From Gemmatimonadota bacterium (GTDB taxonomy: Bacteria > Gemmatimonadota > Gemmatimonadetes > Palauibacterales > KS3-K002), in the NCBI GenBank assembly GCA_020344215.1, contig CP070815.1:1-64000 (forward strand): a DNA stretch of 64,000 nucleotides, written 5' to 3'. This document shows, piece after piece, positions 1 through 64,000 of the stretch. Position 1 is the first letter of the stretch, and every line of letters begins with the position of its first letter. A program made the position numbers and the translations under genes. The notes under the pieces are model-generated. The model was not told the DNA's origin. It searched no databases and worked only from the letters and a program-made list of their open reading frames with translations.

Positions 1-1064
1 CCCATCTGCTCGCGCAACTCCTTCGGTACCGCACCGTGGGTCATGGCGGCGGGATGGGAAATAAGGCTCTCGACGCCGCCCAGGCTCTCGGCCAGCGTGA
101 AGACGCGTGTGGCGCGACAGAACCTGTCGGCGCGCTCCTTGCTTCCCAATTCCAACGAGATCATCCCGCCGAAGCCGCTCATCTGGCGCACCGCCAGGTC
201 GTGCTGCGGGTGCGACGGCAGGCCGGCGAAAAGCACCTTCTCGACCCGCTTATCCTGCTCCAGCCACTCGGCAATGCGGCGACCGTTGCGATCGTGGACG
301 TCCATGCGGACGTGCAGCGTCTTGGTGCCGCGCAGCACCAGCCAGCAGTCCATGGGCCCGGGCACCGCGCCCGCCGACTTCTGCATGAAGCGCAGCCCTT
401 CGATGATCATGTCGTTCGATGTGAGCACGAGACCGCCCACCACGTCGCTGTGTCCGTTGAGGTACTTGGTGCTCGAGTGGACGACCGCATCGGCGCCGAG
501 GTCGAGTGGGCGCTGGAAGTAGGGGGTGGCGAAAGTGTTGTCGACCACCAACCAGGCGCCGCGCTCGTGAGCGATCTCGGCTGCCGCGGCGATGTCGGTG
601 ATATGCATGAGCGGGTTGGTCGGCGTCTCGATGAGGATCATCCGCGTGTTGTCGCGGACGGCCTCCGCGATCGCCGCAGGCTCACGCGTGTCGACGAACG
701 AGAACTCGAGTCCCAGCCGCGCCAGCACCTGGCGGAACAACCGGTCCGTTCCACCGTACACGTTGGAGCCGCAAATGATGTGATCGCCGGCGGAGCGGAG
801 CTTGGCCACCGCCTCGATCGCAGCGACGCCGGACGAGAAGGCGGCGCCGTGCCGCGCGCCTTCCAGAGCGGCGACGTTGGCCTCCAGGGCCGAGCGGGTC
901 GGGTTCGAGACGCGGGCGTACTCGTAGCCCTTGTGGACGCCGATCCCTTCCTGGGCGTAAGTCGACGTCTGGTAGATCGGCGTCATGATGGCGCCGGTCG
1001 TAGGGTCGGGCCGCTGGCCGGCATGGACGGCCCGAGTTGCGAAGCGTCGTTCGTTGTCAGCCAC
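1..1064 (-). CDS. Cys/Met metabolism PLP-dependent enzyme (cystathionine gamma-synthase/lyase family), 3' end cut off by the window
   Basis: Translation of the minus strand from a GTG at 1064 gives a start MADNERRFATRAVHAG and continues open to the window edge, about 354 codons of the roughly 380-400 usual for the family. It carries the family core: YQTSTYAQEG near the N-terminus, a substrate loop of the type EYARVSNPTR, DNTFATPYFQ, and the PLP-lysine motif SSTKYLNGHSD. Family members make or cleave cystathionine, or eliminate methanethiol from methionine, in the cytoplasm. Synthase, gamma-lyase and methionine gamma-lyase cannot be told apart safely from sequence. The gene is divergent from glmM across a 139-bp region with a perfect 17-bp palindrome. 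The C-terminus lies outside the window. Confidence 0.9.
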   Translation of the reverse strand, partial: MADNERRFATRAVHAGQRPDPTTGAIMTPIYQTSTYAQEGIGVHKGYEYARVSNPTRSALEANVAALEGARHGAAFSSGVAAIEAVAKLRSAGDHIICGSNVYGGTDRLFRQVLARLGLEFSFVDTREPAAIAEAVRDNTRMILIETPTNPLMHITDIAAAAEIAHERGAWLVVDNTFATPYFQRPLDLGADAVVHSSTKYLNGHSDVVGGLVLTSNDMIIEGLRFMQKSAGAVPGPMDCWLVLRGTKTLHVRMDVHDRNGRRIAEWLEQDKRVEKVLFAGLPSHPQHDLAVRQMSGFGGMISLELGSKERADRFCRATRVFTLAESLGGVESLISHPAAMTHGAVPKELREQM

Positions 1065-1117
1065 CGAATGCTCCGTCGATATCAGTTATCGTGTTGGCCT
1101 TGGCATGACCGGGAGTG

Positions 1118-1134
1118 GAGTAGACAGTCTACTC
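1118..1134. promoter_or_regulatory. Perfect palindrome, operator candidate
   Basis: GAGTAGACAGTCTACTC is an exact 8+1+8 dyad in the divergent region, about 54 bp upstream of the PLP-enzyme start and 70 bp upstream of glmM. The TAGAC..GTCTA core resembles sites bound by TetR-type dimers. No regulator gene adjoins it, so the cognate factor is unknown. Confidence 0.5.
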
Positions 1135-1203
1135 GCCGGGCACGGCCCCGTCCAGCGAGACCTACCTTGAGTAGCGGCCGGCCTCCGCTTAATTACACAG
1201 ACG

Positions 1204-2592
1204 ATGGACTTTCCGGGCAGCCTGATCGTCAGCGTCTCGGGCATCCGCGGCCGAGTCGGTATTGACCTGACCACGGAGCTGGTCACCGGCTTCGCGGCCG
1301 CCTTCGGGGACTACGTCCGCCGGCAGGGCTGGGGGGACCACCTGGTGGTCGCGCGCGACTCGCGGCCCAGCGGGCCGGAATTCGTCCGGGCGGCGTCCGC
1401 AGGTTTGCGGACGGCCGGCTGCCGGGTGAGCGACTTGGGGCTGGTGCCGACGCCGACGGCGCTGCTCGAGGTCCAGGACCGGGGGTTGAGCGGCGGCATA
1501 GTAGTGACGGCCAGCCACAACCCGAAGGAGTGGAACGCGCTGAAGCTGGCGAGTCCTCAGGGGGCCTTTCTCACCCCGGAACAGGGAGCGGAGTTCCTGT
1601 CCCGGCTTCGTGCGGGGGCACCACCTCACGATGCGAAGGCTGAGCCGGGTGAGGTGGCGGAGGCACCTGGTGCGGTCGACCGGCATATAGGGCGCATCCT
1701 CGGGCTCGACCTCGTCGATCCGGCGCTGATCGCCGCCCACGGCTTCAAGATCGTCCTCGACTGTGCGAGGGGCGCCGGTGGTGTGATCCTGCCGGCGCTG
1801 CTCGAGCGGCTGGGGGCGGAGGTCGTTGGCATCGAGCTGGAGCCCGACGGCCGCTTCACCCGGAACCCCGAGCCCATCCCGGCAAACTTGGGGGCGCTTT
1901 GCGAGCGGGTTCCGGCGGAGGGCGCCGATCTGGGGATGGCGGTGGATCCGGATGTGGACCGGCTGGCGCTGGTGGATGGTGCGGGTCGGGCGATCGGTGA
2001 GGACTGCACCCTGGCGCTGGCGGCACGCCTCGTCCTCTCCCATTGCAAGGGCCCGGTGGTGGCCAACCTCTCGACCAGCCAGATCGTCGCAACGGTGTGC
2101 GAGGAGGCGGGCGTTGCTTACCACCAGGCGCCCGTGGGCGAGGCGAACGTAGCGGCGGCGATGCGGGAGGTGGAGGCTGTGGTGGGTGGGGAAGGGAACG
2201 GCGGCGTGATCCTGCCCGAGCTACACCTCACGCGTGACGCGCCGCTGGCAGTGGCCCTCATCCTACAGCTCCTGGCGGAGACGGGGGCAAGTCTGGACTC
2301 GATTGTGGCGGATTATCCACAATTCGTTATCGTGAAGAACCGCTTCCCGCGGGGCCGTATCGAGCTCGACGCCCTGGCCGGTGAGCTGGAGGGTGCCTTC
2401 CCCGGCGCAGATACTGACCGCCGTGACGGGCTCCACCTCCGCTGGGCGGACCGGCAGATGTGGCTTCACTGCAGGGCTTCCGGCACGGAACCAATTTTGC
2501 GTGTTATCGCTGAGGGGCCCAGAGACAGAGAGCCTGAAGTGCGGGAACTGGTGGACGCGGCCGGGGCCATCGTGGCCCGGGCCGGAGACTAG
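1204..2592 (+). CDS. glmM: Phosphohexomutase, probably phosphoglucosamine mutase
   Basis: This is a 462-residue alpha-D-phosphohexomutase. The catalytic phosphoserine loop TASHNP has its Ser at about residue 104, the metal loop is DPDVDR in the middle, and the phosphate-binding loop RASGTEP lies near the C-terminus. The family interconverts 1- and 6-phosphates of hexoses or hexosamines. Phosphoglucosamine mutase is inferred because glmS begins 17 bp downstream, which would pair two successive steps to GlcN-1-P for peptidoglycan and lipopolysaccharide. The sequence by itself also fits phosphomannomutase or phosphoglucomutase. The ATG has no clear Shine-Dalgarno sequence. Confidence 0.85.
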   Translation: MDFPGSLIVSVSGIRGRVGIDLTTELVTGFAAAFGDYVRRQGWGDHLVVARDSRPSGPEFVRAASAGLRTAGCRVSDLGLVPTPTALLEVQDRGLSGGIVVTASHNPKEWNALKLASPQGAFLTPEQGAEFLSRLRAGAPPHDAKAEPGEVAEAPGAVDRHIGRILGLDLVDPALIAAHGFKIVLDCARGAGGVILPALLERLGAEVVGIELEPDGRFTRNPEPIPANLGALCERVPAEGADLGMAVDPDVDRLALVDGAGRAIGEDCTLALAARLVLSHCKGPVVANLSTSQIVATVCEEAGVAYHQAPVGEANVAAAMREVEAVVGGEGNGGVILPELHLTRDAPLAVALILQLLAETGASLDSIVADYPQFVIVKNRFPRGRIELDALAGELEGAFPGADTDRRDGLHLRWADRQMWLHCRASGTEPILRVIAEGPRDREPEVRELVDAAGAIVARAGD

Positions 2593-2609
2593 GGAACGCG
2601 GACGCATAG

Positions 2610-4437
<1,828 letters not shown>

Positions 4438-4439
<2 letters not shown>

Positions 4440-4490
4440 TCGGTGGTCGGTGATCGGTGGTCGGCAATCAGTAATCAGTGATCAGTGGCC
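4438..4490. repeat. Degenerate tandem GATCGGTG / ATCAGTG repeats
   Basis: The 141-bp gap between glmS and dtd opens with about seven imperfect copies of a 7-8 bp unit (GATCGGTGGTCG changing to ATCAGTAATCAGTG). The same unit recurs in inverse orientation at 20773-20805 and as a trace near 57190, so it is a dispersed intergenic repeat of this genome. Confidence 0.7.
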
Positions 4491-4580
4491 TCGGTCTGCG
4501 GTGCGCGAACCCGCGACGCTTTAGCCCGAACGACCACGCCAGTTGCGCAGCGCCCACCATCGCACCCAACTTGACCCCCC

Positions 4581-5021
4581 ATGCGCGTCGTTCTCCAACG
4601 TGTCGCTCGCGCCGAGGTGCGCGTCGGGGGCGAGTCGGTTGGCTCGATCGGCAAGGGGTACCTGCTGCTCGCCGGGTTCAAGCACGGCGACGGCGAGGAA
4701 CAGCTCCGTTGGATGGTCGAGAAGGTGCGTGGCCTCCGCTTGTTCCCCGACAGCGAAGGGAAGATGAACCTGCCGATCGACGAGGTCGCCGGCGAGCTGC
4801 TGGTGGTCTCGCAGTTCACGTTGTACGCTGACGTGCGCAAGGGGCGGCGGCCCTCCTTCGTCGGTGCCGCAGAGCCGGAAGAGGCGGAGCGGCTCTACGA
4901 GCGCTTCGTCGAGCTGCTACGCCAGGGAGCGATCCCGGTGGCCACGGGATCTTTCGGTGCCATGATGGAGGTCGATCTGGTGAACCAGGGGCCCGTGACA
5001 CTGATCATCGAAAGGGACTAG
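4581..5021 (+). CDS. dtd: D-aminoacyl-tRNA deacylase
   Basis: The 146-residue protein is collinear with Dtd. It starts [13 protein letters not shown], carries the conserved [17 protein letters not shown] block at about residues 78-94, and ends with the [10 protein letters not shown] loop corresponding to the conserved Gly-Pro recognition motif. It frees D-amino acids, and glycine mischarged on tRNA-Ala, and so acts as a cytoplasmic proofreading enzyme. It is separated from glmS by a repeat-bearing gap and ends 4 bp before the next gene. Confidence 0.95.
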
Positions 5022-5025
5022 AACG

Positions 5026-6294
5026 GTGAGATCATCGTCATCAACATCGACGCTTGCCCTCTGCTTGACCGCCGTTGCCTTGACCGTCACCACGAAGTCC
5101 GCGGATGCACAGGTGTCCTGGGACCCGAACGCCGTCTTGTACGAAGGTCCGTCCAGCTGGCAACAGGCGGCGGTGGCCGCACTCAACCGCCACCTGCCCA
5201 CCGACTCTGGTTACTTCGTGCTGGGACCCATTGACCGAACGGCCGACTTGCCCGACACCACCGATCTCGTTCGCACCACGCTGCGGATCATCGCGCCCGA
5301 TCCCAGAGGCTCTAGTAGGGTGACCCGGCGGCTCTGGCTGCCAACGGGCGGCGTGGCGCTGGAGGAGCTGCAGCCGTCGGACACTTTACCCCACGACCTG
5401 CCGCCCGGTTATCTCGGCCGCTTCCTCAAGGGGACGATAGTCGGCGAAAGCGTTCTGATTCAGGTCTTCACCGTTCGGGAGTTTCGCTGGCTGCTCTGGG
5501 CGCAGCGCGCCCAGGTCGCCGGCATTACCGAGGTGGTCAACGGCCCGGTGGCGCGCTACAGCGCGGCTGTGGCCGGTTACCTGGCTGCCGTGGACAGCGG
5601 GCTCCCGACGTCCGGACCGCCGCGGGCGGTCGAGTACGGGCTCGATCCCACCTACGAGCTTTACGATCTGCCGCCTGAGCCGGTGGTGCGTGATCGGCAG
5701 GGATACCTGCGCCTTCTGGATGAGAACCGGGCGTTCACGCTCGGCGACGCGCTACGCGACGTCTACGGCTTCGTGCCCGGGCCGGATCTCATCGGCTGGG
5801 TCGAGGAGCAGGCGGACCCGGTGCTCTTCACCAACAAGGACGGCGAAGCCGCGCTCCAGCAGCGCTACCGCGAATACGAGCAGTCGGATGGCCACTGGAT
5901 CGGCTACCCCGTGCTCACGGCGCAGTCGCTCTCGCGCCTGCGTCCGGGCCGCTACATCTATGTGGCCGATCGCTATGGCGTGATCCGCGTGGCGCGCACG
6001 TCGATGCCGGGCTTCGACACCAGCGGCGCTGCGATCACGCACGCGCTCCTCGCCCACGGCGAGCCGCTGCGAGCGGCAGGCGAGATGGTGTTGGCCAGCG
6101 ACCCGGGCGAGCCCTTGCGGGTCGCGGAGCTGAACGTCCACTCAGAGGAGTACTTCTTCAGCAACCGGTCGCTCACGCTCTACGACGATGTGGAGCAGCG
6201 CTCTGATCGCTACGTCGCCGCCATCGGCCACGTGCTGAAGGGGCTGGAGCTGGCACGGCTGCCGCGCGACGACGTGCTCATCCGCAAGTTCTGA
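5026..6294 (+). CDS. Secreted protein of unknown function
   Basis: The protein has 422 residues with a GTG start 4 bp after dtd. Residues 1-29 form a signal peptide: positively charged and Ser-rich start, hydrophobic LALCLTAVALTV, then a cleavage-like SADAQ. The mature part has no membrane segment and no motif that I recognise. It alternates acidic, Tyr-rich and Pro-rich stretches (for example PTYELYDLPPEPVV and RPGRYIYVADRYGVIR) and ends in IRKF. It is likely periplasmic or outer-membrane-attached. Coupling to dtd suggests only shared transcription. I do not assign a function. Confidence 0.75.
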   Translation: MRSSSSTSTLALCLTAVALTVTTKSADAQVSWDPNAVLYEGPSSWQQAAVAALNRHLPTDSGYFVLGPIDRTADLPDTTDLVRTTLRIIAPDPRGSSRVTRRLWLPTGGVALEELQPSDTLPHDLPPGYLGRFLKGTIVGESVLIQVFTVREFRWLLWAQRAQVAGITEVVNGPVARYSAAVAGYLAAVDSGLPTSGPPRAVEYGLDPTYELYDLPPEPVVRDRQGYLRLLDENRAFTLGDALRDVYGFVPGPDLIGWVEEQADPVLFTNKDGEAALQQRYREYEQSDGHWIGYPVLTAQSLSRLRPGRYIYVADRYGVIRVARTSMPGFDTSGAAITHALLAHGEPLRAAGEMVLASDPGEPLRVAELNVHSEEYFFSNRSLTLYDDVEQRSDRYVAAIGHVLKGLELARLPRDDVLIRKF

Positions 6295-6339
6295 GCGGCC
6301 CCTTCGGGTCTCGGCCGCCACGCACAGAGCCGAAGAGGA

Positions 6340-6858
6340 ATGGGGTCCGACAGAGGGCGGCGCAGGCCGCAGCTGCTCGAGTGGGTTGCCGGCTTGTCGA
6401 CCGTGGCGCTCCTCGTCGCCGACTTGTTCGTGGAGCGTGGCACGAATGACGCTCTGCGCGCCATAGGTGTGGTTGCCCTTCTCCTCGCTCCCGTTTTCTT
6501 CGTACCGCCGTTCTTTCTCCTCAAGAAGCACGGGCGGGTCGAGGAAGGTCGGAGCTTCGTCTACACGACCGGCGTTGTCGATCGCGGCGTCTACGGCATT
6601 GTGAGGCACCCGCAGTACCTCGGCTACATCCTGCTGGCCCTCGGCTTCGCCCTACGCACGCAGAACATCGTCACATGGGCTCTCGGAGCCGTGGCCGTCG
6701 CCTTCTTTTACCTCCATGCGCTCACGGAAGAGCGTTTCTGTGCGGGGCAGCTCGGCTCCGAATACGCGGCGTACATGAGCCGGGTGCCGAGGTTCAACTT
6801 CATTCTCGGACTTTTCATCTATCTGAGGAGTAAGATTCGGAGCACGCCGGACGGCTAG
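6340..6858 (+). CDS. Isoprenylcysteine carboxyl methyltransferase / phospholipid methyltransferase-like membrane protein
   Basis: The 172-residue protein has four to five hydrophobic segments. The C-terminal half carries the family signature: GVYGIVRHPQYLG, then a hydrophobic segment, then EERFCAGQLGSEYAAYMSRVPRF, equivalent to the RHPxY...E...EY..Y motif that binds S-adenosylmethionine in ICMT and PEMT proteins. It should be an inner-membrane methyltransferase acting on a lipid or lipophilic substrate, which cannot be named. The ATG follows an AGAGGA ribosome binding site. Confidence 0.8.
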   Translation: MGSDRGRRRPQLLEWVAGLSTVALLVADLFVERGTNDALRAIGVVALLLAPVFFVPPFFLLKKHGRVEEGRSFVYTTGVVDRGVYGIVRHPQYLGYILLALGFALRTQNIVTWALGAVAVAFFYLHALTEERFCAGQLGSEYAAYMSRVPRFNFILGLFIYLRSKIRSTPDG

Positions 6859-6882
6859 GGCACGCCGACCGCACCCGCACGT

Positions 6883-7719
6883 TCACGGTGAATCGTTAGG
6901 GGCACGGTAGATGTAGTTCGGGCACACGTAGGCCACCTGGAAGCCGAATCTGAGCTGGTTGCGGAACGACGGCGCCGGCTTCTCCGGCGTGTCTTCCGCC
7001 GTCTCGACCACGAGACCATCGCAACCCAGCTCTGCGGCATCGCGGACCCGGCGCGCCAGTAGCGCGCTCTGGGCGCCGCGCCCCCGATACTCCGGCCGCG
7101 TGGTCGCGAAATCGATCCAGGCGTATCCATCACGAATGAATAGCGCTCCCGTAGCCGCAGGCGACGCGCCGTCGAACGCCATGTAGTGGCGCCAGCCGTC
7201 GCGCCCGATCAGGTCGGCGACCCAGCCCGCCGCCGGCTCCGGCCAATCGAAGCAGCTGGCGACGATCCGCCCGAAGGCTGGCGCCTCCCCCTCGTCGATC
7301 CGGCGGATTGTCAGATCGGTGGACACCTGCGGCGGCGCTGACGTGTCCCTGTAGAGCTTCACCCAGTTGTTGTAGTGCTCGAACCCGCGAGCGACGAGCA
7401 ACGTGCCGATATCCGCAGGCTGGGCCAGCGGGCTCACCGGGACGAAGAAGCGAGGAACGTGTTCGCCAGCGAAGAGATCGAGCAGCCTATCGATGCTGGC
7501 CTCGGAAGCGGGTCGCTCCATGCCGAGCCCGATCACCCGGTTGAGCCCTAAGACGTCGGCGGCCGCAGCGCGAACGGCGAGTGTGCCGGCCTCCTCGGCG
7601 ACGCCGAGGCCGCAGGCGGAGGCGGAGGTGGGCGTTGCAGCCCTGTAGAAATCGCCCCACGCGGCGATCTCAGCCCTCTCCAGACGCTCCAACAGTGTCT
7701 TATCGCTGTGTCTGATCAC
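6883..7719 (-). CDS. GNAT-family N-acetyltransferase
   Basis: The protein has 278 residues from a GTG start and converges on the membrane methyltransferase gene. Residues 1 to about 140 look like a degenerate first acetyltransferase-like half. The second half has a clear GNAT fold with the acetyl-CoA loop TRPEYRGRGAQSALLARRV at about residues 208-226, followed by a conserved Asn/Glu-rich strand and GFQVAYVCPNYIY. This two-module layout is common in GNAT proteins. The substrate is unknown. The gene is divergent from maf across 169 bp that holds no other gene. Confidence 0.85.
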   Translation of the reverse strand: MIRHSDKTLLERLERAEIAAWGDFYRAATPTSASACGLGVAEEAGTLAVRAAAADVLGLNRVIGLGMERPASEASIDRLLDLFAGEHVPRFFVPVSPLAQPADIGTLLVARGFEHYNNWVKLYRDTSAPPQVSTDLTIRRIDEGEAPAFGRIVASCFDWPEPAAGWVADLIGRDGWRHYMAFDGASPAATGALFIRDGYAWIDFATTRPEYRGRGAQSALLARRVRDAAELGCDGLVVETAEDTPEKPAPSFRNQLRFGFQVAYVCPNYIYRAPNDSP

Positions 7720-7888
7720 GGCTCACCTCGCTGTCCTCGGTCCATCTCTCGGCCGCCGGGGCCTTCCATCAGATGATGCGCGAAAACACGGGATGATGGG
7801 ACAGGCGCTCCCCGCGGCCGCCGTCGGGCTTGTGCTTCGGTGCCTGATCGGCGCAGGTTAAACGCCGCTCAGTGTAGGGGGATTGCCA

Positions 7889-8482
7889 GTGGACGCTCCG
7901 AGATTGATACTGGCCTCGAAGTCGCCGCGCCGCGCCGAGCTGCTTACTCGGCTCGGCCTGGACTTCGTCGTGCGGGTCGCCGAGGTCGATGAGTCGCTGC
8001 CGCCCGGGGAAGAGCCGGCCGCGGCGGCGCAGCGGCTGGCGCGCCTCAAGGCGGAGTACGCTCGTGCGGCTGGCGCCCTGGCGATCGGCTGTGACACGCT
8101 GGTCGTGGATAGCGGTGAGATCCTTGGGAAGCCGACCACACGTGAGGAGGCGGTGGAGATGGTGCGGCGTCTGCAAGGCGACGAGCATGTGGTCTACACC
8201 GGTGTCGCGCTGGCGACGCCCGAGCGCGTGGAGAGCGCCGTGGAGGGCACGCGCGTCTGGTTTCGCTCGCTTGATGCCAAAGAGTGCGAAGAATACGTTG
8301 CGACTGGCGAGCCTATGGACAAAGCGGGCGCCTACGGCATTCAGGGCTTCGGCGCGGCAATCGTGGAGCGCGTTGACGGGGACTTCTTTACGGTCATGGG
8401 GCTCCCCGTGGCGCGGCTCCTAGAGCTCTTCCGCCGTTTCGGCTGGCGATACGCTTTCGGGCACGGTCTCGTGCCTTTCTGA
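7889..8482 (+). CDS. maf: Maf-family nucleoside triphosphate pyrophosphatase
   Basis: The protein starts close to the hallmark LILASKSPRRAELL and contains VDESLPPGEEP, GCDTLVVDSGEILGKP and DKAGAYGIQGFGAAIVERVDGDFFTVMGLP, all typical of Maf. These enzymes hydrolyse non-canonical or methylated NTPs, or dTTP/UTP, to the monophosphate. I place the start at GTG 7889 because the AGGGGGA sequence upstream has normal spacing to it; a TTG at 7883 is also in frame. The product is about 197 residues, the usual size. Confidence 0.92.
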   Translation: MDAPRLILASKSPRRAELLTRLGLDFVVRVAEVDESLPPGEEPAAAAQRLARLKAEYARAAGALAIGCDTLVVDSGEILGKPTTREEAVEMVRRLQGDEHVVYTGVALATPERVESAVEGTRVWFRSLDAKECEEYVATGEPMDKAGAYGIQGFGAAIVERVDGDFFTVMGLPVARLLELFRRFGWRYAFGHGLVPF

Positions 8483-8600
8483 GTTCGACGAAACGCGGAC
8501 GGCGGCAGGTGAGCCTGGCGACGGCCTCACTCTGCAAGAGATTCAAGCAGTCGCCGCGGAGCTGGGGCTGGACCCGGCAAGCGTCGAGCGGGCGGCCGCT

Positions 8601-9128
8601 TTGCTACCGGCCGCCGGCGAAGGAACGCTGGTACGGGTGTTCGGTGGACCGAGCCTGTATCAGATGGAACACACAGCGACGGGCGAGATCTCGAGAGACG
8701 GCCTTACTCGAGTGGTGGATGCGATCCGCCGGGTCACGGGCCACCAGGGCAAGGTGAGCGAGGTGCTCGGCTCGCTGGAGTGGCAGACGGTGGGAGAGAC
8801 CAGTCAGATCCACGTGACCGTGACTCCCCGTGAGGGGCAGACGGCTGTCAGGGTGCTGGCCAACCGCGGGCCGACGGGCGCACTCCTCTATTTCTTGTTG
8901 GGCGTGGCCGGGTTAATCAGCATGGGGGTCATCGGGGCGATCATCCAACCGACCACCGTCGTCGGGATCGCCTCGCTGGTCGCTGGCTGCCTGGGCGGAT
9001 CGTTCCTCACCTCGCGAACGATCTTCAAGAGTACGACGACGCGCTTCCGTTCCAAGCTCCGAGATCTCGTAAGCGCCACCACCAGGGCGGTCGACGAAAC
9101 CCTGGAGCTCGAGAGTGGCGGTGGCTGA
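8601..9128 (+). CDS. Two-TM membrane protein with coding signal upstream of the first normal start codon
   Basis: From TTG 8601 the protein has 175 residues. It has a soluble N-terminal part, then two hydrophobic segments at about residues 97-115 and 122-140 (LLYFLLGVAGLISMGVIGAI and VVGIASLVAGCLGG), then a basic/acidic tail. The same frame is open back to 8424 and reads GDGLTLQEIQAVAAELGLD before 8601, which is typical coding sequence. The true N-terminus is therefore probably longer, possibly from CTG 8532 or earlier. The function is unknown. It overlaps mtnA by 14 bp. Confidence 0.65.
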   Translation: MLPAAGEGTLVRVFGGPSLYQMEHTATGEISRDGLTRVVDAIRRVTGHQGKVSEVLGSLEWQTVGETSQIHVTVTPREGQTAVRVLANRGPTGALLYFLLGVAGLISMGVIGAIIQPTTVVGIASLVAGCLGGSFLTSRTIFKSTTTRFRSKLRDLVSATTRAVDETLELESGGG

Positions 9129-10179
9129 ACTTTGGAGTAAGTCGATCGACATCCCTCGCGCGGTCCGCTGGCACGATGATGCGGTGCGCATCATCGATCA
9201 GACCTTGCTCCCTGCCGAGTACAAAGAGGTCGATCTTGTGGAGGTCGACGAACTGATCGAAGCGATCCGCAGCCTGCGGGTCCGCGGCGCGCCGGCCATT
9301 GGGATCGCCGGGGCGATGGGGCTGGTGACGTCGCTCAAGAAGCAGGTCGAGGGCTCGGGGTCGGAGTTCCGGGCGCGTCTGGCGGACCACGCGGAGCGGG
9401 TCCGGCTGGCGCGACCCACCGGGGCGAACCTGGCCTGGGCGGTGAACCGGCTCCTGGCGGTCGCCGACCAGATGGCAGAAGCGAGCAACTCCGACCTGTG
9501 GGAGGCGATGCGCCGGGAGGCGACGGCGATCCTCGAGGAGGACCGCGAGATGTGTCGGCGAATCGGCGAGCACGGTCTGGCGCTGCTGCACGACGAGTCG
9601 ACGGTACTCACCCACTGTAACGCCGGCGCGCTGGCGACCGCTGGCATAGGCACCGCGCTGGCGCCGATCTACTTGGCCGCGGAGCGGGGGATGAAAGTCC
9701 GCGTGCTATCGACCGAGACGCGTCCGCTCCTGCAGGGTAGCCGACTGACAGCTTGGGAGCTGAGCCGGGCCGGTGTGGACGTGACGGTGCTCACCGACAG
9801 CGCGGCGGCGGCGGCGATGGCAAGGTTGGCCGTCGACCTGGTGATCGTGGGGGCCGATCGGATCGTTGCGAACGGGGATGTCGCGAACAAGATCGGGACC
9901 TACGGCCTGGCGGTCGCCGCGCGGCACCACGGTATTCCGTTCTATGTCGCCGCGCCCTCGAGCACCTTCGACTTCACACGCGCCAGCGGCGACGAGATTC
10001 CCATCGAGGATAGGGACGGGGATGAAGTGCGTCGTGGCTTCGGTCGGCAAACGGCGCCCGATGACGTGCCGGTCTTCGGCGCGGCGTTCGATGTGACGCC
10101 TGCGAAGCTGGTGGCAGGTATCATCACGGAGCGGGGAATCTTCGTGCCGGGCGAGTTCGCCGAGTTGAGGCAGGCGTGA
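9115..10179 (+). CDS. mtnA: S-methyl-5-thioribose-1-phosphate isomerase
   Basis: The 354-residue protein carries MtnA/eIF2B-like motifs: RVRGAPAIGIAGAMGL near the N-terminus, HCNAGALATAGIGTAL with the catalytic Cys around residue 170, LSTETRPLLQGSRLTAWEL, and VIVGADRIVANGDVANKIGTY with the catalytic Asp. It isomerises the aldose MTR-1-P to the ketose in methionine salvage. No other mtn gene lies nearby. The start is GTG 9115, inside the end of the preceding gene; GTG 9121 is an alternative. Confidence 0.95.
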   Translation: MAVAELWSKSIDIPRAVRWHDDAVRIIDQTLLPAEYKEVDLVEVDELIEAIRSLRVRGAPAIGIAGAMGLVTSLKKQVEGSGSEFRARLADHAERVRLARPTGANLAWAVNRLLAVADQMAEASNSDLWEAMRREATAILEEDREMCRRIGEHGLALLHDESTVLTHCNAGALATAGIGTALAPIYLAAERGMKVRVLSTETRPLLQGSRLTAWELSRAGVDVTVLTDSAAAAAMARLAVDLVIVGADRIVANGDVANKIGTYGLAVAARHHGIPFYVAAPSSTFDFTRASGDEIPIEDRDGDEVRRGFGRQTAPDDVPVFGAAFDVTPAKLVAGIITERGIFVPGEFAELRQA

Positions 10180-10240
10180 GCTCGGCGATGATCACGATCA
10201 CGATGACGACGAGGAGGGGGAGGGGAAGGGGAGCTGGAGG

Positions 10241-10651
10241 ATGAAGAGTTACCGGGCGAAGCGGTCGACGTTGGTGTTCACGCTCGGGTTTTTGGGCCTG
10301 TTGACCGCGTTGACGGTATTCGGCGTGTTCTATGCGGAGCCGCAGCTCTTCTTCGTCGCCTTTCTTCTTGTGCTCGCCTGGCGGTGGCGCCAGATCCTCA
10401 AGACGCCGGTGGAGGTTCGCGTGAGAGACGATGGAGCCATCGAGTTTCGCGGCATTATCGGGGGGACGGTGTTGAGCGTGGACCAGATCAGGCGGGTCGT
10501 TCGGGTTGGGCGCGGCTACTGGCTTGAGCATGCTGACGGGTCGCTCAACCTTTATGGGAATATGGAGGGGATCGAGGAATTCCTGGCGGAGCTGCGTGCG
10601 GTCAATCCGGAGCTGGAGGTCAAGCCTTTCACCTGGGGTCAGAAGAATTGA
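10241..10651 (+). CDS. Small membrane protein with cytoplasmic PH-like tail, unknown
   Basis: The protein has 136 residues, with two adjacent hydrophobic segments at about residues 11-30 and 34-48 (FTLGFLGLLTALTVFGVFY and FFVAFLLVLAW). A soluble beta-rich tail follows (VEVRVRDDGAIEFRG, VLSVDQIRRVVRVGRGYWLEH, LNLYGNMEGIEEFLAEL). The arrangement resembles small membrane-anchored PH-like domain proteins, but I do not recognise a named family. It ends 7 bp before glpK and may be co-transcribed with it. Confidence 0.7.
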   Translation: MKSYRAKRSTLVFTLGFLGLLTALTVFGVFYAEPQLFFVAFLLVLAWRWRQILKTPVEVRVRDDGAIEFRGIIGGTVLSVDQIRRVVRVGRGYWLEHADGSLNLYGNMEGIEEFLAELRAVNPELEVKPFTWGQKN

Positions 10652-10658
10652 GGGCGCT

Positions 10659-12158
10659 ATGGCGGTGATCCTCGCCATCGATCAGGGCACGACCGGGACG
10701 ACGGTGCTCGCCGTGGATAGGGCGGGGAGCGTCGTGGGACGCGCCTACCGAGAGATCGAGCAGCACTACCCGCAGCCGGGGTGGGTCGAGCACGACCCGG
10801 AGGAGATCTGGCGCTCGGTGCAGGCCACGGTGGATGAGGCGTTGCAGGCCGGCGGGCTCGCCGCCTCCGATGTCGCGGGGATCGGGATCACCAACCAGCG
10901 GGAAACGGTCGTCCTCTGGGATCGCGAGAGCGGAGTGCCGGTCCACCGCGCTATCGTCTGGCAGTGCCGGCGCACGGCGCCCGCCTGCCAGAGCCTCCGG
11001 GACGGTGGGTACGAGTCGTTCATCCGAGAGCGCTCGGGGCTCGTCATCGACCCTTACTTCTCGGGTACGAAGATCGCCTGGCTGCTTGACCACGTGTCGG
11101 GCGCCCGTGAGCGCGCCGAGACCGGCGAGCTCGCGGTGGGTACGATCGACAGCTGGCTCATCTGGAAGCTTACGGGCGGCCGGGTCCATGCGACGGAACC
11201 GACGAACGCCTCACGTACCCAGCTCTTTCGTATCGACGAGCGTCGTTGGGACGCGGAGCTCTGCGAGTTGGTGGGCGTACCCGCGGCGGTACTACCGGAA
11301 GTGCGCCCGTCGGGCGGAGTCTTCGGGATGAGTGACCCGGACGCGGTAGGGTTCGAGACACCGGTAGCGGCGGCGATGGGTGATCAGCAGGCGGCGCTGT
11401 ACGGGCAGGGCTGCTGGGCGCCGGGTCAGGCGAAGTGCACCTACGGGACGGGCGCCTTCCTGCTCGTGCATACGGGCGATGAGGTCGTCCCGTCGCAGCA
11501 CGGCCTGCTGACCACAGTGGCGTGCGGCGCGCGCGGCGCGGCGGCCTATGCGTTGGAGGGCTCGATCTTCATCGCTGGCGCGGCGGTGCAGTGGCTGAGG
11601 GACGAGCTGGGGCTGGTGGAGAGCGCGGCGGAAACGGAAGAGCTGGCCCGCTCGCTCGAGTCGAACGATGGAGTCTACTTCGTGCCTGCCTTTGTAGGAC
11701 TGGGTGCGCCGCACTGGCTGGCGGAGGCGCGAGGTACCTTGGTCGGCCTGACGCGAGGTAGCGGCCCCGGCCACCTGGCGCGCGCAGCGCTCGAGGCGAT
11801 GGCCTACTCGGCGTACGACCTGATGGAGGCGATGGCCGCGGATTGGGGGCACCCGGTACGCGAGCTCCGGGCGGACGGTGGCGCCGCGGAGAACAACTGG
11901 CTCATGCAGTTCCAGGCGGACGTGGCCGGCATTCCTGTGGGACGGCCGGCGGTAGTCGAGACCACCGCGCTGGGCACGGCGGGGCTGGCGGGCCTGTCGA
12001 CGGGATACTGGTCAGACCCCGGCGAACTAGGCGAGGTGCAGAAGCTGGATCGGCAGTTCGAGCCGGCGTTCTCGGATGAAGAGCGAGAGCGTCTGTTGCG
12101 CGGCTGGCGGCGGGCGATTCGTGCGGCGGCGGCCTGGGCGGCGGCTGGGACAGAGTGA
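10659..12158 (+). CDS. glpK: Glycerol kinase
   Basis: The protein has 499 residues from ATG 10659. It shows the FGGY phosphate loop DQGTTGTT, GWVEHDPEEIW, GITNQRETVVLWDRESG, WQCRRTAPAC, GDQQAALYGQGCW, YGTGAFLLV, and FVPAFVGLGAPHW near the C-terminal signature. It phosphorylates glycerol to sn-glycerol-3-phosphate in the cytoplasm. The glycerol-3-phosphate dehydrogenase gene lies at 18755-19939 on the other strand, so the glycerol pathway is split into two nearby loci. No glycerol facilitator gene is seen in the window. Confidence 0.96.
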   Translation: MAVILAIDQGTTGTTVLAVDRAGSVVGRAYREIEQHYPQPGWVEHDPEEIWRSVQATVDEALQAGGLAASDVAGIGITNQRETVVLWDRESGVPVHRAIVWQCRRTAPACQSLRDGGYESFIRERSGLVIDPYFSGTKIAWLLDHVSGARERAETGELAVGTIDSWLIWKLTGGRVHATEPTNASRTQLFRIDERRWDAELCELVGVPAAVLPEVRPSGGVFGMSDPDAVGFETPVAAAMGDQQAALYGQGCWAPGQAKCTYGTGAFLLVHTGDEVVPSQHGLLTTVACGARGAAAYALEGSIFIAGAAVQWLRDELGLVESAAETEELARSLESNDGVYFVPAFVGLGAPHWLAEARGTLVGLTRGSGPGHLARAALEAMAYSAYDLMEAMAADWGHPVRELRADGGAAENNWLMQFQADVAGIPVGRPAVVETTALGTAGLAGLSTGYWSDPGELGEVQKLDRQFEPAFSDEERERLLRGWRRAIRAAAAWAAAGTE

Positions 12159-12183
12159 TCTACAAGAACGGTGAGGTGGCACG

Positions 12184-12645
12184 GTGCTGCGAATAGGCGT
12201 GATCGGCGGACACCTGTGTGATGACGATATTGCCGCTGTGGCGCGACGGGTCGGTGAGCTAGTGGCGTGGGAAGGTGCGGCACTGGTGTGCGGTGGCCTG
12301 GGTGGCGTCATGGAAGCGGCGGCGGTCGGCGCACGCGATGCCGGCGGTGTGGTCGTGGGAATACTCCCGGGCGATGACATCCGCACGGCGAACCCCGGCG
12401 TAACGATCCCGATAACCACGGGCTTGGGGGAAGCGCGGAACGTGCTCGTGGTCAAAGCCTCGGATGCGGTTATCGCCATTGCCGGAGGCTGGGGGACGAT
12501 GTCGGAAGCGGCCCTCTGCTTCAAGCTCGGCGTGCCCCTCATTCGGCTGAAGTCGGATCTTCAGAACTTGCCATCGCCGATCGCGGAGACGCCGGAGGAA
12601 GCGGTGGAATGGGCGATGGAGCGGGCGCGAGAGCGGTGGGAATAG
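12184..12645 (+). CDS. TIGR00725 / LOG-like (SLOG superfamily) nucleotide-binding protein
   Basis: The protein has 153 residues with a GTG start. It is a Rossmann-like protein with MLRIGVIGG, VCGGLGGVMEAAAVGA, GLGEARNVLVVKASDAVIAIAGGWGTMSE and a C-terminal helix. These are the motifs of the TIGR00725 branch of the SLOG/lysine-decarboxylase-like superfamily, whose better-known members release cytokinin-type bases or bind nucleotides. The PGGxGT motif of LOG proteins appears as AGGWGTMSE. The physiological substrate is unknown. Confidence 0.85.
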   Translation: MLRIGVIGGHLCDDDIAAVARRVGELVAWEGAALVCGGLGGVMEAAAVGARDAGGVVVGILPGDDIRTANPGVTIPITTGLGEARNVLVVKASDAVIAIAGGWGTMSEAALCFKLGVPLIRLKSDLQNLPSPIAETPEEAVEWAMERARERWE

Positions 12646-12675
12646 AGCGGGCGAAGTCGCGCGCCGGGGCAGCGC

Positions 12676-14523
12676 GTGGCTGAATTCGGCGAGCTCTGTC
12701 TCTGGGCGGCAGCGCCGCTGGCGGCGCTCGGCGCGGCGGCATCGATCGGCGGCGGCTTGAGCGGCCGCGCTAGGCTGGCCGTGCTTGGCGGCCGTGCCGC
12801 TGAGGCGACGGCGTTTCTCTTGCTCCTCGCCCTGGTAGGCCTCGGCTACGCCCTCGTCGTAGTGAAGCTCAAGTACGCTTACGTCGCCGGTTACTCCGGC
12901 TTCCAGCATTCGTGGCCCTGGAGGCTGGCGGCTCTGTGGAGCGGGCCGGCGGGCGGCGCCTCGATCCTCACCTTCCTGGTGGCGGTCGCCGCCGCGGTCA
13001 GCTACCGGCTCGATCAAACGCGGCAGGCGGCGGCGCGCACAGGGACCCTGGCGGTACTCGTCCTCGTGGGGCTCCTGATCCTGGCGCGGGCCCGACCGTT
13101 TGCCCAGCTCGCTGTCCCTGCGGTAGCGGGTGAGGGTCTACCCTTGGCCGTCAGGGACGCGGCCTGGCAGATCGCGGCCTGGGCCACCTATCTGGCGGTG
13201 TCCTGCGCGGCGCTCGTGTTCGCGGGCGTGATCGGCGAACAGCTGGCACTCGCCCGGGGCCGCCAGCGCCGGGAGCGGCGCGCGGTGAGTTTGGCAGCTG
13301 GGTTCCTGACGGTCGCCGTGCTGTCGGCGACGTGGGGTGTCTACGCCAGAGGCGGGCGATTCCTCGACCCAACCGCGCTCTCAAACGTCGTCGTTCACGT
13401 CCCGGCCCTTCTACTGGCTTACTCGTGTGTGCACGCGCCGGGAGGCGCGGCGGCGCCAGCTTGGGCTTGGCGCTGGCGCCGCATCATCGGCGTGGCTCTG
13501 TTCCCCGCCGCTCTCGGCGGCGTCGCTTCGTTGCTCGCGGGCTCGGGGACGATGCCCCCGACGACACCATGGGCGGCGGGGCTGGCGGTGGGGATCGTTT
13601 CGGGTGCGATGGCTGGGATGGCCGGGCGGCGAGCCCGCCGATCCGGCATCGAGGGCGTTCCCGGTTTCGGGCTGTTCGCTCTGCTGGGTGGCCTGCTGAC
13701 CCTCGTGATGGCCGGCGTGGTCGCCGTCTGGGTGCCGCTCCGCGGCTCGGTTCCGGGCTACGTCGCCTGGCCGCTCCCCCTCGTCGGCGTCGCCGCCATG
13801 GCGGCTTGGTCGCTGCGCTTGCCGGCCGGTCGCTGGAACAGGGTCTGGCCGCTGGGTGCACTGCTGGCGGTCTCCGCAGCCGTGGCCGCCTACTGGCTCA
13901 GCGGCTGGCGGGCGCCCGGATTCGCCCTCGCCGGTGGCCTGACTGTCGGAGTCTTGGCCGGCTTCGCCGCCGACATGATCCGCCTGCGAGCGGCCAGGCG
14001 CGCGCTGTCGGCGATGGGCTCGGGCGAACTGTCCCCGGCGGTTCGGGCCCGTGCAGGCCGTCGCCGGGCATCGGCACTGGCACACCTCGGCGCGGCCCTC
14101 GTCGTTCTCGGGCTTTCCGCCACTGCACTAAACCGTACCGCCCTACGCACGCTCAATCCGGGCGACACGTTCAGTCTCCCCGGCCGGCTGGGGTCCGGTA
14201 TCGAGGTCACGTACCTCGGTTTCTCCCGCTACCGCGTGGATGACCTCGAGCGGCAGGTGGCCAGCTTCCGGCTCGCCCGCGGGGACAGGGCGGCGAGGCT
14301 TATCACCGCCTCCCATTCTTTCGAGTGGCCGCGGCGCACAGAGTCTCTGACACCCGCCGTTGAACGAGGCTTGGTGCGCGACGTGATCGTCGACTTTCGC
14401 TCGCACCGTAGAAGCGAGGCGATCGACTGTCGCCTCTCAGTCCGATTGCTGGCGAGCCTGGTATGGTCGGGGGGCATACTGCTGCTGATCTCCTTTCTCG
14501 TCAGAGGGAGGCCGCTCGTATGA
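12676..14523 (+). CDS. Diverged CcmF-like cytochrome c assembly membrane protein
   Basis: The protein has 615 residues, about 14-15 hydrophobic segments and a GTG start. The N-terminal part (SGFQHSWPWRLAALWSGPAGGASILTF) parallels the region of CcmF/CcsA-type heme-handling proteins that precedes the heme site. A large periplasmic domain at about residues 480-590 before the last membrane segment also matches CcmF. The tryptophan-rich WWD motif normally reads like WGGWWFWDPVENASF; here, at about residues 217-243, the corresponding stretch is TWGVYARGGRFLDPTALSN. The fold and topology fit, but heme binding is uncertain. It overlaps the next small gene by an ATGA junction. Confidence 0.65.
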   Translation: MAEFGELCLWAAAPLAALGAAASIGGGLSGRARLAVLGGRAAEATAFLLLLALVGLGYALVVVKLKYAYVAGYSGFQHSWPWRLAALWSGPAGGASILTFLVAVAAAVSYRLDQTRQAAARTGTLAVLVLVGLLILARARPFAQLAVPAVAGEGLPLAVRDAAWQIAAWATYLAVSCAALVFAGVIGEQLALARGRQRRERRAVSLAAGFLTVAVLSATWGVYARGGRFLDPTALSNVVVHVPALLLAYSCVHAPGGAAAPAWAWRWRRIIGVALFPAALGGVASLLAGSGTMPPTTPWAAGLAVGIVSGAMAGMAGRRARRSGIEGVPGFGLFALLGGLLTLVMAGVVAVWVPLRGSVPGYVAWPLPLVGVAAMAAWSLRLPAGRWNRVWPLGALLAVSAAVAAYWLSGWRAPGFALAGGLTVGVLAGFAADMIRLRAARRALSAMGSGELSPAVRARAGRRRASALAHLGAALVVLGLSATALNRTALRTLNPGDTFSLPGRLGSGIEVTYLGFSRYRVDDLERQVASFRLARGDRAARLITASHSFEWPRRTESLTPAVERGLVRDVIVDFRSHRRSEAIDCRLSVRLLASLVWSGGILLLISFLVRGRPLV

Positions 14524-14732
14524 CAGCGCTTCTGGCCATGTTCACAACGGTGCTCGCCGTCGGATACGCGGTGTGGCCGCTGCTCCGCTGTCGAAGCACT
14601 CAGCCCTTGGCCGCAGAGCCGGGCAACGGCGTCGGGGAGGCGGGGCCGGAAGTAGCTGCGCTGCTGGCCTGGGCGGCGGCGGCAGGTGAGATCCGGCGTT
14701 CGAGAGCAGGCCGCGAGGCGCTTGGCTCTTGA
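14520..14732 (+). CDS. Small single-TM protein, partner of the CcmF-like protein
   Basis: The protein has 70 residues, with its ATG overlapping the stop of the CcmF-like gene (ATGA). It has one N-terminal membrane segment (ALLAMFTTVLAVGYAVWPLL) followed by a short acidic/basic tail. The layout resembles the first segment of CcmI/CcmH-type assembly partners. Another frame immediately downstream reads LALDPEEFPKYVAAG, so a longer ancestral product broken by a frameshift is possible. Low sequence complexity makes that uncertain. Confidence 0.5.
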   Translation: MTALLAMFTTVLAVGYAVWPLLRCRSTQPLAAEPGNGVGEAGPEVAALLAWAAAAGEIRRSRAGREALGS

Positions 14733-14830
14733 CCCCGAAGAGTTCCCGAAGTACGTTGCAGCGGGCGGCGGACCGGGGGCCGGAGCGGGCGCCGGGCCGG
14801 GACCGGGCCGTTTCAACCGACCTCAATGAC

Positions 14831-15868
14831 ATGACTGGAACCGAGATCGTCGACCTCCGCAGCGATACGGTGACTCGCCCTTCGCCGGGCATGCGTCAGG
14901 CCATCGCGGAAGCCGAGGTGGGCGACGACGTTCTGGGTGATGACCCGACCGTTAAGGTGTTGCAGGCGCGGCTGGCGGAGCTCTTGGGGATGGAGGCGTC
15001 GCTATTCTTCCCCAGCGGCACCCAGGCCAACCAGGCAGGGATCCTGTTGAGCACGCAGCGGGGGACGGAGGCGATCTGCGAGGGGAACGCCCACGTCTAC
15101 CACTACGAGTTCGCCGGTGCGGCCGCCTGGTCGGGTGTGCAGCTGCGGGCGGTGCCGACGGAAGACGGGGTACTCACGGCGGAGCTGGCGCGGCCGCACA
15201 TTCGCCCCGAGAGTCCGCACCTGATGCGCACCTCGGCGATCTGCGCCGAGAACACGCACAACATGGCGGGCGGGAAGGTGATGCCGCTGGAGGTGCTGCG
15301 GGGTCTGCGCGGGCTGGCAGATGAGCATGGCATGTCGCTACACCTGGATGGGGCGCGGCTCTGGAACGCGGCGGCGGCCACCGGCACATCGGCGGCTGAG
15401 TTCGCGGCGCTGGCGGACACGGTGATGGTCTGCTTCTCCAAGGGGCTGGGTGCGCCGATCGGCTCGGCGCTGGCGGGCACGGCGGAGGCGATAGGCCGGG
15501 CCCACGAGTGGCGGAAGCGGCTGGGCGGTGGTATGCGCCAGGTGGGAATCCTGGCGGCGGCGGGGCTCTACGCGCTGGAGCACAACCTCCCGCGGATCGG
15601 TGAGGACCACGACCGGGCGAAGCGGCTGGCCGAGTTCGTGGACGGTCTGGACGGGTTCCATATGATCGCGCCGGACACCAACATTGTCATGATCGACATT
15701 GAGCGAGATGACCTAACGCCGGCCGACGCGGTGAGCTTCCTGGAAGAGCGGGGCGTATGGCTGCTCGCCCCGGGCCCACGTCGGCTGCGGGCGGTGACGC
15801 ACTTGGATGTCGATGACGCCGGGATCGAGCGGGCCTCTGCCGCGTTTGAGGAGTTGGCGAAGCGGTAG
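14831..15868 (+). CDS. ltaE: Low-specificity threonine aldolase
   Basis: The protein has 345 residues from ATG 14831, chosen because the family begins directly at DLRSDTVTRPSPGM. It shows GDDVLGDDPTV, LFFPSGTQANQ, the CAENTHNMAGG block, HLDGARLWNAA and the PLP-lysine motif VCFSKGLGAPIGS. It is a PLP enzyme that splits threonine or allo-threonine to glycine and acetaldehyde. An in-frame extension to 14729 exists but is low-complexity. It is transcribed in the same direction as recA, 90 bp upstream of it. Confidence 0.93.
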   Translation: MTGTEIVDLRSDTVTRPSPGMRQAIAEAEVGDDVLGDDPTVKVLQARLAELLGMEASLFFPSGTQANQAGILLSTQRGTEAICEGNAHVYHYEFAGAAAWSGVQLRAVPTEDGVLTAELARPHIRPESPHLMRTSAICAENTHNMAGGKVMPLEVLRGLRGLADEHGMSLHLDGARLWNAAAATGTSAAEFAALADTVMVCFSKGLGAPIGSALAGTAEAIGRAHEWRKRLGGGMRQVGILAAAGLYALEHNLPRIGEDHDRAKRLAEFVDGLDGFHMIAPDTNIVMIDIERDDLTPADAVSFLEERGVWLLAPGPRRLRAVTHLDVDDAGIERASAAFEELAKR

Positions 15869-15958
15869 ACGTTGACGATCGGTTGAGCGTTGCGGGTTAG
15901 GGTGAGTGCGCGGGTGGCTGGGAACGCTGCCCAACGCCCAAGTTCCTCAGGAGGAGAG

Positions 15959-17020
15959 ATGGCTGCGGAGCTGAGTGAGGAGAGAAAGAAGGCGCTGAGT
16001 GTCGCGATCTCCCTGGTCGAGCGCCAGCACGGCAAGGGCGCGATCATGCGCATGGGCGCCGAAGGGGCACGGGTCAAGGTGGAGGCGATCCCGACGGGCT
16101 CGATCGCCCTCGATGCCGTCACCGGCATCGGCGGGATACCGCGCGGCCGTGTGACGGAGATCTTCGGTCCGGAGTCGTCGGGCAAGACGACGCTGACGCT
16201 GCACATCATCGCCAACGGCCAGAAGGAGGGAGGCGTGGCGGCGTTCATCGACGCTGAGCACGCCCTCGACATCCACTACGCCGAGCGACTGGGCGTCGAC
16301 ATCGAGAACCTGCTGGTCTCGCAGCCGGACACCGGCGAGCAGGCGCTGGAGATCGCCGAGGTGCTGGTGCGGAGCGGTGCGGTTGACGTGGTGGTGATCG
16401 ATTCCGTCGCCGCTCTCGTGCCCAGAGCAGAGATCGAAGGAGAGATGGGTGCATCGCACGTCGGGCTACAGGCGCGGCTCATGTCGCAGGCGCTGCGCAA
16501 GGTGACGGGTGCAATCAGCCGCTCGAAGACCGCTGTCGTCTTCACCAACCAGATCCGCGAGAAGATCGGCGTGATGTTCGGGAACCCCGAGACACAGCCG
16601 GGCGGCCGTGCGCTGAAGTTCTACGCCTCGCTGCGCCTCGACATCCGGCGCATTGCCACGATCAAGGATGGAAACGATCCGGTGGGGAACCGGACACGCG
16701 TGAAGGTGGTCAAGAACAAGTGCGCGCCGCCGTTCCGCCAGTGCGAGTTCGACATCATGTTCAACCTGGGGATCTCGCGGGCCGGCGAGCTCATCGACCT
16801 GGCGGCCGAGCACGACATCGTCAAGAAGTCGGGCGCTTGGTACTCGTACGGCGACCAGCGGATCGGCCAGGGTCGCGAGAACGCCAAGGGCTTCCTCGAA
16901 GAGAACCGAGATGTGGCCGACGAGGTGCAGGCGAAGGTGCGTAACGCGCTCGGCATCGGGCCTGGAATCGACGAGTCGGCTGGAGTGAGTGCCGCGAGCG
17001 AGAAGAAAGAGAACGCATAG
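15959..17020 (+). CDS. recA: Recombinase A
   Basis: The 353-residue protein has Walker [10 protein letters not shown], the Walker B region [18 protein letters not shown], loop L1 [21 protein letters not shown], loop L2 [22 protein letters not shown] and a C-terminal acidic/lysine tail. It forms the strand-exchange filament and serves as co-protease for SOS repressors. The ATG has a strong AGGAGGA site; an upstream in-frame start at 15890 would add 23 unconserved residues. I see no convincing LexA box in the 90 bp upstream. recX follows 23 bp downstream. Confidence 0.98.
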
Positions 17021-17043
17021 CCCCAAGCCAACTCCGCAGCTAA

Positions 17044-17580
17044 GTGGACGAGGAGATCCGGGACGGAGGTACCGCCTCCGACGCTTCCGAGGAGGCCGCG
17101 CGCCGCGCTATAGACGCGGCGCTCAACTTTTTGTCCTACCGCCAACGCACTGGTCGCGAGGTTCGCCGCAAGCTGGCTGAGCGCGGATTCAGCCCGGCGA
17201 CGATCGAGGCCGCCATGCAGCGGCTCGCCGCGGTGCGGCTCGTCGACGACGAGGCGTTCGTCGGCGCCTACGTCCGCGACCGCATAGCCCACCGGCCGAT
17301 AGGCGTCCGGCGAATGATTCAGGAGCTCTACCTGAAGGGGATCCCCCGTGAGGCGGCCCTGCCGGTCATCGAGGAGGTGCTACGCGAGGAGGAGACGGAC
17401 GAGCGCACGCTCGCCGAACGCGTGGTGGAGAAGAAAGGGCGGACGCTAGCCAAGGGGAGAAGGGATGTGTTGGTGCTGCGCCGCAGGCTGCGAGACCATC
17501 TCATCAGGCGCGGCTTCGATACACGCGTGGCCAAGGATGTCGTCGAGACTATGTTCCCGAGTGGCGGTGCCGAGGATTAG
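17044..17580 (+). CDS. recX: RecX regulator of RecA
   Basis: The protein has 178 residues with a GTG start. It shows the all-helical RecX tandem repeats: AIDAALNFLSYRQRTGREVRRKLAERGF, then LVDDEAFVGAYVRDR, then MIQELYLKGIPREA, and the basic repeat ending RRLRDHLIRRGFDTRVAKDVVE. RecX proteins bind the RecA filament and limit its activity. Its place directly downstream of recA is the standard arrangement. Confidence 0.93.
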   Translation: MDEEIRDGGTASDASEEAARRAIDAALNFLSYRQRTGREVRRKLAERGFSPATIEAAMQRLAAVRLVDDEAFVGAYVRDRIAHRPIGVRRMIQELYLKGIPREAALPVIEEVLREEETDERTLAERVVEKKGRTLAKGRRDVLVLRRRLRDHLIRRGFDTRVAKDVVETMFPSGGAED

Positions 17581-17601
17581 TGGGTGCCGTGGAGGTCGCG
17601 G

Positions 17602-18093
17602 ATGACCGGGGATCGAGCAGCGGCTAAAGGCATCGTGCGGTGCGCCCGGCCGGACGAGGCGACCGCGCTCAGCGCGCTGGCCTTTCGGTCAAAGGTTCAT
17701 TGGGGCTACGACCGCGAGTTCATGGAGGCGTGCCGGGAGGCGCTCACGCTGACGGTGGAGTTCATCTCAGGCTCCGACGTATACGTGATGGAGGTGGAGG
17801 GTCAAGTGGTCGGCTTCTACACTATCGCGCCCTGGAACTGGGGGCTCGAGCTGACCCATTTCTTCGTGGACCCGTCCGCGATGGGGAATGGCCTCGGACG
17901 TCGCCTCTGGGATGACGCCGTGCAGCGCGCCGCTGCGCTCGGCCACTCGCAGTTGCTGATCCAGAGCGACCCCTTCGCCGAGGGGTTCTACCTGAGGTTG
18001 GGTGCCGAGCGGATCGGTGAAGTCCCCTCGGAGGCTCAGCCCGGTCGCATGTTGCCACTCTTGGTCTTCCCTTTGCAGGAGGTGGCGGAGTGA
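17602..18093 (+). CDS. GNAT-family acetyltransferase
   Basis: The protein has 163 residues from ATG 17602, chosen because GGAGG lies six bases upstream. It has an N-terminal VRCARPDEATALSALAFRSKVHWGYD, strand VYVMEVEGQVVGFYTI, the acetyl-CoA loop VDPSAMGNGLGRRLWDDAV and SDPFAEGFYLRLGAERIGEVPS, as in GNAT proteins acting on small molecules. The start lies 22 bp after the recX stop, so co-transcription with recA-recX is possible. The substrate is unknown. Confidence 0.88.
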   Translation: MTGDRAAAKGIVRCARPDEATALSALAFRSKVHWGYDREFMEACREALTLTVEFISGSDVYVMEVEGQVVGFYTIAPWNWGLELTHFFVDPSAMGNGLGRRLWDDAVQRAAALGHSQLLIQSDPFAEGFYLRLGAERIGEVPSEAQPGRMLPLLVFPLQEVAE

Positions 18094-18109
18094 TCCGGAA
18101 AGTCCGCCT

Positions 18110-18758
18110 ATGAACTGCTGCAGCTGCCAGGGGGGCCCAAGGCGTCTTCTCCAACCGTTACGTCGCGAGGGAGCTGAAGGGCTATCGTCGCAAGGGCCCG
18201 AGGAGGACCACGCGGTGGCTGATCGATGCGCTCAGGGCGGAGGGGATGGAGGGCGCCACGCTCCTCGACATCGGCGGCGGTGTTGGCGTGATCCAGCATG
18301 AGCTGCTCGATGCCGGGGCCCGCGGCGCCACAGGCGTGGAGGCGGTGCCGCGCTACCTTGCCGCGGCACGAGGCGAGGCTGAGCGGCGCGGGCACGCAGA
18401 GCGCGTCGACCTGGTGCTGGGGGACTTTGTCGAGCTGGCCGGCGCGATCGAACCGGCCGATATGGTCACGCTCGACCGTGTGATCTGCTGCTAGCCCGAC
18501 TGGGAGGTGCTGGTCGAGCTATCGCTGGGGAAGTCCCGCAGGCTCTACGGCGTGGTCTATCCTCGCGATGTGTGGTGGACGAGAATCGGTCGGTTCCTGT
18601 TGAACCTCTCCCTCTCGATCAGCCGGAACCCTTTCCGGGTCTTCATTCATCCGACGCGGGCCGTGGATGCGCTGATACGAAGAAACGGATTCCAGCTGCT
18701 CCACTACCGGGCGACTCCCGTCTGGCAGGTCGCGCTCTACGGTCGCCGGGCCGCCTAG
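18110..18758 (+). pseudogene. Class I SAM-dependent methyltransferase broken by a frameshift and an amber codon
   Basis: The coding sequence begins at ATG 18110 (MNCCSCQGG), then must shift frame at the G6 run 18130-18135 to continue SNRYVARELKGYRRKGPRRT, LLDIGGGVGVIQHELLDAGA (SAM motif I), LVLGDFVEL and TLDRVICC. There a TAG at 18492-18494 interrupts; the same frame resumes PDWEVLVELSLGKSRRLYGVVYPRD and runs to 18758. At the TAG position a Tyr codon, giving CCYPD, would be expected, so one base change explains it. Both remaining parts still read as well-conserved methyltransferase, so decay is recent or the lesions are sequence errors. The last 4 bp overlap the convergent glpD. Confidence 0.8.
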
Positions 18759-19939
18759 GGAGGCGACAGCCGCAGTCGGCGTGTATCCGCTACCCGCTCG
18801 CGTCGTGGTAGCGCTCCCGCGATCCGGCTAATCACCTTCGCCGCCGTGGCGCGGTAGCCCGTGAGCTTGCCCCCGTAGACGCTCAGCACGCGGGGCGGGT
18901 CGCGATCGCTGTCACGGTCGCTCTCCAGTACGGTCTCGCGTGAGCGATGGAACGCGTGGCCCACTCCAGCCGGCAGTACGCGGAGGCCGGCAAAGGCGTC
19001 GAGCACCTCACACTGGTCGCGGCAGCGCGGGAAATGACGGTGCAGGACGCGAAGCAGGTAGTTCTTCTCGGCGCGCAGCGGCTGCACCTGGTCCGGGTCT
19101 CCCCTGAAGCGTGTTTCGGTGGTACCGACCAGCGTCTTCCCCTTCCAGGGCATGACGAAGACCGCCCGCCCATCGCGCGGAACCTCGACGTAGTAAAGCC
19201 CTCGCTCGACGATACCGCTCACGACGATGTGGGTACCCTGGACGAGCTCGATATCGCGCCTGCGCGGTAGGGAGTCAATCCGGTCGGCTACACGGTTTAC
19301 CCAGGGCCCGGCCGTGTTGACGAGAACACGCGCCTCGCAGGTGCGCTCCCGACCATCCTCGACGAAGTTGACCACACAGCCGCCGGCGACGAGCCGCGCG
19401 CTCACCATCTCCGCCGGCACGGCCAGCTCGGCGCCGAGCTCGAGGGCCGAATTCATCACCGCCGCTGTGAGCGCTGCATCGTCGGTCTGGGCATCGTAGT
19501 ACTGGAAGACGGCGTCGAGGTTCTCGGTGAGCAGGCCGTCCAGCCGACCCCACTCCGAGCGCGGCACTTTGCGGAAGCGGACCTGCCGCCGCAGCCTGCC
19601 GAGCACCGCGTAGAGCGTAAGCCCCGCGCGGACGAGCCACGGCCGCCGTCGCGTGTTCGCGAAGACCGGGATGTAGAAGGGCTTCAGCTCGACGAGATCA
19701 GGCGCCAGACGCAGGAGCAGCGCGCGCTCGTCGAGACCCTCGTGCACCAGGGAGAATTCGTAGCTCTCCAGATAGCGTAGGCCCCCGTGGATGAGCTTGC
19801 TCGACTTGCTCGACGTGCCCGCCGCCAGTGCCGTCTTCTCGAGCAGCAGGACCGAGTGACCCGCAGCGGCGGCGGCTTGCGCCACGCCGACGCCGTTGAT
19901 TCCACCGCCCACCACCACCACGTCGTAGGAATCGCTCAT
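18755..19939 (-). CDS. glpD: Glycerol-3-phosphate dehydrogenase (FAD-dependent)
   Basis: The protein has 394 residues from ATG 19939. The FAD motif is VVVVGGGINGVGVAQAAAAAG, followed by GTSSKSSKLIHGGLRYLE, a GlpD hallmark, and by TAGPWVNRVAD, PWKGKTLVGTTET and VLSVYGGKLTGYR. It oxidises glycerol-3-phosphate to dihydroxyacetone phosphate and passes electrons to quinone at the inner membrane. It lacks the C-terminal helical extension of longer GlpD proteins. Its start lies 4 bp after the stop of the phosphodiesterase gene, so the two form an operon that feeds G3P straight into this enzyme. Confidence 0.95.
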   Translation of the reverse strand: MSDSYDVVVVGGGINGVGVAQAAAAAGHSVLLLEKTALAAGTSSKSSKLIHGGLRYLESYEFSLVHEGLDERALLLRLAPDLVELKPFYIPVFANTRRRPWLVRAGLTLYAVLGRLRRQVRFRKVPRSEWGRLDGLLTENLDAVFQYYDAQTDDAALTAAVMNSALELGAELAVPAEMVSARLVAGGCVVNFVEDGRERTCEARVLVNTAGPWVNRVADRIDSLPRRRDIELVQGTHIVVSGIVERGLYYVEVPRDGRAVFVMPWKGKTLVGTTETRFRGDPDQVQPLRAEKNYLLRVLHRHFPRCRDQCEVLDAFAGLRVLPAGVGHAFHRSRETVLESDRDSDRDPPRVLSVYGGKLTGYRATAAKVISRIAGALPRRERVADTRRLRLSPP

Positions 19940-19943
19940 CGCG

Positions 19944-20720
19944 TCACGGCCCCGGCTTGAGGCGCAGGTCGGTAAGGATCTCACCGATCGCCATGGTCTC
20001 GATGAGCTGCGCGCCGCGCGCCGCGAGCCCGAGGGCGAGCTCGGGGTCGACGACCTCGTAAAGCGCCCAGCGCCACGGCCCCGGCCACAGCGCGTCCTCG
20101 TCCGGGATCATCCGGTAGTTGCAGAAGAGGTACTCGGGTTGGAACCGCTCCGCCGCCTCGCGTACGAGCAGGGTCCACTCGGACAGCACCCAACCGACGC
20201 TTGCGGCCTCGAGCTCCCGAGCCCGCCGGATCGCCTCAAGGTCGAAGGAAACTGGCACGCAGCGTGAAACCGCCTTGCCTATCGCTGCCATCACCGCTTC
20301 CACGACGGGGTTGGTGCCGAACTTCTTCAGGCTCTCGCGCTTGATCTCGACGAACGCGGTCACTCTCGGATGCTTCTTGAGTAAATCGATGGCCTCGGCC
20401 AGGGTAGGGACGTGTACCTCGCCGAACTTTGGTCCGAAGCGGGCCGTCTCGTTGACCCAGACGTCCTTCACTTGGTCGAGCGTGATGTCGAGGATGCTCC
20501 TGTCGACACGGGCGGTTCGCCACAGGTCGGCGTCGTGCATCAACACAGGTACGCCGTCCTTGGTGAGCTGGACGTCGAACTCGACGTATGCCGCACCGGC
20601 CTCGATGGCCGCCTCGAGGCTCTCGAGCGTGTTCTCCGGATAGCGCAGGGCGTAGCCGCGGTGCGCGATCAGGGCCGGCGGCTTGATTCTGACGTTCTTG
20701 GGAATGTCGAGCCCTCTCAT
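19944..20720 (-). CDS. Glycerophosphodiester phosphodiesterase
   Basis: The protein has 258 residues from ATG 20720. GDPD motifs are LIAHRGYALRYPENTLES, EFDVQLTKDGVPVLMHD and AFVEIKRESL, with the catalytic His pair and metal-binding Glu/Asp present. There is no signal peptide, so it is cytoplasmic, like UgpQ rather than periplasmic GlpQ. It would release glycerol-3-phosphate from glycerophosphodiesters, feeding the adjoining glpD. An in-frame extension to 20783 exists but runs into intergenic repeat sequence. Confidence 0.9.
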   Translation of the reverse strand: MRGLDIPKNVRIKPPALIAHRGYALRYPENTLESLEAAIEAGAAYVEFDVQLTKDGVPVLMHDADLWRTARVDRSILDITLDQVKDVWVNETARFGPKFGEVHVPTLAEAIDLLKKHPRVTAFVEIKRESLKKFGTNPVVEAVMAAIGKAVSRCVPVSFDLEAIRRARELEAASVGWVLSEWTLLVREAAERFQPEYLFCNYRMIPDEDALWPGPWRWALYEVVDPELALGLAARGAQLIETMAIGEILTDLRLKPGP

Positions 20721-20772
20721 GTATCTCACTACGCCTGTTCCGCCGCAGAGGTTTGGGTCGGGGTCGGGAGAG

Positions 20773-20805
20773 CCACTGATCACTGATCACTGGTCACTGA
20801 TTACC
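20773..20805. repeat. ATCACTG tandem repeats, inverse copy of the 4438 repeat
   Basis: Four near-copies of CACTGATCACTG lie between the diesterase and the M16 peptidase gene. They overlap the last codons and stop (20794-20796) of the peptidase. The sequence is the reverse complement of the repeat at 4438-4490. Confidence 0.65.
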
Positions 20806-23613
20806 CACTCCCTCATCCGGATACAGCGATACCTGCACGTAGTTATCAGTGCGCAAGTAGCGGAGGGCCGCATCGCGCACCACGTCGACGGTCAGTCCAT
20901 CGATGAGCTCCTCGTAAGTGAGAATGTTCCGTGGGTCGGTGCCATACCGCTCCGCAGCGACCAGTTGGCCCAGCCAGAAGTCGTTCTCGCGCAGGTCGAC
21001 TTCATACTGCCGCCTCTGCATCTCCTTCACCTTGTCGATGTCCTCCTGCGTCGGCCCAACCGTCTGGAGGCTATCGATCTCTTGGAAAACGGCGCCAACC
21101 ATCTCATCGAGCCGCTCGGGCGCGGTGCCGAATCCGATACCGAACTGGTAATCCTGAGTGGGATCACGGCTGCCGGCGCCCGAGGCGCTCACGCCGTAGG
21201 TACCGCCCATGTCTTCGCGCAGGACCTCCCGCAGCCGGATGCGGAGCACGTTGCCGAGCGCTCGCATCGCGTAGCGGTTGTCGCGCGTCCACTCGAACGG
21301 TCCCGTGAACACTATCTGGGTCTGGCTTCTCGGCTCCATCCCCTTGTGGACGGTCTTGCGGATCACGCCGCCTGGGTAGCGGACCCCCTCATCGCGCCAG
21401 GTCTCCGCACGGCCGATCGACGGTAGCCCGCCGATATAGGTCTGGATCAGCGGCCTCAGGCTGTCGGGATCGAAGTTGCCCACGAAGACGAAGACGAAGT
21501 CGCTGGCGTCGGCGAACCGATCGCGAAAGAAGTCGTAGGACACGTCGAGGTCCATCTCGTCATAGAGTCCGGTGCTGGGCGGGCGCGTCCGGAAGTGACT
21601 CTGTGTCAGCGTCGCGTTCAGGGTGTCAGCGAAGGCCGCCTGCGGGTCCGCTTCGCGGTTCGCCAGGAACGCCTGCAGTCGCGACTTGAACGACAGGTAC
21701 GCCGTGCTGTCGCAGCGCGGCGCGGTGAAGTACAGGTAGATCAGCTGGAACATAGTCTCCACATCGGTGGGCGAGGCTCTGCCGCCGATGGCCTCGAACA
21801 GCGAGCCGATGGAGGGCGATACCCGCACCACCTTGCCGGCCAGCTTCTTCTGCATGTCAACCAGGCTGAACTCGCCGACGCCGCCGAGCGAGACGACGGT
21901 GGCGGCCGTTGTCGCCGCGACGTACTGGTCGTCGGAGGCCAGCGATATGCCACCGGGGCTCGAGCCGTTGAAGAGGATCTCGTCGTCCTTGAAGTCGGTG
22001 GGCTTGAGGAGCACGAGGACTCCGTTGGCGAGCGTCCAGCGCTGCACGCCGATTTCCTCAATCTCCTCGATCTCGACGATCTCGGCTGGCTCCGGTAGGT
22101 GCGGGACGAGCGGCTCATCGGTGGCCGCGTCGACGTACGCTGCGAGCTCCGCCGCACCGGCGGCGGCGAACACGGCCAGCAACTCTTCCTCGGTCGGCAC
22201 GCCGACGCCCTCCTTCTCCGGGCCGTCAACCAGGATCACCCGGCTGCGATCGGTGATCCACTCGCGGGCCAGCCGGTTGACCTCGTCCAGCTGCACACCG
22301 GGGAGCAGTCCCTGGTGCGTTTCGAACTCGTAGACGATCCCCGGTATGGGCTCATCGTAGAGGAAGGCGCGGACGTACTCGGCAGCGTAAGCCGACGACT
22401 CCGTCTTCTCGCGTTCCGAGTAGAGCTGCTCCAGCCAGCGCAACAGTTCCAGCTTCTCTCGCTCGAGCTCGGTCTCGGTGAAGCCGTGGCGTGCCACGCG
22501 CCGGGCTTCCGTGAGGAGAGCCTCGAGCCCACGCTCGTGGCCGTTATCCTCGACACCCGCGCCCAAGACGTAGACCTCCTTGGCGCCGATGAATCGGCCC
22601 TGGCCGGACGAAGCGCCGAGGAAGGGAGGCTCGGCCTCCTGCGTGAGCTCGAAGAGGCGCACGTTGAGCATTCGGTTGTAGAGCGACTCGACGATCGACT
22701 GCCTGTAGGCGCCCAGAGTGCCATCTTCGCGGGCCGGCTGCTTCCAGTAGACGGCTACCGAGTTGAAGGTGGCCTCCGGATCGGTGGCGATCGCGAACAG
22801 CGTCTCGTCATGATCCGGGATGGGGTACGTGGGTCGTTCCGGCGCGCTATCGGGCATGGGTGTGCCGGCAAAGTGCCGGTGGATCAGCTGCTCGACGGTC
22901 GCTGCCTCGAAATCACCCACCGCGACCACCGCCATGAGGTCCGGGCGATACCAGTCGCGATAGAACCGCTTGAGGGTCTCGTACTCGAAGGTCTCAATCA
23001 CCTCGGGTACCCCGATCGGCAACCGCTCGGCGTATCGCGAGCCCTGAAACAGAATTGGGAACTGCTTGTCCCTGATCCTGGAGGCGGCACCCCGGCCCAG
23101 GCGCCACTCCTCGACTATCACCCCCCGTTCCTTGTCGATCTCATCGTGGTCGAATACCTGGCCGTGTGCCCAGTCCTCGAGGATCTGGAACGCTGTAGCG
23201 ACCAGTTCCGCGCTGTCCGTTGGCACCGTCAGCATGTACACCGTCTCGTCGAAGCTCGTGTAGGCGTTGAGCTCGGGCCCAAAACGCATGCCGATCCTTT
23301 CCAGATAGTCCACCAGCTCCTGCTTCTCGAAGTGCTCCGTCCCGTTGAACGCCATGTGTTCGATGAAATGAGCCAAACCCCGCTGGTCTTCCTCTTCCAG
23401 GATCGACCCGGCCTTCACCACCAAGCGCAGCTCCGCCCGCGCTCGGGGCTCCCGGTTCTCCCGGATGTAATAGCGCAGGCCGCTGGGCAGCGTGCCCACC
23501 GTGACGGCCCGGTCGACGGGCAGGGGACTCTCCGGATCGAGGGCCGGCTGCTGCGCCGCCGCTGGGAAGGCGGCGACGAGAGCGATGAGCAACGCGAGAA
23601 GTGGCCGTTTCAT
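20794..23613 (-). CDS. Secreted M16-family zinc metallopeptidase (two-half pitrilysin type)
   Basis: The protein has 939 residues. A signal peptide (LLALLIALVAAFPAAAQQP) is followed by the inverted zinc motif HFIEH at residues 82-86, with the third zinc ligand region IDKERGVIVEEWR near residue 155-167. The second half (from about residue 470) repeats the fold without the zinc motif, as in single-chain M16 enzymes and PqqL-like proteins. It degrades peptides, probably in the periplasm. Its C-terminus overlaps the repeat noted at 20773. It lies upstream of the GDPD-glpD pair on the same strand. Confidence 0.93.
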   Translation of the reverse strand: MKRPLLALLIALVAAFPAAAQQPALDPESPLPVDRAVTVGTLPSGLRYYIRENREPRARAELRLVVKAGSILEEEDQRGLAHFIEHMAFNGTEHFEKQELVDYLERIGMRFGPELNAYTSFDETVYMLTVPTDSAELVATAFQILEDWAHGQVFDHDEIDKERGVIVEEWRLGRGAASRIRDKQFPILFQGSRYAERLPIGVPEVIETFEYETLKRFYRDWYRPDLMAVVAVGDFEAATVEQLIHRHFAGTPMPDSAPERPTYPIPDHDETLFAIATDPEATFNSVAVYWKQPAREDGTLGAYRQSIVESLYNRMLNVRLFELTQEAEPPFLGASSGQGRFIGAKEVYVLGAGVEDNGHERGLEALLTEARRVARHGFTETELEREKLELLRWLEQLYSEREKTESSAYAAEYVRAFLYDEPIPGIVYEFETHQGLLPGVQLDEVNRLAREWITDRSRVILVDGPEKEGVGVPTEEELLAVFAAAGAAELAAYVDAATDEPLVPHLPEPAEIVEIEEIEEIGVQRWTLANGVLVLLKPTDFKDDEILFNGSSPGGISLASDDQYVAATTAATVVSLGGVGEFSLVDMQKKLAGKVVRVSPSIGSLFEAIGGRASPTDVETMFQLIYLYFTAPRCDSTAYLSFKSRLQAFLANREADPQAAFADTLNATLTQSHFRTRPPSTGLYDEMDLDVSYDFFRDRFADASDFVFVFVGNFDPDSLRPLIQTYIGGLPSIGRAETWRDEGVRYPGGVIRKTVHKGMEPRSQTQIVFTGPFEWTRDNRYAMRALGNVLRIRLREVLREDMGGTYGVSASGAGSRDPTQDYQFGIGFGTAPERLDEMVGAVFQEIDSLQTVGPTQEDIDKVKEMQRRQYEVDLRENDFWLGQLVAAERYGTDPRNILTYEELIDGLTVDVVRDAALRYLRTDNYVQVSLYPDEGVGNQ

Positions 23614-23920
23614 GCTATGAGCTCCGGTTGGCAGGTGATAGCTCGGGAGTTCATTGGGAATTCTCGAATGTCGATTCGCGGGGCAGGGGAACAGAGGAAG
23701 AAGCGAGGTCTAGAAAGGCCCTTCGCTTCAGACCTCCCCGGATCCCCGAATTCCCGGATCCCCAGATCCCCAATTCCCAAGGCCCCAGCCCAAAATGCGG
23801 CCTCCTCAGGTCGGCGGCTAGTCTGCCGCAAGCTTGAGAACACCCCTGCCTTCGGTCATATTGAGTTGATTTCAGAGACTAAGACCGGACAACCTCAGTG
23901 GTAACCTGGGTTTTGGCTAG
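23614..23920. other. Divergent intergenic region with repeats (M16 peptidase / alaS)
   Basis: There is no gene in these 307 bp. They contain degenerate CCCGGATCCCC/CCCAGATCCCC units at 23743-23785. At 23656-23690 there is a stretch (GGGAATTCTCGAATGTCG...) that recurs before ychF at 59354-59394. Promoters for both flanking genes should be here; I cannot pick them out. Confidence 0.6.
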
Positions 23921-26556
<2,636 letters not shown>

Positions 26557-26557
<1 letters not shown>

Positions 26558-26883
26558 TGGGCATGGAATGGCTCCAGGCCAGGGTCAGCGAATCGCCGTC
26601 TCCCCTGCGGGAACGCCTGCAGGAGGTGGTCGCCGGGATTGATACCGCTGCTGACCTTTCTGAGGCCCTGTTCGACGCAGCCCGTGCCCGGCTCGACGAC
26701 GCGCGGGGTGGCGTAGAGCATCGGGAAGCTGCTCTCGACCTGCTGGTGGCCGACGGGCTGTTGACGCTCGCTTGCGAGGCGGCCGCCTATTCCGACCCTG
26801 AAGCGGTTGCACAGCGTTGCCGGGCGATGGGTCCGAGCGGCGCGATGGGTCGAGTCGCTGAACGTTGGGCGGGGAGGAGCTGA
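26557..26883 (+). CDS. Small hypothetical protein coupled to alaS
   Basis: The protein has 108 residues, all-alpha and Ala/Arg/Glu-rich, with no membrane segment. It starts on the last base of the alaS stop codon. The sequence reads like a small helical bundle (LRERLQEVVAGIDTAADLSEALFDAA, ALDLLVADGLLTLACEAAA). I do not recognise a family. Coupling to alaS and to the PHP gene downstream suggests shared expression only. Confidence 0.65.
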
Positions 26884-26933
26884 CGGACACACCGCGGTTT
26901 GGCCGGAGAAAGGTGGGTGGGGCGCCGCCGGTG

Positions 26934-27719
26934 ATGGCGGACCTGCACACGCATCTGATCCCAGGCGTTGACGACGGCGCGCCCGACCTTGAGAGCGCAC
27001 TCGAAGCACTGCAAGCCCTCTTCAACGACGGCGTCAGGGCCGTCGCCGCGACGCCGCACCTCAACGCATCGAACCTGAACGGAAACCGCCGGGCCCTGGC
27101 GGACGAGGCCTGGCCGCAGCTCGTCGCGGCGGCCAGGGAGCGCTTTACCACTCTGAAGCTCTATCGCGGCTACGAGATCCAGCTCGACACGCCTGAAATC
27201 GACCTGAGCGATGCCGACCTGCGGCTGGCGGGTAGCCGCTATGCGCTGGTCGAGTTCTACGCTTTCACGGTCCCTGAACGCTCGGCGGAGGTGCTGGCGC
27301 GTATCGTTGCCGACGGATACGTGCCCATAGTCGTGCATCCCGAACGCTACTGGGGTTATGACCGCGGCTACCGAATCGTTGGCGAGTGGCGCACCGCGGG
27401 CGCCCTCATGCAGCTGAACAGCGGCAGCCTGCTCGGCGAGTACGGCGAGAACGTGAGATTGGTGGCCCACCGCTTCCTCGCCGAGGGCCGCGTCGACATC
27501 ATAGCGTCGGACAACCACGGACGGCCGCAGCGGAACCCCTCGTTGGGAGCCGTGTGGGATTACATGGCGGCCCGTGGGCTGGAGGAGCAGGCCAGACTGC
27601 TCTTGGCCGTCAACCCGCAGCGCATCCTGCGTGACGAACCGACGCTGAGCGTCGGCCGGGTGGATTCGGCACGAGGACTCCTCGCGCGCCTGGGTCGAAG
27701 GCTCAAGCGAGGGACATGA
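26934..27719 (+). CDS. PHP-domain phosphoesterase, CpsB/CapC (YwqE) protein-tyrosine phosphatase type
   Basis: The PHP-domain metal motifs are DLHTHLIPGVDDGAPD at the N-terminus, VAATPHLNA, IVVHPERYWG and a late IIASDNHGRPQRNPSLG. This order matches the CpsB/CapC/YwqE group of manganese-dependent protein-tyrosine phosphatases that act with exopolysaccharide tyrosine kinases. No kinase gene is in the window. I start at ATG 26934, directly before the first metal motif; in-frame TTG 26865 and GTG 26913 are alternatives that would overlap or abut the previous gene. Confidence 0.82.
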   Translation: MADLHTHLIPGVDDGAPDLESALEALQALFNDGVRAVAATPHLNASNLNGNRRALADEAWPQLVAAARERFTTLKLYRGYEIQLDTPEIDLSDADLRLAGSRYALVEFYAFTVPERSAEVLARIVADGYVPIVVHPERYWGYDRGYRIVGEWRTAGALMQLNSGSLLGEYGENVRLVAHRFLAEGRVDIIASDNHGRPQRNPSLGAVWDYMAARGLEEQARLLLAVNPQRILRDEPTLSVGRVDSARGLLARLGRRLKRGT

Positions 27720-27753
27720 GCGCGAACGCTGGAACCGAACAGAGGACCCGCGG

Positions 27754-28521
27754 ATGACGGAGCGAATCATCGATCTGAAGGGTAAGCGCGCGGTCGTGAC
27801 CGGAGGATCACGGGGCATTGGAAGGGCGAGCGCCGTGTTGCTGGCCCGGGCCGGCGCGGATGTCGGTATCGTCTACCGCACGCGCGAGGAGGAGGCCGCA
27901 GAGACCCTGGCGGCGATCAAGCGGGCGGGCGGTCGCGGCTGGTCGGTCGCCGCCGATCTGGGTGACCGGCAGGGCGTCGCGGCGCTGTTCGAGCGCGTCG
28001 ATAGCGAGTTCGGTTGGCTGGACGTGTTCGTCGTCAATCACGGTATCTGGCCGCCGGAGTACGTACCGGTCGTCGAGATGGCGGATGAGCAGTGGGGCGA
28101 GATGATGCGTATCAACCTCGACTCGGTCTTCTACTGCGTCCGCGAGGCGGTGCATCGCACCGCTGACGGCGGCAGGATCGTGATCGTGAGTTCGACCGCC
28201 GGCCAGCGCGGCGAAGCGGGACACAGCCACTACGCGGCTGCGAAAGGTGCGGTCATCTCGTTCGTCAAATCGCTGGCAGTAGAGATGGCGTCGCGCGATG
28301 TGACGGTGAACGCCGTCGCCCCGGGTTGGATCGATACGGAGATGGCCGCGCCCGCCCTCGAGGCCGGCGAGCGCGAGAGCGTAGTAGCCCAGATCCCGCT
28401 GGGACGCCTGGGCAGTGCCGAGGACGTCGCAGGGCCCATCCTCTTCCTCAGCTCCAAGCTGGCGCGGCACATTACCGGCGAAGTGCTCAACGTGAACGGC
28501 GGAAGCGTTCTCTGCGGATAG
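27754..28521 (+). CDS. Short-chain dehydrogenase/reductase (3-oxoacyl-ACP reductase-like)
   Basis: The 255-residue protein is a classical SDR. It has the NAD(P) motif VTGGSRGIGRA, NHGIWPPEY in place of the usual NNAG, catalytic Ser in IVSSTAGQRG, and the Tyr-Lys pair HYAAAKGAV. The C-terminus LNVNGGSVLCG is FabG-like. It should be a cytoplasmic NADPH-dependent oxidoreductase. It is not in a fatty-acid synthesis cluster, so a FabG role is not assured. It ends 1 bp before the CCA-enzyme start. Confidence 0.9.
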   Translation: MTERIIDLKGKRAVVTGGSRGIGRASAVLLARAGADVGIVYRTREEEAAETLAAIKRAGGRGWSVAADLGDRQGVAALFERVDSEFGWLDVFVVNHGIWPPEYVPVVEMADEQWGEMMRINLDSVFYCVREAVHRTADGGRIVIVSSTAGQRGEAGHSHYAAAKGAVISFVKSLAVEMASRDVTVNAVAPGWIDTEMAAPALEAGERESVVAQIPLGRLGSAEDVAGPILFLSSKLARHITGEVLNVNGGSVLCG

Positions 28522-28522
28522 G

Positions 28523-29779
28523 GTGAAAAACCTGCACGGCAAGCTCGACGTACCAGAAGCAGTAGCGGCGATCGCCAGGCGGTTAGAGGATCACGGCTAC
28601 GAGACTTGGGCCGTCGGTGGAGCCGTGCGCGATGCGCTGCTCGGTGGATCGCGTGGTGACTGGGATTTGGCGACCGCCGCGAAGCCACAGACCGTACGAC
28701 AGCTGTTTCGACCGTCGTATCCGGTGGGTATCGAGTTCGGCACGGTGGGCGTGCGCGGCGCCGATGGTAACGTCTACGAGGTAACGACGTTCCGGCGCGA
28801 TATCGAGACCGATGGTCGACACGCGGTGGTCGAGTACGCTGACGACCTGGACGAGGATCTGGCGCGTCGCGATTTCACGGTCAACGCCATCGCCTATCAC
28901 CCGCTGCGTCACTCCTTCCACGATCCGTTCCATGGATGGGAGGACTTACAGCGCCGGACGCTCCGCTGCGTGGGAGAGCCGACAACTCGGTTTGCCGAAG
29001 ACTTCCTGCGTGTGCTTCGCGGCTTGCGCTTCGCCGGCCGCTACGGCCTGGAAATCGAGCCGGCGACGTGGGAAGCGCTGGTCGACGCAGTGCCGAACCT
29101 GCCGCGGCTATCGGGTGAGCGGATCCGCGAGGAGATTCTCAAGGTGCTCGCCAGTCCCGAACCGTCGCCCAGTCTGGACCTCTACCGGGAATCCGGCGCT
29201 CTCGTCGTGCTGATTCCTGAGTTCGCTAGCGTCGACGAAGCCGGTTGGCGGCTGATTCTGGGTTCCGTCGATGGCATTCCCGCGTACCGTCTGAGACTTC
29301 GTCTCGTAACCCTGCTCGCACCGGCCGCCCCGGAGATCGAGCCACTGATGAAGCGGCTGCGCTTTTCGAACGTGGAGCTTCGCGATGTGCTGACCTTGAG
29401 CATGGCACTCGGTGTGCCTTTGCCCGAGTCCGGCGACGTTGTGGCCGGGCGCCGCTGGCTCCGGGCTATCGGCCCGGAGAATGCGCGTGACACCCTGCGG
29501 CTGCATCTGCGGCGCCAGCGGGCGCTGGGGGCTGATGCGGAGGCGCGATCAAGCTTGGCCGTGCGGGCTCGCCTGGTCCTCGACGTCCTCCGGCGCGGCG
29601 ATCCCGTTACGGTCGCGGATCTGGCCATCGGCGGCGACGATCTCAAGGCGCTGGGGCTGCGCCCAGGCCCTGAATTCGGTCGCCTCCTCGAGGCCTGCCT
29701 CGATGCGGTCATCGAAGATCCCGACTTGAACGGGCGTGAGCAACTGTTGGAGCGTGCACGTAAGCTGATCACCGACTAG
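28523..29779 (+). CDS. cca: CCA tRNA nucleotidyltransferase / poly(A) polymerase family
   Basis: The protein has 418 residues with a GTG start. The nucleotidyltransferase head domain has [38 protein letters not shown] and the [11 protein letters not shown] block, followed by the neck ([21 protein letters not shown]). The C-terminal region has no obvious HD phosphohydrolase motif. It adds or repairs the 3' CCA of tRNAs; the only tRNA gene in the window (tRNA-Gln) does not encode CCA, which fits a need for this enzyme. An A-adding or poly(A) specialisation cannot be excluded. Confidence 0.92.
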
Positions 29780-29799
29780 GTGCAGAGGACGGACGACGC

Positions 29800-31191
29800 G
29801 TGTCGAAGCGGAGGAAGGTGAAGGAAGAACTAGATCTGTTTCCGGGCTCGAGACGGGAGCGACCCGAGCGCAGCGGCATCGCCGACGAGACGGCGCCCGC
29901 CGCGCCGCTGGCCACGCGGATGCGGCCGCGCACCCTCGATGAGTTTCTGGGGCAGGAGCACCTGGTGGGGCCCGGCCGCATCCTGCGAGAGATGATCGAG
30001 CGGGATGAGCTTCAGTCGCTGGTCTTCTGGGGGCCGCCGGGCAGTGGGAAGACGACGCTCGCCCGGATTATCGCCGATCGCACCGACGCCGCGTTCGTGC
30101 CCTTCAGCGCTGTGACCGAAGGTGTGCCACGGGTCCGCCAGATCATCGCCGAAGCGGGCGAGCGGCTCCACGCCACGGGCCGCCGCACCATCATGTTCTG
30201 CGATGAGATCCATCGGTTCAACAAGGCGCAGCAGGATGCCTTCTTACCGCACGTCGAGGCGGGCACGGTCATCCTGATCGGCGCCACCACCGAGAACCCG
30301 AGCTTCGAGGTCATCAGCGCGTTGCTGAGCAGGTCACGTGTGCTGGTGCTGGAACCGCTCAGCGAAACGGACATCCGGACGATCTGCGAGCGCGCGCTGG
30401 CGGACGAGCAGCGGGGACTGGCTGGGGCGGGCCTGCAGGTCGACGGGGACGCTCTGGAGTTCCTGGCGCGGGCCGCCGATGGCGACGCGCGGCGCGCGCT
30501 CTCTGCACTGGAGATCGCCGCGTCGCTGGTTGACCGGGGCGGCCACGTGACACCGGAGGTCGCCGCCGAGGCGTTGCAGAAAAGGTTCGCCCATTACGAC
30601 AAGGCGGGGGAAGAGCACTACAACCTAATCTCGGCGCTCCACAAAGCGGTCAGAGGCTCCGATCCGGATGCGGCGCTCTATTGGCTGGCGCGCATGCTGG
30701 ATGGTGGCGAGGACCCGCTGTACCTCGCTCGCCGCCTGATCAGAATGGCCACGGAAGATATCGGTCTCGCAGACCCGCGGGCCCTCTGGATCGCCGTCGC
30801 CGCCAAAGACGCCTACCATTTCCTCGGGTCGCCGGAAGGCGAGCTGGCGCTGGCGGAGGCGGTGGTCTATCTGGCGACGGCGCCGAAGTCGAATCGCATC
30901 TACAAGGCGTTCGGCCGCGCTTGGGCGCTGGCCCGTGAGACGCCCGGTGAAGCCGTGCCGCTGCACATCCGGAACGCGCCGACACGCCTGATGAAGGAGT
31001 TGGGATACGGGGCGGGCTATCGTTATGACCACGATGAACCCGACGCAGTGGCTCCGCAGGAGTACATGCCCGAGCCGCTCGGCAGGCGTCGGTTCTACGA
31101 GCCGTCGGGCCGAGGTTTCGAGGCGGAGATCGCCAAGCGGCTCGAAGCGTGGGCGGCGCGGCGGGAGGCCGCACGCCAGGAGCGCGGCTAG
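29800..31191 (+). CDS. rarA: Replication-associated recombination protein A (MgsA/RarA AAA+ ATPase)
   Basis: The protein has 463 residues with a GTG start. The N-terminal [18 protein letters not shown] leads into Walker [11 protein letters not shown], Walker [22 protein letters not shown], sensor [11 protein letters not shown], and the MgsA-type tetramerisation C-terminus ([42 protein letters not shown]). It acts at stalled replication forks with SSB and RecA. It lies in a run with hflX. Confidence 0.95.
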
Positions 31192-31353
31192 AGGAGCTGG
31201 TATCGAACTAGTACCGTCGGGGTATAGTGTCGGGGTATGGTATGTGCGGAGCTCGACCGGCGATCGCCTGAGTCGAGCGCAGCATCGGAAAGGGGCTAGC
31301 CGGAGATCGCCACCAACAAGGTCGTAGCAATCGAATCTCCCCAGGAGCGGGCC

Positions 31354-32625
31354 GTGCTGCTGAGCGTGCCCGGCCCGGGAACGAGTCGCGAGCAGGCCCG
31401 CGACCACTTGGGCGAGCTGGTATCGCTCACGGACACCGCGGGCGCCCTCGTCGTCGCAACTGTCGAGCAGCAGATCCGCTCGCCACACTCGGCCTACTAC
31501 ATCGGTACGGGCAAAGCCGAGGAGCTGCGGTCCGTGATCGCGGACAGCGACGCGAGTCTTGTGATCTTCGACGAGGACCTGACGCCCGTGCAGGGGCAGA
31601 AGCTCGAGCAGGCGCTCGGGGTGCGGGTGATGGACAGGACCGAGCTGATCATCGACATCTTCGCTCTGCGTGCCCGCACGGCGGAAGCGAAGACGCAGGT
31701 TGAGCTCGCCCAGTTGCAGTATCTCATGCCGCGGCTGACGCGGATGTGGAACCACTTGTCGCGAATCCGTGGCGGTATCGGGTTGAGGGGTCCGGGTGAG
31801 ACACAGCTCGAGACCGATCGGCGGACGATCCGGCGCAAGATCCGCGACCTGAAGCGGCGACTGGAGAAGGTGGCGCGGCAGCGTGAGACAGAGCGAAAGG
31901 GGCGCGCAGGCGAGTTCCGGGTCGGGCTCGTCGGCTACACGAACGCCGGCAAGTCTTCGATCCTGGCCGGGCTCTCCGGGACCGACCTCTTCATCGAGGA
32001 CCGACTGTTCGCGACTCTGGACCCGGCCACCCGGGCCGTCGATCTCGGCGAAGGCTTCCAGGCGCTTGTCACCGACACCGTCGGGTTCATCCGGAAGCTG
32101 CCGCATCACCTGGTCGCGTCGTTCGGCGCGACGCTCGAGGAGGCGAACGAAGCTGATCTTCTGTGCCATGTCGTAGACGTGTCGCACCGGCTCTGGGAGG
32201 AACAGTACGAGGTGGTGGAAGGTGTGCTCGCAGATCTCAATTTCAACCCCAAGCGGCGGCTGATCGTCTTCAACAAGGCCGACCGTCTGACCCACGCGGA
32301 GGAGGCGGCGCTCGAGCAGCGGGCGGCGGCGCTGCTCGACGCGCACGTGTTCGCATCCACCGTCGAGAGCGGCGGCTTGGAGCGGCTGCGCACGAAGTTG
32401 AGGGAGGCGATCCGCGAGCGGTGGTCGATCGTTGCCCTAACCGTTCCAGCTATAGAAGGGGGTGTCTTGGCGGAGATCTACCGGGAAGGTGAGGTGGTGA
32501 GCCGTGAGGAGCGGGGGGCGCTGATCCAGCTGACCGCTCGCCTGCCCGTCGAAGCCCTGGGTCGGCTCAAGGCCCGTAACGGCGTCGTGATACTCGAGGC
32601 CCCGGTGGCGACCCGAACGGCATGA
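31354..32625 (+). CDS. hflX: GTPase HflX
   Basis: The protein has 423 residues from GTG 31354. The HflX N-terminal domain is followed by the glycine-rich GGIGLRGPGETQLETDRR linker, then G1 GYTNAGKSS, G3 DTVGFIRKLPHHLV and G4 FNKADRL. It is a ribosome-associated GTPase that splits stalled ribosomes. The frame is open upstream to 31300 and reads TNKVVAIESPQERAVLL, matching the first strand of HflX proteins, so the true start is probably upstream at a non-standard codon. It overlaps the next gene by 4 bp (ATGA). Confidence 0.94.
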   Translation: MLLSVPGPGTSREQARDHLGELVSLTDTAGALVVATVEQQIRSPHSAYYIGTGKAEELRSVIADSDASLVIFDEDLTPVQGQKLEQALGVRVMDRTELIIDIFALRARTAEAKTQVELAQLQYLMPRLTRMWNHLSRIRGGIGLRGPGETQLETDRRTIRRKIRDLKRRLEKVARQRETERKGRAGEFRVGLVGYTNAGKSSILAGLSGTDLFIEDRLFATLDPATRAVDLGEGFQALVTDTVGFIRKLPHHLVASFGATLEEANEADLLCHVVDVSHRLWEEQYEVVEGVLADLNFNPKRRLIVFNKADRLTHAEEAALEQRAAALLDAHVFASTVESGGLERLRTKLREAIRERWSIVALTVPAIEGGVLAEIYREGEVVSREERGALIQLTARLPVEALGRLKARNGVVILEAPVATRTA

Positions 32626-33506
32626 GGGCGTACTGGATCATCGGCCCAGGTCGGATGGGCCTGTCGCTCGGCTCGGTGCTCAGCGGGGCCGGCAAGGCGG
32701 CGGAGATTCTGTTGGTTGGGAGGAGCGAGCGTGCGCCGGAGCACCCGCTGGTGAACTCGCCACGCGCCCGCTACACGGCCAGGCTGTCCGGGCCACCGGC
32801 GGCAGCGACCTGCCTGGTCATCGCGGTGCCAGACGGCGCTATCGCCGGTGTCGCGGAGATGGTCGCCCGGCTCGGCGGACCCGGCGACGGATGTGTGGCG
32901 CTTCACCTCAGCGGGGCTCAGCCGGCGGCCGTCCTCGCACCGCTCGAGCGTTGCGGGTATGCCACCGGCTCGCTTCACCCGCTGCAGACGGTGGCCGACC
33001 CGGCGCACGGTGCCGAGCGGCTGCGCGACGCCTTCTTTACTTTCGAGGGGGGTGGGGAGGCGCGGGAGCGTGCGGCGGAGATCGTCGAGGCGGCGGGCGG
33101 CCGGATGCTGGAGGTTCACGCGGCGGACAAAGCGCGCTATCATGCAGCGTGTGTATTCGCCTCGAACTATGTTGTGGCGTGTGCGTCGGTAGCGACGCGC
33201 CTGCTGGCTGGCGCGGTGAACGTGAGCCGTGAGGAGGCGGCTCAGGCGTTGGAGCCGCTGTGGCGTGGAGCCGTGGCGAACCTCGAGCGGTCGGGCCTCC
33301 CTCGGGCGTTGACTGGCCCCGTGGCGCGCGGTGACGTTGAGACTTTGAGGGGTCATATGGCGACACTCTCCGGCGGTACGCGCGACCTTTACGGCCAGCT
33401 TGCCCTCGAGGCCTTGGGGCTCGCCTGTGAGTTGGGGCTCGCTGAGGAGACGGCCGCCGCGATCGAGGCGGAGATACGGTCCTGGGAGACCGGAGAGGTC
33501 GATTAG
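32622..33506 (+). CDS. DUF2520 Rossmann-like NAD(P)-binding protein
   Basis: The protein has 294 residues, starting inside the hflX stop codon. The dinucleotide-binding start [16 protein letters not shown] leads to [13 protein letters not shown], then [13 protein letters not shown] and [12 protein letters not shown], then a C-terminal helical dimer domain. This is the layout of DUF2520 proteins, related to ketopantoate reductase and pyrroline-5-carboxylate reductase folds. The substrate is unknown. Confidence 0.82.
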
Positions 33507-33508
33507 CA

Positions 33509-34246
33509 ATGAGGCTGTACATCAATATCGATCACGTCGCGACGGTGCGTGAGGCTCGCCGCACCGACGAGCCGGACCCGGTGCGCGCCGCCGTTCTTGC
33601 CGAGCTGGGCGGAGCCCAGGCGATCACCGTCCACCTCCGCGAGGACCGTCGCCACATAAGAGATCGGGATGTGTTGCTGCTGTTGGAGACGGTGCGCACC
33701 GGGGTGAACCTGGAGTTGGCTGTGGAGGAGGAGGTGCTGAAGTTCGCCGTGGAGAACCGACCGATGCAGGCCACGCTCGTGCCGGAGCGGCGCGAGGAGG
33801 TCACGACCGAAGGCGGCCTCGAGCTCAGCGATTCCGGCCGCCGTCAGCTGGTAGCCGCTTCGCTCACCCGGCTTCGTGACGCGGGCATCAGAACCTCCCT
33901 GTTCATCGACCCCGTGGAGGAGACAATTCGGATGTCGGCCGAGCTAGGGGCCGATGCCGTCGAGTTGCACACGGGCGAGTACGCCAACGCGACACTCGCC
34001 GGCCGCGAGGCGCAGCTCGAGCGGCTGAGACGGGGTGCCTCGCTGGGCCACGAGGTTGGGTTGGCGGTGCACGCCGGCCACGGCCTGACTTATGAGAACG
34101 TTACCCCGGTGGCGGCGATCGCTGAGATCGAGGAGCTCAACATCGGGCACTCTGTGGTGAGTCGGGCGGTATTTGTCGGTATGGAGCGGGCGGTTCGGGA
34201 GATGCTGCATATCGTGATGGAAGCCAGACGCGGGGTGGGGAGCTAG
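33509..34246 (+). CDS. pdxJ: Pyridoxine 5'-phosphate synthase
   Basis: The 245-residue protein is collinear with Pdx[86 protein letters not shown], and [18 protein letters not shown]. It condenses deoxyxylulose-5-phosphate with aminoacetone phosphate to give pyridoxine-5-P. It starts 2 bp after the DUF2520 gene and ends 4 bp before the Hpt-like gene. Confidence 0.97.
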
Positions 34247-34250
34247 GGAG

Positions 34251-35672
34251 ATGCCCAGGACGCTGCTCGAGTTCTTCGCCGACGAGGCGAGCGATTACCT
34301 GGACAAGATGGATCAGGCCCTTGCTGTGGGGCCGTCGCCTGACGCCGACCAGCTGAGGCGCTTCGCGCGTGCACTGCGGGGTAGCGCCCGGATGTCGGAC
34401 CAGGACGCTATCGCCCGGGCCGCGGGCGCCGTGCAGGGCGTAGCCGCCGACCTGGTGGCTGGACGCCGGCACTGGGGTGCAGATCTCCGGGAGAAGCTGG
34501 GGTCTGCTTTGTCAGAGATCCGGGGGATGGTGGACTCGGTGAAGTCGCCGCCCCCCGATACGGGCAGGCGCGCCGAGCTGATTGCGCAGCAGCTGGGCGA
34601 GGCGGTGGCGCCACCACCACCGCCGAAGGACGACGAGAGGTTCCGGCGCTACCTGGGCACGGAGCTACGCGGGCTCGCCTCCGATATCGGCGAATCGCTC
34701 GTGGTTCTCGAACGGGACCCGCGCAACCGCGAGCCCTTGAAGAGGCTGTTGCGCCGGATCCGGCCGCTCAGGGGGATCGAAGGGGTCGATGACATCCCCG
34801 CCGTCGGTCCCGCGGTCACGGCGCTCGAGGAGGTGATCCTGCGCATCGCCGACACGAGCGCGACGGTCGGTCCCGGCCATCTCGTCCTCTTCCGCCGGGC
34901 TCGGCAAGCGCTGGACGACGTAGCGACAGAGCTGATCCGGGGCGACCAGCCGGGCAGCGTGGTCGATAGCGGGTTGGAGATTGAGGACCTGAAGGACCAG
35001 GTTCTGGAGACGGCGGCGCAGCGGGAGATCACCTGGATCAGCGAGCTTTTTCACGATGGCCCGGGCCCGCACATCGAGGCGTGCCCCGTAGCGGAACGCG
35101 GGGCGGGCTCGTGGGAGGCCTTCTTCGCGCTCGAGGCCACGGGCAGCCTGGATACGATCGACCGGTTGCGCGGCGAGCTGGCCCGGACACCCGAGGGGGC
35201 GGCCCGGCTCGTCGAGCGCCTCACCTACACGTTCAGGCAACTGCGCGAGCGCGCTGTGACCTTCGGCCACACTGAACTGGGACGAGTGGCGCGCCGGGCG
35301 GGGGCGGCCGTGCGCGCGACTCGCGACGCCCCGGCTTGGCGGCTCCAGGCCATCGCCGTCGATCTTGCCGTCACCGCCGCCGCGCTGCGCTCCTATCTGG
35401 AATCCTCTGAGATGGCGGAGCGCGACGAGGCGCTGAAACGGGCCGAGGAATCGCTGGAAGCGGCGACCCATCCGGCGCGGGAGCCGATGGTCCCCATCGA
35501 GTCGTTGTTGTACGCGCCGGAGGACGCCGTCGCACGGGCGCGATCGCTGTCGAATGAAGCCGCAGGCTTCCTGCGGGTCGACGAGCCCGATATCGGCCGC
35601 GCTCAACACCTCCTCGAGGAAGCGCTCGGACTGATCGAGCACGCCCTGAGCCAGGCTGCCTCGGTGCAATGA
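34251..35672 (+). CDS. Double Hpt-like (CheA-type P1) protein without phospho-histidines
   Basis: The protein has 473 residues. Residues 1 to about 100 (LLEFFADEASDYLDKMDQAL ... RRFARALRGSARMSDQDAIARAA) match an Hpt domain, where the kinase-phosphorylated His in HxLKGSA is replaced by Arg (RALRGSARM). A second similar domain follows a proline-rich linker (residues about 115-125) and reads LKRLLRRIRPLRGIEGV, again with no His. The rest is helical, with no CheA kinase or CheW motif. It may be a docking or decoy protein rather than a phosphotransmitter. It overlaps the next gene by ATGA. Confidence 0.6.
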   Translation: MPRTLLEFFADEASDYLDKMDQALAVGPSPDADQLRRFARALRGSARMSDQDAIARAAGAVQGVAADLVAGRRHWGADLREKLGSALSEIRGMVDSVKSPPPDTGRRAELIAQQLGEAVAPPPPPKDDERFRRYLGTELRGLASDIGESLVVLERDPRNREPLKRLLRRIRPLRGIEGVDDIPAVGPAVTALEEVILRIADTSATVGPGHLVLFRRARQALDDVATELIRGDQPGSVVDSGLEIEDLKDQVLETAAQREITWISELFHDGPGPHIEACPVAERGAGSWEAFFALEATGSLDTIDRLRGELARTPEGAARLVERLTYTFRQLRERAVTFGHTELGRVARRAGAAVRATRDAPAWRLQAIAVDLAVTAAALRSYLESSEMAERDEALKRAEESLEAATHPAREPMVPIESLLYAPEDAVARARSLSNEAAGFLRVDEPDIGRAQHLLEEALGLIEHALSQAASVQ

Positions 35673-36691
35673 CTCGCGGTTGGCGGACGGTTCTGGGGCT
35701 CGTCGTCAGCCTCGTCCTCCTCTACTGGGCTCTCCACGACGTTTCCTTCACCGAACTCTGGCGGCACATGAAGGCCGCGAACCTGTGGCTACTGACAGCG
35801 GCAGGCGTGATCCAGACGGCTGGGTTCCTCATACGAGCCGCCCGCTGGAAGGTCTTTCTCAAGCCGGCCCTGGCTGAGCCTTCGTTCGACGCAAGGTTCG
35901 CGAGTACCTGCATCGGGTTCATGGCTAACAACTTGCTGCCGGCGCGAGTGGGCGAGTTCGCCCGGGCCTACGCGCTGAGCCGCAGCCAGCCGATAAGCGT
36001 GAGCGCATCTTTCGGCTCGCTGGTCGTTGAGCGACTGTTTGATGCGCTAACCCTAGCCTTGTTCCTGGCGGCGCCGCTCTTCGTGCCGGGCTTTCGGATC
36101 GCCCCCGGCCTCGGAGACCAGGTGATCGGCAAGGTGCTCCTCGTCCTGATCATCTTCGGCGGCGCGGCGGTGGCGCTGCTACTGCTTATCCTGCGGCCTG
36201 ACATGGCAGGCCGCGCTTTCCGCTCCACCCTCGGGCGGCTTCTTCCCAGGAAAGCCGCCGAAAAGATCGCCGAGATGTTCAGATCGTTCATCGACGGTCT
36301 CGGCGCGATGCGGAGCCCGAGGCTAGTGCTGGCAGGTTTCGCCTGGTCGCTGGCTCACTGGCTGTGGGGCGCGCTGGCCCTGTACGTGGGCATGCTCGCC
36401 TTCAATATCACCCAGCCCGGCTTTCTTGGCGCCGTCTTTCTGCAGGGTGTGATGGCGTTCGTCGTGTCGGTCCCATCGTCGCCGGGCTTCTTCGGGCTGT
36501 TCGAGGCAAGCGCGCGACTCGCTCTCAGCCCCTTTGGAGTCCCGGCGGGCGTCGCCTTGAGCTTCGCCCTAGCCTTCCATATCACAGCGTTCGCCCCGGT
36601 GACGGTCCTTGGGTTGCTCTACCTGGGCCGGCTGGGGCTTTCCTGGGGCGAAGTCGGGCACAGCGAGGAGATAGTGGAGGAGAGCGCGTGA
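35669..36691 (+). CDS. Flippase-like / lysylphosphatidylglycerol-synthase TM-domain (UPF0104) membrane protein
   Basis: The protein has 340 residues with about eight hydrophobic segments. Family marks are LLYWALHDVSFTELWRHMK at the N-terminus, FMANNLLPARVGEFARAY, GSLVVERLFDALTLA and VSVPSSPGFFGLFEASARLAL, as in the YbhN/AglD/MprF-membrane-domain superfamily. There is no catalytic domain, so it is probably a lipid transporter or an accessory protein of envelope synthesis. It is translationally coupled to the Hpt-like gene. Confidence 0.85.
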   Translation: MTRGWRTVLGLVVSLVLLYWALHDVSFTELWRHMKAANLWLLTAAGVIQTAGFLIRAARWKVFLKPALAEPSFDARFASTCIGFMANNLLPARVGEFARAYALSRSQPISVSASFGSLVVERLFDALTLALFLAAPLFVPGFRIAPGLGDQVIGKVLLVLIIFGGAAVALLLLILRPDMAGRAFRSTLGRLLPRKAAEKIAEMFRSFIDGLGAMRSPRLVLAGFAWSLAHWLWGALALYVGMLAFNITQPGFLGAVFLQGVMAFVVSVPSSPGFFGLFEASARLALSPFGVPAGVALSFALAFHITAFAPVTVLGLLYLGRLGLSWGEVGHSEEIVEESA

Positions 36692-36730
36692 GCGGGCGGC
36701 GGTCTCGCCCCCCGGAGAGGTGGCTGCTCG

Positions 36731-37612
36731 ATGGCTAAGGGTTGGCTGCAGACCGAGGCCAGGGCCAAGGTGAACCTGGCGCTCCGCATCTTTCCTCGTC
36801 GCCCGGACGGCTTCCACCCTATCGAAACCCTGTTCTGCCGAATCGATTTCGCCGACCGGGTGCGCACCCGGCTGCGTGGTGCCCCGGGCGTCTCGATCCG
36901 TGTTAGTGGCACGGAGACCGCGCCGGAAGGGCCGGACAACCTCGCGGCTCGGGCGGCAGCCCTCTTCTTGGAGCGGACCGGCATGGAGGGGGGCGTGGAA
37001 ATCCAGCTCGAGAAGTTCGTGCCACCCGGCTCGGGGCTGGGTGGCGGCTCGAGCGACGCGGCTGCGGTCTTGAGGGCCCTTGCTGGAGCGGCTGAGAGTC
37101 CACCTTCACAAGACGAACTGCTCGCGCTTGCCTCCCAGCTGGGCGCAGACGTCACCTTCTTCGTTGCCGATACCCCCCTCGCCTTCGCCTGGGGCCGCGG
37201 TGAGCGCGTGCTGGCATGCCCGGGGCTCGCGCCACGGCCGATGCTGCTGGTGCTCCCGGACGTCGCGATCTCCACCGCGGAGGCGTACGCGCGATGGGAC
37301 GAGCGGCGCGGCGGTGCGGCGGTAGATGCGGTCGCACCGCTCGTGCGCCCCGCCTCGGACTTCTCCAGTTGGGAGAGCATCCACGCGGCAGCCGTGAACG
37401 ACTTCGAGCCTGTGATCTTCGGCCTGCGGCCCGACCTGCGCCTCCTACGCGATGCGTTGAGCGAGACCGGCGCGTCGTTCGCCTTGCTGTCGGGAAGTGG
37501 CTCGGCGCTGTTCGCCGTCTACGAGGGCGAGGAGCAGCGTGATGTCGCGGCCGCCGAGTTGAGAGGTGTGCTGGAAGGCGTGCGTGTGGTTAGCGCTTGC
37601 GGGCCTGTGTGA
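36731..37612 (+). CDS. ispE: 4-diphosphocytidyl-2-C-methyl-D-erythritol kinase
   Basis: The 293-residue GHMP kinase has the N-terminal EARAKVNLALRIFPRRPDGFH, the ATP loop PPGSGLGGGSSDAAAVLRAL at about residues 98-117, and C-terminal LSGSGSALFAVYEG. It is an MEP-pathway enzyme for isoprenoid precursors. Together with pdxJ (deoxyxylulose phosphate user) it indicates that the organism makes DXP. The last 23 bp overlap the convergent JAMM-like gene. Confidence 0.96.
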   Translation: MAKGWLQTEARAKVNLALRIFPRRPDGFHPIETLFCRIDFADRVRTRLRGAPGVSIRVSGTETAPEGPDNLAARAAALFLERTGMEGGVEIQLEKFVPPGSGLGGGSSDAAAVLRALAGAAESPPSQDELLALASQLGADVTFFVADTPLAFAWGRGERVLACPGLAPRPMLLVLPDVAISTAEAYARWDERRGGAAVDAVAPLVRPASDFSSWESIHAAAVNDFEPVIFGLRPDLRLLRDALSETGASFALLSGSGSALFAVYEGEEQRDVAAAELRGVLEGVRVVSACGPV

Positions 37613-38180
37613 GCGTTCTGTCCAGACGATTTCCCCCGATCTCCGAGTGCACGAGCTGTCCCTCCGGCGGCAGCAGCACGGCCAGATCGCCGGCCATCGA
37701 CTCGACGTCGCTGCGCTTCCAGTAGGCGAAAGTCTGGGGCGCGCAGGAAACCACCGTGACGAGCGCGTCGTCGCGGCGCTCGAAGTCGACGACGTCGGTC
37801 CGCGACAGGTAGCAATTCCGGGCCAGCAGGCTGGGGTCCGAGTTCACAAGGCTAGACCCGGGATAGGGATGGTTGTGCCAAGTCCCAACCGACCGGCGGC
37901 CCGCTCTGCACCCTGCAGCCTGCACACGGCCCGTCTCCGACACCAGGATGTGCGGCATGCGGAAGTCGGTGATATAGAGATCGCGGCCGCGTCTCTCACC
38001 CTCGAGACACAGCACGAGCTCTGTGTCGAACTGTTCGAAGATCAGGGCGATGTTGTCGGAGACCGCGGGCGAGAGCACCAGGTCGTCGAAGATTAGGCCG
38101 CCGGCGCCACCGCTCGTGCCCGTCGGTCGCCCCGTGACCATCGAGACACTCAGGATCAGTAGCCAGCCGACGTACTTCAC
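37590..38180 (-). CDS. JAMM/MPN+-like putative metalloprotease, exported or membrane-anchored
   Basis: The protein has 196 residues from GTG 38180. The N-terminus VGWLLILSVSMVTG is a short signal or anchor. The JAMM pattern is visible: a Glu in ELVLCLEGE at about residue 54-61, then TWHNHPYPGSS (HxHP), then SRTDVVD (the S..D part of the motif). JAMM domains bind zinc and cut isopeptide or peptide bonds, or act in cofactor pathways. An exported member with no partner gene is unusual. It converges on ispE with a 23-bp overlap. Confidence 0.65.
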   Translation of the reverse strand: MKYVGWLLILSVSMVTGRPTGTSGGAGGLIFDDLVLSPAVSDNIALIFEQFDTELVLCLEGERRGRDLYITDFRMPHILVSETGRVQAAGCRAGRRSVGTWHNHPYPGSSLVNSDPSLLARNCYLSRTDVVDFERRDDALVTVVSCAPQTFAYWKRSDVESMAGDLAVLLPPEGQLVHSEIGGNRLDRTLTQARKR

Positions 38181-38453
38181 GCGTCAACCTCCCCCAATAA
38201 GGCAGGGCCCCTCACCAGAACACGACCGCGTCTGCCCTTCGCTCCGCCCCGTAACTCTGTTCGGCGAGCCCTTCCGAGGCAGGTAGGACCGGTGGGTAGG
38301 TCGGCGGTATCTCCTTATTCTATACCCCGAAGAGCGGTCCAGGTTCGGGTGCTCGGAGATGCGGCCGCTGGCGATGCAGGCTCGCCTCTTCGTGCTTCCC
38401 GCCCATCGGCCTTGATCCGCACGCTCTAGTCGAAGAGATTGCCCCTGTCGAGG

Positions 38454-38524
38454 CTGGCCCGTCGTCTAACGGCAGGACGCTGGACTTTGGATCCAGAGAT
38501 GGTGGTTCGAATCCACCCGGGCCA
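38454..38524 (+). tRNA. tRNA-Gln(UUG)
   Basis: It folds as a cloverleaf: acceptor TGGCCCG/CGGGCCA, anticodon stem CTGGA/TCCAG around the loop CTTTGGA (anticodon TTG), and T arm GGTGG-TTCGAAT-CCACC, with A at the discriminator position. CCA is not encoded. Its 3' half (38484-38525) is the attachment core of the mobile element to the right, so the 3' part present here came with the element. Confidence 0.95.
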
Positions 38525-38525
38525 A
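38484..38525 (+). other. attL (3' half of tRNA-Gln)
   Basis: The core starts at CTTTGGATCC in the anticodon loop and ends two bases past the acceptor stem. Two substitutions separate it from attR, both of which keep the tRNA arms intact. The integrase stop lies 72 bp to its right. Confidence 0.9.
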
Positions 38526-38596
38526 TTCCGCATAGCCACAAGCCTTTCTTGGTGTAGGCCGGGTGGGGGAGGTGGGGTTCGGTGCCAGTTTCGGTG

Positions 38597-39766
38597 TCAT
38601 GAGGCCGCCGCCTTTTGTTTCAAAACGGTAACATCGGCCTCCCTGTACTCTACGCGGTCCAGCCGCAAACGATCCCTCTGCAGGTGCCCGTAGACCCGCA
38701 TTATCAGGCTAAGGTCCCGGTGCCCCATTTCCGCTGCCACGGTATATGGAGAAATGGGCTCGCCCCCGTCCAGTGTCTGAAGCCGCGTGGCGCAGTACGT
38801 GTGGCGGGTGATATAGAGACGGGGCCTCTTGAATATCCGTGCTTCCTTGCAGAGCATGCGCAGGGCGTCCCGGATATTCGTGTACATGCCGCCTGTGATG
38901 TGGGATGGGAATATCAGATTCTGGGGCCGCCCATCGTCGATATGCTCCTCGAGTATCTCCCGCAGTTGCGGCCAGAGTGGAACCTCTCGCTCATGCCATA
39001 GCCGCTTGAGTAGCCGGTATTCATTATGCCGAATGAGTATTCGCCCGCCATCGAAATCGACGTCCGATCTCTGCGCGCCGAATATCTCGTTCGGCCGGGC
39101 ACCCGTTAGCAGGCCAAACCCGATAATCGGGCGTAGACAGGGGCAGCGTTGCGGGTACTTCCTCGCTTCTGCGTCCGCCTCACCGGCAAGGCGGAGAAGC
39201 TTGGCGGCCTCGCCGACCTCCCACCATTCAGGTGCCCCGTGCGTGACCGAGAATTCCTCAAGTTCCTTCGCAGTGGGCACGGGGTTCGTTATGGCCCTGT
39301 CCTCGCCCACGGCCCGGCGCATGAGGTTACTTAGGGCGTGGAGTTCGTGGGCGAGCGTCTGTGACGATACCTGCGGCCCGCGCCAAGCTATTAGGGCCTG
39401 AACAAATCCCTTCGTGATGTCCGACAGGTGTGGCTCGCGTCCCAGCATACGCCGGCCGAAGCCTATCACGGTGTCTAGGCTATAGCGGTCCCGCTCCACC
39501 GTGCCCGCTCGCCATTTTCGCCGCTTCCGTTCGAGGTGGTCCTTCGCATAGGCTTCGAGTTTCGGGTCGCGGCCGCGTATAGCGATCATCTTCTCAGCAA
39601 TCTTGAACGCACGGTCAAAGTCCTGGCATGCTCCCTTTTCACCGCGCTCCTTGTCGACGATCGCCAGCCTTCCGCCGCCCACATCGCGGAGGTCAAGATA
39701 CCATCCGCGGCCGTCGCGCTCGTACATCCGGTCCCGGATGCCCTTTTCCTTCGCTCGCCGTGGCAT
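38597..39766 (-). CDS. Tyrosine-type site-specific integrase
   Basis: The protein has 389 residues. The N-terminal part is arm- and core-binding (residues about 1-170); the catalytic domain has R224 (TGARPNEIFGAQ), R321-H322 in LYITRHTYCATRL, H349 in MGHRDLSLIM and the nucleophile Y359 in RVYGHL. The first His of the usual HxLRHT box is replaced (YITRHT). It sits beside attL with its 3' end facing the tRNA, the usual place for a tRNA-targeting integrase, and would catalyse integration and, with an excisionase, excision. Confidence 0.95.
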   Translation of the reverse strand: MPRRAKEKGIRDRMYERDGRGWYLDLRDVGGGRLAIVDKERGEKGACQDFDRAFKIAEKMIAIRGRDPKLEAYAKDHLERKRRKWRAGTVERDRYSLDTVIGFGRRMLGREPHLSDITKGFVQALIAWRGPQVSSQTLAHELHALSNLMRRAVGEDRAITNPVPTAKELEEFSVTHGAPEWWEVGEAAKLLRLAGEADAEARKYPQRCPCLRPIIGFGLLTGARPNEIFGAQRSDVDFDGGRILIRHNEYRLLKRLWHEREVPLWPQLREILEEHIDDGRPQNLIFPSHITGGMYTNIRDALRMLCKEARIFKRPRLYITRHTYCATRLQTLDGGEPISPYTVAAEMGHRDLSLIMRVYGHLQRDRLRLDRVEYREADVTVLKQKAAAS

Positions 39767-39772
39767 GTGTCA

Positions 39773-40117
39773 TCACCCCCTCACAAGTTTCAGGTCTGTC
39801 TTCGTGCTCGACCTGCCGTTGCGGTATTCCTGAAGTGCAGTCCGGCTGATACGCCACTCGCCGTTGGGGCTTGTCTTGCGGGCCTGTATCTTCCTCTGCC
39901 GACATAGCCGCTCCACCGTCTTGGCTGCCAGGCCAAGTAACCGACCGGCTTCTGCGGTGTTCATATCAGGGCCATCTAGCGGATCGCCGTGTGTGTCCAC
40001 CTGCTCGAGTTTCGCAATCACGAAATCGATGAGTCGATCGCCACGCACCATCGCCTCCAGCCGTGCGTAATCAGCCCGCATGCCCTCAAACTCGGCGACG
40101 AGATCGGCGAGCCTCAT
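39773..40117 (-). CDS. Excisionase-like helix-turn-helix protein
   Basis: The protein has 114 residues from ATG 40117. A coiled-coil-like N-terminus (LVAEFEGMRADYARLEAMVRG) is followed by a MerR/excisionase-type winged HTH: MNTAEAGRLLGLAAKTVERLCRQ, then KIQARKTSPNGEWRISRTALQEY. It lies 6 bp upstream of the integrase gene on the same strand, which fits an excisionase or an AlpA-like activator of the integrase. It overlaps the regulator gene upstream by 32 bp. Confidence 0.7.
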   Translation of the reverse strand: MRLADLVAEFEGMRADYARLEAMVRGDRLIDFVIAKLEQVDTHGDPLDGPDMNTAEAGRLLGLAAKTVERLCRQRKIQARKTSPNGEWRISRTALQEYRNGRSSTKTDLKLVRG

Positions 40118-40346
40118 CCTTCGCCGCCTCCTCCCGCAGCAGCTTGATATGCTCGCGTAGCTTGTCGGCGTGAGACTCCAGAGCATCGGCCAACTCGCGG
40201 GCCGCCTTCGGTGTCACCGGCCGATCGCCGCCTTTGTAACGGGCGAACGACACTGGGTGGCGGCCCGCCAGTTCGGCCAACTCGCCCTCGGTAATCGCGG
40301 CGGCCTCGATTGCCTCCCGCATGAGTCGGTCGAGCTTCTTTCCCAT
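40086..40346 (-). CDS. Small HTH regulator of the element
   Basis: The protein has 86 residues from ATG 40346. Residues 10-50 (AIEAAAITEGELAELAGRHPVSFARYKGGDRPVTPKAARELADAL) have XRE-type helix-turn-helix spacing, and the C-terminus is highly charged (KLLREEAAKDEARRSRRRV). A perfect ATAACC-N9-GGTTAT dyad lies 13-33 bp upstream of the start, a plausible operator. It is probably co-transcribed with the excisionase and integrase genes. Confidence 0.6.
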   Translation of the reverse strand: MGKKLDRLMREAIEAAAITEGELAELAGRHPVSFARYKGGDRPVTPKAARELADALESHADKLREHIKLLREEAAKDEARRSRRRV

Positions 40347-40358
40347 GGCTACCAATAT

Positions 40359-40379
40359 ATAACCATTCTTTCCGGTTAT
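40359..40379. promoter_or_regulatory. Inverted repeat ATAACC-N9-GGTTAT upstream of the HTH gene
   Basis: This exact 6-bp dyad with a 9-bp spacer lies in an AT-rich stretch immediately 5' of the small HTH gene. It is a candidate operator for autoregulation of the xis-int side; a TATATT near 40352-40357 on the minus strand could be a -10 element. Confidence 0.4.
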
Positions 40380-40506
40380 CAAGGATTAGCCTAAGCGCCA
40401 TGTCAAACAAAGGGTGCGGGCGAGCCTTAGGTGCCACAAGAAGCGGGGTGTGGCGTTCCCGCCCGGCGCCCTTTAGAGCTACCGTTACCATAGCCCGCCC
40501 TTCATC

Positions 40507-41025
40507 CTAGTCCACAAGCCTTGTTTTGCCCACGGCAATCGCCTCACTCCACTTGCCAATCCCAAGGAGGTCAGTCCGCTTGATGGTCTTCGGAGGGTTT
40601 CGCAATTCCTCAGCTGTTGCCAGTCGCCGCTCGCTTTGCGGGATGCCCGGAGACGGTTCTCTAGGAACGACCGGCTGCGTCGGCTTCGGGCTGTTATCGG
40701 CGGCTACCATTCGGTCGAACAGTTCTTGCGCGCTTGGTGGCCCTGGCGGCTCCGGCTTGCTGCGCCGCTCGGCCTTTTCGGCGTTCTGTCTAGAAAGCTC
40801 GGCAAGTGTCCGCTCGACCTTCGCCTCTTCAGCCGCTTCTGTGAGCAGCACGTTGACAAGCGCGGCCCCTTGGTTTCGCTGGCCCAGCGTTAAGCCTCGT
40901 ACCGGCTTGACCCAGCCTGCTGCGATGAGACCTCTGGCGCGTTCGCAAGTGGTTTTGTCGTCACTGCAAATCTGGATCGGCCTCTTCAGTCTCTTGTGCC
41001 AGTTCGGATCCAGTTCTTTGGTCAT
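40507..41025 (-). CDS. Element protein of unknown function
   Basis: The protein has 172 residues and its ATG follows a GAGAGGA ribosome site. The N-terminal domain (PIQICSDDKTTCERARGLIAAGWVKPVRG) is compact with two Cys; a helical, charged stretch follows at about residues 55-85, then a Pro/Glu-rich disordered segment and a conserved-looking C-terminus (KTIKRTDLLGIGKWSEAIAVG). No family is recognised. It lies 38 bp downstream of the replication gene on the same strand, so a replication-accessory role is possible but not shown. Confidence 0.65.
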   Translation of the reverse strand: MTKELDPNWHKRLKRPIQICSDDKTTCERARGLIAAGWVKPVRGLTLGQRNQGAALVNVLLTEAAEEAKVERTLAELSRQNAEKAERRSKPEPPGPPSAQELFDRMVAADNSPKPTQPVVPREPSPGIPQSERRLATAEELRNPPKTIKRTDLLGIGKWSEAIAVGKTRLVD

Positions 41026-41063
41026 TGTTTCCTCTCAAGTTTCCGGATTCGTAGCTTCGAGTA

Positions 41064-43304
41064 TCAATCGCCGACCATCGCCTGCGTTCCCTTCTCGGCC
41101 CGACAGTCGGCGCAAATCTCTTCGCCCAACAGCCGACGATCTGTCCCACACGCACGACAGGGGATGGCGCTCTCACGCTCAGGGGCATCGACCCCACGCC
41201 CCGAATTTCTGCGCATAGGTGCATAACCCTCCGAGTTTCCCGCACGGCTATTGGGATTAAGGCTATGCACAGTGCTATGCATAGCCTCCTCGCTATGCGC
41301 ATAGCTCTGGGGCCTGTGCTTAGGCTCCTGCATAACCTTAATTGGCTCTGTGGTGCGGTCTTTCGGCTGGGTTACGCGCTTATGCGTGGATTCCGGGGGG
41401 GTGGCACCAAAAACTTTCTCGGGATGTGGCAGGACCGGCCGCTCATCGGGCAACGGGTCGCCCAACCCGAGTTTGGCGGGATAGTTCTTTCGCTCCTCTG
41501 CATTGACTAGGTAGCCACGCTTGATGGCCTGACGCCCCCTGCGATTCGTGGCAGACTGACTGAGACCGAGTTCGTCTTCCAGCTGCCGGTACGTAACGTC
41601 CTTGCCCCCGAGTTCCTTGACGGCGTTGACCGTCTCTCGGGTTTCCTCAGTGACATCATCGAACGTCGCTGCCAGGGCCGTAGAAAGCAGACGGTAAGCG
41701 GTCTCGTAGTCTCGCGCATCAGCTACAACCCGTCCCCGGTTGTCCGTCTCACGAGTGCGTTGGTGGACAAGAGCACTAGCCTCGATGATTGATGCGACCT
41801 GCTGGAAGTCCCTACGCATCCGCACGTCTGTGACAGGGACGCGCCTCGCAATCTTATCCATGTAGGGGATAAGCACCGAACGATTTCCGTAGAACTCAAG
41901 CCAGCGTTGCGCCGCGTGCCAGGGTGCAAGGTCAACGCTCGACTCGGCAAGGCCAGCGTAGCGTGCCGCGATGGCGTCCACGACTTTCGCCGTCTGCTCA
42001 GGTGCGTCAGTGATGTCGACTCGGAGAGTACGTGTCGAGATTTCGGGCTCTAGGTCTTTCGTTGATGTGATTATTAGACCCGTGGGGCCCGGTCGCTCAA
42101 TGCAGCGTTCCTTCAAGCCTTCCGAAGTCTTCTCGATGGTTCGATAATTGAAACCATTGCCCCAAGCCAGTTCACGGACCAGGGTCGCACCAACGCCGTC
42201 GCGGTGAAGAGCTGCAGCCTCAGCAATCCAGACGAACGTGTGCCGAGTCTCAAATTCCGCGTACGCCAACAAGCGCTCAGACATTCCCGCCATGTCGATG
42301 ACAGCCTCGGGCGGATGAAATTCCCGAGCCGTCTCTACCGTGTAAGTTTTACCGCCAGCTGATGGCCCGGCGATGCACATGTTCGTTGGACGGGCCAGGT
42401 AGCGTGAGCTGATGCCCAGATGGACAAGTTCAACAGGCCGCGTATCTCCCGCGTAGCCGAGCTTCGCCGCAGCTACTCCCAGTAGACTCAACTGGTCCGG
42501 GGCATCTAGAACCTGAGACGCAACTCTCAAAAGCTCTTCTTCAGGAGGCGGCGCTTCAGGCCCAGCCTCAATGACAACTGGATAGCGGGCTACTGACTTT
42601 GCGATGCGCTTGAGTGAGCGTTCATCGAGCGGCGGCTGGCATCGTTCGGCGTTCAGTGTGACAAGGGCAGCGAGTATAACGTCGGCAGATGCACCACGCC
42701 GGCGCATCGTGCCCGCAAAACTGGTGAGTTCGGTCTCGCGTCGGCCCTCTTCGATGACCTCGCCAACCGAATCCGCGGCCGAGGTAGTGCCATCGGCCGG
42801 GTTAGCAGCTTGAAGCACCTGTAATGCCGGCGGAGGAAGTTCACCGATGTTAAGTGTCGTGCGGTCCCAGGTGTATTGCGCACCGTCGGGATGGATACTC
42901 GGCGGCACAATGGCATAGCCTCGGTCGCACCTGACATCGAGATGGTCACCGAGCTTCGCGTTGCCGACCTCGAAGTCGGGGCGCTTGAAGTAGAGATGGC
43001 GCCCGCCATCTGAACGGCCTGTAAGGACAGTCAGGGTTGGCTCGGCCAGGAGGCCCAACTCCTGGGCACGGGCCTCTCCTTCGGGACCGTCCACGTCAAT
43101 GATGCAGATCCCTGAAGGACCGGGTGCAAAACCGATGTTCGCCTCGGGCTCCCGCCGCCACAGCTTCAGGACCTCTCCTTGATCCGTAGTAGCATCGTGA
43201 AAGCCCCGACCGCCGAGCGGCTGTTTGCTGCGACACCCGAGCGGAAAGACATACCACCCGCGCCTGGCGTATTCGAGTGCCGCAGCAACCAGTCGCCTGT
43301 CCAT
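41064..43304 (-). CDS. Fused primase-polymerase / P-loop ATPase replication protein
   Basis: The protein has 746 residues from ATG 43304, which overlaps the stop of the upstream gene (TGATG). Residues 1-165 form a Prim-Pol domain: FPLGCRSKQP, catalytic IIDVDG (D70, D72), GGRHLYF (H103) and LDVRCDRGYAIVPPSIH. Residues about 190-245 are PriCT-1-like. An ATPase domain has Walker A AGPSAGGKT at about 312-320. A winged-helix-like segment follows (TYRQLEDELGLSQSATNRRGRQ), then a long disordered tail and a terminal zinc ribbon (CRACG ... CADC). It should start and drive element replication, as the Pri-Rep proteins of phage satellites and plasmids do. Confidence 0.88.
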   Translation of the reverse strand: MDRRLVAAALEYARRGWYVFPLGCRSKQPLGGRGFHDATTDQGEVLKLWRREPEANIGFAPGPSGICIIDVDGPEGEARAQELGLLAEPTLTVLTGRSDGGRHLYFKRPDFEVGNAKLGDHLDVRCDRGYAIVPPSIHPDGAQYTWDRTTLNIGELPPPALQVLQAANPADGTTSAADSVGEVIEEGRRETELTSFAGTMRRRGASADVILAALVTLNAERCQPPLDERSLKRIAKSVARYPVVIEAGPEAPPPEEELLRVASQVLDAPDQLSLLGVAAAKLGYAGDTRPVELVHLGISSRYLARPTNMCIAGPSAGGKTYTVETAREFHPPEAVIDMAGMSERLLAYAEFETRHTFVWIAEAAALHRDGVGATLVRELAWGNGFNYRTIEKTSEGLKERCIERPGPTGLIITSTKDLEPEISTRTLRVDITDAPEQTAKVVDAIAARYAGLAESSVDLAPWHAAQRWLEFYGNRSVLIPYMDKIARRVPVTDVRMRRDFQQVASIIEASALVHQRTRETDNRGRVVADARDYETAYRLLSTALAATFDDVTEETRETVNAVKELGGKDVTYRQLEDELGLSQSATNRRGRQAIKRGYLVNAEERKNYPAKLGLGDPLPDERPVLPHPEKVFGATPPESTHKRVTQPKDRTTEPIKVMQEPKHRPQSYAHSEEAMHSTVHSLNPNSRAGNSEGYAPMRRNSGRGVDAPERESAIPCRACGTDRRLLGEEICADCRAEKGTQAMVGD

Positions 43305-43774
43305 CAGTTCTCGAAGGGCAGGTCGTCCTGCTCGGCCTCGAGGTCCTCTGGGTTCAGCCCTTTGGGCCACAGGACATCGAATTTGCGGAAGTCCTGCTTC
43401 GTCCGCTTCGTCGTGCCCCAACCCTCGTGGCACACGCAGACGACCTCACCGCGTCGATCCGGTGAAATGGTGTTCTTGAGGTTGGCGCATGAGAGGCCAA
43501 CGTTGACGATCATCCCGACTTCGACAGGGTACTCCTTGAGGTCCTTGTCCTTTCCCGTAACGGCCACCATGCCAGGGGCGGCCTTATCGACGAGGACGCG
43601 GGCGACTTCGCCGAAGTCACCCTTCCAGACCTCCATCACCGTGCCCTCGACGTAGGCTTCGCGGTCGTCTCCTTTCTCCGGCCACCGGATGAAGGGTGCT
43701 TGCCCGTTGCGGCTCGAGCTTTCCGCGCCGCTGTCGCGGAGCTCTTGCGCGTAGGACTTTTGCTGCTTACTCAT
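43304..43774 (-). CDS. Putative ssDNA-binding OB-fold protein with SSB-like acidic tip
   Basis: The protein has 156 residues from an ATG with an AGGAGGT site. The central part is beta-rich and OB-like (AYVEGTVMEVWKGDFGEVARVLVD, VEVGMIVNVGLSCANLKNTI, GEVVCVCHEG). The C-terminus is acidic and ends EAEQDDLPFEN, close to the DDIPF tip by which bacterial SSB recruits replication proteins. It is translationally coupled (TGATG) to the Prim-Pol gene. I infer an element-encoded SSB analogue; overall similarity to classical SSB is not obvious. Confidence 0.6.
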   Translation of the reverse strand: MSKQQKSYAQELRDSGAESSSRNGQAPFIRWPEKGDDREAYVEGTVMEVWKGDFGEVARVLVDKAAPGMVAVTGKDKDLKEYPVEVGMIVNVGLSCANLKNTISPDRRGEVVCVCHEGWGTTKRTKQDFRKFDVLWPKGLNPEDLEAEQDDLPFEN

Positions 43775-43862
43775 TCAACAACCTCCTAAAGGTTTTGCCC
43801 CGTTTGCTGGTCGTGGGTGTCCGGCGAGCGGGGCGTTTTCCTCGCCGGTCTTACTATTCCTC

Positions 43863-44105
43863 CTAGCTCTGACTTGCCACAGCCGTCGCGGCTGCTTTGA
43901 CGAAAGCGGTTCGAGACTCCGCGATTTCTCTCCTGAGCGTTTCACTCGTCACGCCTAGGATCTGCGCAAGTCGTCTAATGTGCTCATCTGTCGGGATGTG
44001 CTCGCTTCGCTCCCATGCACCGACCAGAGGAACGGAGACTCCGAGCAGGGCCGCGAGTTGGCTCCGCGTCAGGCCGAGTTGCTCACGTCTTTTCCGCAAA
44101 TCCAT
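43863..44105 (-). CDS. XRE-family HTH regulator (Cro-like position)
   Basis: The protein has 80 residues from ATG 44105. It is a classical XRE helix-turn-helix: LRKRREQLGLTRSQLAALLGVSVPLVGAWERSEHIPTDEHIRRLAQILGV, then a helical tail. It is first in the leftward early operon and divergent from the larger HTH gene across 129 bp, the position of Cro in lambdoid phages or of the early activator in satellites. Confidence 0.85.
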   Translation of the reverse strand: MDLRKRREQLGLTRSQLAALLGVSVPLVGAWERSEHIPTDEHIRRLAQILGVTSETLRREIAESRTAFVKAAATAVASQS

Positions 44106-44234
44106 ACGACACACGCTCCTTTAGGCTCTTGACCGTCGCGTACAAATATCGCTGTCGCTGTTGCTATTCGTCGCCTAAATGGTGTATTATGTTTTAGTCG
44201 AAATTATCTAAAACTTTAGACACTGATTTTGCAG
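44106..44234. promoter_or_regulatory. Divergent early control region with CTAAA/TTTAG operator candidates
   Basis: This AT-rich region lies between the two HTH genes. GTTTTAG (44191-44197) and CTAAAAC (44208-44214) form a perfect 7-bp inverted repeat with a 10-bp spacer. Further half-sites are CTTTAGAC at 44214-44221, CCTAAAT at 44174-44180 and TTTAGG at 44121-44126. Repeated half-sites between divergent regulators are what a cI/cro-type switch needs. Confidence 0.5.
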
Positions 44235-44726
44235 ATGCGCGAACAACCCGGTAGGCGACGAAAGAATCGTGAAGAGCAGCGGTGGGCAAAGCAGGTTGCT
44301 TCTCGACTGCGAGATTGGATCAGGGACAACGCCGAGCGATACGGGGGGTCACATGAGGACTCCGATAACAGCCTAGCTGAAGCCTTCGCGTTCCATCACG
44401 ACCTCGCACCCTCAACGGTGAAGCGTTGGCTCAGCGCAGATCCCCCAAAACCCGACGCCTCCACACTGGCACGAATAGCCTTGGCAGAGGGGATATCTCT
44501 CGATTGGCTGCTCCTGGATATCGGACCACGCATTCGTGAACCAGTGGATCCTCATGAAACCCTGCCCAAGCGACTATATGCGGCTGCGTTGGAAGAATAC
44601 TTGCGCGAGTTTGGCGGCTCCCTGGTGTTAGACGAGAGTTGCCTACCTGATCCCAATCGGATGTACCGATGGGTAATGAACTTCGTGGTGCTGCACCCCA
44701 AACTACTGCTGCCAGATACGCACTAG
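44235..44726 (+). CDS. HTH protein, candidate element repressor
   Basis: The protein has 163 residues from ATG 44235. A basic N-terminus (QPGRRRKNREEQRWAKQVASRLRDWI) precedes an HTH-like block, SLAEAFAFHHDLAPSTVKRWLSADPPKPDASTLARIALAEGISLDWLL, which parallels CI/C2 repressor N-terminal domains. The C-terminal 60 residues form a small unassigned domain. There is no S24 peptidase Ser/Lys motif, so RecA-driven self-cleavage is not expected and induction must work another way, for example by an anti-repressor. Confidence 0.7.
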   Translation: MREQPGRRRKNREEQRWAKQVASRLRDWIRDNAERYGGSHEDSDNSLAEAFAFHHDLAPSTVKRWLSADPPKPDASTLARIALAEGISLDWLLLDIGPRIREPVDPHETLPKRLYAAALEEYLREFGGSLVLDESCLPDPNRMYRWVMNFVVLHPKLLLPDTH

Positions 44727-45068
44727 GTGGCAAAGCGAACGACCAGGCCTTTCGCCGGTAGACGCCGAAGAAGTCAACGCCCCCGGCTTGCATCACCGGC
44801 GCCACCACAGACGGCATCCTGATTGAGGGCTGCGACACTGTCCGGGTTCTCGAGTAGTACGATTCGTGGCAGGTGTAGACTACGAAAGGGGCGCTGCTTA
44901 AGAAGTACGAACAGCCGAACTGACGCTGCTCGTTGAAGCGCGCCCACCGATACCGCATCTTTGAGCACAACTGGGTGCCCTTAATCCCCACATACCTCAG
45001 GCCGCAGGTGGTAATCCATGTCTGGTCTGAAGCGGCTGATTCGCGCGCTAATGGCTAATTTTTCGTCC
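44727..45068. other. Non-coding or decayed stretch
   Basis: No convincing gene is seen. Minus-strand frames give two short protein-like fragments (for example LPRIVLLENPDSVAALNQ and GGVDFFGVYRRKAWSFAL) in different frames, which may be the remains of a lost gene that I cannot name. The right part (44953-45043) is one copy of a direct repeat whose other copy is at 46414-46500. Confidence 0.5.
44953..45043 (+). repeat. Direct repeat, copy A, flanking the DUF3800 module
   Basis: About 91 bp are similar to 46414-46500, including a 21-bp identical block (44987-45007 versus 46447-46467). Outside the block the copies share CCGCATCTTT at the left and AGCGGCTGAT at the right, with small length differences. 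Confidence 0.7.
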
Positions 45069-45098
45069 TTGACACGGATAAGGCTGCACGGCTATCAT
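45069..45098 (+). promoter_or_regulatory. Strong sigma70-type promoter
   Basis: TTGACA (45069-45074), an 18-bp spacer, then TATCAT (45093-45098), giving 11 of 12 consensus positions. No open reading frame with a ribosome site follows. The predicted start is near 45105, ahead of two GC-rich hairpins. Confidence 0.55.
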
Positions 45099-45104
45099 GG
45101 AGTT

Positions 45105-45178
45105 GCAGGTTGCGACCCCGGCCGCAGAGCCGGGGAGTGCACTTGCCCTGCCGGCTCCCTCTGGGGGGCCGGCAGACG
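45105..45178 (+). ncRNA. Candidate small non-coding RNA with two hairpins
   Basis: From the predicted start near 45105 the transcript would fold hairpin 1 (CCCCGGC/GCCGGGG, 45116-45135) and hairpin 2 (CTGCCGGC/GCCGGCAG plus an inner CCC/GGG, 45148-45175), followed by GACGTTT. The second hairpin can serve as terminator both for this RNA and for the convergent DUF3800 gene, whose stop codon is at 45180-45182. An ATG at 45097 lies within the -10 element and has no ribosome site, which argues against a peptide. Confidence 0.4.
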
Positions 45179-45179
45179 T

Positions 45180-46001
45180 TTATCTGGCCCCCGCAAGCCG
45201 GACGATCCCCTGCCGGTCGCTGTGGCTCGCCCTAGTGTTCAGCTGAGATAACGGGATCTGGTCGTAGAGATCGCCCAGGTCGTTCTGTTCCTGCCAGGTG
45301 TGAAGCGTGCCCTGCTCCTTACCGATCTTCAGGAACAGGGCGTAGACTATGAGGTCGGCAACTTGAGTGTAGTAAGAGAAGTGTGAGCGCTTGATGTTCC
45401 CGTCCTTCGTGAAGAGGGCCATTGGGATATTCCGGGTCTGCTGCCCACCGTCCCATCCCTCGGGAAACATCGACCCGGTCGGCAGATATATAAGGCTTCG
45501 CCGGTAGAGCTTGGTGAACTCACCGTGCCCTTCGTCGAAGAATACGAGGCCGTTCCGGTTTGTGTTGCTACATGCTTTCTGCATACGCTGAAACAGCGCC
45601 ATCAAGGCGGCCTCCCACTTGCTCTTGTCATAGAGGTGCGCCCCTCCGGTTGCGACTACCGAGATGATCGACTTTTCCGGAAAGAAGCTGAGTCGCGACA
45701 AGAGATCCCGATAGACCCCGGCCGCCGCTTTCCGCGAGAACTGCTGCTTTCCGTGACGGTACCGGCCCCGGCCGGCGGCTAGCTTGACGCCGTGGAACTC
45801 TTTCGACATCGGGATACCGTGCGTCTTCAGGGCGTACCGACGCCAGTCTTTCACCGCCTCGAAGTGGTCCGGCCATACGATCGTCCACACCCCCTCTACC
45901 TGCCGGAGGAAGGGTATCGCAATCGCCGTGAACGCGAAGATCTCCGGGGTTCCCGACTCGTCGACGTAGAAGATGTCTATGCCGCCTGACTCTAGTCTCA
46001 T
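45180..46001 (-). CDS. DUF3800 domain protein
   Basis: The protein has 273 residues from ATG 46001, chosen because the domain begins at DIFYVDESGTPEIFAFTAIAI. Typical DUF3800 acidic positions are present: YVDESG near the N-terminus, VFFDEGHGEF in the middle and YYTQVADLIVYALFL near the C-terminus. The family is predicted to have an RNase H-like fold with a metal site, and is frequent on phages and mobile elements; its role is not settled. It converges on the candidate small RNA and is bracketed by a direct repeat, so it looks like an acquired module. Confidence 0.8.
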   Translation of the reverse strand: MRLESGGIDIFYVDESGTPEIFAFTAIAIPFLRQVEGVWTIVWPDHFEAVKDWRRYALKTHGIPMSKEFHGVKLAAGRGRYRHGKQQFSRKAAAGVYRDLLSRLSFFPEKSIISVVATGGAHLYDKSKWEAALMALFQRMQKACSNTNRNGLVFFDEGHGEFTKLYRRSLIYLPTGSMFPEGWDGGQQTRNIPMALFTKDGNIKRSHFSYYTQVADLIVYALFLKIGKEQGTLHTWQEQNDLGDLYDQIPLSQLNTRASHSDRQGIVRLAGAR

Positions 46002-46196
46002 GCCTATACCATCAGTGGAAGATGAGAACCAGCGAGATTTTCCTATTATCCGGACAGGAGGTTCAAACCATCCGCAATGCCGGGCCGACCCCGTAGTCTT
46101 AGCTGTGGATCGTGTCGGCTTGTGGACTGCGGGGGCGCTCCAAGTTACGCGAGCAGGAGAGGCATATACAAGGCCAACGGGTCTTGGACCTTCGCT

Positions 46197-46397
46197 ATGA
46201 GGGACGCCGGCTTCGTGCTGGAGTTTATCGGGGGATCGCTCGAGTACGACGAGGACTCTGGCCACCTGCAGATACGCCTGGACGATGGGAGCCGTCTTCT
46301 GGTCGCTTCCTGCTGGGAGGACGGCTGCCACCTAGTACTGGATACCCCTGGCAAGCGTTGCAACGGGCCTGAGAGCCGCCAGTCATGCGGTGATTGA
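46197..46397 (+). CDS. Possible small acidic protein
   Basis: An ATG at 46197 gives 66 residues: MRDAGFVLEFIGGSLEYDEDSGHL, then QIRLDDGSRLLVASCWEDGCHLVLD. The amphipathic beta pattern looks protein-like, but there is no clear ribosome site and no known family. It lies in the upstream region of the DUF3800 gene on the other strand. It may be a gene or a fragment. Confidence 0.3.
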   Translation: MRDAGFVLEFIGGSLEYDEDSGHLQIRLDDGSRLLVASCWEDGCHLVLDTPGKRCNGPESRQSCGD

Positions 46398-46413
46398 TAC
46401 CCGGCCACAGAGG

Positions 46414-46500
46414 CCGCATCTTTTAAGGGCAACCAAGTGCCCGTAACCCACATACCTCAGGCCGCAGTTAGCAGTATGAAGCGTCTCAAGCGGCTGATCG
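46414..46500 (+). repeat. Direct repeat, copy B, flanking the DUF3800 module
   Basis: This is the partner of 44953-45043, in the same orientation. Together the copies enclose the candidate small RNA, the DUF3800 gene and the short ORF at 46197. Confidence 0.7.
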
Positions 46501-46572
46501 TCTAAGTCCACACTGTCAGCAGGCGGGCCCCGCCTAGTTCGCCGTCTCGCTAGGACTAGTCGGTAGCGATAT

Positions 46573-46691
46573 CTGTTGCTCTTCCGTGCTCAGTTCGGCA
46601 TACTGTAAGCTCACCGGGAGGGGCTGAGGACGTAGCGATGTAAGTCTCGCTGGTCCGGGAGACCTCGGCCGTGGAAGTACACCACGTTCCT
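46573..46691 (+). promoter_or_regulatory. Promoter plus structured leader, left copy of an inverted pair
   Basis: A -35 TTGCTC (46576-46581), a 17-bp spacer and -10 CATACT (46599-46604) are followed by about 85 bp that recur inverted at 50633-50717. Conserved parts include ACCGGGAGGGGCTGAGGA, the hairpin AGCGA-N8-TCGCT, and an outer GAGG/CCTC pairing. The spacer between the promoter boxes differs strongly between the two copies while the boxes and leader are kept. It drives the PEGA lipoprotein gene 278 bp downstream. Confidence 0.55.
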
Positions 46692-46968
46692 GCCTGTTCA
46701 CCTAGCTGGTCCGTTCCCACCGCTAGAGGTTCTGCATCCGCCCGATCATCGAGCCCGAAGGGTTCTCTCAAACGACTTCGGGATTCGCCTAGTGACAGCG
46801 AACGGGGACCGAACGTGGGTGACAGGTTGCACTCCCTTCGGCGCCTGACAACGTCGCGGCACGAGCGAAGGTGGTGCTCAAGGTTACTCAGAAAATCACA
46901 TTCTAGGTTATACATCTTGTGCTTACCACCTAACCTGCGATCCAAACACCACCAACCTGGGGGCACTC

Positions 46969-47577
46969 ATGACGCACAAAGCGAGCTACGGCAGCCTCAC
47001 CCTCATAACCGCTCTCGTCGTGACCGGCTGCGCATCGATCGTTTCGGGAACAACCCAAGACATGACTGTAACGAGTAATGTGGAGGACGCCGAGATTTTC
47101 CTTGACGGCGTGAGGATCGGTACCACGCCGTTCACCGGCCTGGTGAAGAAGAACAAGGGCCAGTTGAGGGTCGAGCAGGAGGGCTATGAGACTGGAACGC
47201 TCACGCTGTCCAAGTCGCTTGATCCCTGGTTCTGGGGGAACATCATCATTGGTGGCACGGTTGGCAGCATAACTGATTTCGCGACCGGCGCTGCCTTTAC
47301 GTACGCCCCGGCGTCCTACCGGGTCGAACTCCAAGCTGAGGGCCAATCTGCAAACGACTTTCAGCAGCAGGTCAGACTGCGGTGGTTCTCCATGATTTAC
47401 ATCGACGAGATATCGAGGGACATCTCGCAGGGAGGCGGCGATTACCTCTCCGCCCTCGTAACGCTACTTGAGGAACACGGCGGCGAAGAGATTGATCCAG
47501 TGGCGATCAGCGACGCCCTCGCGACCAGTGGCGGTGACCCGAATCGCTTCGGAGACTGCCTGACTGAGCTTTTCTAG
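46969..47577 (+). CDS. PEGA-domain lipoprotein
   Basis: The protein has 202 residues. The signal ends in a lipobox LVVTGCAS, so the mature protein would be lipidated. Residues about 30-75 form a PEGA domain (MTVTSNVEDAEIFLDGVRIGTTPFTGLV, then LRVEQEGYETGTLTLSKS), a beta-fold common on surface-exposed bacterial lipoproteins. A hydrophobic stretch (FWGNIIIGGTVGSITDFATGAAF) follows. The gene is upstream of and nearly adjacent to the DUF4105 gene (3-bp gap), suggesting that the two act together at the envelope. Confidence 0.82.
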   Translation: MTHKASYGSLTLITALVVTGCASIVSGTTQDMTVTSNVEDAEIFLDGVRIGTTPFTGLVKKNKGQLRVEQEGYETGTLTLSKSLDPWFWGNIIIGGTVGSITDFATGAAFTYAPASYRVELQAEGQSANDFQQQVRLRWFSMIYIDEISRDISQGGGDYLSALVTLLEEHGGEEIDPVAISDALATSGGDPNRFGDCLTELF

Positions 47578-47580
47578 AAA

Positions 47581-49119
47581 GTGCTCAGTAGCCTGCGTAC
47601 CGCCGGTCTGCTGTGGCTCGCCCTGACCGGCGGTACAGCCTCCGCCCAACAGCCATCCCTTTCGGGCGGCGGTCCAGTATACCTGGCTTACGCCGGACCG
47701 TATTCGTCGAGTCCATCCTCAGCGTTTGGTCACATTCTCCTTATTCTGCCGTCTGACGCGGACGAGGCTCCCCCACTATGGGACGTGGTCAGCTTCATCG
47801 CAGAGACCAACGACGCCGGTCCGATCCGTTACGTCGCCGTGGGGATCGCCGGTGGTTTTCTTGGCCGGTATCAGCGCTTGGAGTTCCACGAGAAGACGCG
47901 AGACTACCAGTTGCTTGAAGACCGAGATATGTGGCTGGTTCTGCTTCAGCTGACTCCCGAGCAACGCCAGGCCCTCGAGGACGAATTCACCGCTACGAGC
48001 GGGCGCTGGTACCCATACACATTCTTCAAGAAGAACTGCGCCTACTACATACAGCTTCTGCTTGCACGTGCGACAGGGCAATTGGGGCCACCGCGTGGTA
48101 CAGTGAGCCCGACAGGTGTCATGGACGCAGCCCTAAACAGCAGCCTAGCAGGTCCCAGCTACTTCCGTCCGGCGGTTTCCCGAAAGCTCGAAGCGATGAG
48201 CAACAGCGTAGATGAAGGCGTACTTGCTCGGTTGCGGCGTGAGTCTTGGACCACTGTGGCTGCAGATACAGCGTGGTTGCAGGGACTTCCTGGCCATGAG
48301 CGGCGGTTTGTCCAGGAGTACTTTGCCTGGAAGACTCTTGACCGACAGTCGGCCCTCGACGAGCCGACCCGCCGTGGGCTGGCACTTTTGCGCGTGCTCA
48401 ACGCCCGCGAGGCCCCGCAGGAGGAGGTATCCGATGCCGCTCAGGACGCAGGGCAACCGATACCGCCTCCGGTGTTCTACCGGTACAGCCGTATCAGGCT
48501 CTCCCATCTTTGGGCGGCCTCTGCGGCTCACCGCATCTCTTTCCGATACCGGGGCGCGTTGCAAGATGAAACCGATCCCGGGATCGCTCATAGACCCCTC
48601 AACGTGCTCGAGTTCCTCGCGTTAGAAGTCTCGGTGCCAACCGATCGGTTCGCTCCGCGTCTCGACGCTCTGGTCCTCTTCTCCCAGCGCTCACTTAGTC
48701 CTTCCAACTGGATTACTACACGCAGCTCGTGGATGCTTGAGGCTCTGGCTCGCCGCGGCGGTCTCTTCGGACACGACGCACTCCACCTGGAGGTACGAGC
48801 AGGGGCTGGTAGGACCGTGCGCCTGCCCGCCCGGGTCTTCTTCTACGGATTGATCACCGCGGCGGGCGTTAGCCATTGTTGCAGCCAAGCGGCGTTCGCG
48901 CCGGGCCTGGAGCTGGGCATAGTCTGGCTGGCCACCCGCCGGTCGCGTCTCGGCTTTCGCTGGACCCGCGAGTACGACGTTTCGGACTGGTCGCATGACC
49001 ATCAGCGCGTCCGAGGCTGGCTCCGATACGACCTCGGCCGAACCTGGGGCGTCACCGCGAGCGGTGATGCGGGCCCGCTCGGCGACTATCTCACTCTGAG
49101 CCTGGATTGGTATCCGTAG
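47581..49119 (+). CDS. Secreted DUF4105 (Lnb N-terminal-like) protein with C-terminal beta-rich domain
   Basis: The protein has 512 residues with a GTG start. A signal peptide (LLWLALTGGTASAQQ) is followed by a DUF4105-like domain at about residues 35-190, with the typical SSSPSSAFGHILLIL and the Cys-containing KKNCAYYIQLLL. The C-terminal 200 residues have alternating hydrophobic strands ending in an aromatic (SLDWYP), like an outer-membrane beta-barrel. DUF4105 is the N-terminal domain of the Lnb lipoprotein-modifying enzyme in Gram-positives; its role in diderms is unclear. It is coupled to a lipoprotein gene, so lipoprotein handling is a possible theme. Confidence 0.75.
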   Translation: MLSSLRTAGLLWLALTGGTASAQQPSLSGGGPVYLAYAGPYSSSPSSAFGHILLILPSDADEAPPLWDVVSFIAETNDAGPIRYVAVGIAGGFLGRYQRLEFHEKTRDYQLLEDRDMWLVLLQLTPEQRQALEDEFTATSGRWYPYTFFKKNCAYYIQLLLARATGQLGPPRGTVSPTGVMDAALNSSLAGPSYFRPAVSRKLEAMSNSVDEGVLARLRRESWTTVAADTAWLQGLPGHERRFVQEYFAWKTLDRQSALDEPTRRGLALLRVLNAREAPQEEVSDAAQDAGQPIPPPVFYRYSRIRLSHLWAASAAHRISFRYRGALQDETDPGIAHRPLNVLEFLALEVSVPTDRFAPRLDALVLFSQRSLSPSNWITTRSSWMLEALARRGGLFGHDALHLEVRAGAGRTVRLPARVFFYGLITAAGVSHCCSQAAFAPGLELGIVWLATRRSRLGFRWTREYDVSDWSHDHQRVRGWLRYDLGRTWGVTASGDAGPLGDYLTLSLDWYP

Positions 49120-49529
49120 AGTGCACCGTGCTAGGCTCGACGGAATCATCCTCAGCTTCCAGGCGCTGCTGGGGAAGTACGGGTAGGGAAGCTCTTCGGC
49201 CCACATTCGCCGTCTGAGCGCACTTCTGGGCCCTGGCCCTACCCAGAGTCTCGCTTATGATATTTGGCCCTGAAGGCTATCTGGGGCACCGATCTTGGCA
49301 CCGGCTAAACAATACCCAGCCTGAAGTCGCACCGCTGCTTGCCTCTTGGCTGGTGGGACACTGGACCCTATGTCCACCTCCCCCCGGATAACACGCCAGG
49401 GGTACAGCACGGAATGGCGCACTCGAGCCGCCACAATGACAAGTCAAATCAAGACATACCTGGACTGGTAGACTGATTGGCGACCCCTAAGGGTGGGGAC
49501 TGGCGATGCGAGCGGGACTGCGCGGTTGG
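49120..49529. other. 410-bp intergenic region between convergent genes
   Basis: No supported gene is seen. A 22-codon GTG frame directly after the DUF4105 stop (ARLDGIILSFQALLGKYG) may be a remnant. A short dyad ACCC-CTAA-GGGT at 49485-49496 could end transcription from both sides. Confidence 0.5.
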
Positions 49530-49859
49530 CTATTCCTTGTTGCAGACGGGGTCCCACTTGTCTCTCAGGTCGCTCTCCTCTGCGAGACGTACTTCTAGAG
49601 AAGTATTGTAATGAGTATGGATGTGGGTTGCGCCGTTTTCCTCTATGCACGGTCCTTTCTCGTGGCCGGCAAAGCGCTTGCCGAATCCCTCTCCGGTTTC
49701 CCCGATGTAAATAGGGGTCCACCCGTCTGGCGATGCTTCCTTGGCATAGATGTAGTTCCCCGGAATATCCTGGAACTGTTGATCAATTCCATCAACCAAG
49801 TAAACATACTTCTTGCCAGACTGACCCTCCCATTCCCATTGCCCGTCTGGGTTCGCCAT
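49530..49859 (-). CDS. Small GIY-YIG nuclease-like protein
   Basis: The protein has 109 residues from ATG 49859 with a GGAGG site. GIY-YIG features are GNYIYAK at residues 34-40, YIG at 51-53, the catalytic Arg in GKRFAGH (about 62), Glu in VRLAEESDL (about 94) and Asn in PVCNKE (107). It is a stand-alone catalytic domain with no DNA-binding module. Such small proteins occur on phages as homing or anti-competitor nucleases. It lies downstream of the lipoprotein gene, separated by a long hairpin. Confidence 0.72.
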   Translation of the reverse strand: MANPDGQWEWEGQSGKKYVYLVDGIDQQFQDIPGNYIYAKEASPDGWTPIYIGETGEGFGKRFAGHEKGPCIEENGATHIHTHYNTSLEVRLAEESDLRDKWDPVCNKE

Positions 49860-49890
49860 GATGGACCTCCAGTCAAATGGGATTTGGCGC

Positions 49891-49921
49891 CGACCTCCCG
49901 GGTCAGTGACCTGGGAGGTCG
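49891..49921. terminator. Long near-perfect hairpin between lipoprotein and GIY-YIG genes
   Basis: CGACCTCCC pairs with GGGAGGTCG, and inside it GGTCA pairs with TGACC around a single G, giving a 14-bp stem in 31 nt. It lies 22 bp past the lipoprotein stop and 31 bp before the GIY-YIG start. There is no T-run, so it may be an RNA-processing or protein-binding site instead of a simple terminator. Confidence 0.45.
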
Positions 49922-49942
49922 AACGCCGCGCCACGTTCAGCA

Positions 49943-50467
49943 CTACTGACTGCCGTAGCCCGCGGGGTTAGCGTGGGCGTCCCAGATGTGTTCGCCTTCG
50001 AAAGTACCGTGCGATATGATTACCTCAAACTGGCCCCAGACAGGGTACCCGCCGTCATGCCAGCACGGACTGGCCTCGAGCTCTGGACCGACCCAAACGA
50101 TCATGTAGTGCCATGTCTCGCCGCTGCCCCCCGGAAACATGCCGTTCCACTGGTTGTCCTCGAAAGCATCACAGTTCCATTCACCGCCGTGGAAGCGGGC
50201 CTCATCCCATGCCTTCGACCACATCATCTTGAGTCGGTCGTTGGCATAAGTGGGGTCGCCCCAGACCATGCCATCGAGGATTCGGTCCACGCCGTCGGCC
50301 GGCCCCACAAAGACGCGGGAACTGTAGTTGTAGCCAAACTCATCAAAACCACCATTAGCCGAGAACTGAGGCGTGCTGACGAGTCCGTCAGGTACCTCGG
50401 TTGGCTGGCTGTCGCAGGACACAAACGCAAACACCATAACGACCAGCATGGTGATGAACTTCCGCAT
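49943..50467 (-). CDS. Element-encoded lipoprotein of unknown function
   Basis: The protein has 174 residues from ATG 50467 with a GAGAG site. The signal ends with a lipobox-like FAFVSCDSQ. The mature part is Trp/Gly/Asp-rich (MVWGDPTYANDRLKMMWSKAWDEARFHGGEWNCDAF, HYMIVWVGPELEASPCWHDGGYPVWGQFEVIIS) with three Cys. It looks like a compact extracytoplasmic domain; no family is recognised. It is expressed from the right copy of the duplicated leader. Confidence 0.7.
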   Translation of the reverse strand: MRKFITMLVVMVFAFVSCDSQPTEVPDGLVSTPQFSANGGFDEFGYNYSSRVFVGPADGVDRILDGMVWGDPTYANDRLKMMWSKAWDEARFHGGEWNCDAFEDNQWNGMFPGGSGETWHYMIVWVGPELEASPCWHDGGYPVWGQFEVIISHGTFEGEHIWDAHANPAGYGSQ

Positions 50468-50820
50468 AGTATTCTCTCTCATTCAAAGGCTGCGCTTGCC
50501 GTGAACAACGAACGACTGCCCCACGGTCACTCGCGTGCGAACTTCTGGAGGAGCACGCTCACGTACAGGGAAGCCTCGGCGGATACAGGCGCAACACGGT
50601 GGGATTGGCGCCTGAAAGCATGGAAGCAAGTAAGGAACACTGCGAACTGCCACGACTGAGGTCCCCCGAACCAGCGAGACTTACTTCGCTACATCCTCAG
50701 CCCCTCCCGGTAGCCGCAGTATGGTGGACGCATTCTGACAAAGCAACAGCTAACCGGAACGGCTATCGACTGTTAACACTACGTTAAGACGCGCTGCCCA
50801 CTTTGGCGCCATGGACACAA
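50468..50820. other. Upstream region of the lipoprotein gene, mostly non-coding
   Basis: It contains the right copy of the duplicated promoter-leader and an AT-richer stretch near 50755-50790 (CTGTTAACACTACGTTAA). No gene is supported here. Confidence 0.5.
50633..50749 (-). promoter_or_regulatory. Promoter plus structured leader, right copy of an inverted pair
   Basis: Minus-strand -35 TTGCTT (50746-50741), a 17-bp spacer and -10 CATACT (50723-50718) are followed by the same leader as at 46605-46691, with scattered substitutions. The hairpin AGCGA-N8-TCGCT is kept. It lies 166 bp upstream of the lipoprotein start. The two copies face each other across 4 kb. Confidence 0.55.
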
Positions 50821-51054
50821 TCACCTGGCCGACGTTGACGGAGCGACTGCCGGGGTTCGCGGCCCTGTTCGGCCTTCGGGGCGTCCTCTCTTACCTGTGT
50901 GGATTACGGGGCGTGCTTTGACGGGGTGTTTGCAGGCTTTGCGGAGTTCTGGCAGGTCGGGTATTCCCCAAGCTTCGGCTTCACTTCTTAGCGTGTCTGC
51001 CCGACTCACAGTCGGAAAGGCACCATACTGCCGCGTAGGTTCCGTTCCATGCAC
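50821..51054 (-). CDS. Possible small protein downstream of terL
   Basis: The ORF has 77 codons and overlaps the terL 3' end by 49 bp. The middle (EAEAWGIPDLPELRKACKHPVKARPVI) reads like protein; the C-terminus is basic and low-complexity. It occupies the position where a portal gene would normally start but has no portal features. It may be real or chance. Confidence 0.25.
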   Translation of the reverse strand: MHGTEPTRQYGAFPTVSRADTLRSEAEAWGIPDLPELRKACKHPVKARPVIHTGKRGRPEGRTGPRTPAVAPSTSAR

Positions 51055-52448
51055 CGATAGCGTGCTTCATCGGCGACGTGGTCTTCGGCGGTTGTGTCGA
51101 CGTCCTCAATTTTGCGGGGGTCGCGGGGCAGGGTAGGGACAGTACGGATGAAGTGGACGCAGGTATCGAAGACGTAGAGGCCCGGGTCCTCCGGTTTGTC
51201 CTCAAGTGCGGCCTTCAGCATCTTCCTCATCCGCTCCCAGCCGATCTGGCGTGACCCAGGCCGCTTGTCTGCTTTCGTCCACCTGACTCCGACCGTCGCC
51301 ATGTCGTCCCCTATGCTGACGCCACGGTCGGCGTCGTAGATGGAACTGTCGGCTGGTCCAGTTTCGACCTTGCGGCCCTTGATAACGCAGGATGGCTTGG
51401 TAGGTGGGTGTATATCTGGGATGCTGAGTCCCATCTCCTCTTCACGCTCAAGGATGCCCTCGGCGATCTCTACGGCCAGCATCCGGCACCCCTCATTCGG
51501 CCGGCCATTCCAGCCGTACCATTCGGCGATACGGAAAAGGGTCCCGCGAGGGTAGGTCTTGCCGTTTGGTGCTTCAGTGCCGTCAGATTCAGCCCACCAG
51601 CCCACTGAGAAGGGTTTGGCAGACCCCCAGTCAAACGAGCGGTTCACACGCCACGTGCGGGGGATTTCGAAGGGCCTAATCACGTGCACATCCCGGCGCC
51701 ACACATCATCGAACATCCCACCGGCCACGATATCCCATATGCCCCAGCGCCAGGCATTAACCAGCCACTCAGGGCCGCTCGCCTCAATGCGTTTCCAGTA
51801 GTCAGGGTCCTGGCGCAGCAGGATGGCGTTGTCTTCCAGTCGCCCGGGTATGAATACCCGCTCGATGCCGTCAGGGCCGGTGAAGGGAACCCACGGCGGG
51901 GACGGGTCGATATAGCGGGCCTTCACCCAGTTGTGCCCCGATCCGCCCGGGTTGCCGGTTGAGCGACGAGCACAGGGTACGCCATAGGGCGAACGCAAAC
52001 AGGCGAAGAGCTTGTCGATTGGCACCGGTGAGGGCCAGTCAGGGAGTTCGTCAAAGCCCTGCCAAGAGTACTGGTGGCCGTGGTAGTTATCGGCATCGGC
52101 ATCCACATCGAGGTAACGGAGAAGGAGCCGGGCACCGTTGGGTGCCGTCCAGGTGCGCCGTGAGACATTCCGCTGCCAGCCCAGCCGCGGGAAGAGCTCG
52201 CCGACCCGGTACTCGACTTCCTCCAGTTTCGGGTACGTGCGCCGGAAAAAGATGCCCCGAGCAGCCGCCCCGTATCGGTCGGCGTGGTTCAGCCAGTCGC
52301 CTATCAAGCCATCAGTCTTGCCCGGGCCTCGCGCACCACCACAGAAGACATCCAAGACTGGGCAGGCTATCAATGCCCGCTGGAAGCCGGGCTGGGGTGC
52401 CCAGACTACTTCGGTGCGTCGTCGCGTGGGGCGAAGCGTTGCTGCCAT
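51006..52448 (-). CDS. Phage terminase large subunit
   Basis: The protein has 480 residues from ATG 52448. The ATPase half has Walker A FCGGARGPGKTDG (residues about 36-48), the arginine-rich FFRRTYPKLEEVEYRV and Walker B-like YSWQGFDELPDW. The nuclease half has RSFDWGSAKPFSVGWW, DSSIYDADRGVSIGDD and the terminal KIEDVDTTAEDHVADEARY, so all catalytic Asp regions are present. It appears complete and functional. It packages DNA into procapsids, yet no portal or capsid gene follows. It overlaps the 77-aa gene upstream by 43 bp. Confidence 0.92.
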   Translation of the reverse strand: MAATLRPTRRRTEVVWAPQPGFQRALIACPVLDVFCGGARGPGKTDGLIGDWLNHADRYGAAARGIFFRRTYPKLEEVEYRVGELFPRLGWQRNVSRRTWTAPNGARLLLRYLDVDADADNYHGHQYSWQGFDELPDWPSPVPIDKLFACLRSPYGVPCARRSTGNPGGSGHNWVKARYIDPSPPWVPFTGPDGIERVFIPGRLEDNAILLRQDPDYWKRIEASGPEWLVNAWRWGIWDIVAGGMFDDVWRRDVHVIRPFEIPRTWRVNRSFDWGSAKPFSVGWWAESDGTEAPNGKTYPRGTLFRIAEWYGWNGRPNEGCRMLAVEIAEGILEREEEMGLSIPDIHPPTKPSCVIKGRKVETGPADSSIYDADRGVSIGDDMATVGVRWTKADKRPGSRQIGWERMRKMLKAALEDKPEDPGLYVFDTCVHFIRTVPTLPRDPRKIEDVDTTAEDHVADEARYRCMERNLRGSMVPFRL

Positions 52449-52639
52449 TCCTCTACGTCCTTGGCGGGTTCGGGTACCAGTGCAACGGGCCACTCGGGCA
52501 GGTAGGCGTTCAGCCACGCTTTGCCCTTCGTGGATTCGAGGTCGAGGTCGTCAGGGAAGCGGAGAACCCCGGTGCGCCTGGCTGAGCCAAGCTCTTCTTC
52601 GAGCCGCTCCAACCGGGTCCGAACATTCTCGCGGGTCAT
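52406..52639 (-). CDS. Small protein between terminase genes
   Basis: The protein has 77 residues; its ATG overlaps the stop of the TerS-like gene (ATGA). A coiled-coil N-terminus (NVRTRLERLEEELGSAR) precedes a short Trp/Pro-rich acidic part (YLPEWPVALVPEPAKDVEEWQQRF). The layout suggests a terminase accessory or linker protein. No family is recognised. Confidence 0.65.
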   Translation of the reverse strand: MTRENVRTRLERLEEELGSARRTGVLRFPDDLDLESTKGKAWLNAYLPEWPVALVPEPAKDVEEWQQRFAPRDDAPK

Positions 52640-53037
52640 CGCCAGGGCTCGGAGCTGTCCTTCAATTCGTCGGCGGTCTCTTCAAGCGCAGCAAGGCGCC
52701 GCTCAAACTCCGAGTCCTGCAAGATGCTCCGCTGCTCTCTCGCCAGGACCGCAATGGCATTGGCGACCTTGGAATCGAAGTTGAGACGGCCGAGCCGTTC
52801 CAGTGCACGTCCCAAGACCCCCTTCAGACCATCGAGCGTAGTGGGGTCGAGGTCGCTGATGTCGAGCGGGGCTGTCCGGTTCAGTTTCTGGCGGCCGCCC
52901 TCTCGACTGCGTTCCCGGTGGGACTTCGCGTGCGCGGGGTGGTGCACGGTACAATAGTCCTGATCCTTGATTGCGTCCTTCTTACACGGCTCACCGAACC
53001 GGGTGATAGCCGCGCACTTCTTGCTTAGGCCCTCCAT
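52636..53037 (-). CDS. Putative terminase small subunit with Cys/His zinc-like N-terminus
   Basis: The protein has 133 residues from an ATG with a GAGGAA site. The N-terminus CAAITRFGEPCKKDAIKDQDYCTVHH has a C-x10-C-x10-C-x2-H arrangement like the HGG-type zinc motif proteins often found next to phage TerL. A basic stretch (HRERSREGGRQKLN) and two helices with coiled-coil character follow. Its place two genes before terL, with ATGA coupling, supports a DNA-recognition role in packaging. Confidence 0.6.
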   Translation of the reverse strand: MEGLSKKCAAITRFGEPCKKDAIKDQDYCTVHHPAHAKSHRERSREGGRQKLNRTAPLDISDLDPTTLDGLKGVLGRALERLGRLNFDSKVANAIAVLAREQRSILQDSEFERRLAALEETADELKDSSEPWR

Positions 53038-53074
53038 CGTTCCTCGTTCTCGGTGTCAGAATGGGTGACAAAAC

Positions 53075-53104
53075 GGGGTACCCCGCAGTGCCGCGGGGTA
53101 CCCC
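53075..53104. terminator. Perfect 12-bp-stem hairpin upstream of the terminase operon
   Basis: GGGGTACCCCGC and GCGGGGTACCCC flank a 6-nt loop, so each arm also contains the palindrome GGGGTACCCC. It lies 38 bp upstream of the TerS-like start and 63 bp inside attR. It could insulate the element from host transcription, or be the cos/pac recognition site of its terminase. Confidence 0.5.
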
Positions 53105-53131
53105 TTGAGTCTTGCTGATGCCTGCTAGTTC

Positions 53132-53353
53132 CTAGTGCTTCGGTACTAATCGCCCAGGTTGGTAGCCTTTGGATCCAGAAATGGTGGTTCGAGTCCACCC
53201 GGGCCAATCGACTCCGCGCTCGCAAGCCTGGTCCAGGGCTGCGAGCAACGCTTCCCGGACCAGCCAATCGAGTCCCTCACGGTCGGTGTCCGTGACCTGA
53301 GGTTCGGACCCCACGAGCTGGAGCTGTGCGTCGGTTCGGTATTTCGGTGTCAC
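53132..53353 (-). CDS. Small host protein whose C-terminus crosses attR
   Basis: A GTG at 53353 follows an ideal AAGGAGGT site and gives 73 residues: TPKYRTDAQLQLVGSEPQVTDTDREGLDWLVREALLAALDQACERGVDWPG, then a tail that is antisense tRNA sequence (WTRTTISGSKG) and ends inside the element. The first 50 residues read like a real helical protein of unknown function. Integration or excision would change the last residues. Confidence 0.5.
   Translation of the reverse strand: MTPKYRTDAQLQLVGSEPQVTDTDREGLDWLVREALLAALDQACERGVDWPGWTRTTISGSKGYQPGRLVPKH
53167..53208 (+). other. attR (displaced 3' end of tRNA-Gln)
   Basis: It matches attL at 40 of 42 positions, from the anticodon loop to just beyond the acceptor stem. 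No 5' half of a tRNA precedes it, so it is the chromosomal copy pushed away by integration. Confidence 0.9.
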
Positions 53354-53675
53354 GCGGGACCTCCTTGCTTCAGTCTCCATAGGCGATGGGGCAGGGATCG
53401 TGCCCGGGCGCGGCGATGAGTGTAACCTTATTACCAACAACGAGTTAGGCCCGTCGGGCGGAGAGGGAGAGCCCAGCTCGTGCGCTCTCCTGCTACCGAT
53501 CGGTAACCGGCACGGTGACCGGGCGGCTCCGCGTGTGTTGTGCGACCTCTCGCGTCCGGGTTGGATGCAGGCCGTGCTTATCGCTGTGCGTCATGTTGAG
53601 CCAGGCTTCAGTTCGCTGCGGCGGGGAGCGAGACGCTAGCAGCCTGGATGCCGTCGGCGCTCGGCGTCCCGCGTC
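53354..53675. other. 322-bp region without a recognised gene
   Basis: It lies between the small attR-proximal gene and the CaCA exchanger, downstream of the latter's stop. It contains a TACCGATCGGTAAC palindrome around 53494-53507 and otherwise no structure or coding signal that I can support. Confidence 0.5.
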
Positions 53676-54623
53676 TTATACCGAGGGTAGGGCGAGCAGA
53701 ACCACGAATGCGGTGTAGGCGGCGACCATGATTCCGCCTTCCAGCCGGGTGAGCCTCAGCGTCGTCCAGACGAAGGGCAGGACGAGGATGCTCACGGCAA
53801 GCATGACGGGCGCCTCGACCTGAATCACCGAGGTCGAAACATGGAGCGGCTGGGCGAGCGACGAGCAACCCAGCACCGCCAGCAGGTTGAAGACGTTAGA
53901 GCCTACGACGTTGCCGACCAGGATATCTCCCTCATCCTGAACCGACGCGGCGACGGCGGTGGCAAGCTCCGGCAACGAGGTGCCGAGCGCCACGACCGTT
54001 AGGCCGATGGCGAGCTCGGAGACGCCCAGCATGCGAGCTACGTCGGCGGCACCGCTGACCACCAGGTGCGCGCCCGCCAGGAGCGTCCCCAGGCCGACGA
54101 TGGTGAGTACGATGTGACTGTGCAGAGCACCGCCTGCCGGCACGAACTTCTGGTACTCGACCTCGATCGCCGGCGACTCGCGCCGCGCGCCCTCGAGCAG
54201 GTACAGGGTGTAGGCGGCGAAGCCCGCCAACATCGTCAGCCCGTCCCAGCGAGTCAGTTGGCCGTCCAGGGCGAAGACGTAGAAGGCGATGGAGGCGAAG
54301 ATCATCAGCGGCACCTCCCTGACCAGAAGCCGCATCTGGACTCGGACAGGGCGGATCAGGGCGGCGACACCTAGGATCAAGGCGATGTTCGCGATGTTCG
54401 AGCCGACCACGTTGCCGATGGCGATGTCGCCGCTGTCGCGGACCGAGGCGACGACCCCCACCAGCAACTCGGGCATCGAAGTGCCCATGGCCACGACCGT
54501 TAGCCCGATGACCAGAGCGTTCACGCCGAGCTTGCGGGCCAATCGTGACGCACCTCGGATCATCAGATCGGCACCCACGTAGAGCGCGACCAGGCCGAGC
54601 AGGAAGATGATGACTGGTGCCAT
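53676..54623 (-). CDS. Calcium/sodium antiporter-like protein (CaCA family, YrbG type)
   Basis: The 315-residue membrane protein has two inverted halves. Both alpha repeats are visible: MGTSMPELLVGVVASVRDSGDIAIGNVVGSNIANIALILG and LGTSLPELATAVAASVQDEGDILVGNVVGSNVFNLLAVLG, each with the ion-binding Glu and Asn. It exchanges Ca2+ (or another cation) for Na+, H+ or K+ across the inner membrane. It is divergent from prs across 171 bp. Confidence 0.93.
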   Translation of the reverse strand: MAPVIIFLLGLVALYVGADLMIRGASRLARKLGVNALVIGLTVVAMGTSMPELLVGVVASVRDSGDIAIGNVVGSNIANIALILGVAALIRPVRVQMRLLVREVPLMIFASIAFYVFALDGQLTRWDGLTMLAGFAAYTLYLLEGARRESPAIEVEYQKFVPAGGALHSHIVLTIVGLGTLLAGAHLVVSGAADVARMLGVSELAIGLTVVALGTSLPELATAVAASVQDEGDILVGNVVGSNVFNLLAVLGCSSLAQPLHVSTSVIQVEAPVMLAVSILVLPFVWTTLRLTRLEGGIMVAAYTAFVVLLALPSV

Positions 54624-54794
54624 TGGCCCCGAAATGATAACAACGACCGGCTGCGGGACAAGGCATGGCCGGGGTAGCCGCGAGATCCCGCGTCACCGTG
54701 GCACTCGGGCCGGGCTCGCCGGAGGGGCACGCCCGTTGACGCCCAATTGGGGCCTGGATAAGTTGCGAAGCTCTTAACCACAGGGGTTTTGGCT

Positions 54795-55757
54795 GTGACC
54801 GACACATCGTCCATCGATCCCAAGAGCCGGGAAATGATGCTGCTCTCGGGGACGGCTAACCAGCCGCTCTCCGCACGGATCGCCGCTGAGCTCGACGTCC
54901 CGCTCTGTTGCGTCACGATCGAGCGGTTCGCCGACGGTGAGATCTTCGTCAGGATCGACGAGAACGTTCGCGGTCGCGACGTCTTCATCATCCAATCGAC
55001 CTCGGCACCGGCCGAGAACATCATGGAGCTGCTGCTCCTAATCGATGCGGCGCAGCGCGCGTCCGCGGCCCGCGTAACGGCCGTCGTGCCCTACTTCGGA
55101 TATGGGCGCCAGGACCGAAAAGACCAGCCGCGCGTCGCGATCGGGGCCAAGCTGCTGGCCAACCTGATCGTCGAGGCGGGGGCGGACCGCGTTGTCTCGG
55201 TCGACCTGCACCAGCACCAGCTGCAGGCGTTCTTCGACATCCCGGTGGACCACCTCTACGCTCTGCCGGTCTTCGTCGAGCATTACGGCAAGCTCAGCCT
55301 CGAGCCGCTGGCCGTGGTGGCGAGCGATGTTGGGGCGGCGAAGATGGCTCGCGGCTACGCACGGAGATTGGGCGGTGAGATCGCGATGATCGACAAGCGC
55401 CGACCCGCCCCGAACGTGGCGGAGGTGGTCTCGGTGGTCGGTGATGTCGAGGGGAAGAACTGCTTGATCCCTGACGACATGATCGATACCGGCGGCACGA
55501 TGGTTGGTGCGGTGGAGGCGCTGAAGGAGAACGGCGCCCGGGACATCTATGTCTGCGCCACGCACGCCCTGTTGAGCGGACCGGCGGTCGAACGGCTGTC
55601 GGCGCTACCGGTCAAGGAGGTGGCAGTCTCGGACACCGTCCACGTGCCCGAGGAGAAGCACTGGCCGGGGCTGCGCATCCTATCGGTCGCCGAACTGCTG
55701 GCCAGAGCGATCCATTACATTCATGACAACGAGAGTGTCAGCAGCCTCTTCGAGTGA
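54795..55757 (+). CDS. prs: Ribose-phosphate pyrophosphokinase
   Basis: The protein has about 320 residues. It shows RFADGEIFVRIDENVRGRDVFIIQ, YFGYGRQDRKDQPRVAIGAK, VDLHQHQLQAFFDIPVDHL, the catalytic loop DKRRPAPNVAEV and the PRPP-binding DDMIDTGGTMVGA. It makes PRPP for nucleotides, His and Trp. I use GTG 54795 because AGGGG lies about 8 bp upstream; TTG 54789 is in frame too. The order prs-rplY-pth downstream is common in bacteria. Confidence 0.97.
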   Translation: MTDTSSIDPKSREMMLLSGTANQPLSARIAAELDVPLCCVTIERFADGEIFVRIDENVRGRDVFIIQSTSAPAENIMELLLLIDAAQRASAARVTAVVPYFGYGRQDRKDQPRVAIGAKLLANLIVEAGADRVVSVDLHQHQLQAFFDIPVDHLYALPVFVEHYGKLSLEPLAVVASDVGAAKMARGYARRLGGEIAMIDKRRPAPNVAEVVSVVGDVEGKNCLIPDDMIDTGGTMVGAVEALKENGARDIYVCATHALLSGPAVERLSALPVKEVAVSDTVHVPEEKHWPGLRILSVAELLARAIHYIHDNESVSSLFE

Positions 55758-55808
55758 GGAGCGACGCTCGGGCGGATACCCAGTCGAGAGTAAAGAAGGT
55801 GTGCGGCA

Positions 55809-56492
55809 ATGACTGCTAGAATGAAGTTGGAGGCTCAGCTGAGGAGCGACACCGGCAAAGGGGCGGCGCGCTCGCTGCGGCGCCAGGGGTATGTCCCTGC
55901 CGTCATCTACGGTTCCGGCGAGGAGACCCGATCCTGCCAGGTCGAATGGAAGCAGGTGGAGAGACTGGTGATGTCGGGCTCCTCCGAGAGCACGATCATC
56001 GATCTGAAGCTCGACGATGGCAGTACGTCGAGCGTGCTGATCCGCGAGGTACAGGTGCACCCTTACAGGTCCGAGGTCCTGCACATCGACTTCCTGGCCG
56101 TCCACAAGGGCGAGAAGGTGAAGCTGGAAGTGCCGGTGCGGATGGTGGGCGTGGCACCGGGGGTCAAGGAAGGCGGGATCATGGAGCACCTGCGGCACGA
56201 TGTCGAGATCCGCTGCATCCCGTCGAAGATCCCGGAGGCGCTGGAGCTCGATGTGTCGGGCATGAACATAGGCGACACCGTAACGGTCGCCGACCTCGTG
56301 CGGCTGGAAGGTGTCGAGATCCTGAGCGACGCCGCGGCCGCGATCGCTTCGCTTGTGCCGCCGGCCGTGCACAAGGTCGAGGAGGTCGAGGAGGTAGAAG
56401 AGGTCGAGGCCGCCCCCGAGGAGGAGGCCGAACCCGAGCTGGTCGGTCGTGGCAAGCCTGCCGAGGAGGAGGCTACGGAAGAGGAGCAGTAA
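55809..56492 (+). CDS. rplY: 50S ribosomal protein L25 (long CTC form)
   Basis: The protein has 227 residues. The N-terminal L25 domain (AQLRSDTGKGAARSLRRQGYVPAVIYGSG) binds 5S rRNA; the C-terminal TL5/CTC domain follows (VREVQVHPYRSEVLHIDFLAVHKGEKVKLEVPV). The acidic tail (EEVEEVEEVEAAPEEEAEPE) is typical of the long form. It sits between prs and pth. The pth start lies 2 bp after this stop, so the two are translationally coupled. Confidence 0.95.
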   Translation: MTARMKLEAQLRSDTGKGAARSLRRQGYVPAVIYGSGEETRSCQVEWKQVERLVMSGSSESTIIDLKLDDGSTSSVLIREVQVHPYRSEVLHIDFLAVHKGEKVKLEVPVRMVGVAPGVKEGGIMEHLRHDVEIRCIPSKIPEALELDVSGMNIGDTVTVADLVRLEGVEILSDAAAAIASLVPPAVHKVEEVEEVEEVEAAPEEEAEPELVGRGKPAEEEATEEEQ

Positions 56493-56494
56493 CT

Positions 56495-57082
56495 CTGAAA
56501 ACCGTAGTCGGACTGGGCAACCCGGGGGCCCGTTACGATGCCACGCGCCACAACGTCGGCTGGTGGCTCGTAGATCTGCTCAAGCGCCGCTGGTCCGCAA
56601 CTCCGTTCCAAGAAGAGGATCTCTGGCTCCGGTCGACCACCAAGCTGTCGGAGGTCGGCGAAGTCTGGCTGATCAAGCCGCTGACCTACATGAACCGGAG
56701 CGGGATGGCGCTTCGCGCGCTGCTCGAGTACGCGCCGCTCGACCTCGAGCGTGACCTTCTGGTCGTCGTCGACGACGTGGCGCTGGAGCCCGGCCGACCG
56801 CGCTTCCGGGCACGAGGCTCGGCGGGAAACCACAACGGGCTTCAGTCGATCGAGGATGTGCTCGGTACCCAGGAATACGCGCGCTTGAGGATCGGGGTCG
56901 GCGCGCCAGCGGGCGGCGCCGACCTGGCGGATTGGGTCCTCTCGGAATTCGACGACCCGGACGATGAAGATGCCGTCCTCGGTGTATTACCGCGCCTCGT
57001 GGAAGGGGTGGAAGTGTGGGCTCGGGAGGGTATAGAGGCGGCGATGAATCGGTACAATGCGCCTTTGGACGCCGACGAGTAG
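56495..57082 (+). CDS. pth: Peptidyl-tRNA hydrolase, apparent CTG start
   Basis: Its sequence KTVVGLGNPGARYDATRHNVGWWLVD, KPLTYMNRSGMAL, LLVVVDDVALEPGRPRFRARGSAGNHNGLQSIEDVLG and RLRIGVGAP matches Pth, with the catalytic His in RHNVG. No ATG, GTG or TTG lies between the upstream stop and the conserved first strand. The only sensible start is CTG 56495, seven bases after GAGGAG. It frees stalled peptidyl-tRNAs. The product is about 195 residues. Confidence 0.93.
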   Translation: MKTVVGLGNPGARYDATRHNVGWWLVDLLKRRWSATPFQEEDLWLRSTTKLSEVGEVWLIKPLTYMNRSGMALRALLEYAPLDLERDLLVVVDDVALEPGRPRFRARGSAGNHNGLQSIEDVLGTQEYARLRIGVGAPAGGADLADWVLSEFDDPDDEDAVLGVLPRLVEGVEVWAREGIEAAMNRYNAPLDADE

Positions 57083-57288
57083 GGTTGGACTCACTTATCG
57101 ACACCCGACATCGGATGCCCCGGTCTCAACTGAACCTCGATCTCCGTTTGCCCGATCTCCGATGATCAACGTTCAAGTAGCGGTGTCTCTTGACTGCTGA
57201 TCAGTGGGTCTCGGACATGTTCAGTTGAGAGCCATTCGGCGATCTGATGATTGAGTGTCGAGTGTTGGATATCGACTAAGGAGGGCTG

Positions 57289-59340
57289 GTGACCAACGTA
57301 GCTGTGACGTTTTCGGCGCCGCTGGGGCTCCTGGGGCTGATCGTGGCCGGGGCCATCTACCTGTACCTGAAGAAGCAGCCGGTCGGTACGGACTTGATGG
57401 CCGAGCTCGCCGGCCGGATCCGGGAGGGTGCCAGGGCGTTTCTCAAGCGAGAGTACTCGGTGCTCATCCCGTTCATCATCGTGGTGGCGGTCCTGTTGTA
57501 CGTAGCGCTGGGTTCACTGCCGACCTCGGCGGCGTACATCGGCGGCGCTCTCTGCTCGCTAATGGCCGGGTTCTTCGGTATGAACGCGGCGACCGAGGCC
57601 AACGTTCGCACCTCGGAAGCGGCGCGCGACTCAGGGCCGGGCAAGGCACTCCGCATCGCCTTCAACGGCGGCGCGGTGATGGGGCTGTCGGTAGGCAGCC
57701 TGGGACTCCTGGGCATCGGGGTAGTGCTGTTCGTGTTCGCCGGTGGACTGACCGACGATTCGGCCTTCAAGACGTTCAGCGAGGTGATCGCCGGCTTCGC
57801 CATGGGTGCCAGCTCGATCGCGCTCTTCGCACGTGTGGGCGGCGGCATCTACACGAAAGCCGCCGACGTCGGGGCCGACCTTGTTGGGAAAGTCGAGGCG
57901 GGGATACCTGAGGACGATCCGCGCAACCCGGCAACGATCGCCGACAACGTGGGCGACAACGTCGGTGACGTAGCCGGCATGGGGGCGGACATCTTCGAGT
58001 CCTACGTGGGCTCGGTCATCGCCACCATCGCCATCGGCGCCACGTCCGCGCAGATCATGTCGGTTCAGCGTCTCGAGGCGATCACGCTGCCGATCCTCTA
58101 CGTGATGGTCGGCCTGCTGGCGAGCATCATCGGCGTCTTTTCGCTGAAGGCCATGGAAAGGATGAACCCGGCGGCGGCGCTGCGTAACAGCACCTACATC
58201 GCGGCGGTGCTGTTCTGGGCGGTCGCGGCCTGGATAACGCTCGAGCTCGACATCTTCGCCGGCAACCCCGACTTCAGCGCGCTGGGTCCGTTCTGGGCCA
58301 TGTTAGGCGGCTCGCTGGTCGGGATCTTCATTGGGCTGTCCACCGAGTACTACACAGCGGCCAGGCCGATCAGGAAGATCGCCGAGGCGTCGCAAACAGG
58401 TGCGGCCACTAACATCATCGCCGGGCAAGCCGTCGGAATGATCTCGACCGCCGTCCCCGTGCTGCTCATCTGCGCGGCCATCTGGCTGGCTCACGAGTTC
58501 GCCGGTCTGTACGGGATCGGTATCGCGGCCGTCGGCATGCTGGCCACGGTGGGCGTGACGATGTCGGTGGACGCCTACGGTCCGGTCGCCGACAACGCCG
58601 GCGGCATCAGCGAGATGAGCGGTCTGGGTCCGTCGGTGCGCAGCATCACCGATGGCCTCGATGCCATCGGCAACACCACGGCCGCCATCGGCAAGGGCTT
58701 TGCCATAGGCTCCGCCGCGCTCACCGCGCTGGCGCTGTTCAGCGCCTATTCATCGGCGGTCGGCCTGCAGGAGACAGGGATCAACCTCGTGAGCCCGATC
58801 GTGGTCATCGGGGTCCTGATCGGCGGTACGCTGCCCTTCGTCATCGCGGCGCTAACCATGAACGCGGTCGGGCGCGCCGCCTCGGGGATGGTCACCGAGG
58901 TCCGCCGGCAGTTCAGGGAGATCCCCGGGCTCATGGAGGGCGAGGCGAAGCCGGACAGCGCGCGCTGCGTGGATATCTCGACCCGGGCGGCGCTGCGTGA
59001 GATGATCCTTCCTGGCCTCCTGGCGATCATCGCGCCGGTGCTCGTCGGCTCGTTTCTCGGTGTAGAGGCGCTGGGCGGCCTGCTGGCCGGCGCGACGCTG
59101 GCCGGCGTACTGCTGGCGCTCTACATGGCCAACGCCGGCGGCGCTTGGGATAATGCCAAGAAGTGGATCGAAGCGGGCAACCTGGGCGGCAAGGGCTCGG
59201 AGCCCCACAAAGCCGCGGTGGTCGGCGACACGGTCGGCGACCCGTTCAAGGATACGTCGGGCCCGTCGATGAACATTCTGATCAAGCTGATGAGCGTGGT
59301 CAGCCTGGTGCTGGCTCCGTTCTTCGTCGCGATCAGCTAA
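57289..59340 (+). CDS. hppA: Membrane-bound ion-translocating pyrophosphatase, K+-dependent type
   Basis: The protein has 683 residues, about 16 membrane helices and a GTG start after AAGGAGG. It carries the PPi-binding [46 protein letters not shown] region and a second acidic cluster [15 protein letters not shown] near the end. In [18 protein letters not shown] an Ala stands where K+-independent enzymes have Lys, indicating K+ dependence. It couples pyrophosphate hydrolysis to H+ and/or Na+ export; the ion cannot be fixed by eye. Confidence 0.95.
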
Positions 59341-59353
59341 CGGGCGGTGGTAT

Positions 59354-59394
59354 GGGGATTCTGGAATGTCGATTCGGGGATTCGAGAATTCGCG
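59354..59394. repeat. Dispersed intergenic repeat, second copy
   Basis: GGATTCTGGAATGTCGATTC resembles GGAATTCTCGAATGTCGATTC at 23657-23677 upstream of alaS. In this copy the unit is followed by an inverted tail (GGGGATTCGAGAATTCGCG). Both copies lie just upstream of housekeeping genes. Confidence 0.5.
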
Positions 59395-59444
59395 CCGGCG
59401 TTCGCTGTTGGAGGTTCGACTTCCGACGCTCATATTGAAGTACA

Positions 59445-60539
59445 ATGAGCCGCGCTTTGAGGGCCGGCATCGTAGGGCTACCCAACGCCGGCAAGTCCAC
59501 CCTGTTCAACGCGCTCACTGCATCGAGCGTGCCAGCCGAGGCCTACCCGTTTACGACCATTGACCCGAACGTCGGCGTAGTCGAGGTCCCCGATCCACGG
59601 CTCGATCGGATCTTCGAGTTGGTGCGGCCGCCGCAGAAAGTCCCGGCAGTCGTCGAGTTCGTCGATATCGCCGGCTTGGTGGAGGGCGCCCACCGCGGTG
59701 AAGGTCTCGGCAATCGCTTTCTGGCACACATCCGAGAGGTCGAAGCGCTCGTCCACGTGGTCCGCTGCTTCGATGACGCCAATGTCGCCCACCCCGCCGC
59801 GAGCGTGGATCCGCTGCGCGACGTCGGCATGGTCGAGACGGAGTTATTGCTGGCAGACCTGGAGACCGTCGAGCGGCGACTCGATCGCACAGAGCGCGTG
59901 GCCCGCAGCGGGGATCGCGATGCTCAGCGGGAGAGCGAGTTCCTGCACCGGCTGCGGGATTGGCTCGGCGAAGGCCGCCCCGCACGTGAGCTGGAGTGCC
60001 GCAAAGAGGAGTGCGAAGTCCTCGGCTCCCTGTTCCTCCTGACCGGCAAGGCCGTTCTCTACCTGGCAAATGTCGCGGAGTCCGGGGCTGCCGGCGACGA
60101 CCAGCGGGCCACGGCGTTGGCGGACGCCGTCGGGGCCGACGCGGTCCTCGCTCTCTGCTGCCAGCTCGAGGCAGACCTCCTCAGCCTCGAGCCCGAGGAG
60201 CGACTGGAGTACATGGAAGCGTTGGGGCTGGACCGCCCCGGGGTCGAACGCCTGATCCGCCTGACCTACGAGCTCCTGGGCCTGATCACCTTCTTCACCT
60301 TCAACGAGAAGGAGGTCCGGGCGTGGACGGTCCGCCGTGGGACCCTCGCACCCCAGGCCGCCGGGGTCGTGCACACCGACTTCGAGAAAGGTTTCATTCG
60401 GGCTGAGACGGTGAGCTACGACGACTTGGTGACCGCCGGGTCGCTGAAGGCGGCCAGGGAGGAAGGGTTGGTGCGGGCGGAGGGGCGCGAGCACCTCGTT
60501 GAGGACGGCGACATACTGCTATTCCGGGCCCAGGCTTAA
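59445..60539 (+). CDS. ychF: Obg-like ATPase YchF
   Basis: The 364-residue protein has G1 [16 protein letters not shown], switch region [19 protein letters not shown]3 [22 protein letters not shown], an antiparallel coiled-coil insert (residues about 125-200), and the C-terminal TGS domain ([38 protein letters not shown]). It binds ribosomes and prefers ATP in the family. The ATG is 104 bp after the pyrophosphatase stop. Confidence 0.97.
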
Positions 60540-60625
60540 AGCTGCGGGCGGAGCTTGAACTCGGGGCCAGGTTCGGCTAGGTTTGGCCTGTTTCAGGTTC
60601 GCCTGCTCTTACAGAAAACCTGCTC

Positions 60626-60646
60626 CGCCCACGGTCACCGGGCGGG
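60626..60646 (+). promoter_or_regulatory. Hairpin in the rpsF leader
   Basis: CCGCCC (60626-60631) pairs exactly with GGGCGG (60641-60646) around a 9-nt loop ACGGTCACC, 49 bp before the rpsF start. A longer-range pairing GGGCGGAGC (60547-60555) with GCTCCGCCC (60623-60631) is possible and mutually exclusive with it. rpsF leaders in many bacteria bind an S6:S18 complex; this is a candidate for that control. Confidence 0.4.
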
Positions 60647-60694
60647 GCCGCACGGGGCTCGCGCCATCGAGCTCTGACCAAAGGGAGGTGACGC

Positions 60695-61066
60695 ATGCGC
60701 GATTACGAGATCGTCTACATCTTCGATTCCGCCCTCGATCGTTCCGTCATCGATCAGAAGCTGGAGCGCTTCAACGACCTTGCCACAGGCAACGGCGCGG
60801 GGGAGGTCCTTGCCGTCGAGCACTGGGGCAAGCGGCAGCTCGCCTATCCCATCAACAAGCACGATAACGGCTACTACGTGGTGGTGCAGTTCCGGGTGGA
60901 CCCGGAGAACCTGCCGGAATTCGAGCGAGCGATCAAGCTCGACGAGCAGGTCTTGAGGTATCTGGTGGTTCTCTCCGAAGGAGAGCTTCCGACGCCGCGT
61001 TCGGCGACCGAGCCGGCAGCGCGGTTCAAGTCGGAAGATGAGGACGAGGTCGATGAAGATGAGTAG
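60695..61066 (+). CDS. rpsF: 30S ribosomal protein S6
   Basis: The protein has 123 residues after a GGGAGGTG site. It shows S6 features: RDYEIVYIFDSALD, VLAVEHWGKRQLAYPINKHDNGYYVVVQF and LDEQVLRYLVV. An acidic C-terminal tail (SEDEDEVDEDE) extends past the core fold, as in many S6 proteins. It binds S18 in the 30S platform and opens the rpsF-rpsR-DUF2232-rplI cluster. Confidence 0.97.
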   Translation: MRDYEIVYIFDSALDRSVIDQKLERFNDLATGNGAGEVLAVEHWGKRQLAYPINKHDNGYYVVVQFRVDPENLPEFERAIKLDEQVLRYLVVLSEGELPTPRSATEPAARFKSEDEDEVDEDE

Positions 61067-61130
61067 TGAGCCGGTTGACGCCATTGCGTTCCGGTCTTAT
61101 GGAAGGAAACCGAAAACGGATAGGCGGTAG

Positions 61131-61355
61131 ATGATGAGAAGGAGAAGGAAGCCCTGCCACCTCTGTGAGTCGAAAATCGACCTCATAGACTACAAGGATG
61201 AGCAGCTGCTCTCGCGCTTCGTCACGGAGCGCGGCAAGATCGTTCCGAGCCGGATAACGGGAACCTGTGCGCCGCATCAGCGGCAGCTGACCCGCGCGAT
61301 CAAGCGCGGCCGATTCTTGGCGCTGCTGCCCTACGTGGAAGACTACCGGCGCTAG
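61131..61355 (+). CDS. rpsR: 30S ribosomal protein S18
   Basis: The protein has 74 residues: [66 protein letters not shown]. Cys pairs CHLC and the later TCAPH give a C+ zinc-binding form. It starts at ATG 61131 or 61134. It is 64 bp after rpsF. No ssb lies between them, unlike the common rpsF-ssb-rpsR order. Confidence 0.97.
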
Positions 61356-62279
61356 GTGGCCGTTATGTCTGACCGCGGGACGCTGGCGCGGGCCGTCGGG
61401 TTCGGGCTTGTGACCGTCGTCTTTGCGCCGGTTCCACCGCTCGTGCTGGTGGGCCTGCCGCTGGCGCTGTTGCTCGTGGCCACGGGGACGAGGAACGTGT
61501 GGCTTGGAATCGTCGTTGCCGCGGTTGCCGGCCTGGCTCTGGCGGGTGAGCGCAACGCTCTCTGGTGGTTCGCGCGGGGCTGGCCGCTGTTGCTGGGGGG
61601 AATGTACGTGCTGGCGGCGGCCTGGCGGCCGGGATGGAACTTCACAGCGACCGCCCTGGCGGCGCTTGGCACGGCGGCGGCGGCGGCGGCTGCCATGTTC
61701 ATGATGAGCCCCGGCGCCTGGCTCGACGTCGATACGGTTATGGCCGCGCAGGTGGGTAGCGAGGTTGAGGCATGGAGCGCGCGGTTGAACCTGGCAGGCG
61801 ACGAGACGGCTCAGGGTGTGCTGAGCCAGGCCGTGGGAGTGCAGGTCGCCTTGTTTCCGGCGTTGCTCGGCGTCAGCTCGCTCGGGGCGCTCGGCCTGGC
61901 CGTCGCGGTTCGGGATTGGATGTCCGGAGATGCCGGTCGGGCCTTCGGGCGGCTGCGAAGCTTCAGCTTCAGCGACCACTTAGTGTGGGTCTGGCTTCTC
62001 GGTCTGGCGTTGATCGTTGCGCCGATCGGAAGCGTCGCCGACCGGATCGGCGGCAACGCAGTGTTGTTCATGGGGCTGTTGTACGTGCTAAGGGGGTTCG
62101 CCGTCCTGCTGAGCTTGGTGGGCGGCATCTCGGTTCTAATGGGCGTCGTAGGCGGCCTGCTGGCGGTGTTGCTCTACCCCCTGCTTGCCTTCTTCCTGGC
62201 GGTGGCTCTGATTGTGGGGTTGGGTGACACCTGGCTCAACATCCGGGGGCGCCTCCGGTCTCGAGAGGCCGCGCAATGA
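61356..62279 (+). CDS. DUF2232 (YybS-like) membrane protein
   Basis: The protein has 307 residues and about eight to nine hydrophobic segments, starting directly at the rpsR stop (GTG 61356, or ATG 61365). The sequence shows the DUF2232 pattern: LVTVVFAPVPPLVLVGLPLALLLVATG at the start, and FGRLRSFSFSDHLVWVWLLGLALIV followed by LYVLRGFAVLLSL in the second half. Members of this family are often found between rpsR and rplI. The role is unknown; the fold resembles S components of transporters. Confidence 0.85.
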   Translation: MAVMSDRGTLARAVGFGLVTVVFAPVPPLVLVGLPLALLLVATGTRNVWLGIVVAAVAGLALAGERNALWWFARGWPLLLGGMYVLAAAWRPGWNFTATALAALGTAAAAAAAMFMMSPGAWLDVDTVMAAQVGSEVEAWSARLNLAGDETAQGVLSQAVGVQVALFPALLGVSSLGALGLAVAVRDWMSGDAGRAFGRLRSFSFSDHLVWVWLLGLALIVAPIGSVADRIGGNAVLFMGLLYVLRGFAVLLSLVGGISVLMGVVGGLLAVLLYPLLAFFLAVALIVGLGDTWLNIRGRLRSREAAQ

Positions 62280-62333
62280 TTCGCGTACCGATGACACGAC
62301 CTCTGGCAAAGATACTGGATCTGGAGTGGTAGC

Positions 62334-62798
62334 GTGGCAAGAACTCAAGACGTGATTCTCAGAAGGAAGGTCGACAACCTCGGCGACGTTGGCGATGTTG
62401 TCAGCGTAAGACGCGGCTACGCACGCAACTACCTACTGCCCCAGGGGCTTGCCTACGCGGCGACGGAGCAGAACCGTCGGCTATTGGAGCAGGAGCGCGC
62501 AGCGGCCCTGATGGCGGAGGATCGAGACCGCAGCAAGGCCGCTGCGCTGGCCGAGCGCCTCGACGGGATCTCGATCACGTTCTCCATGCTGGCCGGAGAA
62601 GAGGGCAAGCTCTACGGCTCTGTAGGCCCGCGCGACATCGCGTCGAAGCTCGGTGAAGATGGCTACGACGTGCACGCTAAACACGTGCTGCTGGTCGAGC
62701 CGATCAAGGCTCTCGGCGTCTACTCCGTAGCGATCAGACTGTACCCGGAAGTAGAGGCTTCGGTCAAAGTCTGGGTCATCAAGGAGGAAGGGGAGTAG
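62334..62798 (+). CDS. rplI: 50S ribosomal protein L9
   Basis: The protein has 154 residues with a GTG start. The N-terminal RNA-binding part is VILRRKVDNLGDVGDVVSVRRGYARNYLLPQGLAYAAT. The long connecting helix (residues about 42-76) and C-terminal domain (GKLYGSVGPRDIASKL, LYPEVEASVKVWVI) follow. It ends 2 bp before the next reading frame. Confidence 0.96.
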   Translation: MARTQDVILRRKVDNLGDVGDVVSVRRGYARNYLLPQGLAYAATEQNRRLLEQERAAALMAEDRDRSKAAALAERLDGISITFSMLAGEEGKLYGSVGPRDIASKLGEDGYDVHAKHVLLVEPIKALGVYSVAIRLYPEVEASVKVWVIKEEGE

Positions 62799-62800
62799 AT

Positions 62801-64000
62801 CTGGGTATCGCGTACTGCGACGGGCGCCGCCTGAAACGCCTGTTTCTGGCAGGCACGGGGCACGTCTACATGCACCGCGCAGAGCTCGATCGCATTAACG
62901 TATTCCCGATACCCGATGGCGATACCGGGACAAACCTCGCGCTGACCCTGCGCGCGATCGCCGACGTGCTGGACGGCGTCGAGGATCAGAGCGTCGCAGG
63001 GATGGCCGCTCGGATTGCCGAGGCTGGCGTGCTGGGGGCGCGGGGCAACTCCGGTATGATGCTGTCGCACTACTTCATCGGCTTCGCCGACGGTCTGGAC
63101 GGCCGGGCCAGGGCGGGACCGGAGGACCTGGCGGGTGCGATGTGCCAGGCCTCCCGCTCGCTGTATCAGGCAGTTGACGATCCTATCGAGGGCACGATCC
63201 TCACCGTTGTCCGGGAATCGACCGAAGAAATCGACCGCCTAGCACCTCACGTGCCCGATCTCCGGGATCTGGCGGGCCAGCTGCTGCAGGCGGCGCTCGC
63301 GTCGCTCGAACGCACACCCGATCTGCTCCCCGTGCTGCGTCAGGCGAATGTCGTCGATGCGGGCGCGAAGGGTTTCGTGTGCTTCCTTGAGGGGATGGTC
63401 TCCTATATCGAGGGGCGCTCGGAACCGAGGTTCGCCCACGTCGTCGCGCCACAGGTGGCCGATGCGGCCGCTGCGGCGGAGTACCCGGAGGACACAGATC
63501 GGGCTTACCGCTATTGCGCGGAGTTCATCGTGCGCGGTGACCCGATCCCGGGACGGCCGCAGTTGGCGGCCGCGGTAAGGGAGCTGGGTGGCTCACTGAT
63601 CGTGAACCGCGCTTCGTCGGTCGCCAAGATCCATATCCATACGAATGAGCCGGACGAGGTCGGGCTCGCGCTCGCCGGGCTCGCCGGGTCGGTCGAGTGC
63701 GTGAAGGCGGAGGACATGCGGGCGCAGCACCGGGGGCGGCAGCTAAGACCGACGGCGCACCTGGCCGTGGTAACCGACACGACGTGTGACTTGCCGCTGG
63801 AGCTGATCCTCGAACACGGTATCACCGTTGCGCCGCTTAGCGTCATGTTCGGCGACGAGGCCTTCCTCGATCAAGTCGACATTGCACACGAGGAGTTTCT
63901 GGAGCGACTCGTTGATCCCGAGCAGCCACTGCCCACGACCTCCCAGCCGGCGCCGGCACACCTCAACGAGGCGTATCGACGTGCTGCCGAGCACGCCGAC
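62801..64000 (+). CDS. Fatty-acid kinase FakA (DAK2) fused to a DegV/FakB-like domain, 3' end outside the window
   Basis: The first about 300 residues match FakA: INVFPIPDGDTGTNLALTL (ADP/Mg-binding DAK2 motif), AGVLGARGNSGMML, GTILTVVRES, VVDAGAKGFVCFLEG and the middle domain VNRASSVAKIHIHTNEPDEV. From about residue 325 a DegV fold begins (LAVVTDTTCDLPLELILEHGITVAPL ... PTTSQPAPAHLNEAYRRA). DegV proteins bind the fatty acid that FakA phosphorylates, so kinase and carrier are here one chain. The conserved N-terminus needs a start before CDGRRLKRLFLAG; CTG 62801 with the AAGGAGGAAGGGG site is the only candidate. Confidence 0.9.
   Translation, partial: MGIAYCDGRRLKRLFLAGTGHVYMHRAELDRINVFPIPDGDTGTNLALTLRAIADVLDGVEDQSVAGMAARIAEAGVLGARGNSGMMLSHYFIGFADGLDGRARAGPEDLAGAMCQASRSLYQAVDDPIEGTILTVVRESTEEIDRLAPHVPDLRDLAGQLLQAALASLERTPDLLPVLRQANVVDAGAKGFVCFLEGMVSYIEGRSEPRFAHVVAPQVADAAAAAEYPEDTDRAYRYCAEFIVRGDPIPGRPQLAAAVRELGGSLIVNRASSVAKIHIHTNEPDEVGLALAGLAGSVECVKAEDMRAQHRGRQLRPTAHLAVVTDTTCDLPLELILEHGITVAPLSVMFGDEAFLDQVDIAHEEFLERLVDPEQPLPTTSQPAPAHLNEAYRRAAEHAD

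Follow-up and report, generated by a model that had tools for sequence, protein, structure and literature searches.

The window, by which we mean the whole stretch of 64,000 nucleotides that was analyzed, belongs to a genome of 4.74 Mb in a single contig. In it, a tRNA-Gln(TTG) gene is followed by a block of genes enclosed by two direct repeats of 42 bp that differ at two positions (Table 1). The GC fraction is 0.58 to 0.63 inside the repeats versus 0.65 to 0.68 outside. In a genome of the same genus (G001) the site is empty: the orthologous tRNA-Gln gene is followed directly by a Na/Ca-exchanger gene, which in the window lies to the right of attR, and window positions 38531 and 53683 map 106 bp apart. 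Because the flanks are adjacent in G001, the interval is an insertion of 14,682 bp, site specific for tRNA-Gln(TTG). Two genomes of the same family (G003 and G005) also have tRNA-Gln and then the sodium/calcium exchanger gene, as found to the right of attR in the window. The repeats, the drop in GC, and the empty site bear out the original prediction that a tRNA-Gln element lies between two 42-bp att copies.

Table 1. Features of the tRNA-Gln element (window positions).
Feature	Position	Strand	Basis or remark
tRNA-Gln(TTG), integration target	38455..38525	+	ARAGORN; Rfam tRNA 66.7 bits
attL, 3' part of tRNA-Gln	38485..38526	+	42-bp direct repeat, 40/42 vs 53167-53208
Tyrosine integrase, 389 aa	38597..39766	-	PF00589 1e-10; phrog_1 2e-37
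Excisionase-like HTH_17 protein, 95 aa	39773..40060	-	PF12728 3e-10; weak excisionase PHROGs
Small HTH regulator, 98 aa	40086..40382	-	HTH_31 below curated cut-off; 76% to G001 orthologue
172-aa protein, function unknown, kept in int module	40507..41025	-	47% to G001 orthologue adjoining its integrase
Prim-Pol + PriCT_1 + P-loop ATPase replication protein, 748 aa	41064..43310	-	PF09250 3e-41; PF08708 4e-13
156-aa protein overlapping Prim-Pol start	43304..43774	-	No Pfam or PHROG match
XRE-type regulator	43863..44114	-	HTH_3 1e-14
Divergent regulator (repressor candidate), 165 aa	44229..44726	+	Weak HTH_3; distant orthologue in G001 element
Dispersed repeat 1, copy 1	44929..45045	+	About 10 copies in own genome
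DUF3800 cargo	45180..46007	-	PF12686 1e-7
Dispersed repeat 1, copy 2	46386..46511	+	Repeat match to copy 1
Dispersed repeat 2	46544..46725	+	5 matches in own genome
PEGA-domain lipoprotein cargo	46969..47577	+	PF08308 7e-10
Lnb_N + DUF7840 membrane protein cargo	47581..49119	+	PF13387 3e-21; PF25222 2e-21
137-aa protein, GIY-YIG-like by eye only	49530..49943	-	No Pfam match
Secreted or lipoprotein-like cargo, 179 aa	49943..50482	-	No Pfam match
Dispersed repeat 2, inverted partial copy	50633..50711	-	Partial copy of 46544..46725
Terminase large subunit (TerL), up to 503 aa, full length	51006..52517	-	phrog_979 6e-23
77-aa linker protein between TerS and TerL	52406..52639	-	No family match
TerS-like zinc-ribbon protein, 133 aa	52636..53037	-	C8-C18-C29-H32; position upstream of TerL
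attR	53167..53208	+	42-bp direct repeat partner of 38485-38526

The genes of the left arm, from the integrase to the 156-aa protein, are all oriented toward attL, and the divergent regulators come next. The intact integrase, excisionase-like protein, Prim-Pol, and divergent regulators that had been predicted were all recovered as open reading frames with Pfam or PHROG matches; the "SSB-like" label given to the 156-aa protein found no support in either collection. The integrase matches that of G001 at 81% and those of two other elements discussed below (L223 and L196) at 33 to 35%. The P-loop ATPase part of the Prim-Pol protein was read by eye, and a scan of viral contigs found no relatives of this protein. 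Cargo genes occupy the middle of the element, between the regulators and the terminase set.

The three genes of the terminase set, for the TerS-like protein, the linker, and TerL, share the minus strand and are transcribed inward from attR, which corrects an earlier note. In an alignment, the window TerL retains all columns that are invariant in six phage homologues; no solved structure similar to it was found. Portal, capsid, tail, and lysis families are absent from the ORFs of the element by Pfam and PHROGs, in a family scan for which 25 of 53 families were listed and the remaining smaller proteins were rescanned. A blastx comparison of the whole element with ORFs from some 200 loci of phages and prophages matched only TerL and Prim-Pol, and therefore there is no recognizable wreck of structural genes. 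The predicted terminase set without virion genes thus stands, with a full-length TerL and neither a family match to, nor a remnant of, the missing genes. By eye, small ORFs of an RxLxxLE type that may be compared with the window linker adjoin TerS in three other loci (L195, L214, and L225).

That the 133-aa protein acts as TerS is an inference from its position and from a structural model, which predicts three helices in addition to a zinc ribbon (pLDDT 85). A fold search with the model returned nothing at an E value of ≤0.001, and no solved structure resembled the protein convincingly. The four zinc-ribbon residues are invariant across 11 relatives. No significant match was found in 50,697 phage records; weak matches in E. 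coli phages fell inside a large unrelated gene and were rejected. Nor were there relatives in the viral contigs examined or beside the phage TerLs examined. Two overlapping sets of genomes sampled from the class or phylum contain the family at a frequency of ∼4% (14 of 394 in one and 15 of 395 in the other).

The relationships of TerL point elsewhere. The window TerL groups with phage TerLs, unlike the TerLs of the other elements, and is 54 to 57% identical to TerLs in four viral or prophage loci (L006, MW202444.1, L112, and L113). In each of these, terL is followed by a portal gene; protease and capsid genes (annotated or look-alike) are present as well in MW202444.1, L112, and L113. MW202444.1 ranked first among phage records for TerL (54.5%) and second for Prim-Pol. 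A gene for either of two portal types lies shortly downstream of at least 68 of the 123 TerL homologues examined in viral and genome contigs. An initial reading of "no portal" in L112, L113, and others was false, as other portal types are present. A prophage in the class (G163) likewise has terL followed by look-alike portal (of another type), scaffold, and capsid genes, as judged by eye. Because the nearest TerLs lie in loci with a portal, they alone would favor a deletion derivative. This is the rival explanation that survives best: one or a few deletions removed the portal-capsid-tail-lysis block from a prophage, the gap was later filled by cargo with dispersed repeats, and TerS and TerL are left-overs. 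The direction of terL is in keeping with it, since structural genes downstream would occupy the present position of the cargo, and the copies of repeat 2 flank the cargo in inverted orientation. However, such a history left no structural-gene remnant, and both TerL and TerS are intact.

The recurrence of the TerS-like family in elements without portal or capsid genes shifts the picture away from a deletion derivative. Many loci of the family have terL beside the TerS-like gene, and in all eight of these in which the sequence continues past terL for over 1.6 kb, no portal or capsid gene was recognized there. They are the window, L219, L222, L223, L226, L227, L331, and L334; in L334 the TerS profile matches the helical part only. 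Four att-bounded elements, of 8.7 to 14.7 kb, lie at tRNA or tmRNA genes: the window element (14.68 kb), L227 (tmRNA, 8.73 kb, att 20/23), L226 (tRNA-Cys, 14.03 kb, att 47/47), and L331 (tmRNA, 14.15 kb, att 21/23). Three more are one-ended, with the integrase beside tRNA-Lys (L223), tRNA-Ile (L219), or tRNA-Pro (L196); their other ends were not seen, and several of the comparison genomes are fragmented. None of the six relatives has a recognized portal or capsid gene.

The replication genes differ among these elements, being Prim-Pol in the window, an AAA_25 ATPase in L227, a DnaB-like helicase in L226, a primase/helicase in L331, and a REP_ORF2-like gene in L223. Some parts are nonetheless related to those of the window: its integrase is homologous to the integrases of L223 (E value, 3e-43) and L196 (8e-30), and its Prim-Pol matches a protein of L331 (5e-23). 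The recurring plan is integrase, replication gene, zinc-ribbon TerS, and TerL. As a proposed class, zinc-ribbon-TerS satellites would be recognized by adjoining genes for a zinc-ribbon TerS and TerL with no portal gene after them and by an integrase at a tRNA or tmRNA gene; the window element, L226, L227, and L331 fit this definition with att sites at both ends, and L196, L219, and L223 are the one-ended cases. TerS-family loci without terL also occur (L216, L225, and L228), and in L214 terL has possibly decayed. Several further observations were made in these loci. L226 has one tape-measure-like gene, and in L335 a TerS-family protein lies near tail-like genes. L223 carries defence-like cargo (BrxC/D and TerB_C), and L334 and L222 are stand-alone chromosomal TerS-TerL pairs with no integrase nearby. 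In G001, 3' fragments of terL adjoin the ribosomal operon, and the genome also has a related int-module element that lacks terL.

In the TerL tree the other elements form separate clades, uniting L219, L226, and L227 (SH-aLRT, 100), L196 and L334 (95), and L223 and L222 (100). TerL identity within the first two clades is 41 to 50%. Recent prophage deletions can hardly account for such divergence in elements that lack capsid genes, and the depth of the clades points to a long history in this capsid-less state. Furthermore, with the TerS and integrase families recurring in elements that lack portal and capsid genes, the same precise loss would be needed repeatedly, at separate tRNA and tmRNA sites. 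The result that had been named in advance as refuting the satellite interpretation, relatives in which the element includes a portal-capsid-tail block, did not turn up in the search of related genomes. We therefore regard the loss of structural genes from a prophage, the alternative offered in the original prediction, as unlikely; it has lost ground but cannot be excluded, since the window TerL remains 54 to 57% identical to TerLs of complete phages.

Another possibility is that TerS and TerL are kept for a different job, such as interfering with or decoying the packaging of an infecting phage (defence or competition) or mobilizing neighboring DNA. The defence-like cargo of L223 and the stand-alone pairs without an integrase would suit such a role, but the full nuclease and ATPase motifs are retained and, in the bounded elements, TerS and TerL accompany integrase and replication genes, and we give this explanation little weight. 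That the element is a decaying integrative element that captured a phage terminase, with nothing functional any more, seems very improbable: the G001 fragments and int-module element show that such genes decay and shuffle in the genus, but in the window the reading frames of Int, Prim-Pol, TerL, and TerS are open over their full length, and such elements retain three lineages of TerL.

The element agrees with phage satellites in general in being integrated with an integrase and att sites and in lacking a full set of virion genes, and its transfer in helper-made particles is inferred; it is not a complete prophage, in which portal and capsid genes would adjoin terL. Compared with the complete phages MW202444.1, L006, and L112, it shares TerL (and, with MW202444.1, a Prim-Pol protein), but in those phages the gene upstream of terL does not encode a zinc-ribbon protein, and terL is followed by the virion genes described above. 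As in cfPICIs (PMC10690885), an integrated element here encodes both a small (TerS-like) and a large subunit of terminase. However, cfPICIs encode a major capsid protein, protease, portal, and head-tail connectors, none of which was found in the window element; with terminase only and no portal, capsid, or protease, it falls outside that group. With classical PICIs and SaPIs it has in common an integrase, an xis/AlpA-like gene, regulators, primase-type replication, a TerS-like gene, a size of about 15 kb, and the lack of a capsid. SaPIs have TerS only, or cos, and depend on the large terminase of the helper (PMC10690885, PMC7567579), whereas the window element has a full TerL, which excludes it from the classical PICIs (integrase, AlpA/xis-like gene, replication, and TerS, without TerL).

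P4-like satellites and AH14b resemble the element in that they are integrated, encode a primase, and lack capsid genes. For its packaging P4 relies on the terminase of the helper (PMC10690885), and no terminase was identified in AH14b (PMC4936722); with its own TerL, the window element is not P4-like in the sense of using a helper terminase and having none itself. The Streptomyces satellites Mulch and Flayer do carry TerS and TerL, but they also carry portal and capsid genes and are without obvious replication genes (PMC10690885). Other putative satellites are att flanked and can carry a tape-measure protein, as L226 does, but theirs is the reverse combination, with capsid genes present and terminase genes absent (PMC10448857). 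Thus, terminase without portal or capsid matches no satellite family described in the literature surveyed, which was largely open access.

We consider it probable, with considerable reservation, that the element is an integrative phage satellite with its own packaging motor and no recognized particle genes; packaging itself is inferred. The original prediction leaned the same way, and the lean gains support from the TerS-like family and, twice, the integrase family recurring in small tRNA and tmRNA elements that have a terminase and no recognized portal or capsid. Upon induction of, or infection by, a helper phage, the element would be excised by Int and Xis and copied by Prim-Pol. The zinc-ribbon protein, as TerS, would mark the element's DNA or direct initiation, and TerL would dock on the portals of helper procapsids and fill them with that DNA, to be released by way of the helper's tails and lysis. 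The genome itself has only a portal-protease-capsid (MCP) stretch at 1,447,683 to 1,450,691, with no proof of a helper role. Against a satellite stands the absence of any evidence for excision, packaging, a helper, or particles, and dependence on a helper is itself inferred. The phage-like TerL of the window, a TerS role resting on gene position and a model, the TerS-family loci without terL, the tail-like genes in L335, and the tape-measure-like gene of L226 also count against it. Evidence of particles is missing because the viral-contig scans found no relative with this TerS and none of the satellite TerL clades.

The broader proposal, which could as easily prove wrong as right, is that the class hosts a diversified family of satellites with a zinc-ribbon TerS, their own TerL, and no capsid genes, which place their motor onto helper portals and swap TerL as helpers change. 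The TerL lineages may differ among the elements because TerL must match the portal of the local helper. Satellites in the surveyed literature either borrow the large terminase of the helper or carry a terminase together with portal and capsid. A motor-only element, if true, would mean that the specificity between TerL and portal can be bridged between separate genomes, and it would provide a natural test of how TerL recognizes portals. The combination of a zinc-ribbon TerS and TerL, with no portal and with an integrase at a tRNA or tmRNA gene, offers a signature with which to search for satellites in poorly studied bacteria.

The genome that carries the element also has a patchy phage region with an HK97-type portal, a protease, a Prim-Pol, a tape-measure-like protein, a TerL unlike that of the element, and a capsid match that is truncated. 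It is possible that this region is the relic of a helper.

In the same-genus genome G001, an int-xis-regulator module at a second tRNA-Gln copy is 75% identical to that of the element, but its replication gene differs, and Prim-Pol and the terminase are absent. G001 also has two pieces of the terL 3' end (71-79% identity in protein, 80-86% in DNA), which are flanked by hypothetical secreted-protein genes and adjoin the ribosomal-protein operon.

Among the related elements, the cargo of L223, which has a terminase but no capsid genes, includes BrxC/D and TerB_C along with further defence-like genes. L331 encodes its TerL in two separate ORFs that overlap, one for an ATPase (279 aa) and one for a nuclease-like protein (239 aa), each of which matches its own PHROG families. 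A tape-measure-like protein is the sole recognisable tail gene of L226, an att-bounded 14-kb element. There was also a distant (29%) TerL-like match on a Subdoligranulum plasmid of 6285 bp.

Locations of the features described
Feature	Sequence	Positions
Dispersed repeats, two families, bracketing cargo blocks	Window	44929-45045, 46386-46511, 46544-46725, 50633-50711
Patchy phage region	G000:C1 (own genome)	1435200-1471913
int-xis-regulator module	G001:C1 (locus L080)	36811-41130 (L080 811-5130)
terL 3'-end pieces	G001:C1 (locus L050)	3453733-3454005, 3456160-3456260
Defence-like cargo	L223	4585-11131
Split TerL	L331	9898-11435
Tape-measure-like gene	L226	15232-17109
TerL-like match	OY725860.1	2405-3637

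The two families of dispersed repeats within the element have about 10 and 5 matches, respectively, in its own genome, and both also occur side by side near 1.515 Mb, adjoining a secreted-protein gene. Possibly, they constitute a cassette or capture system.
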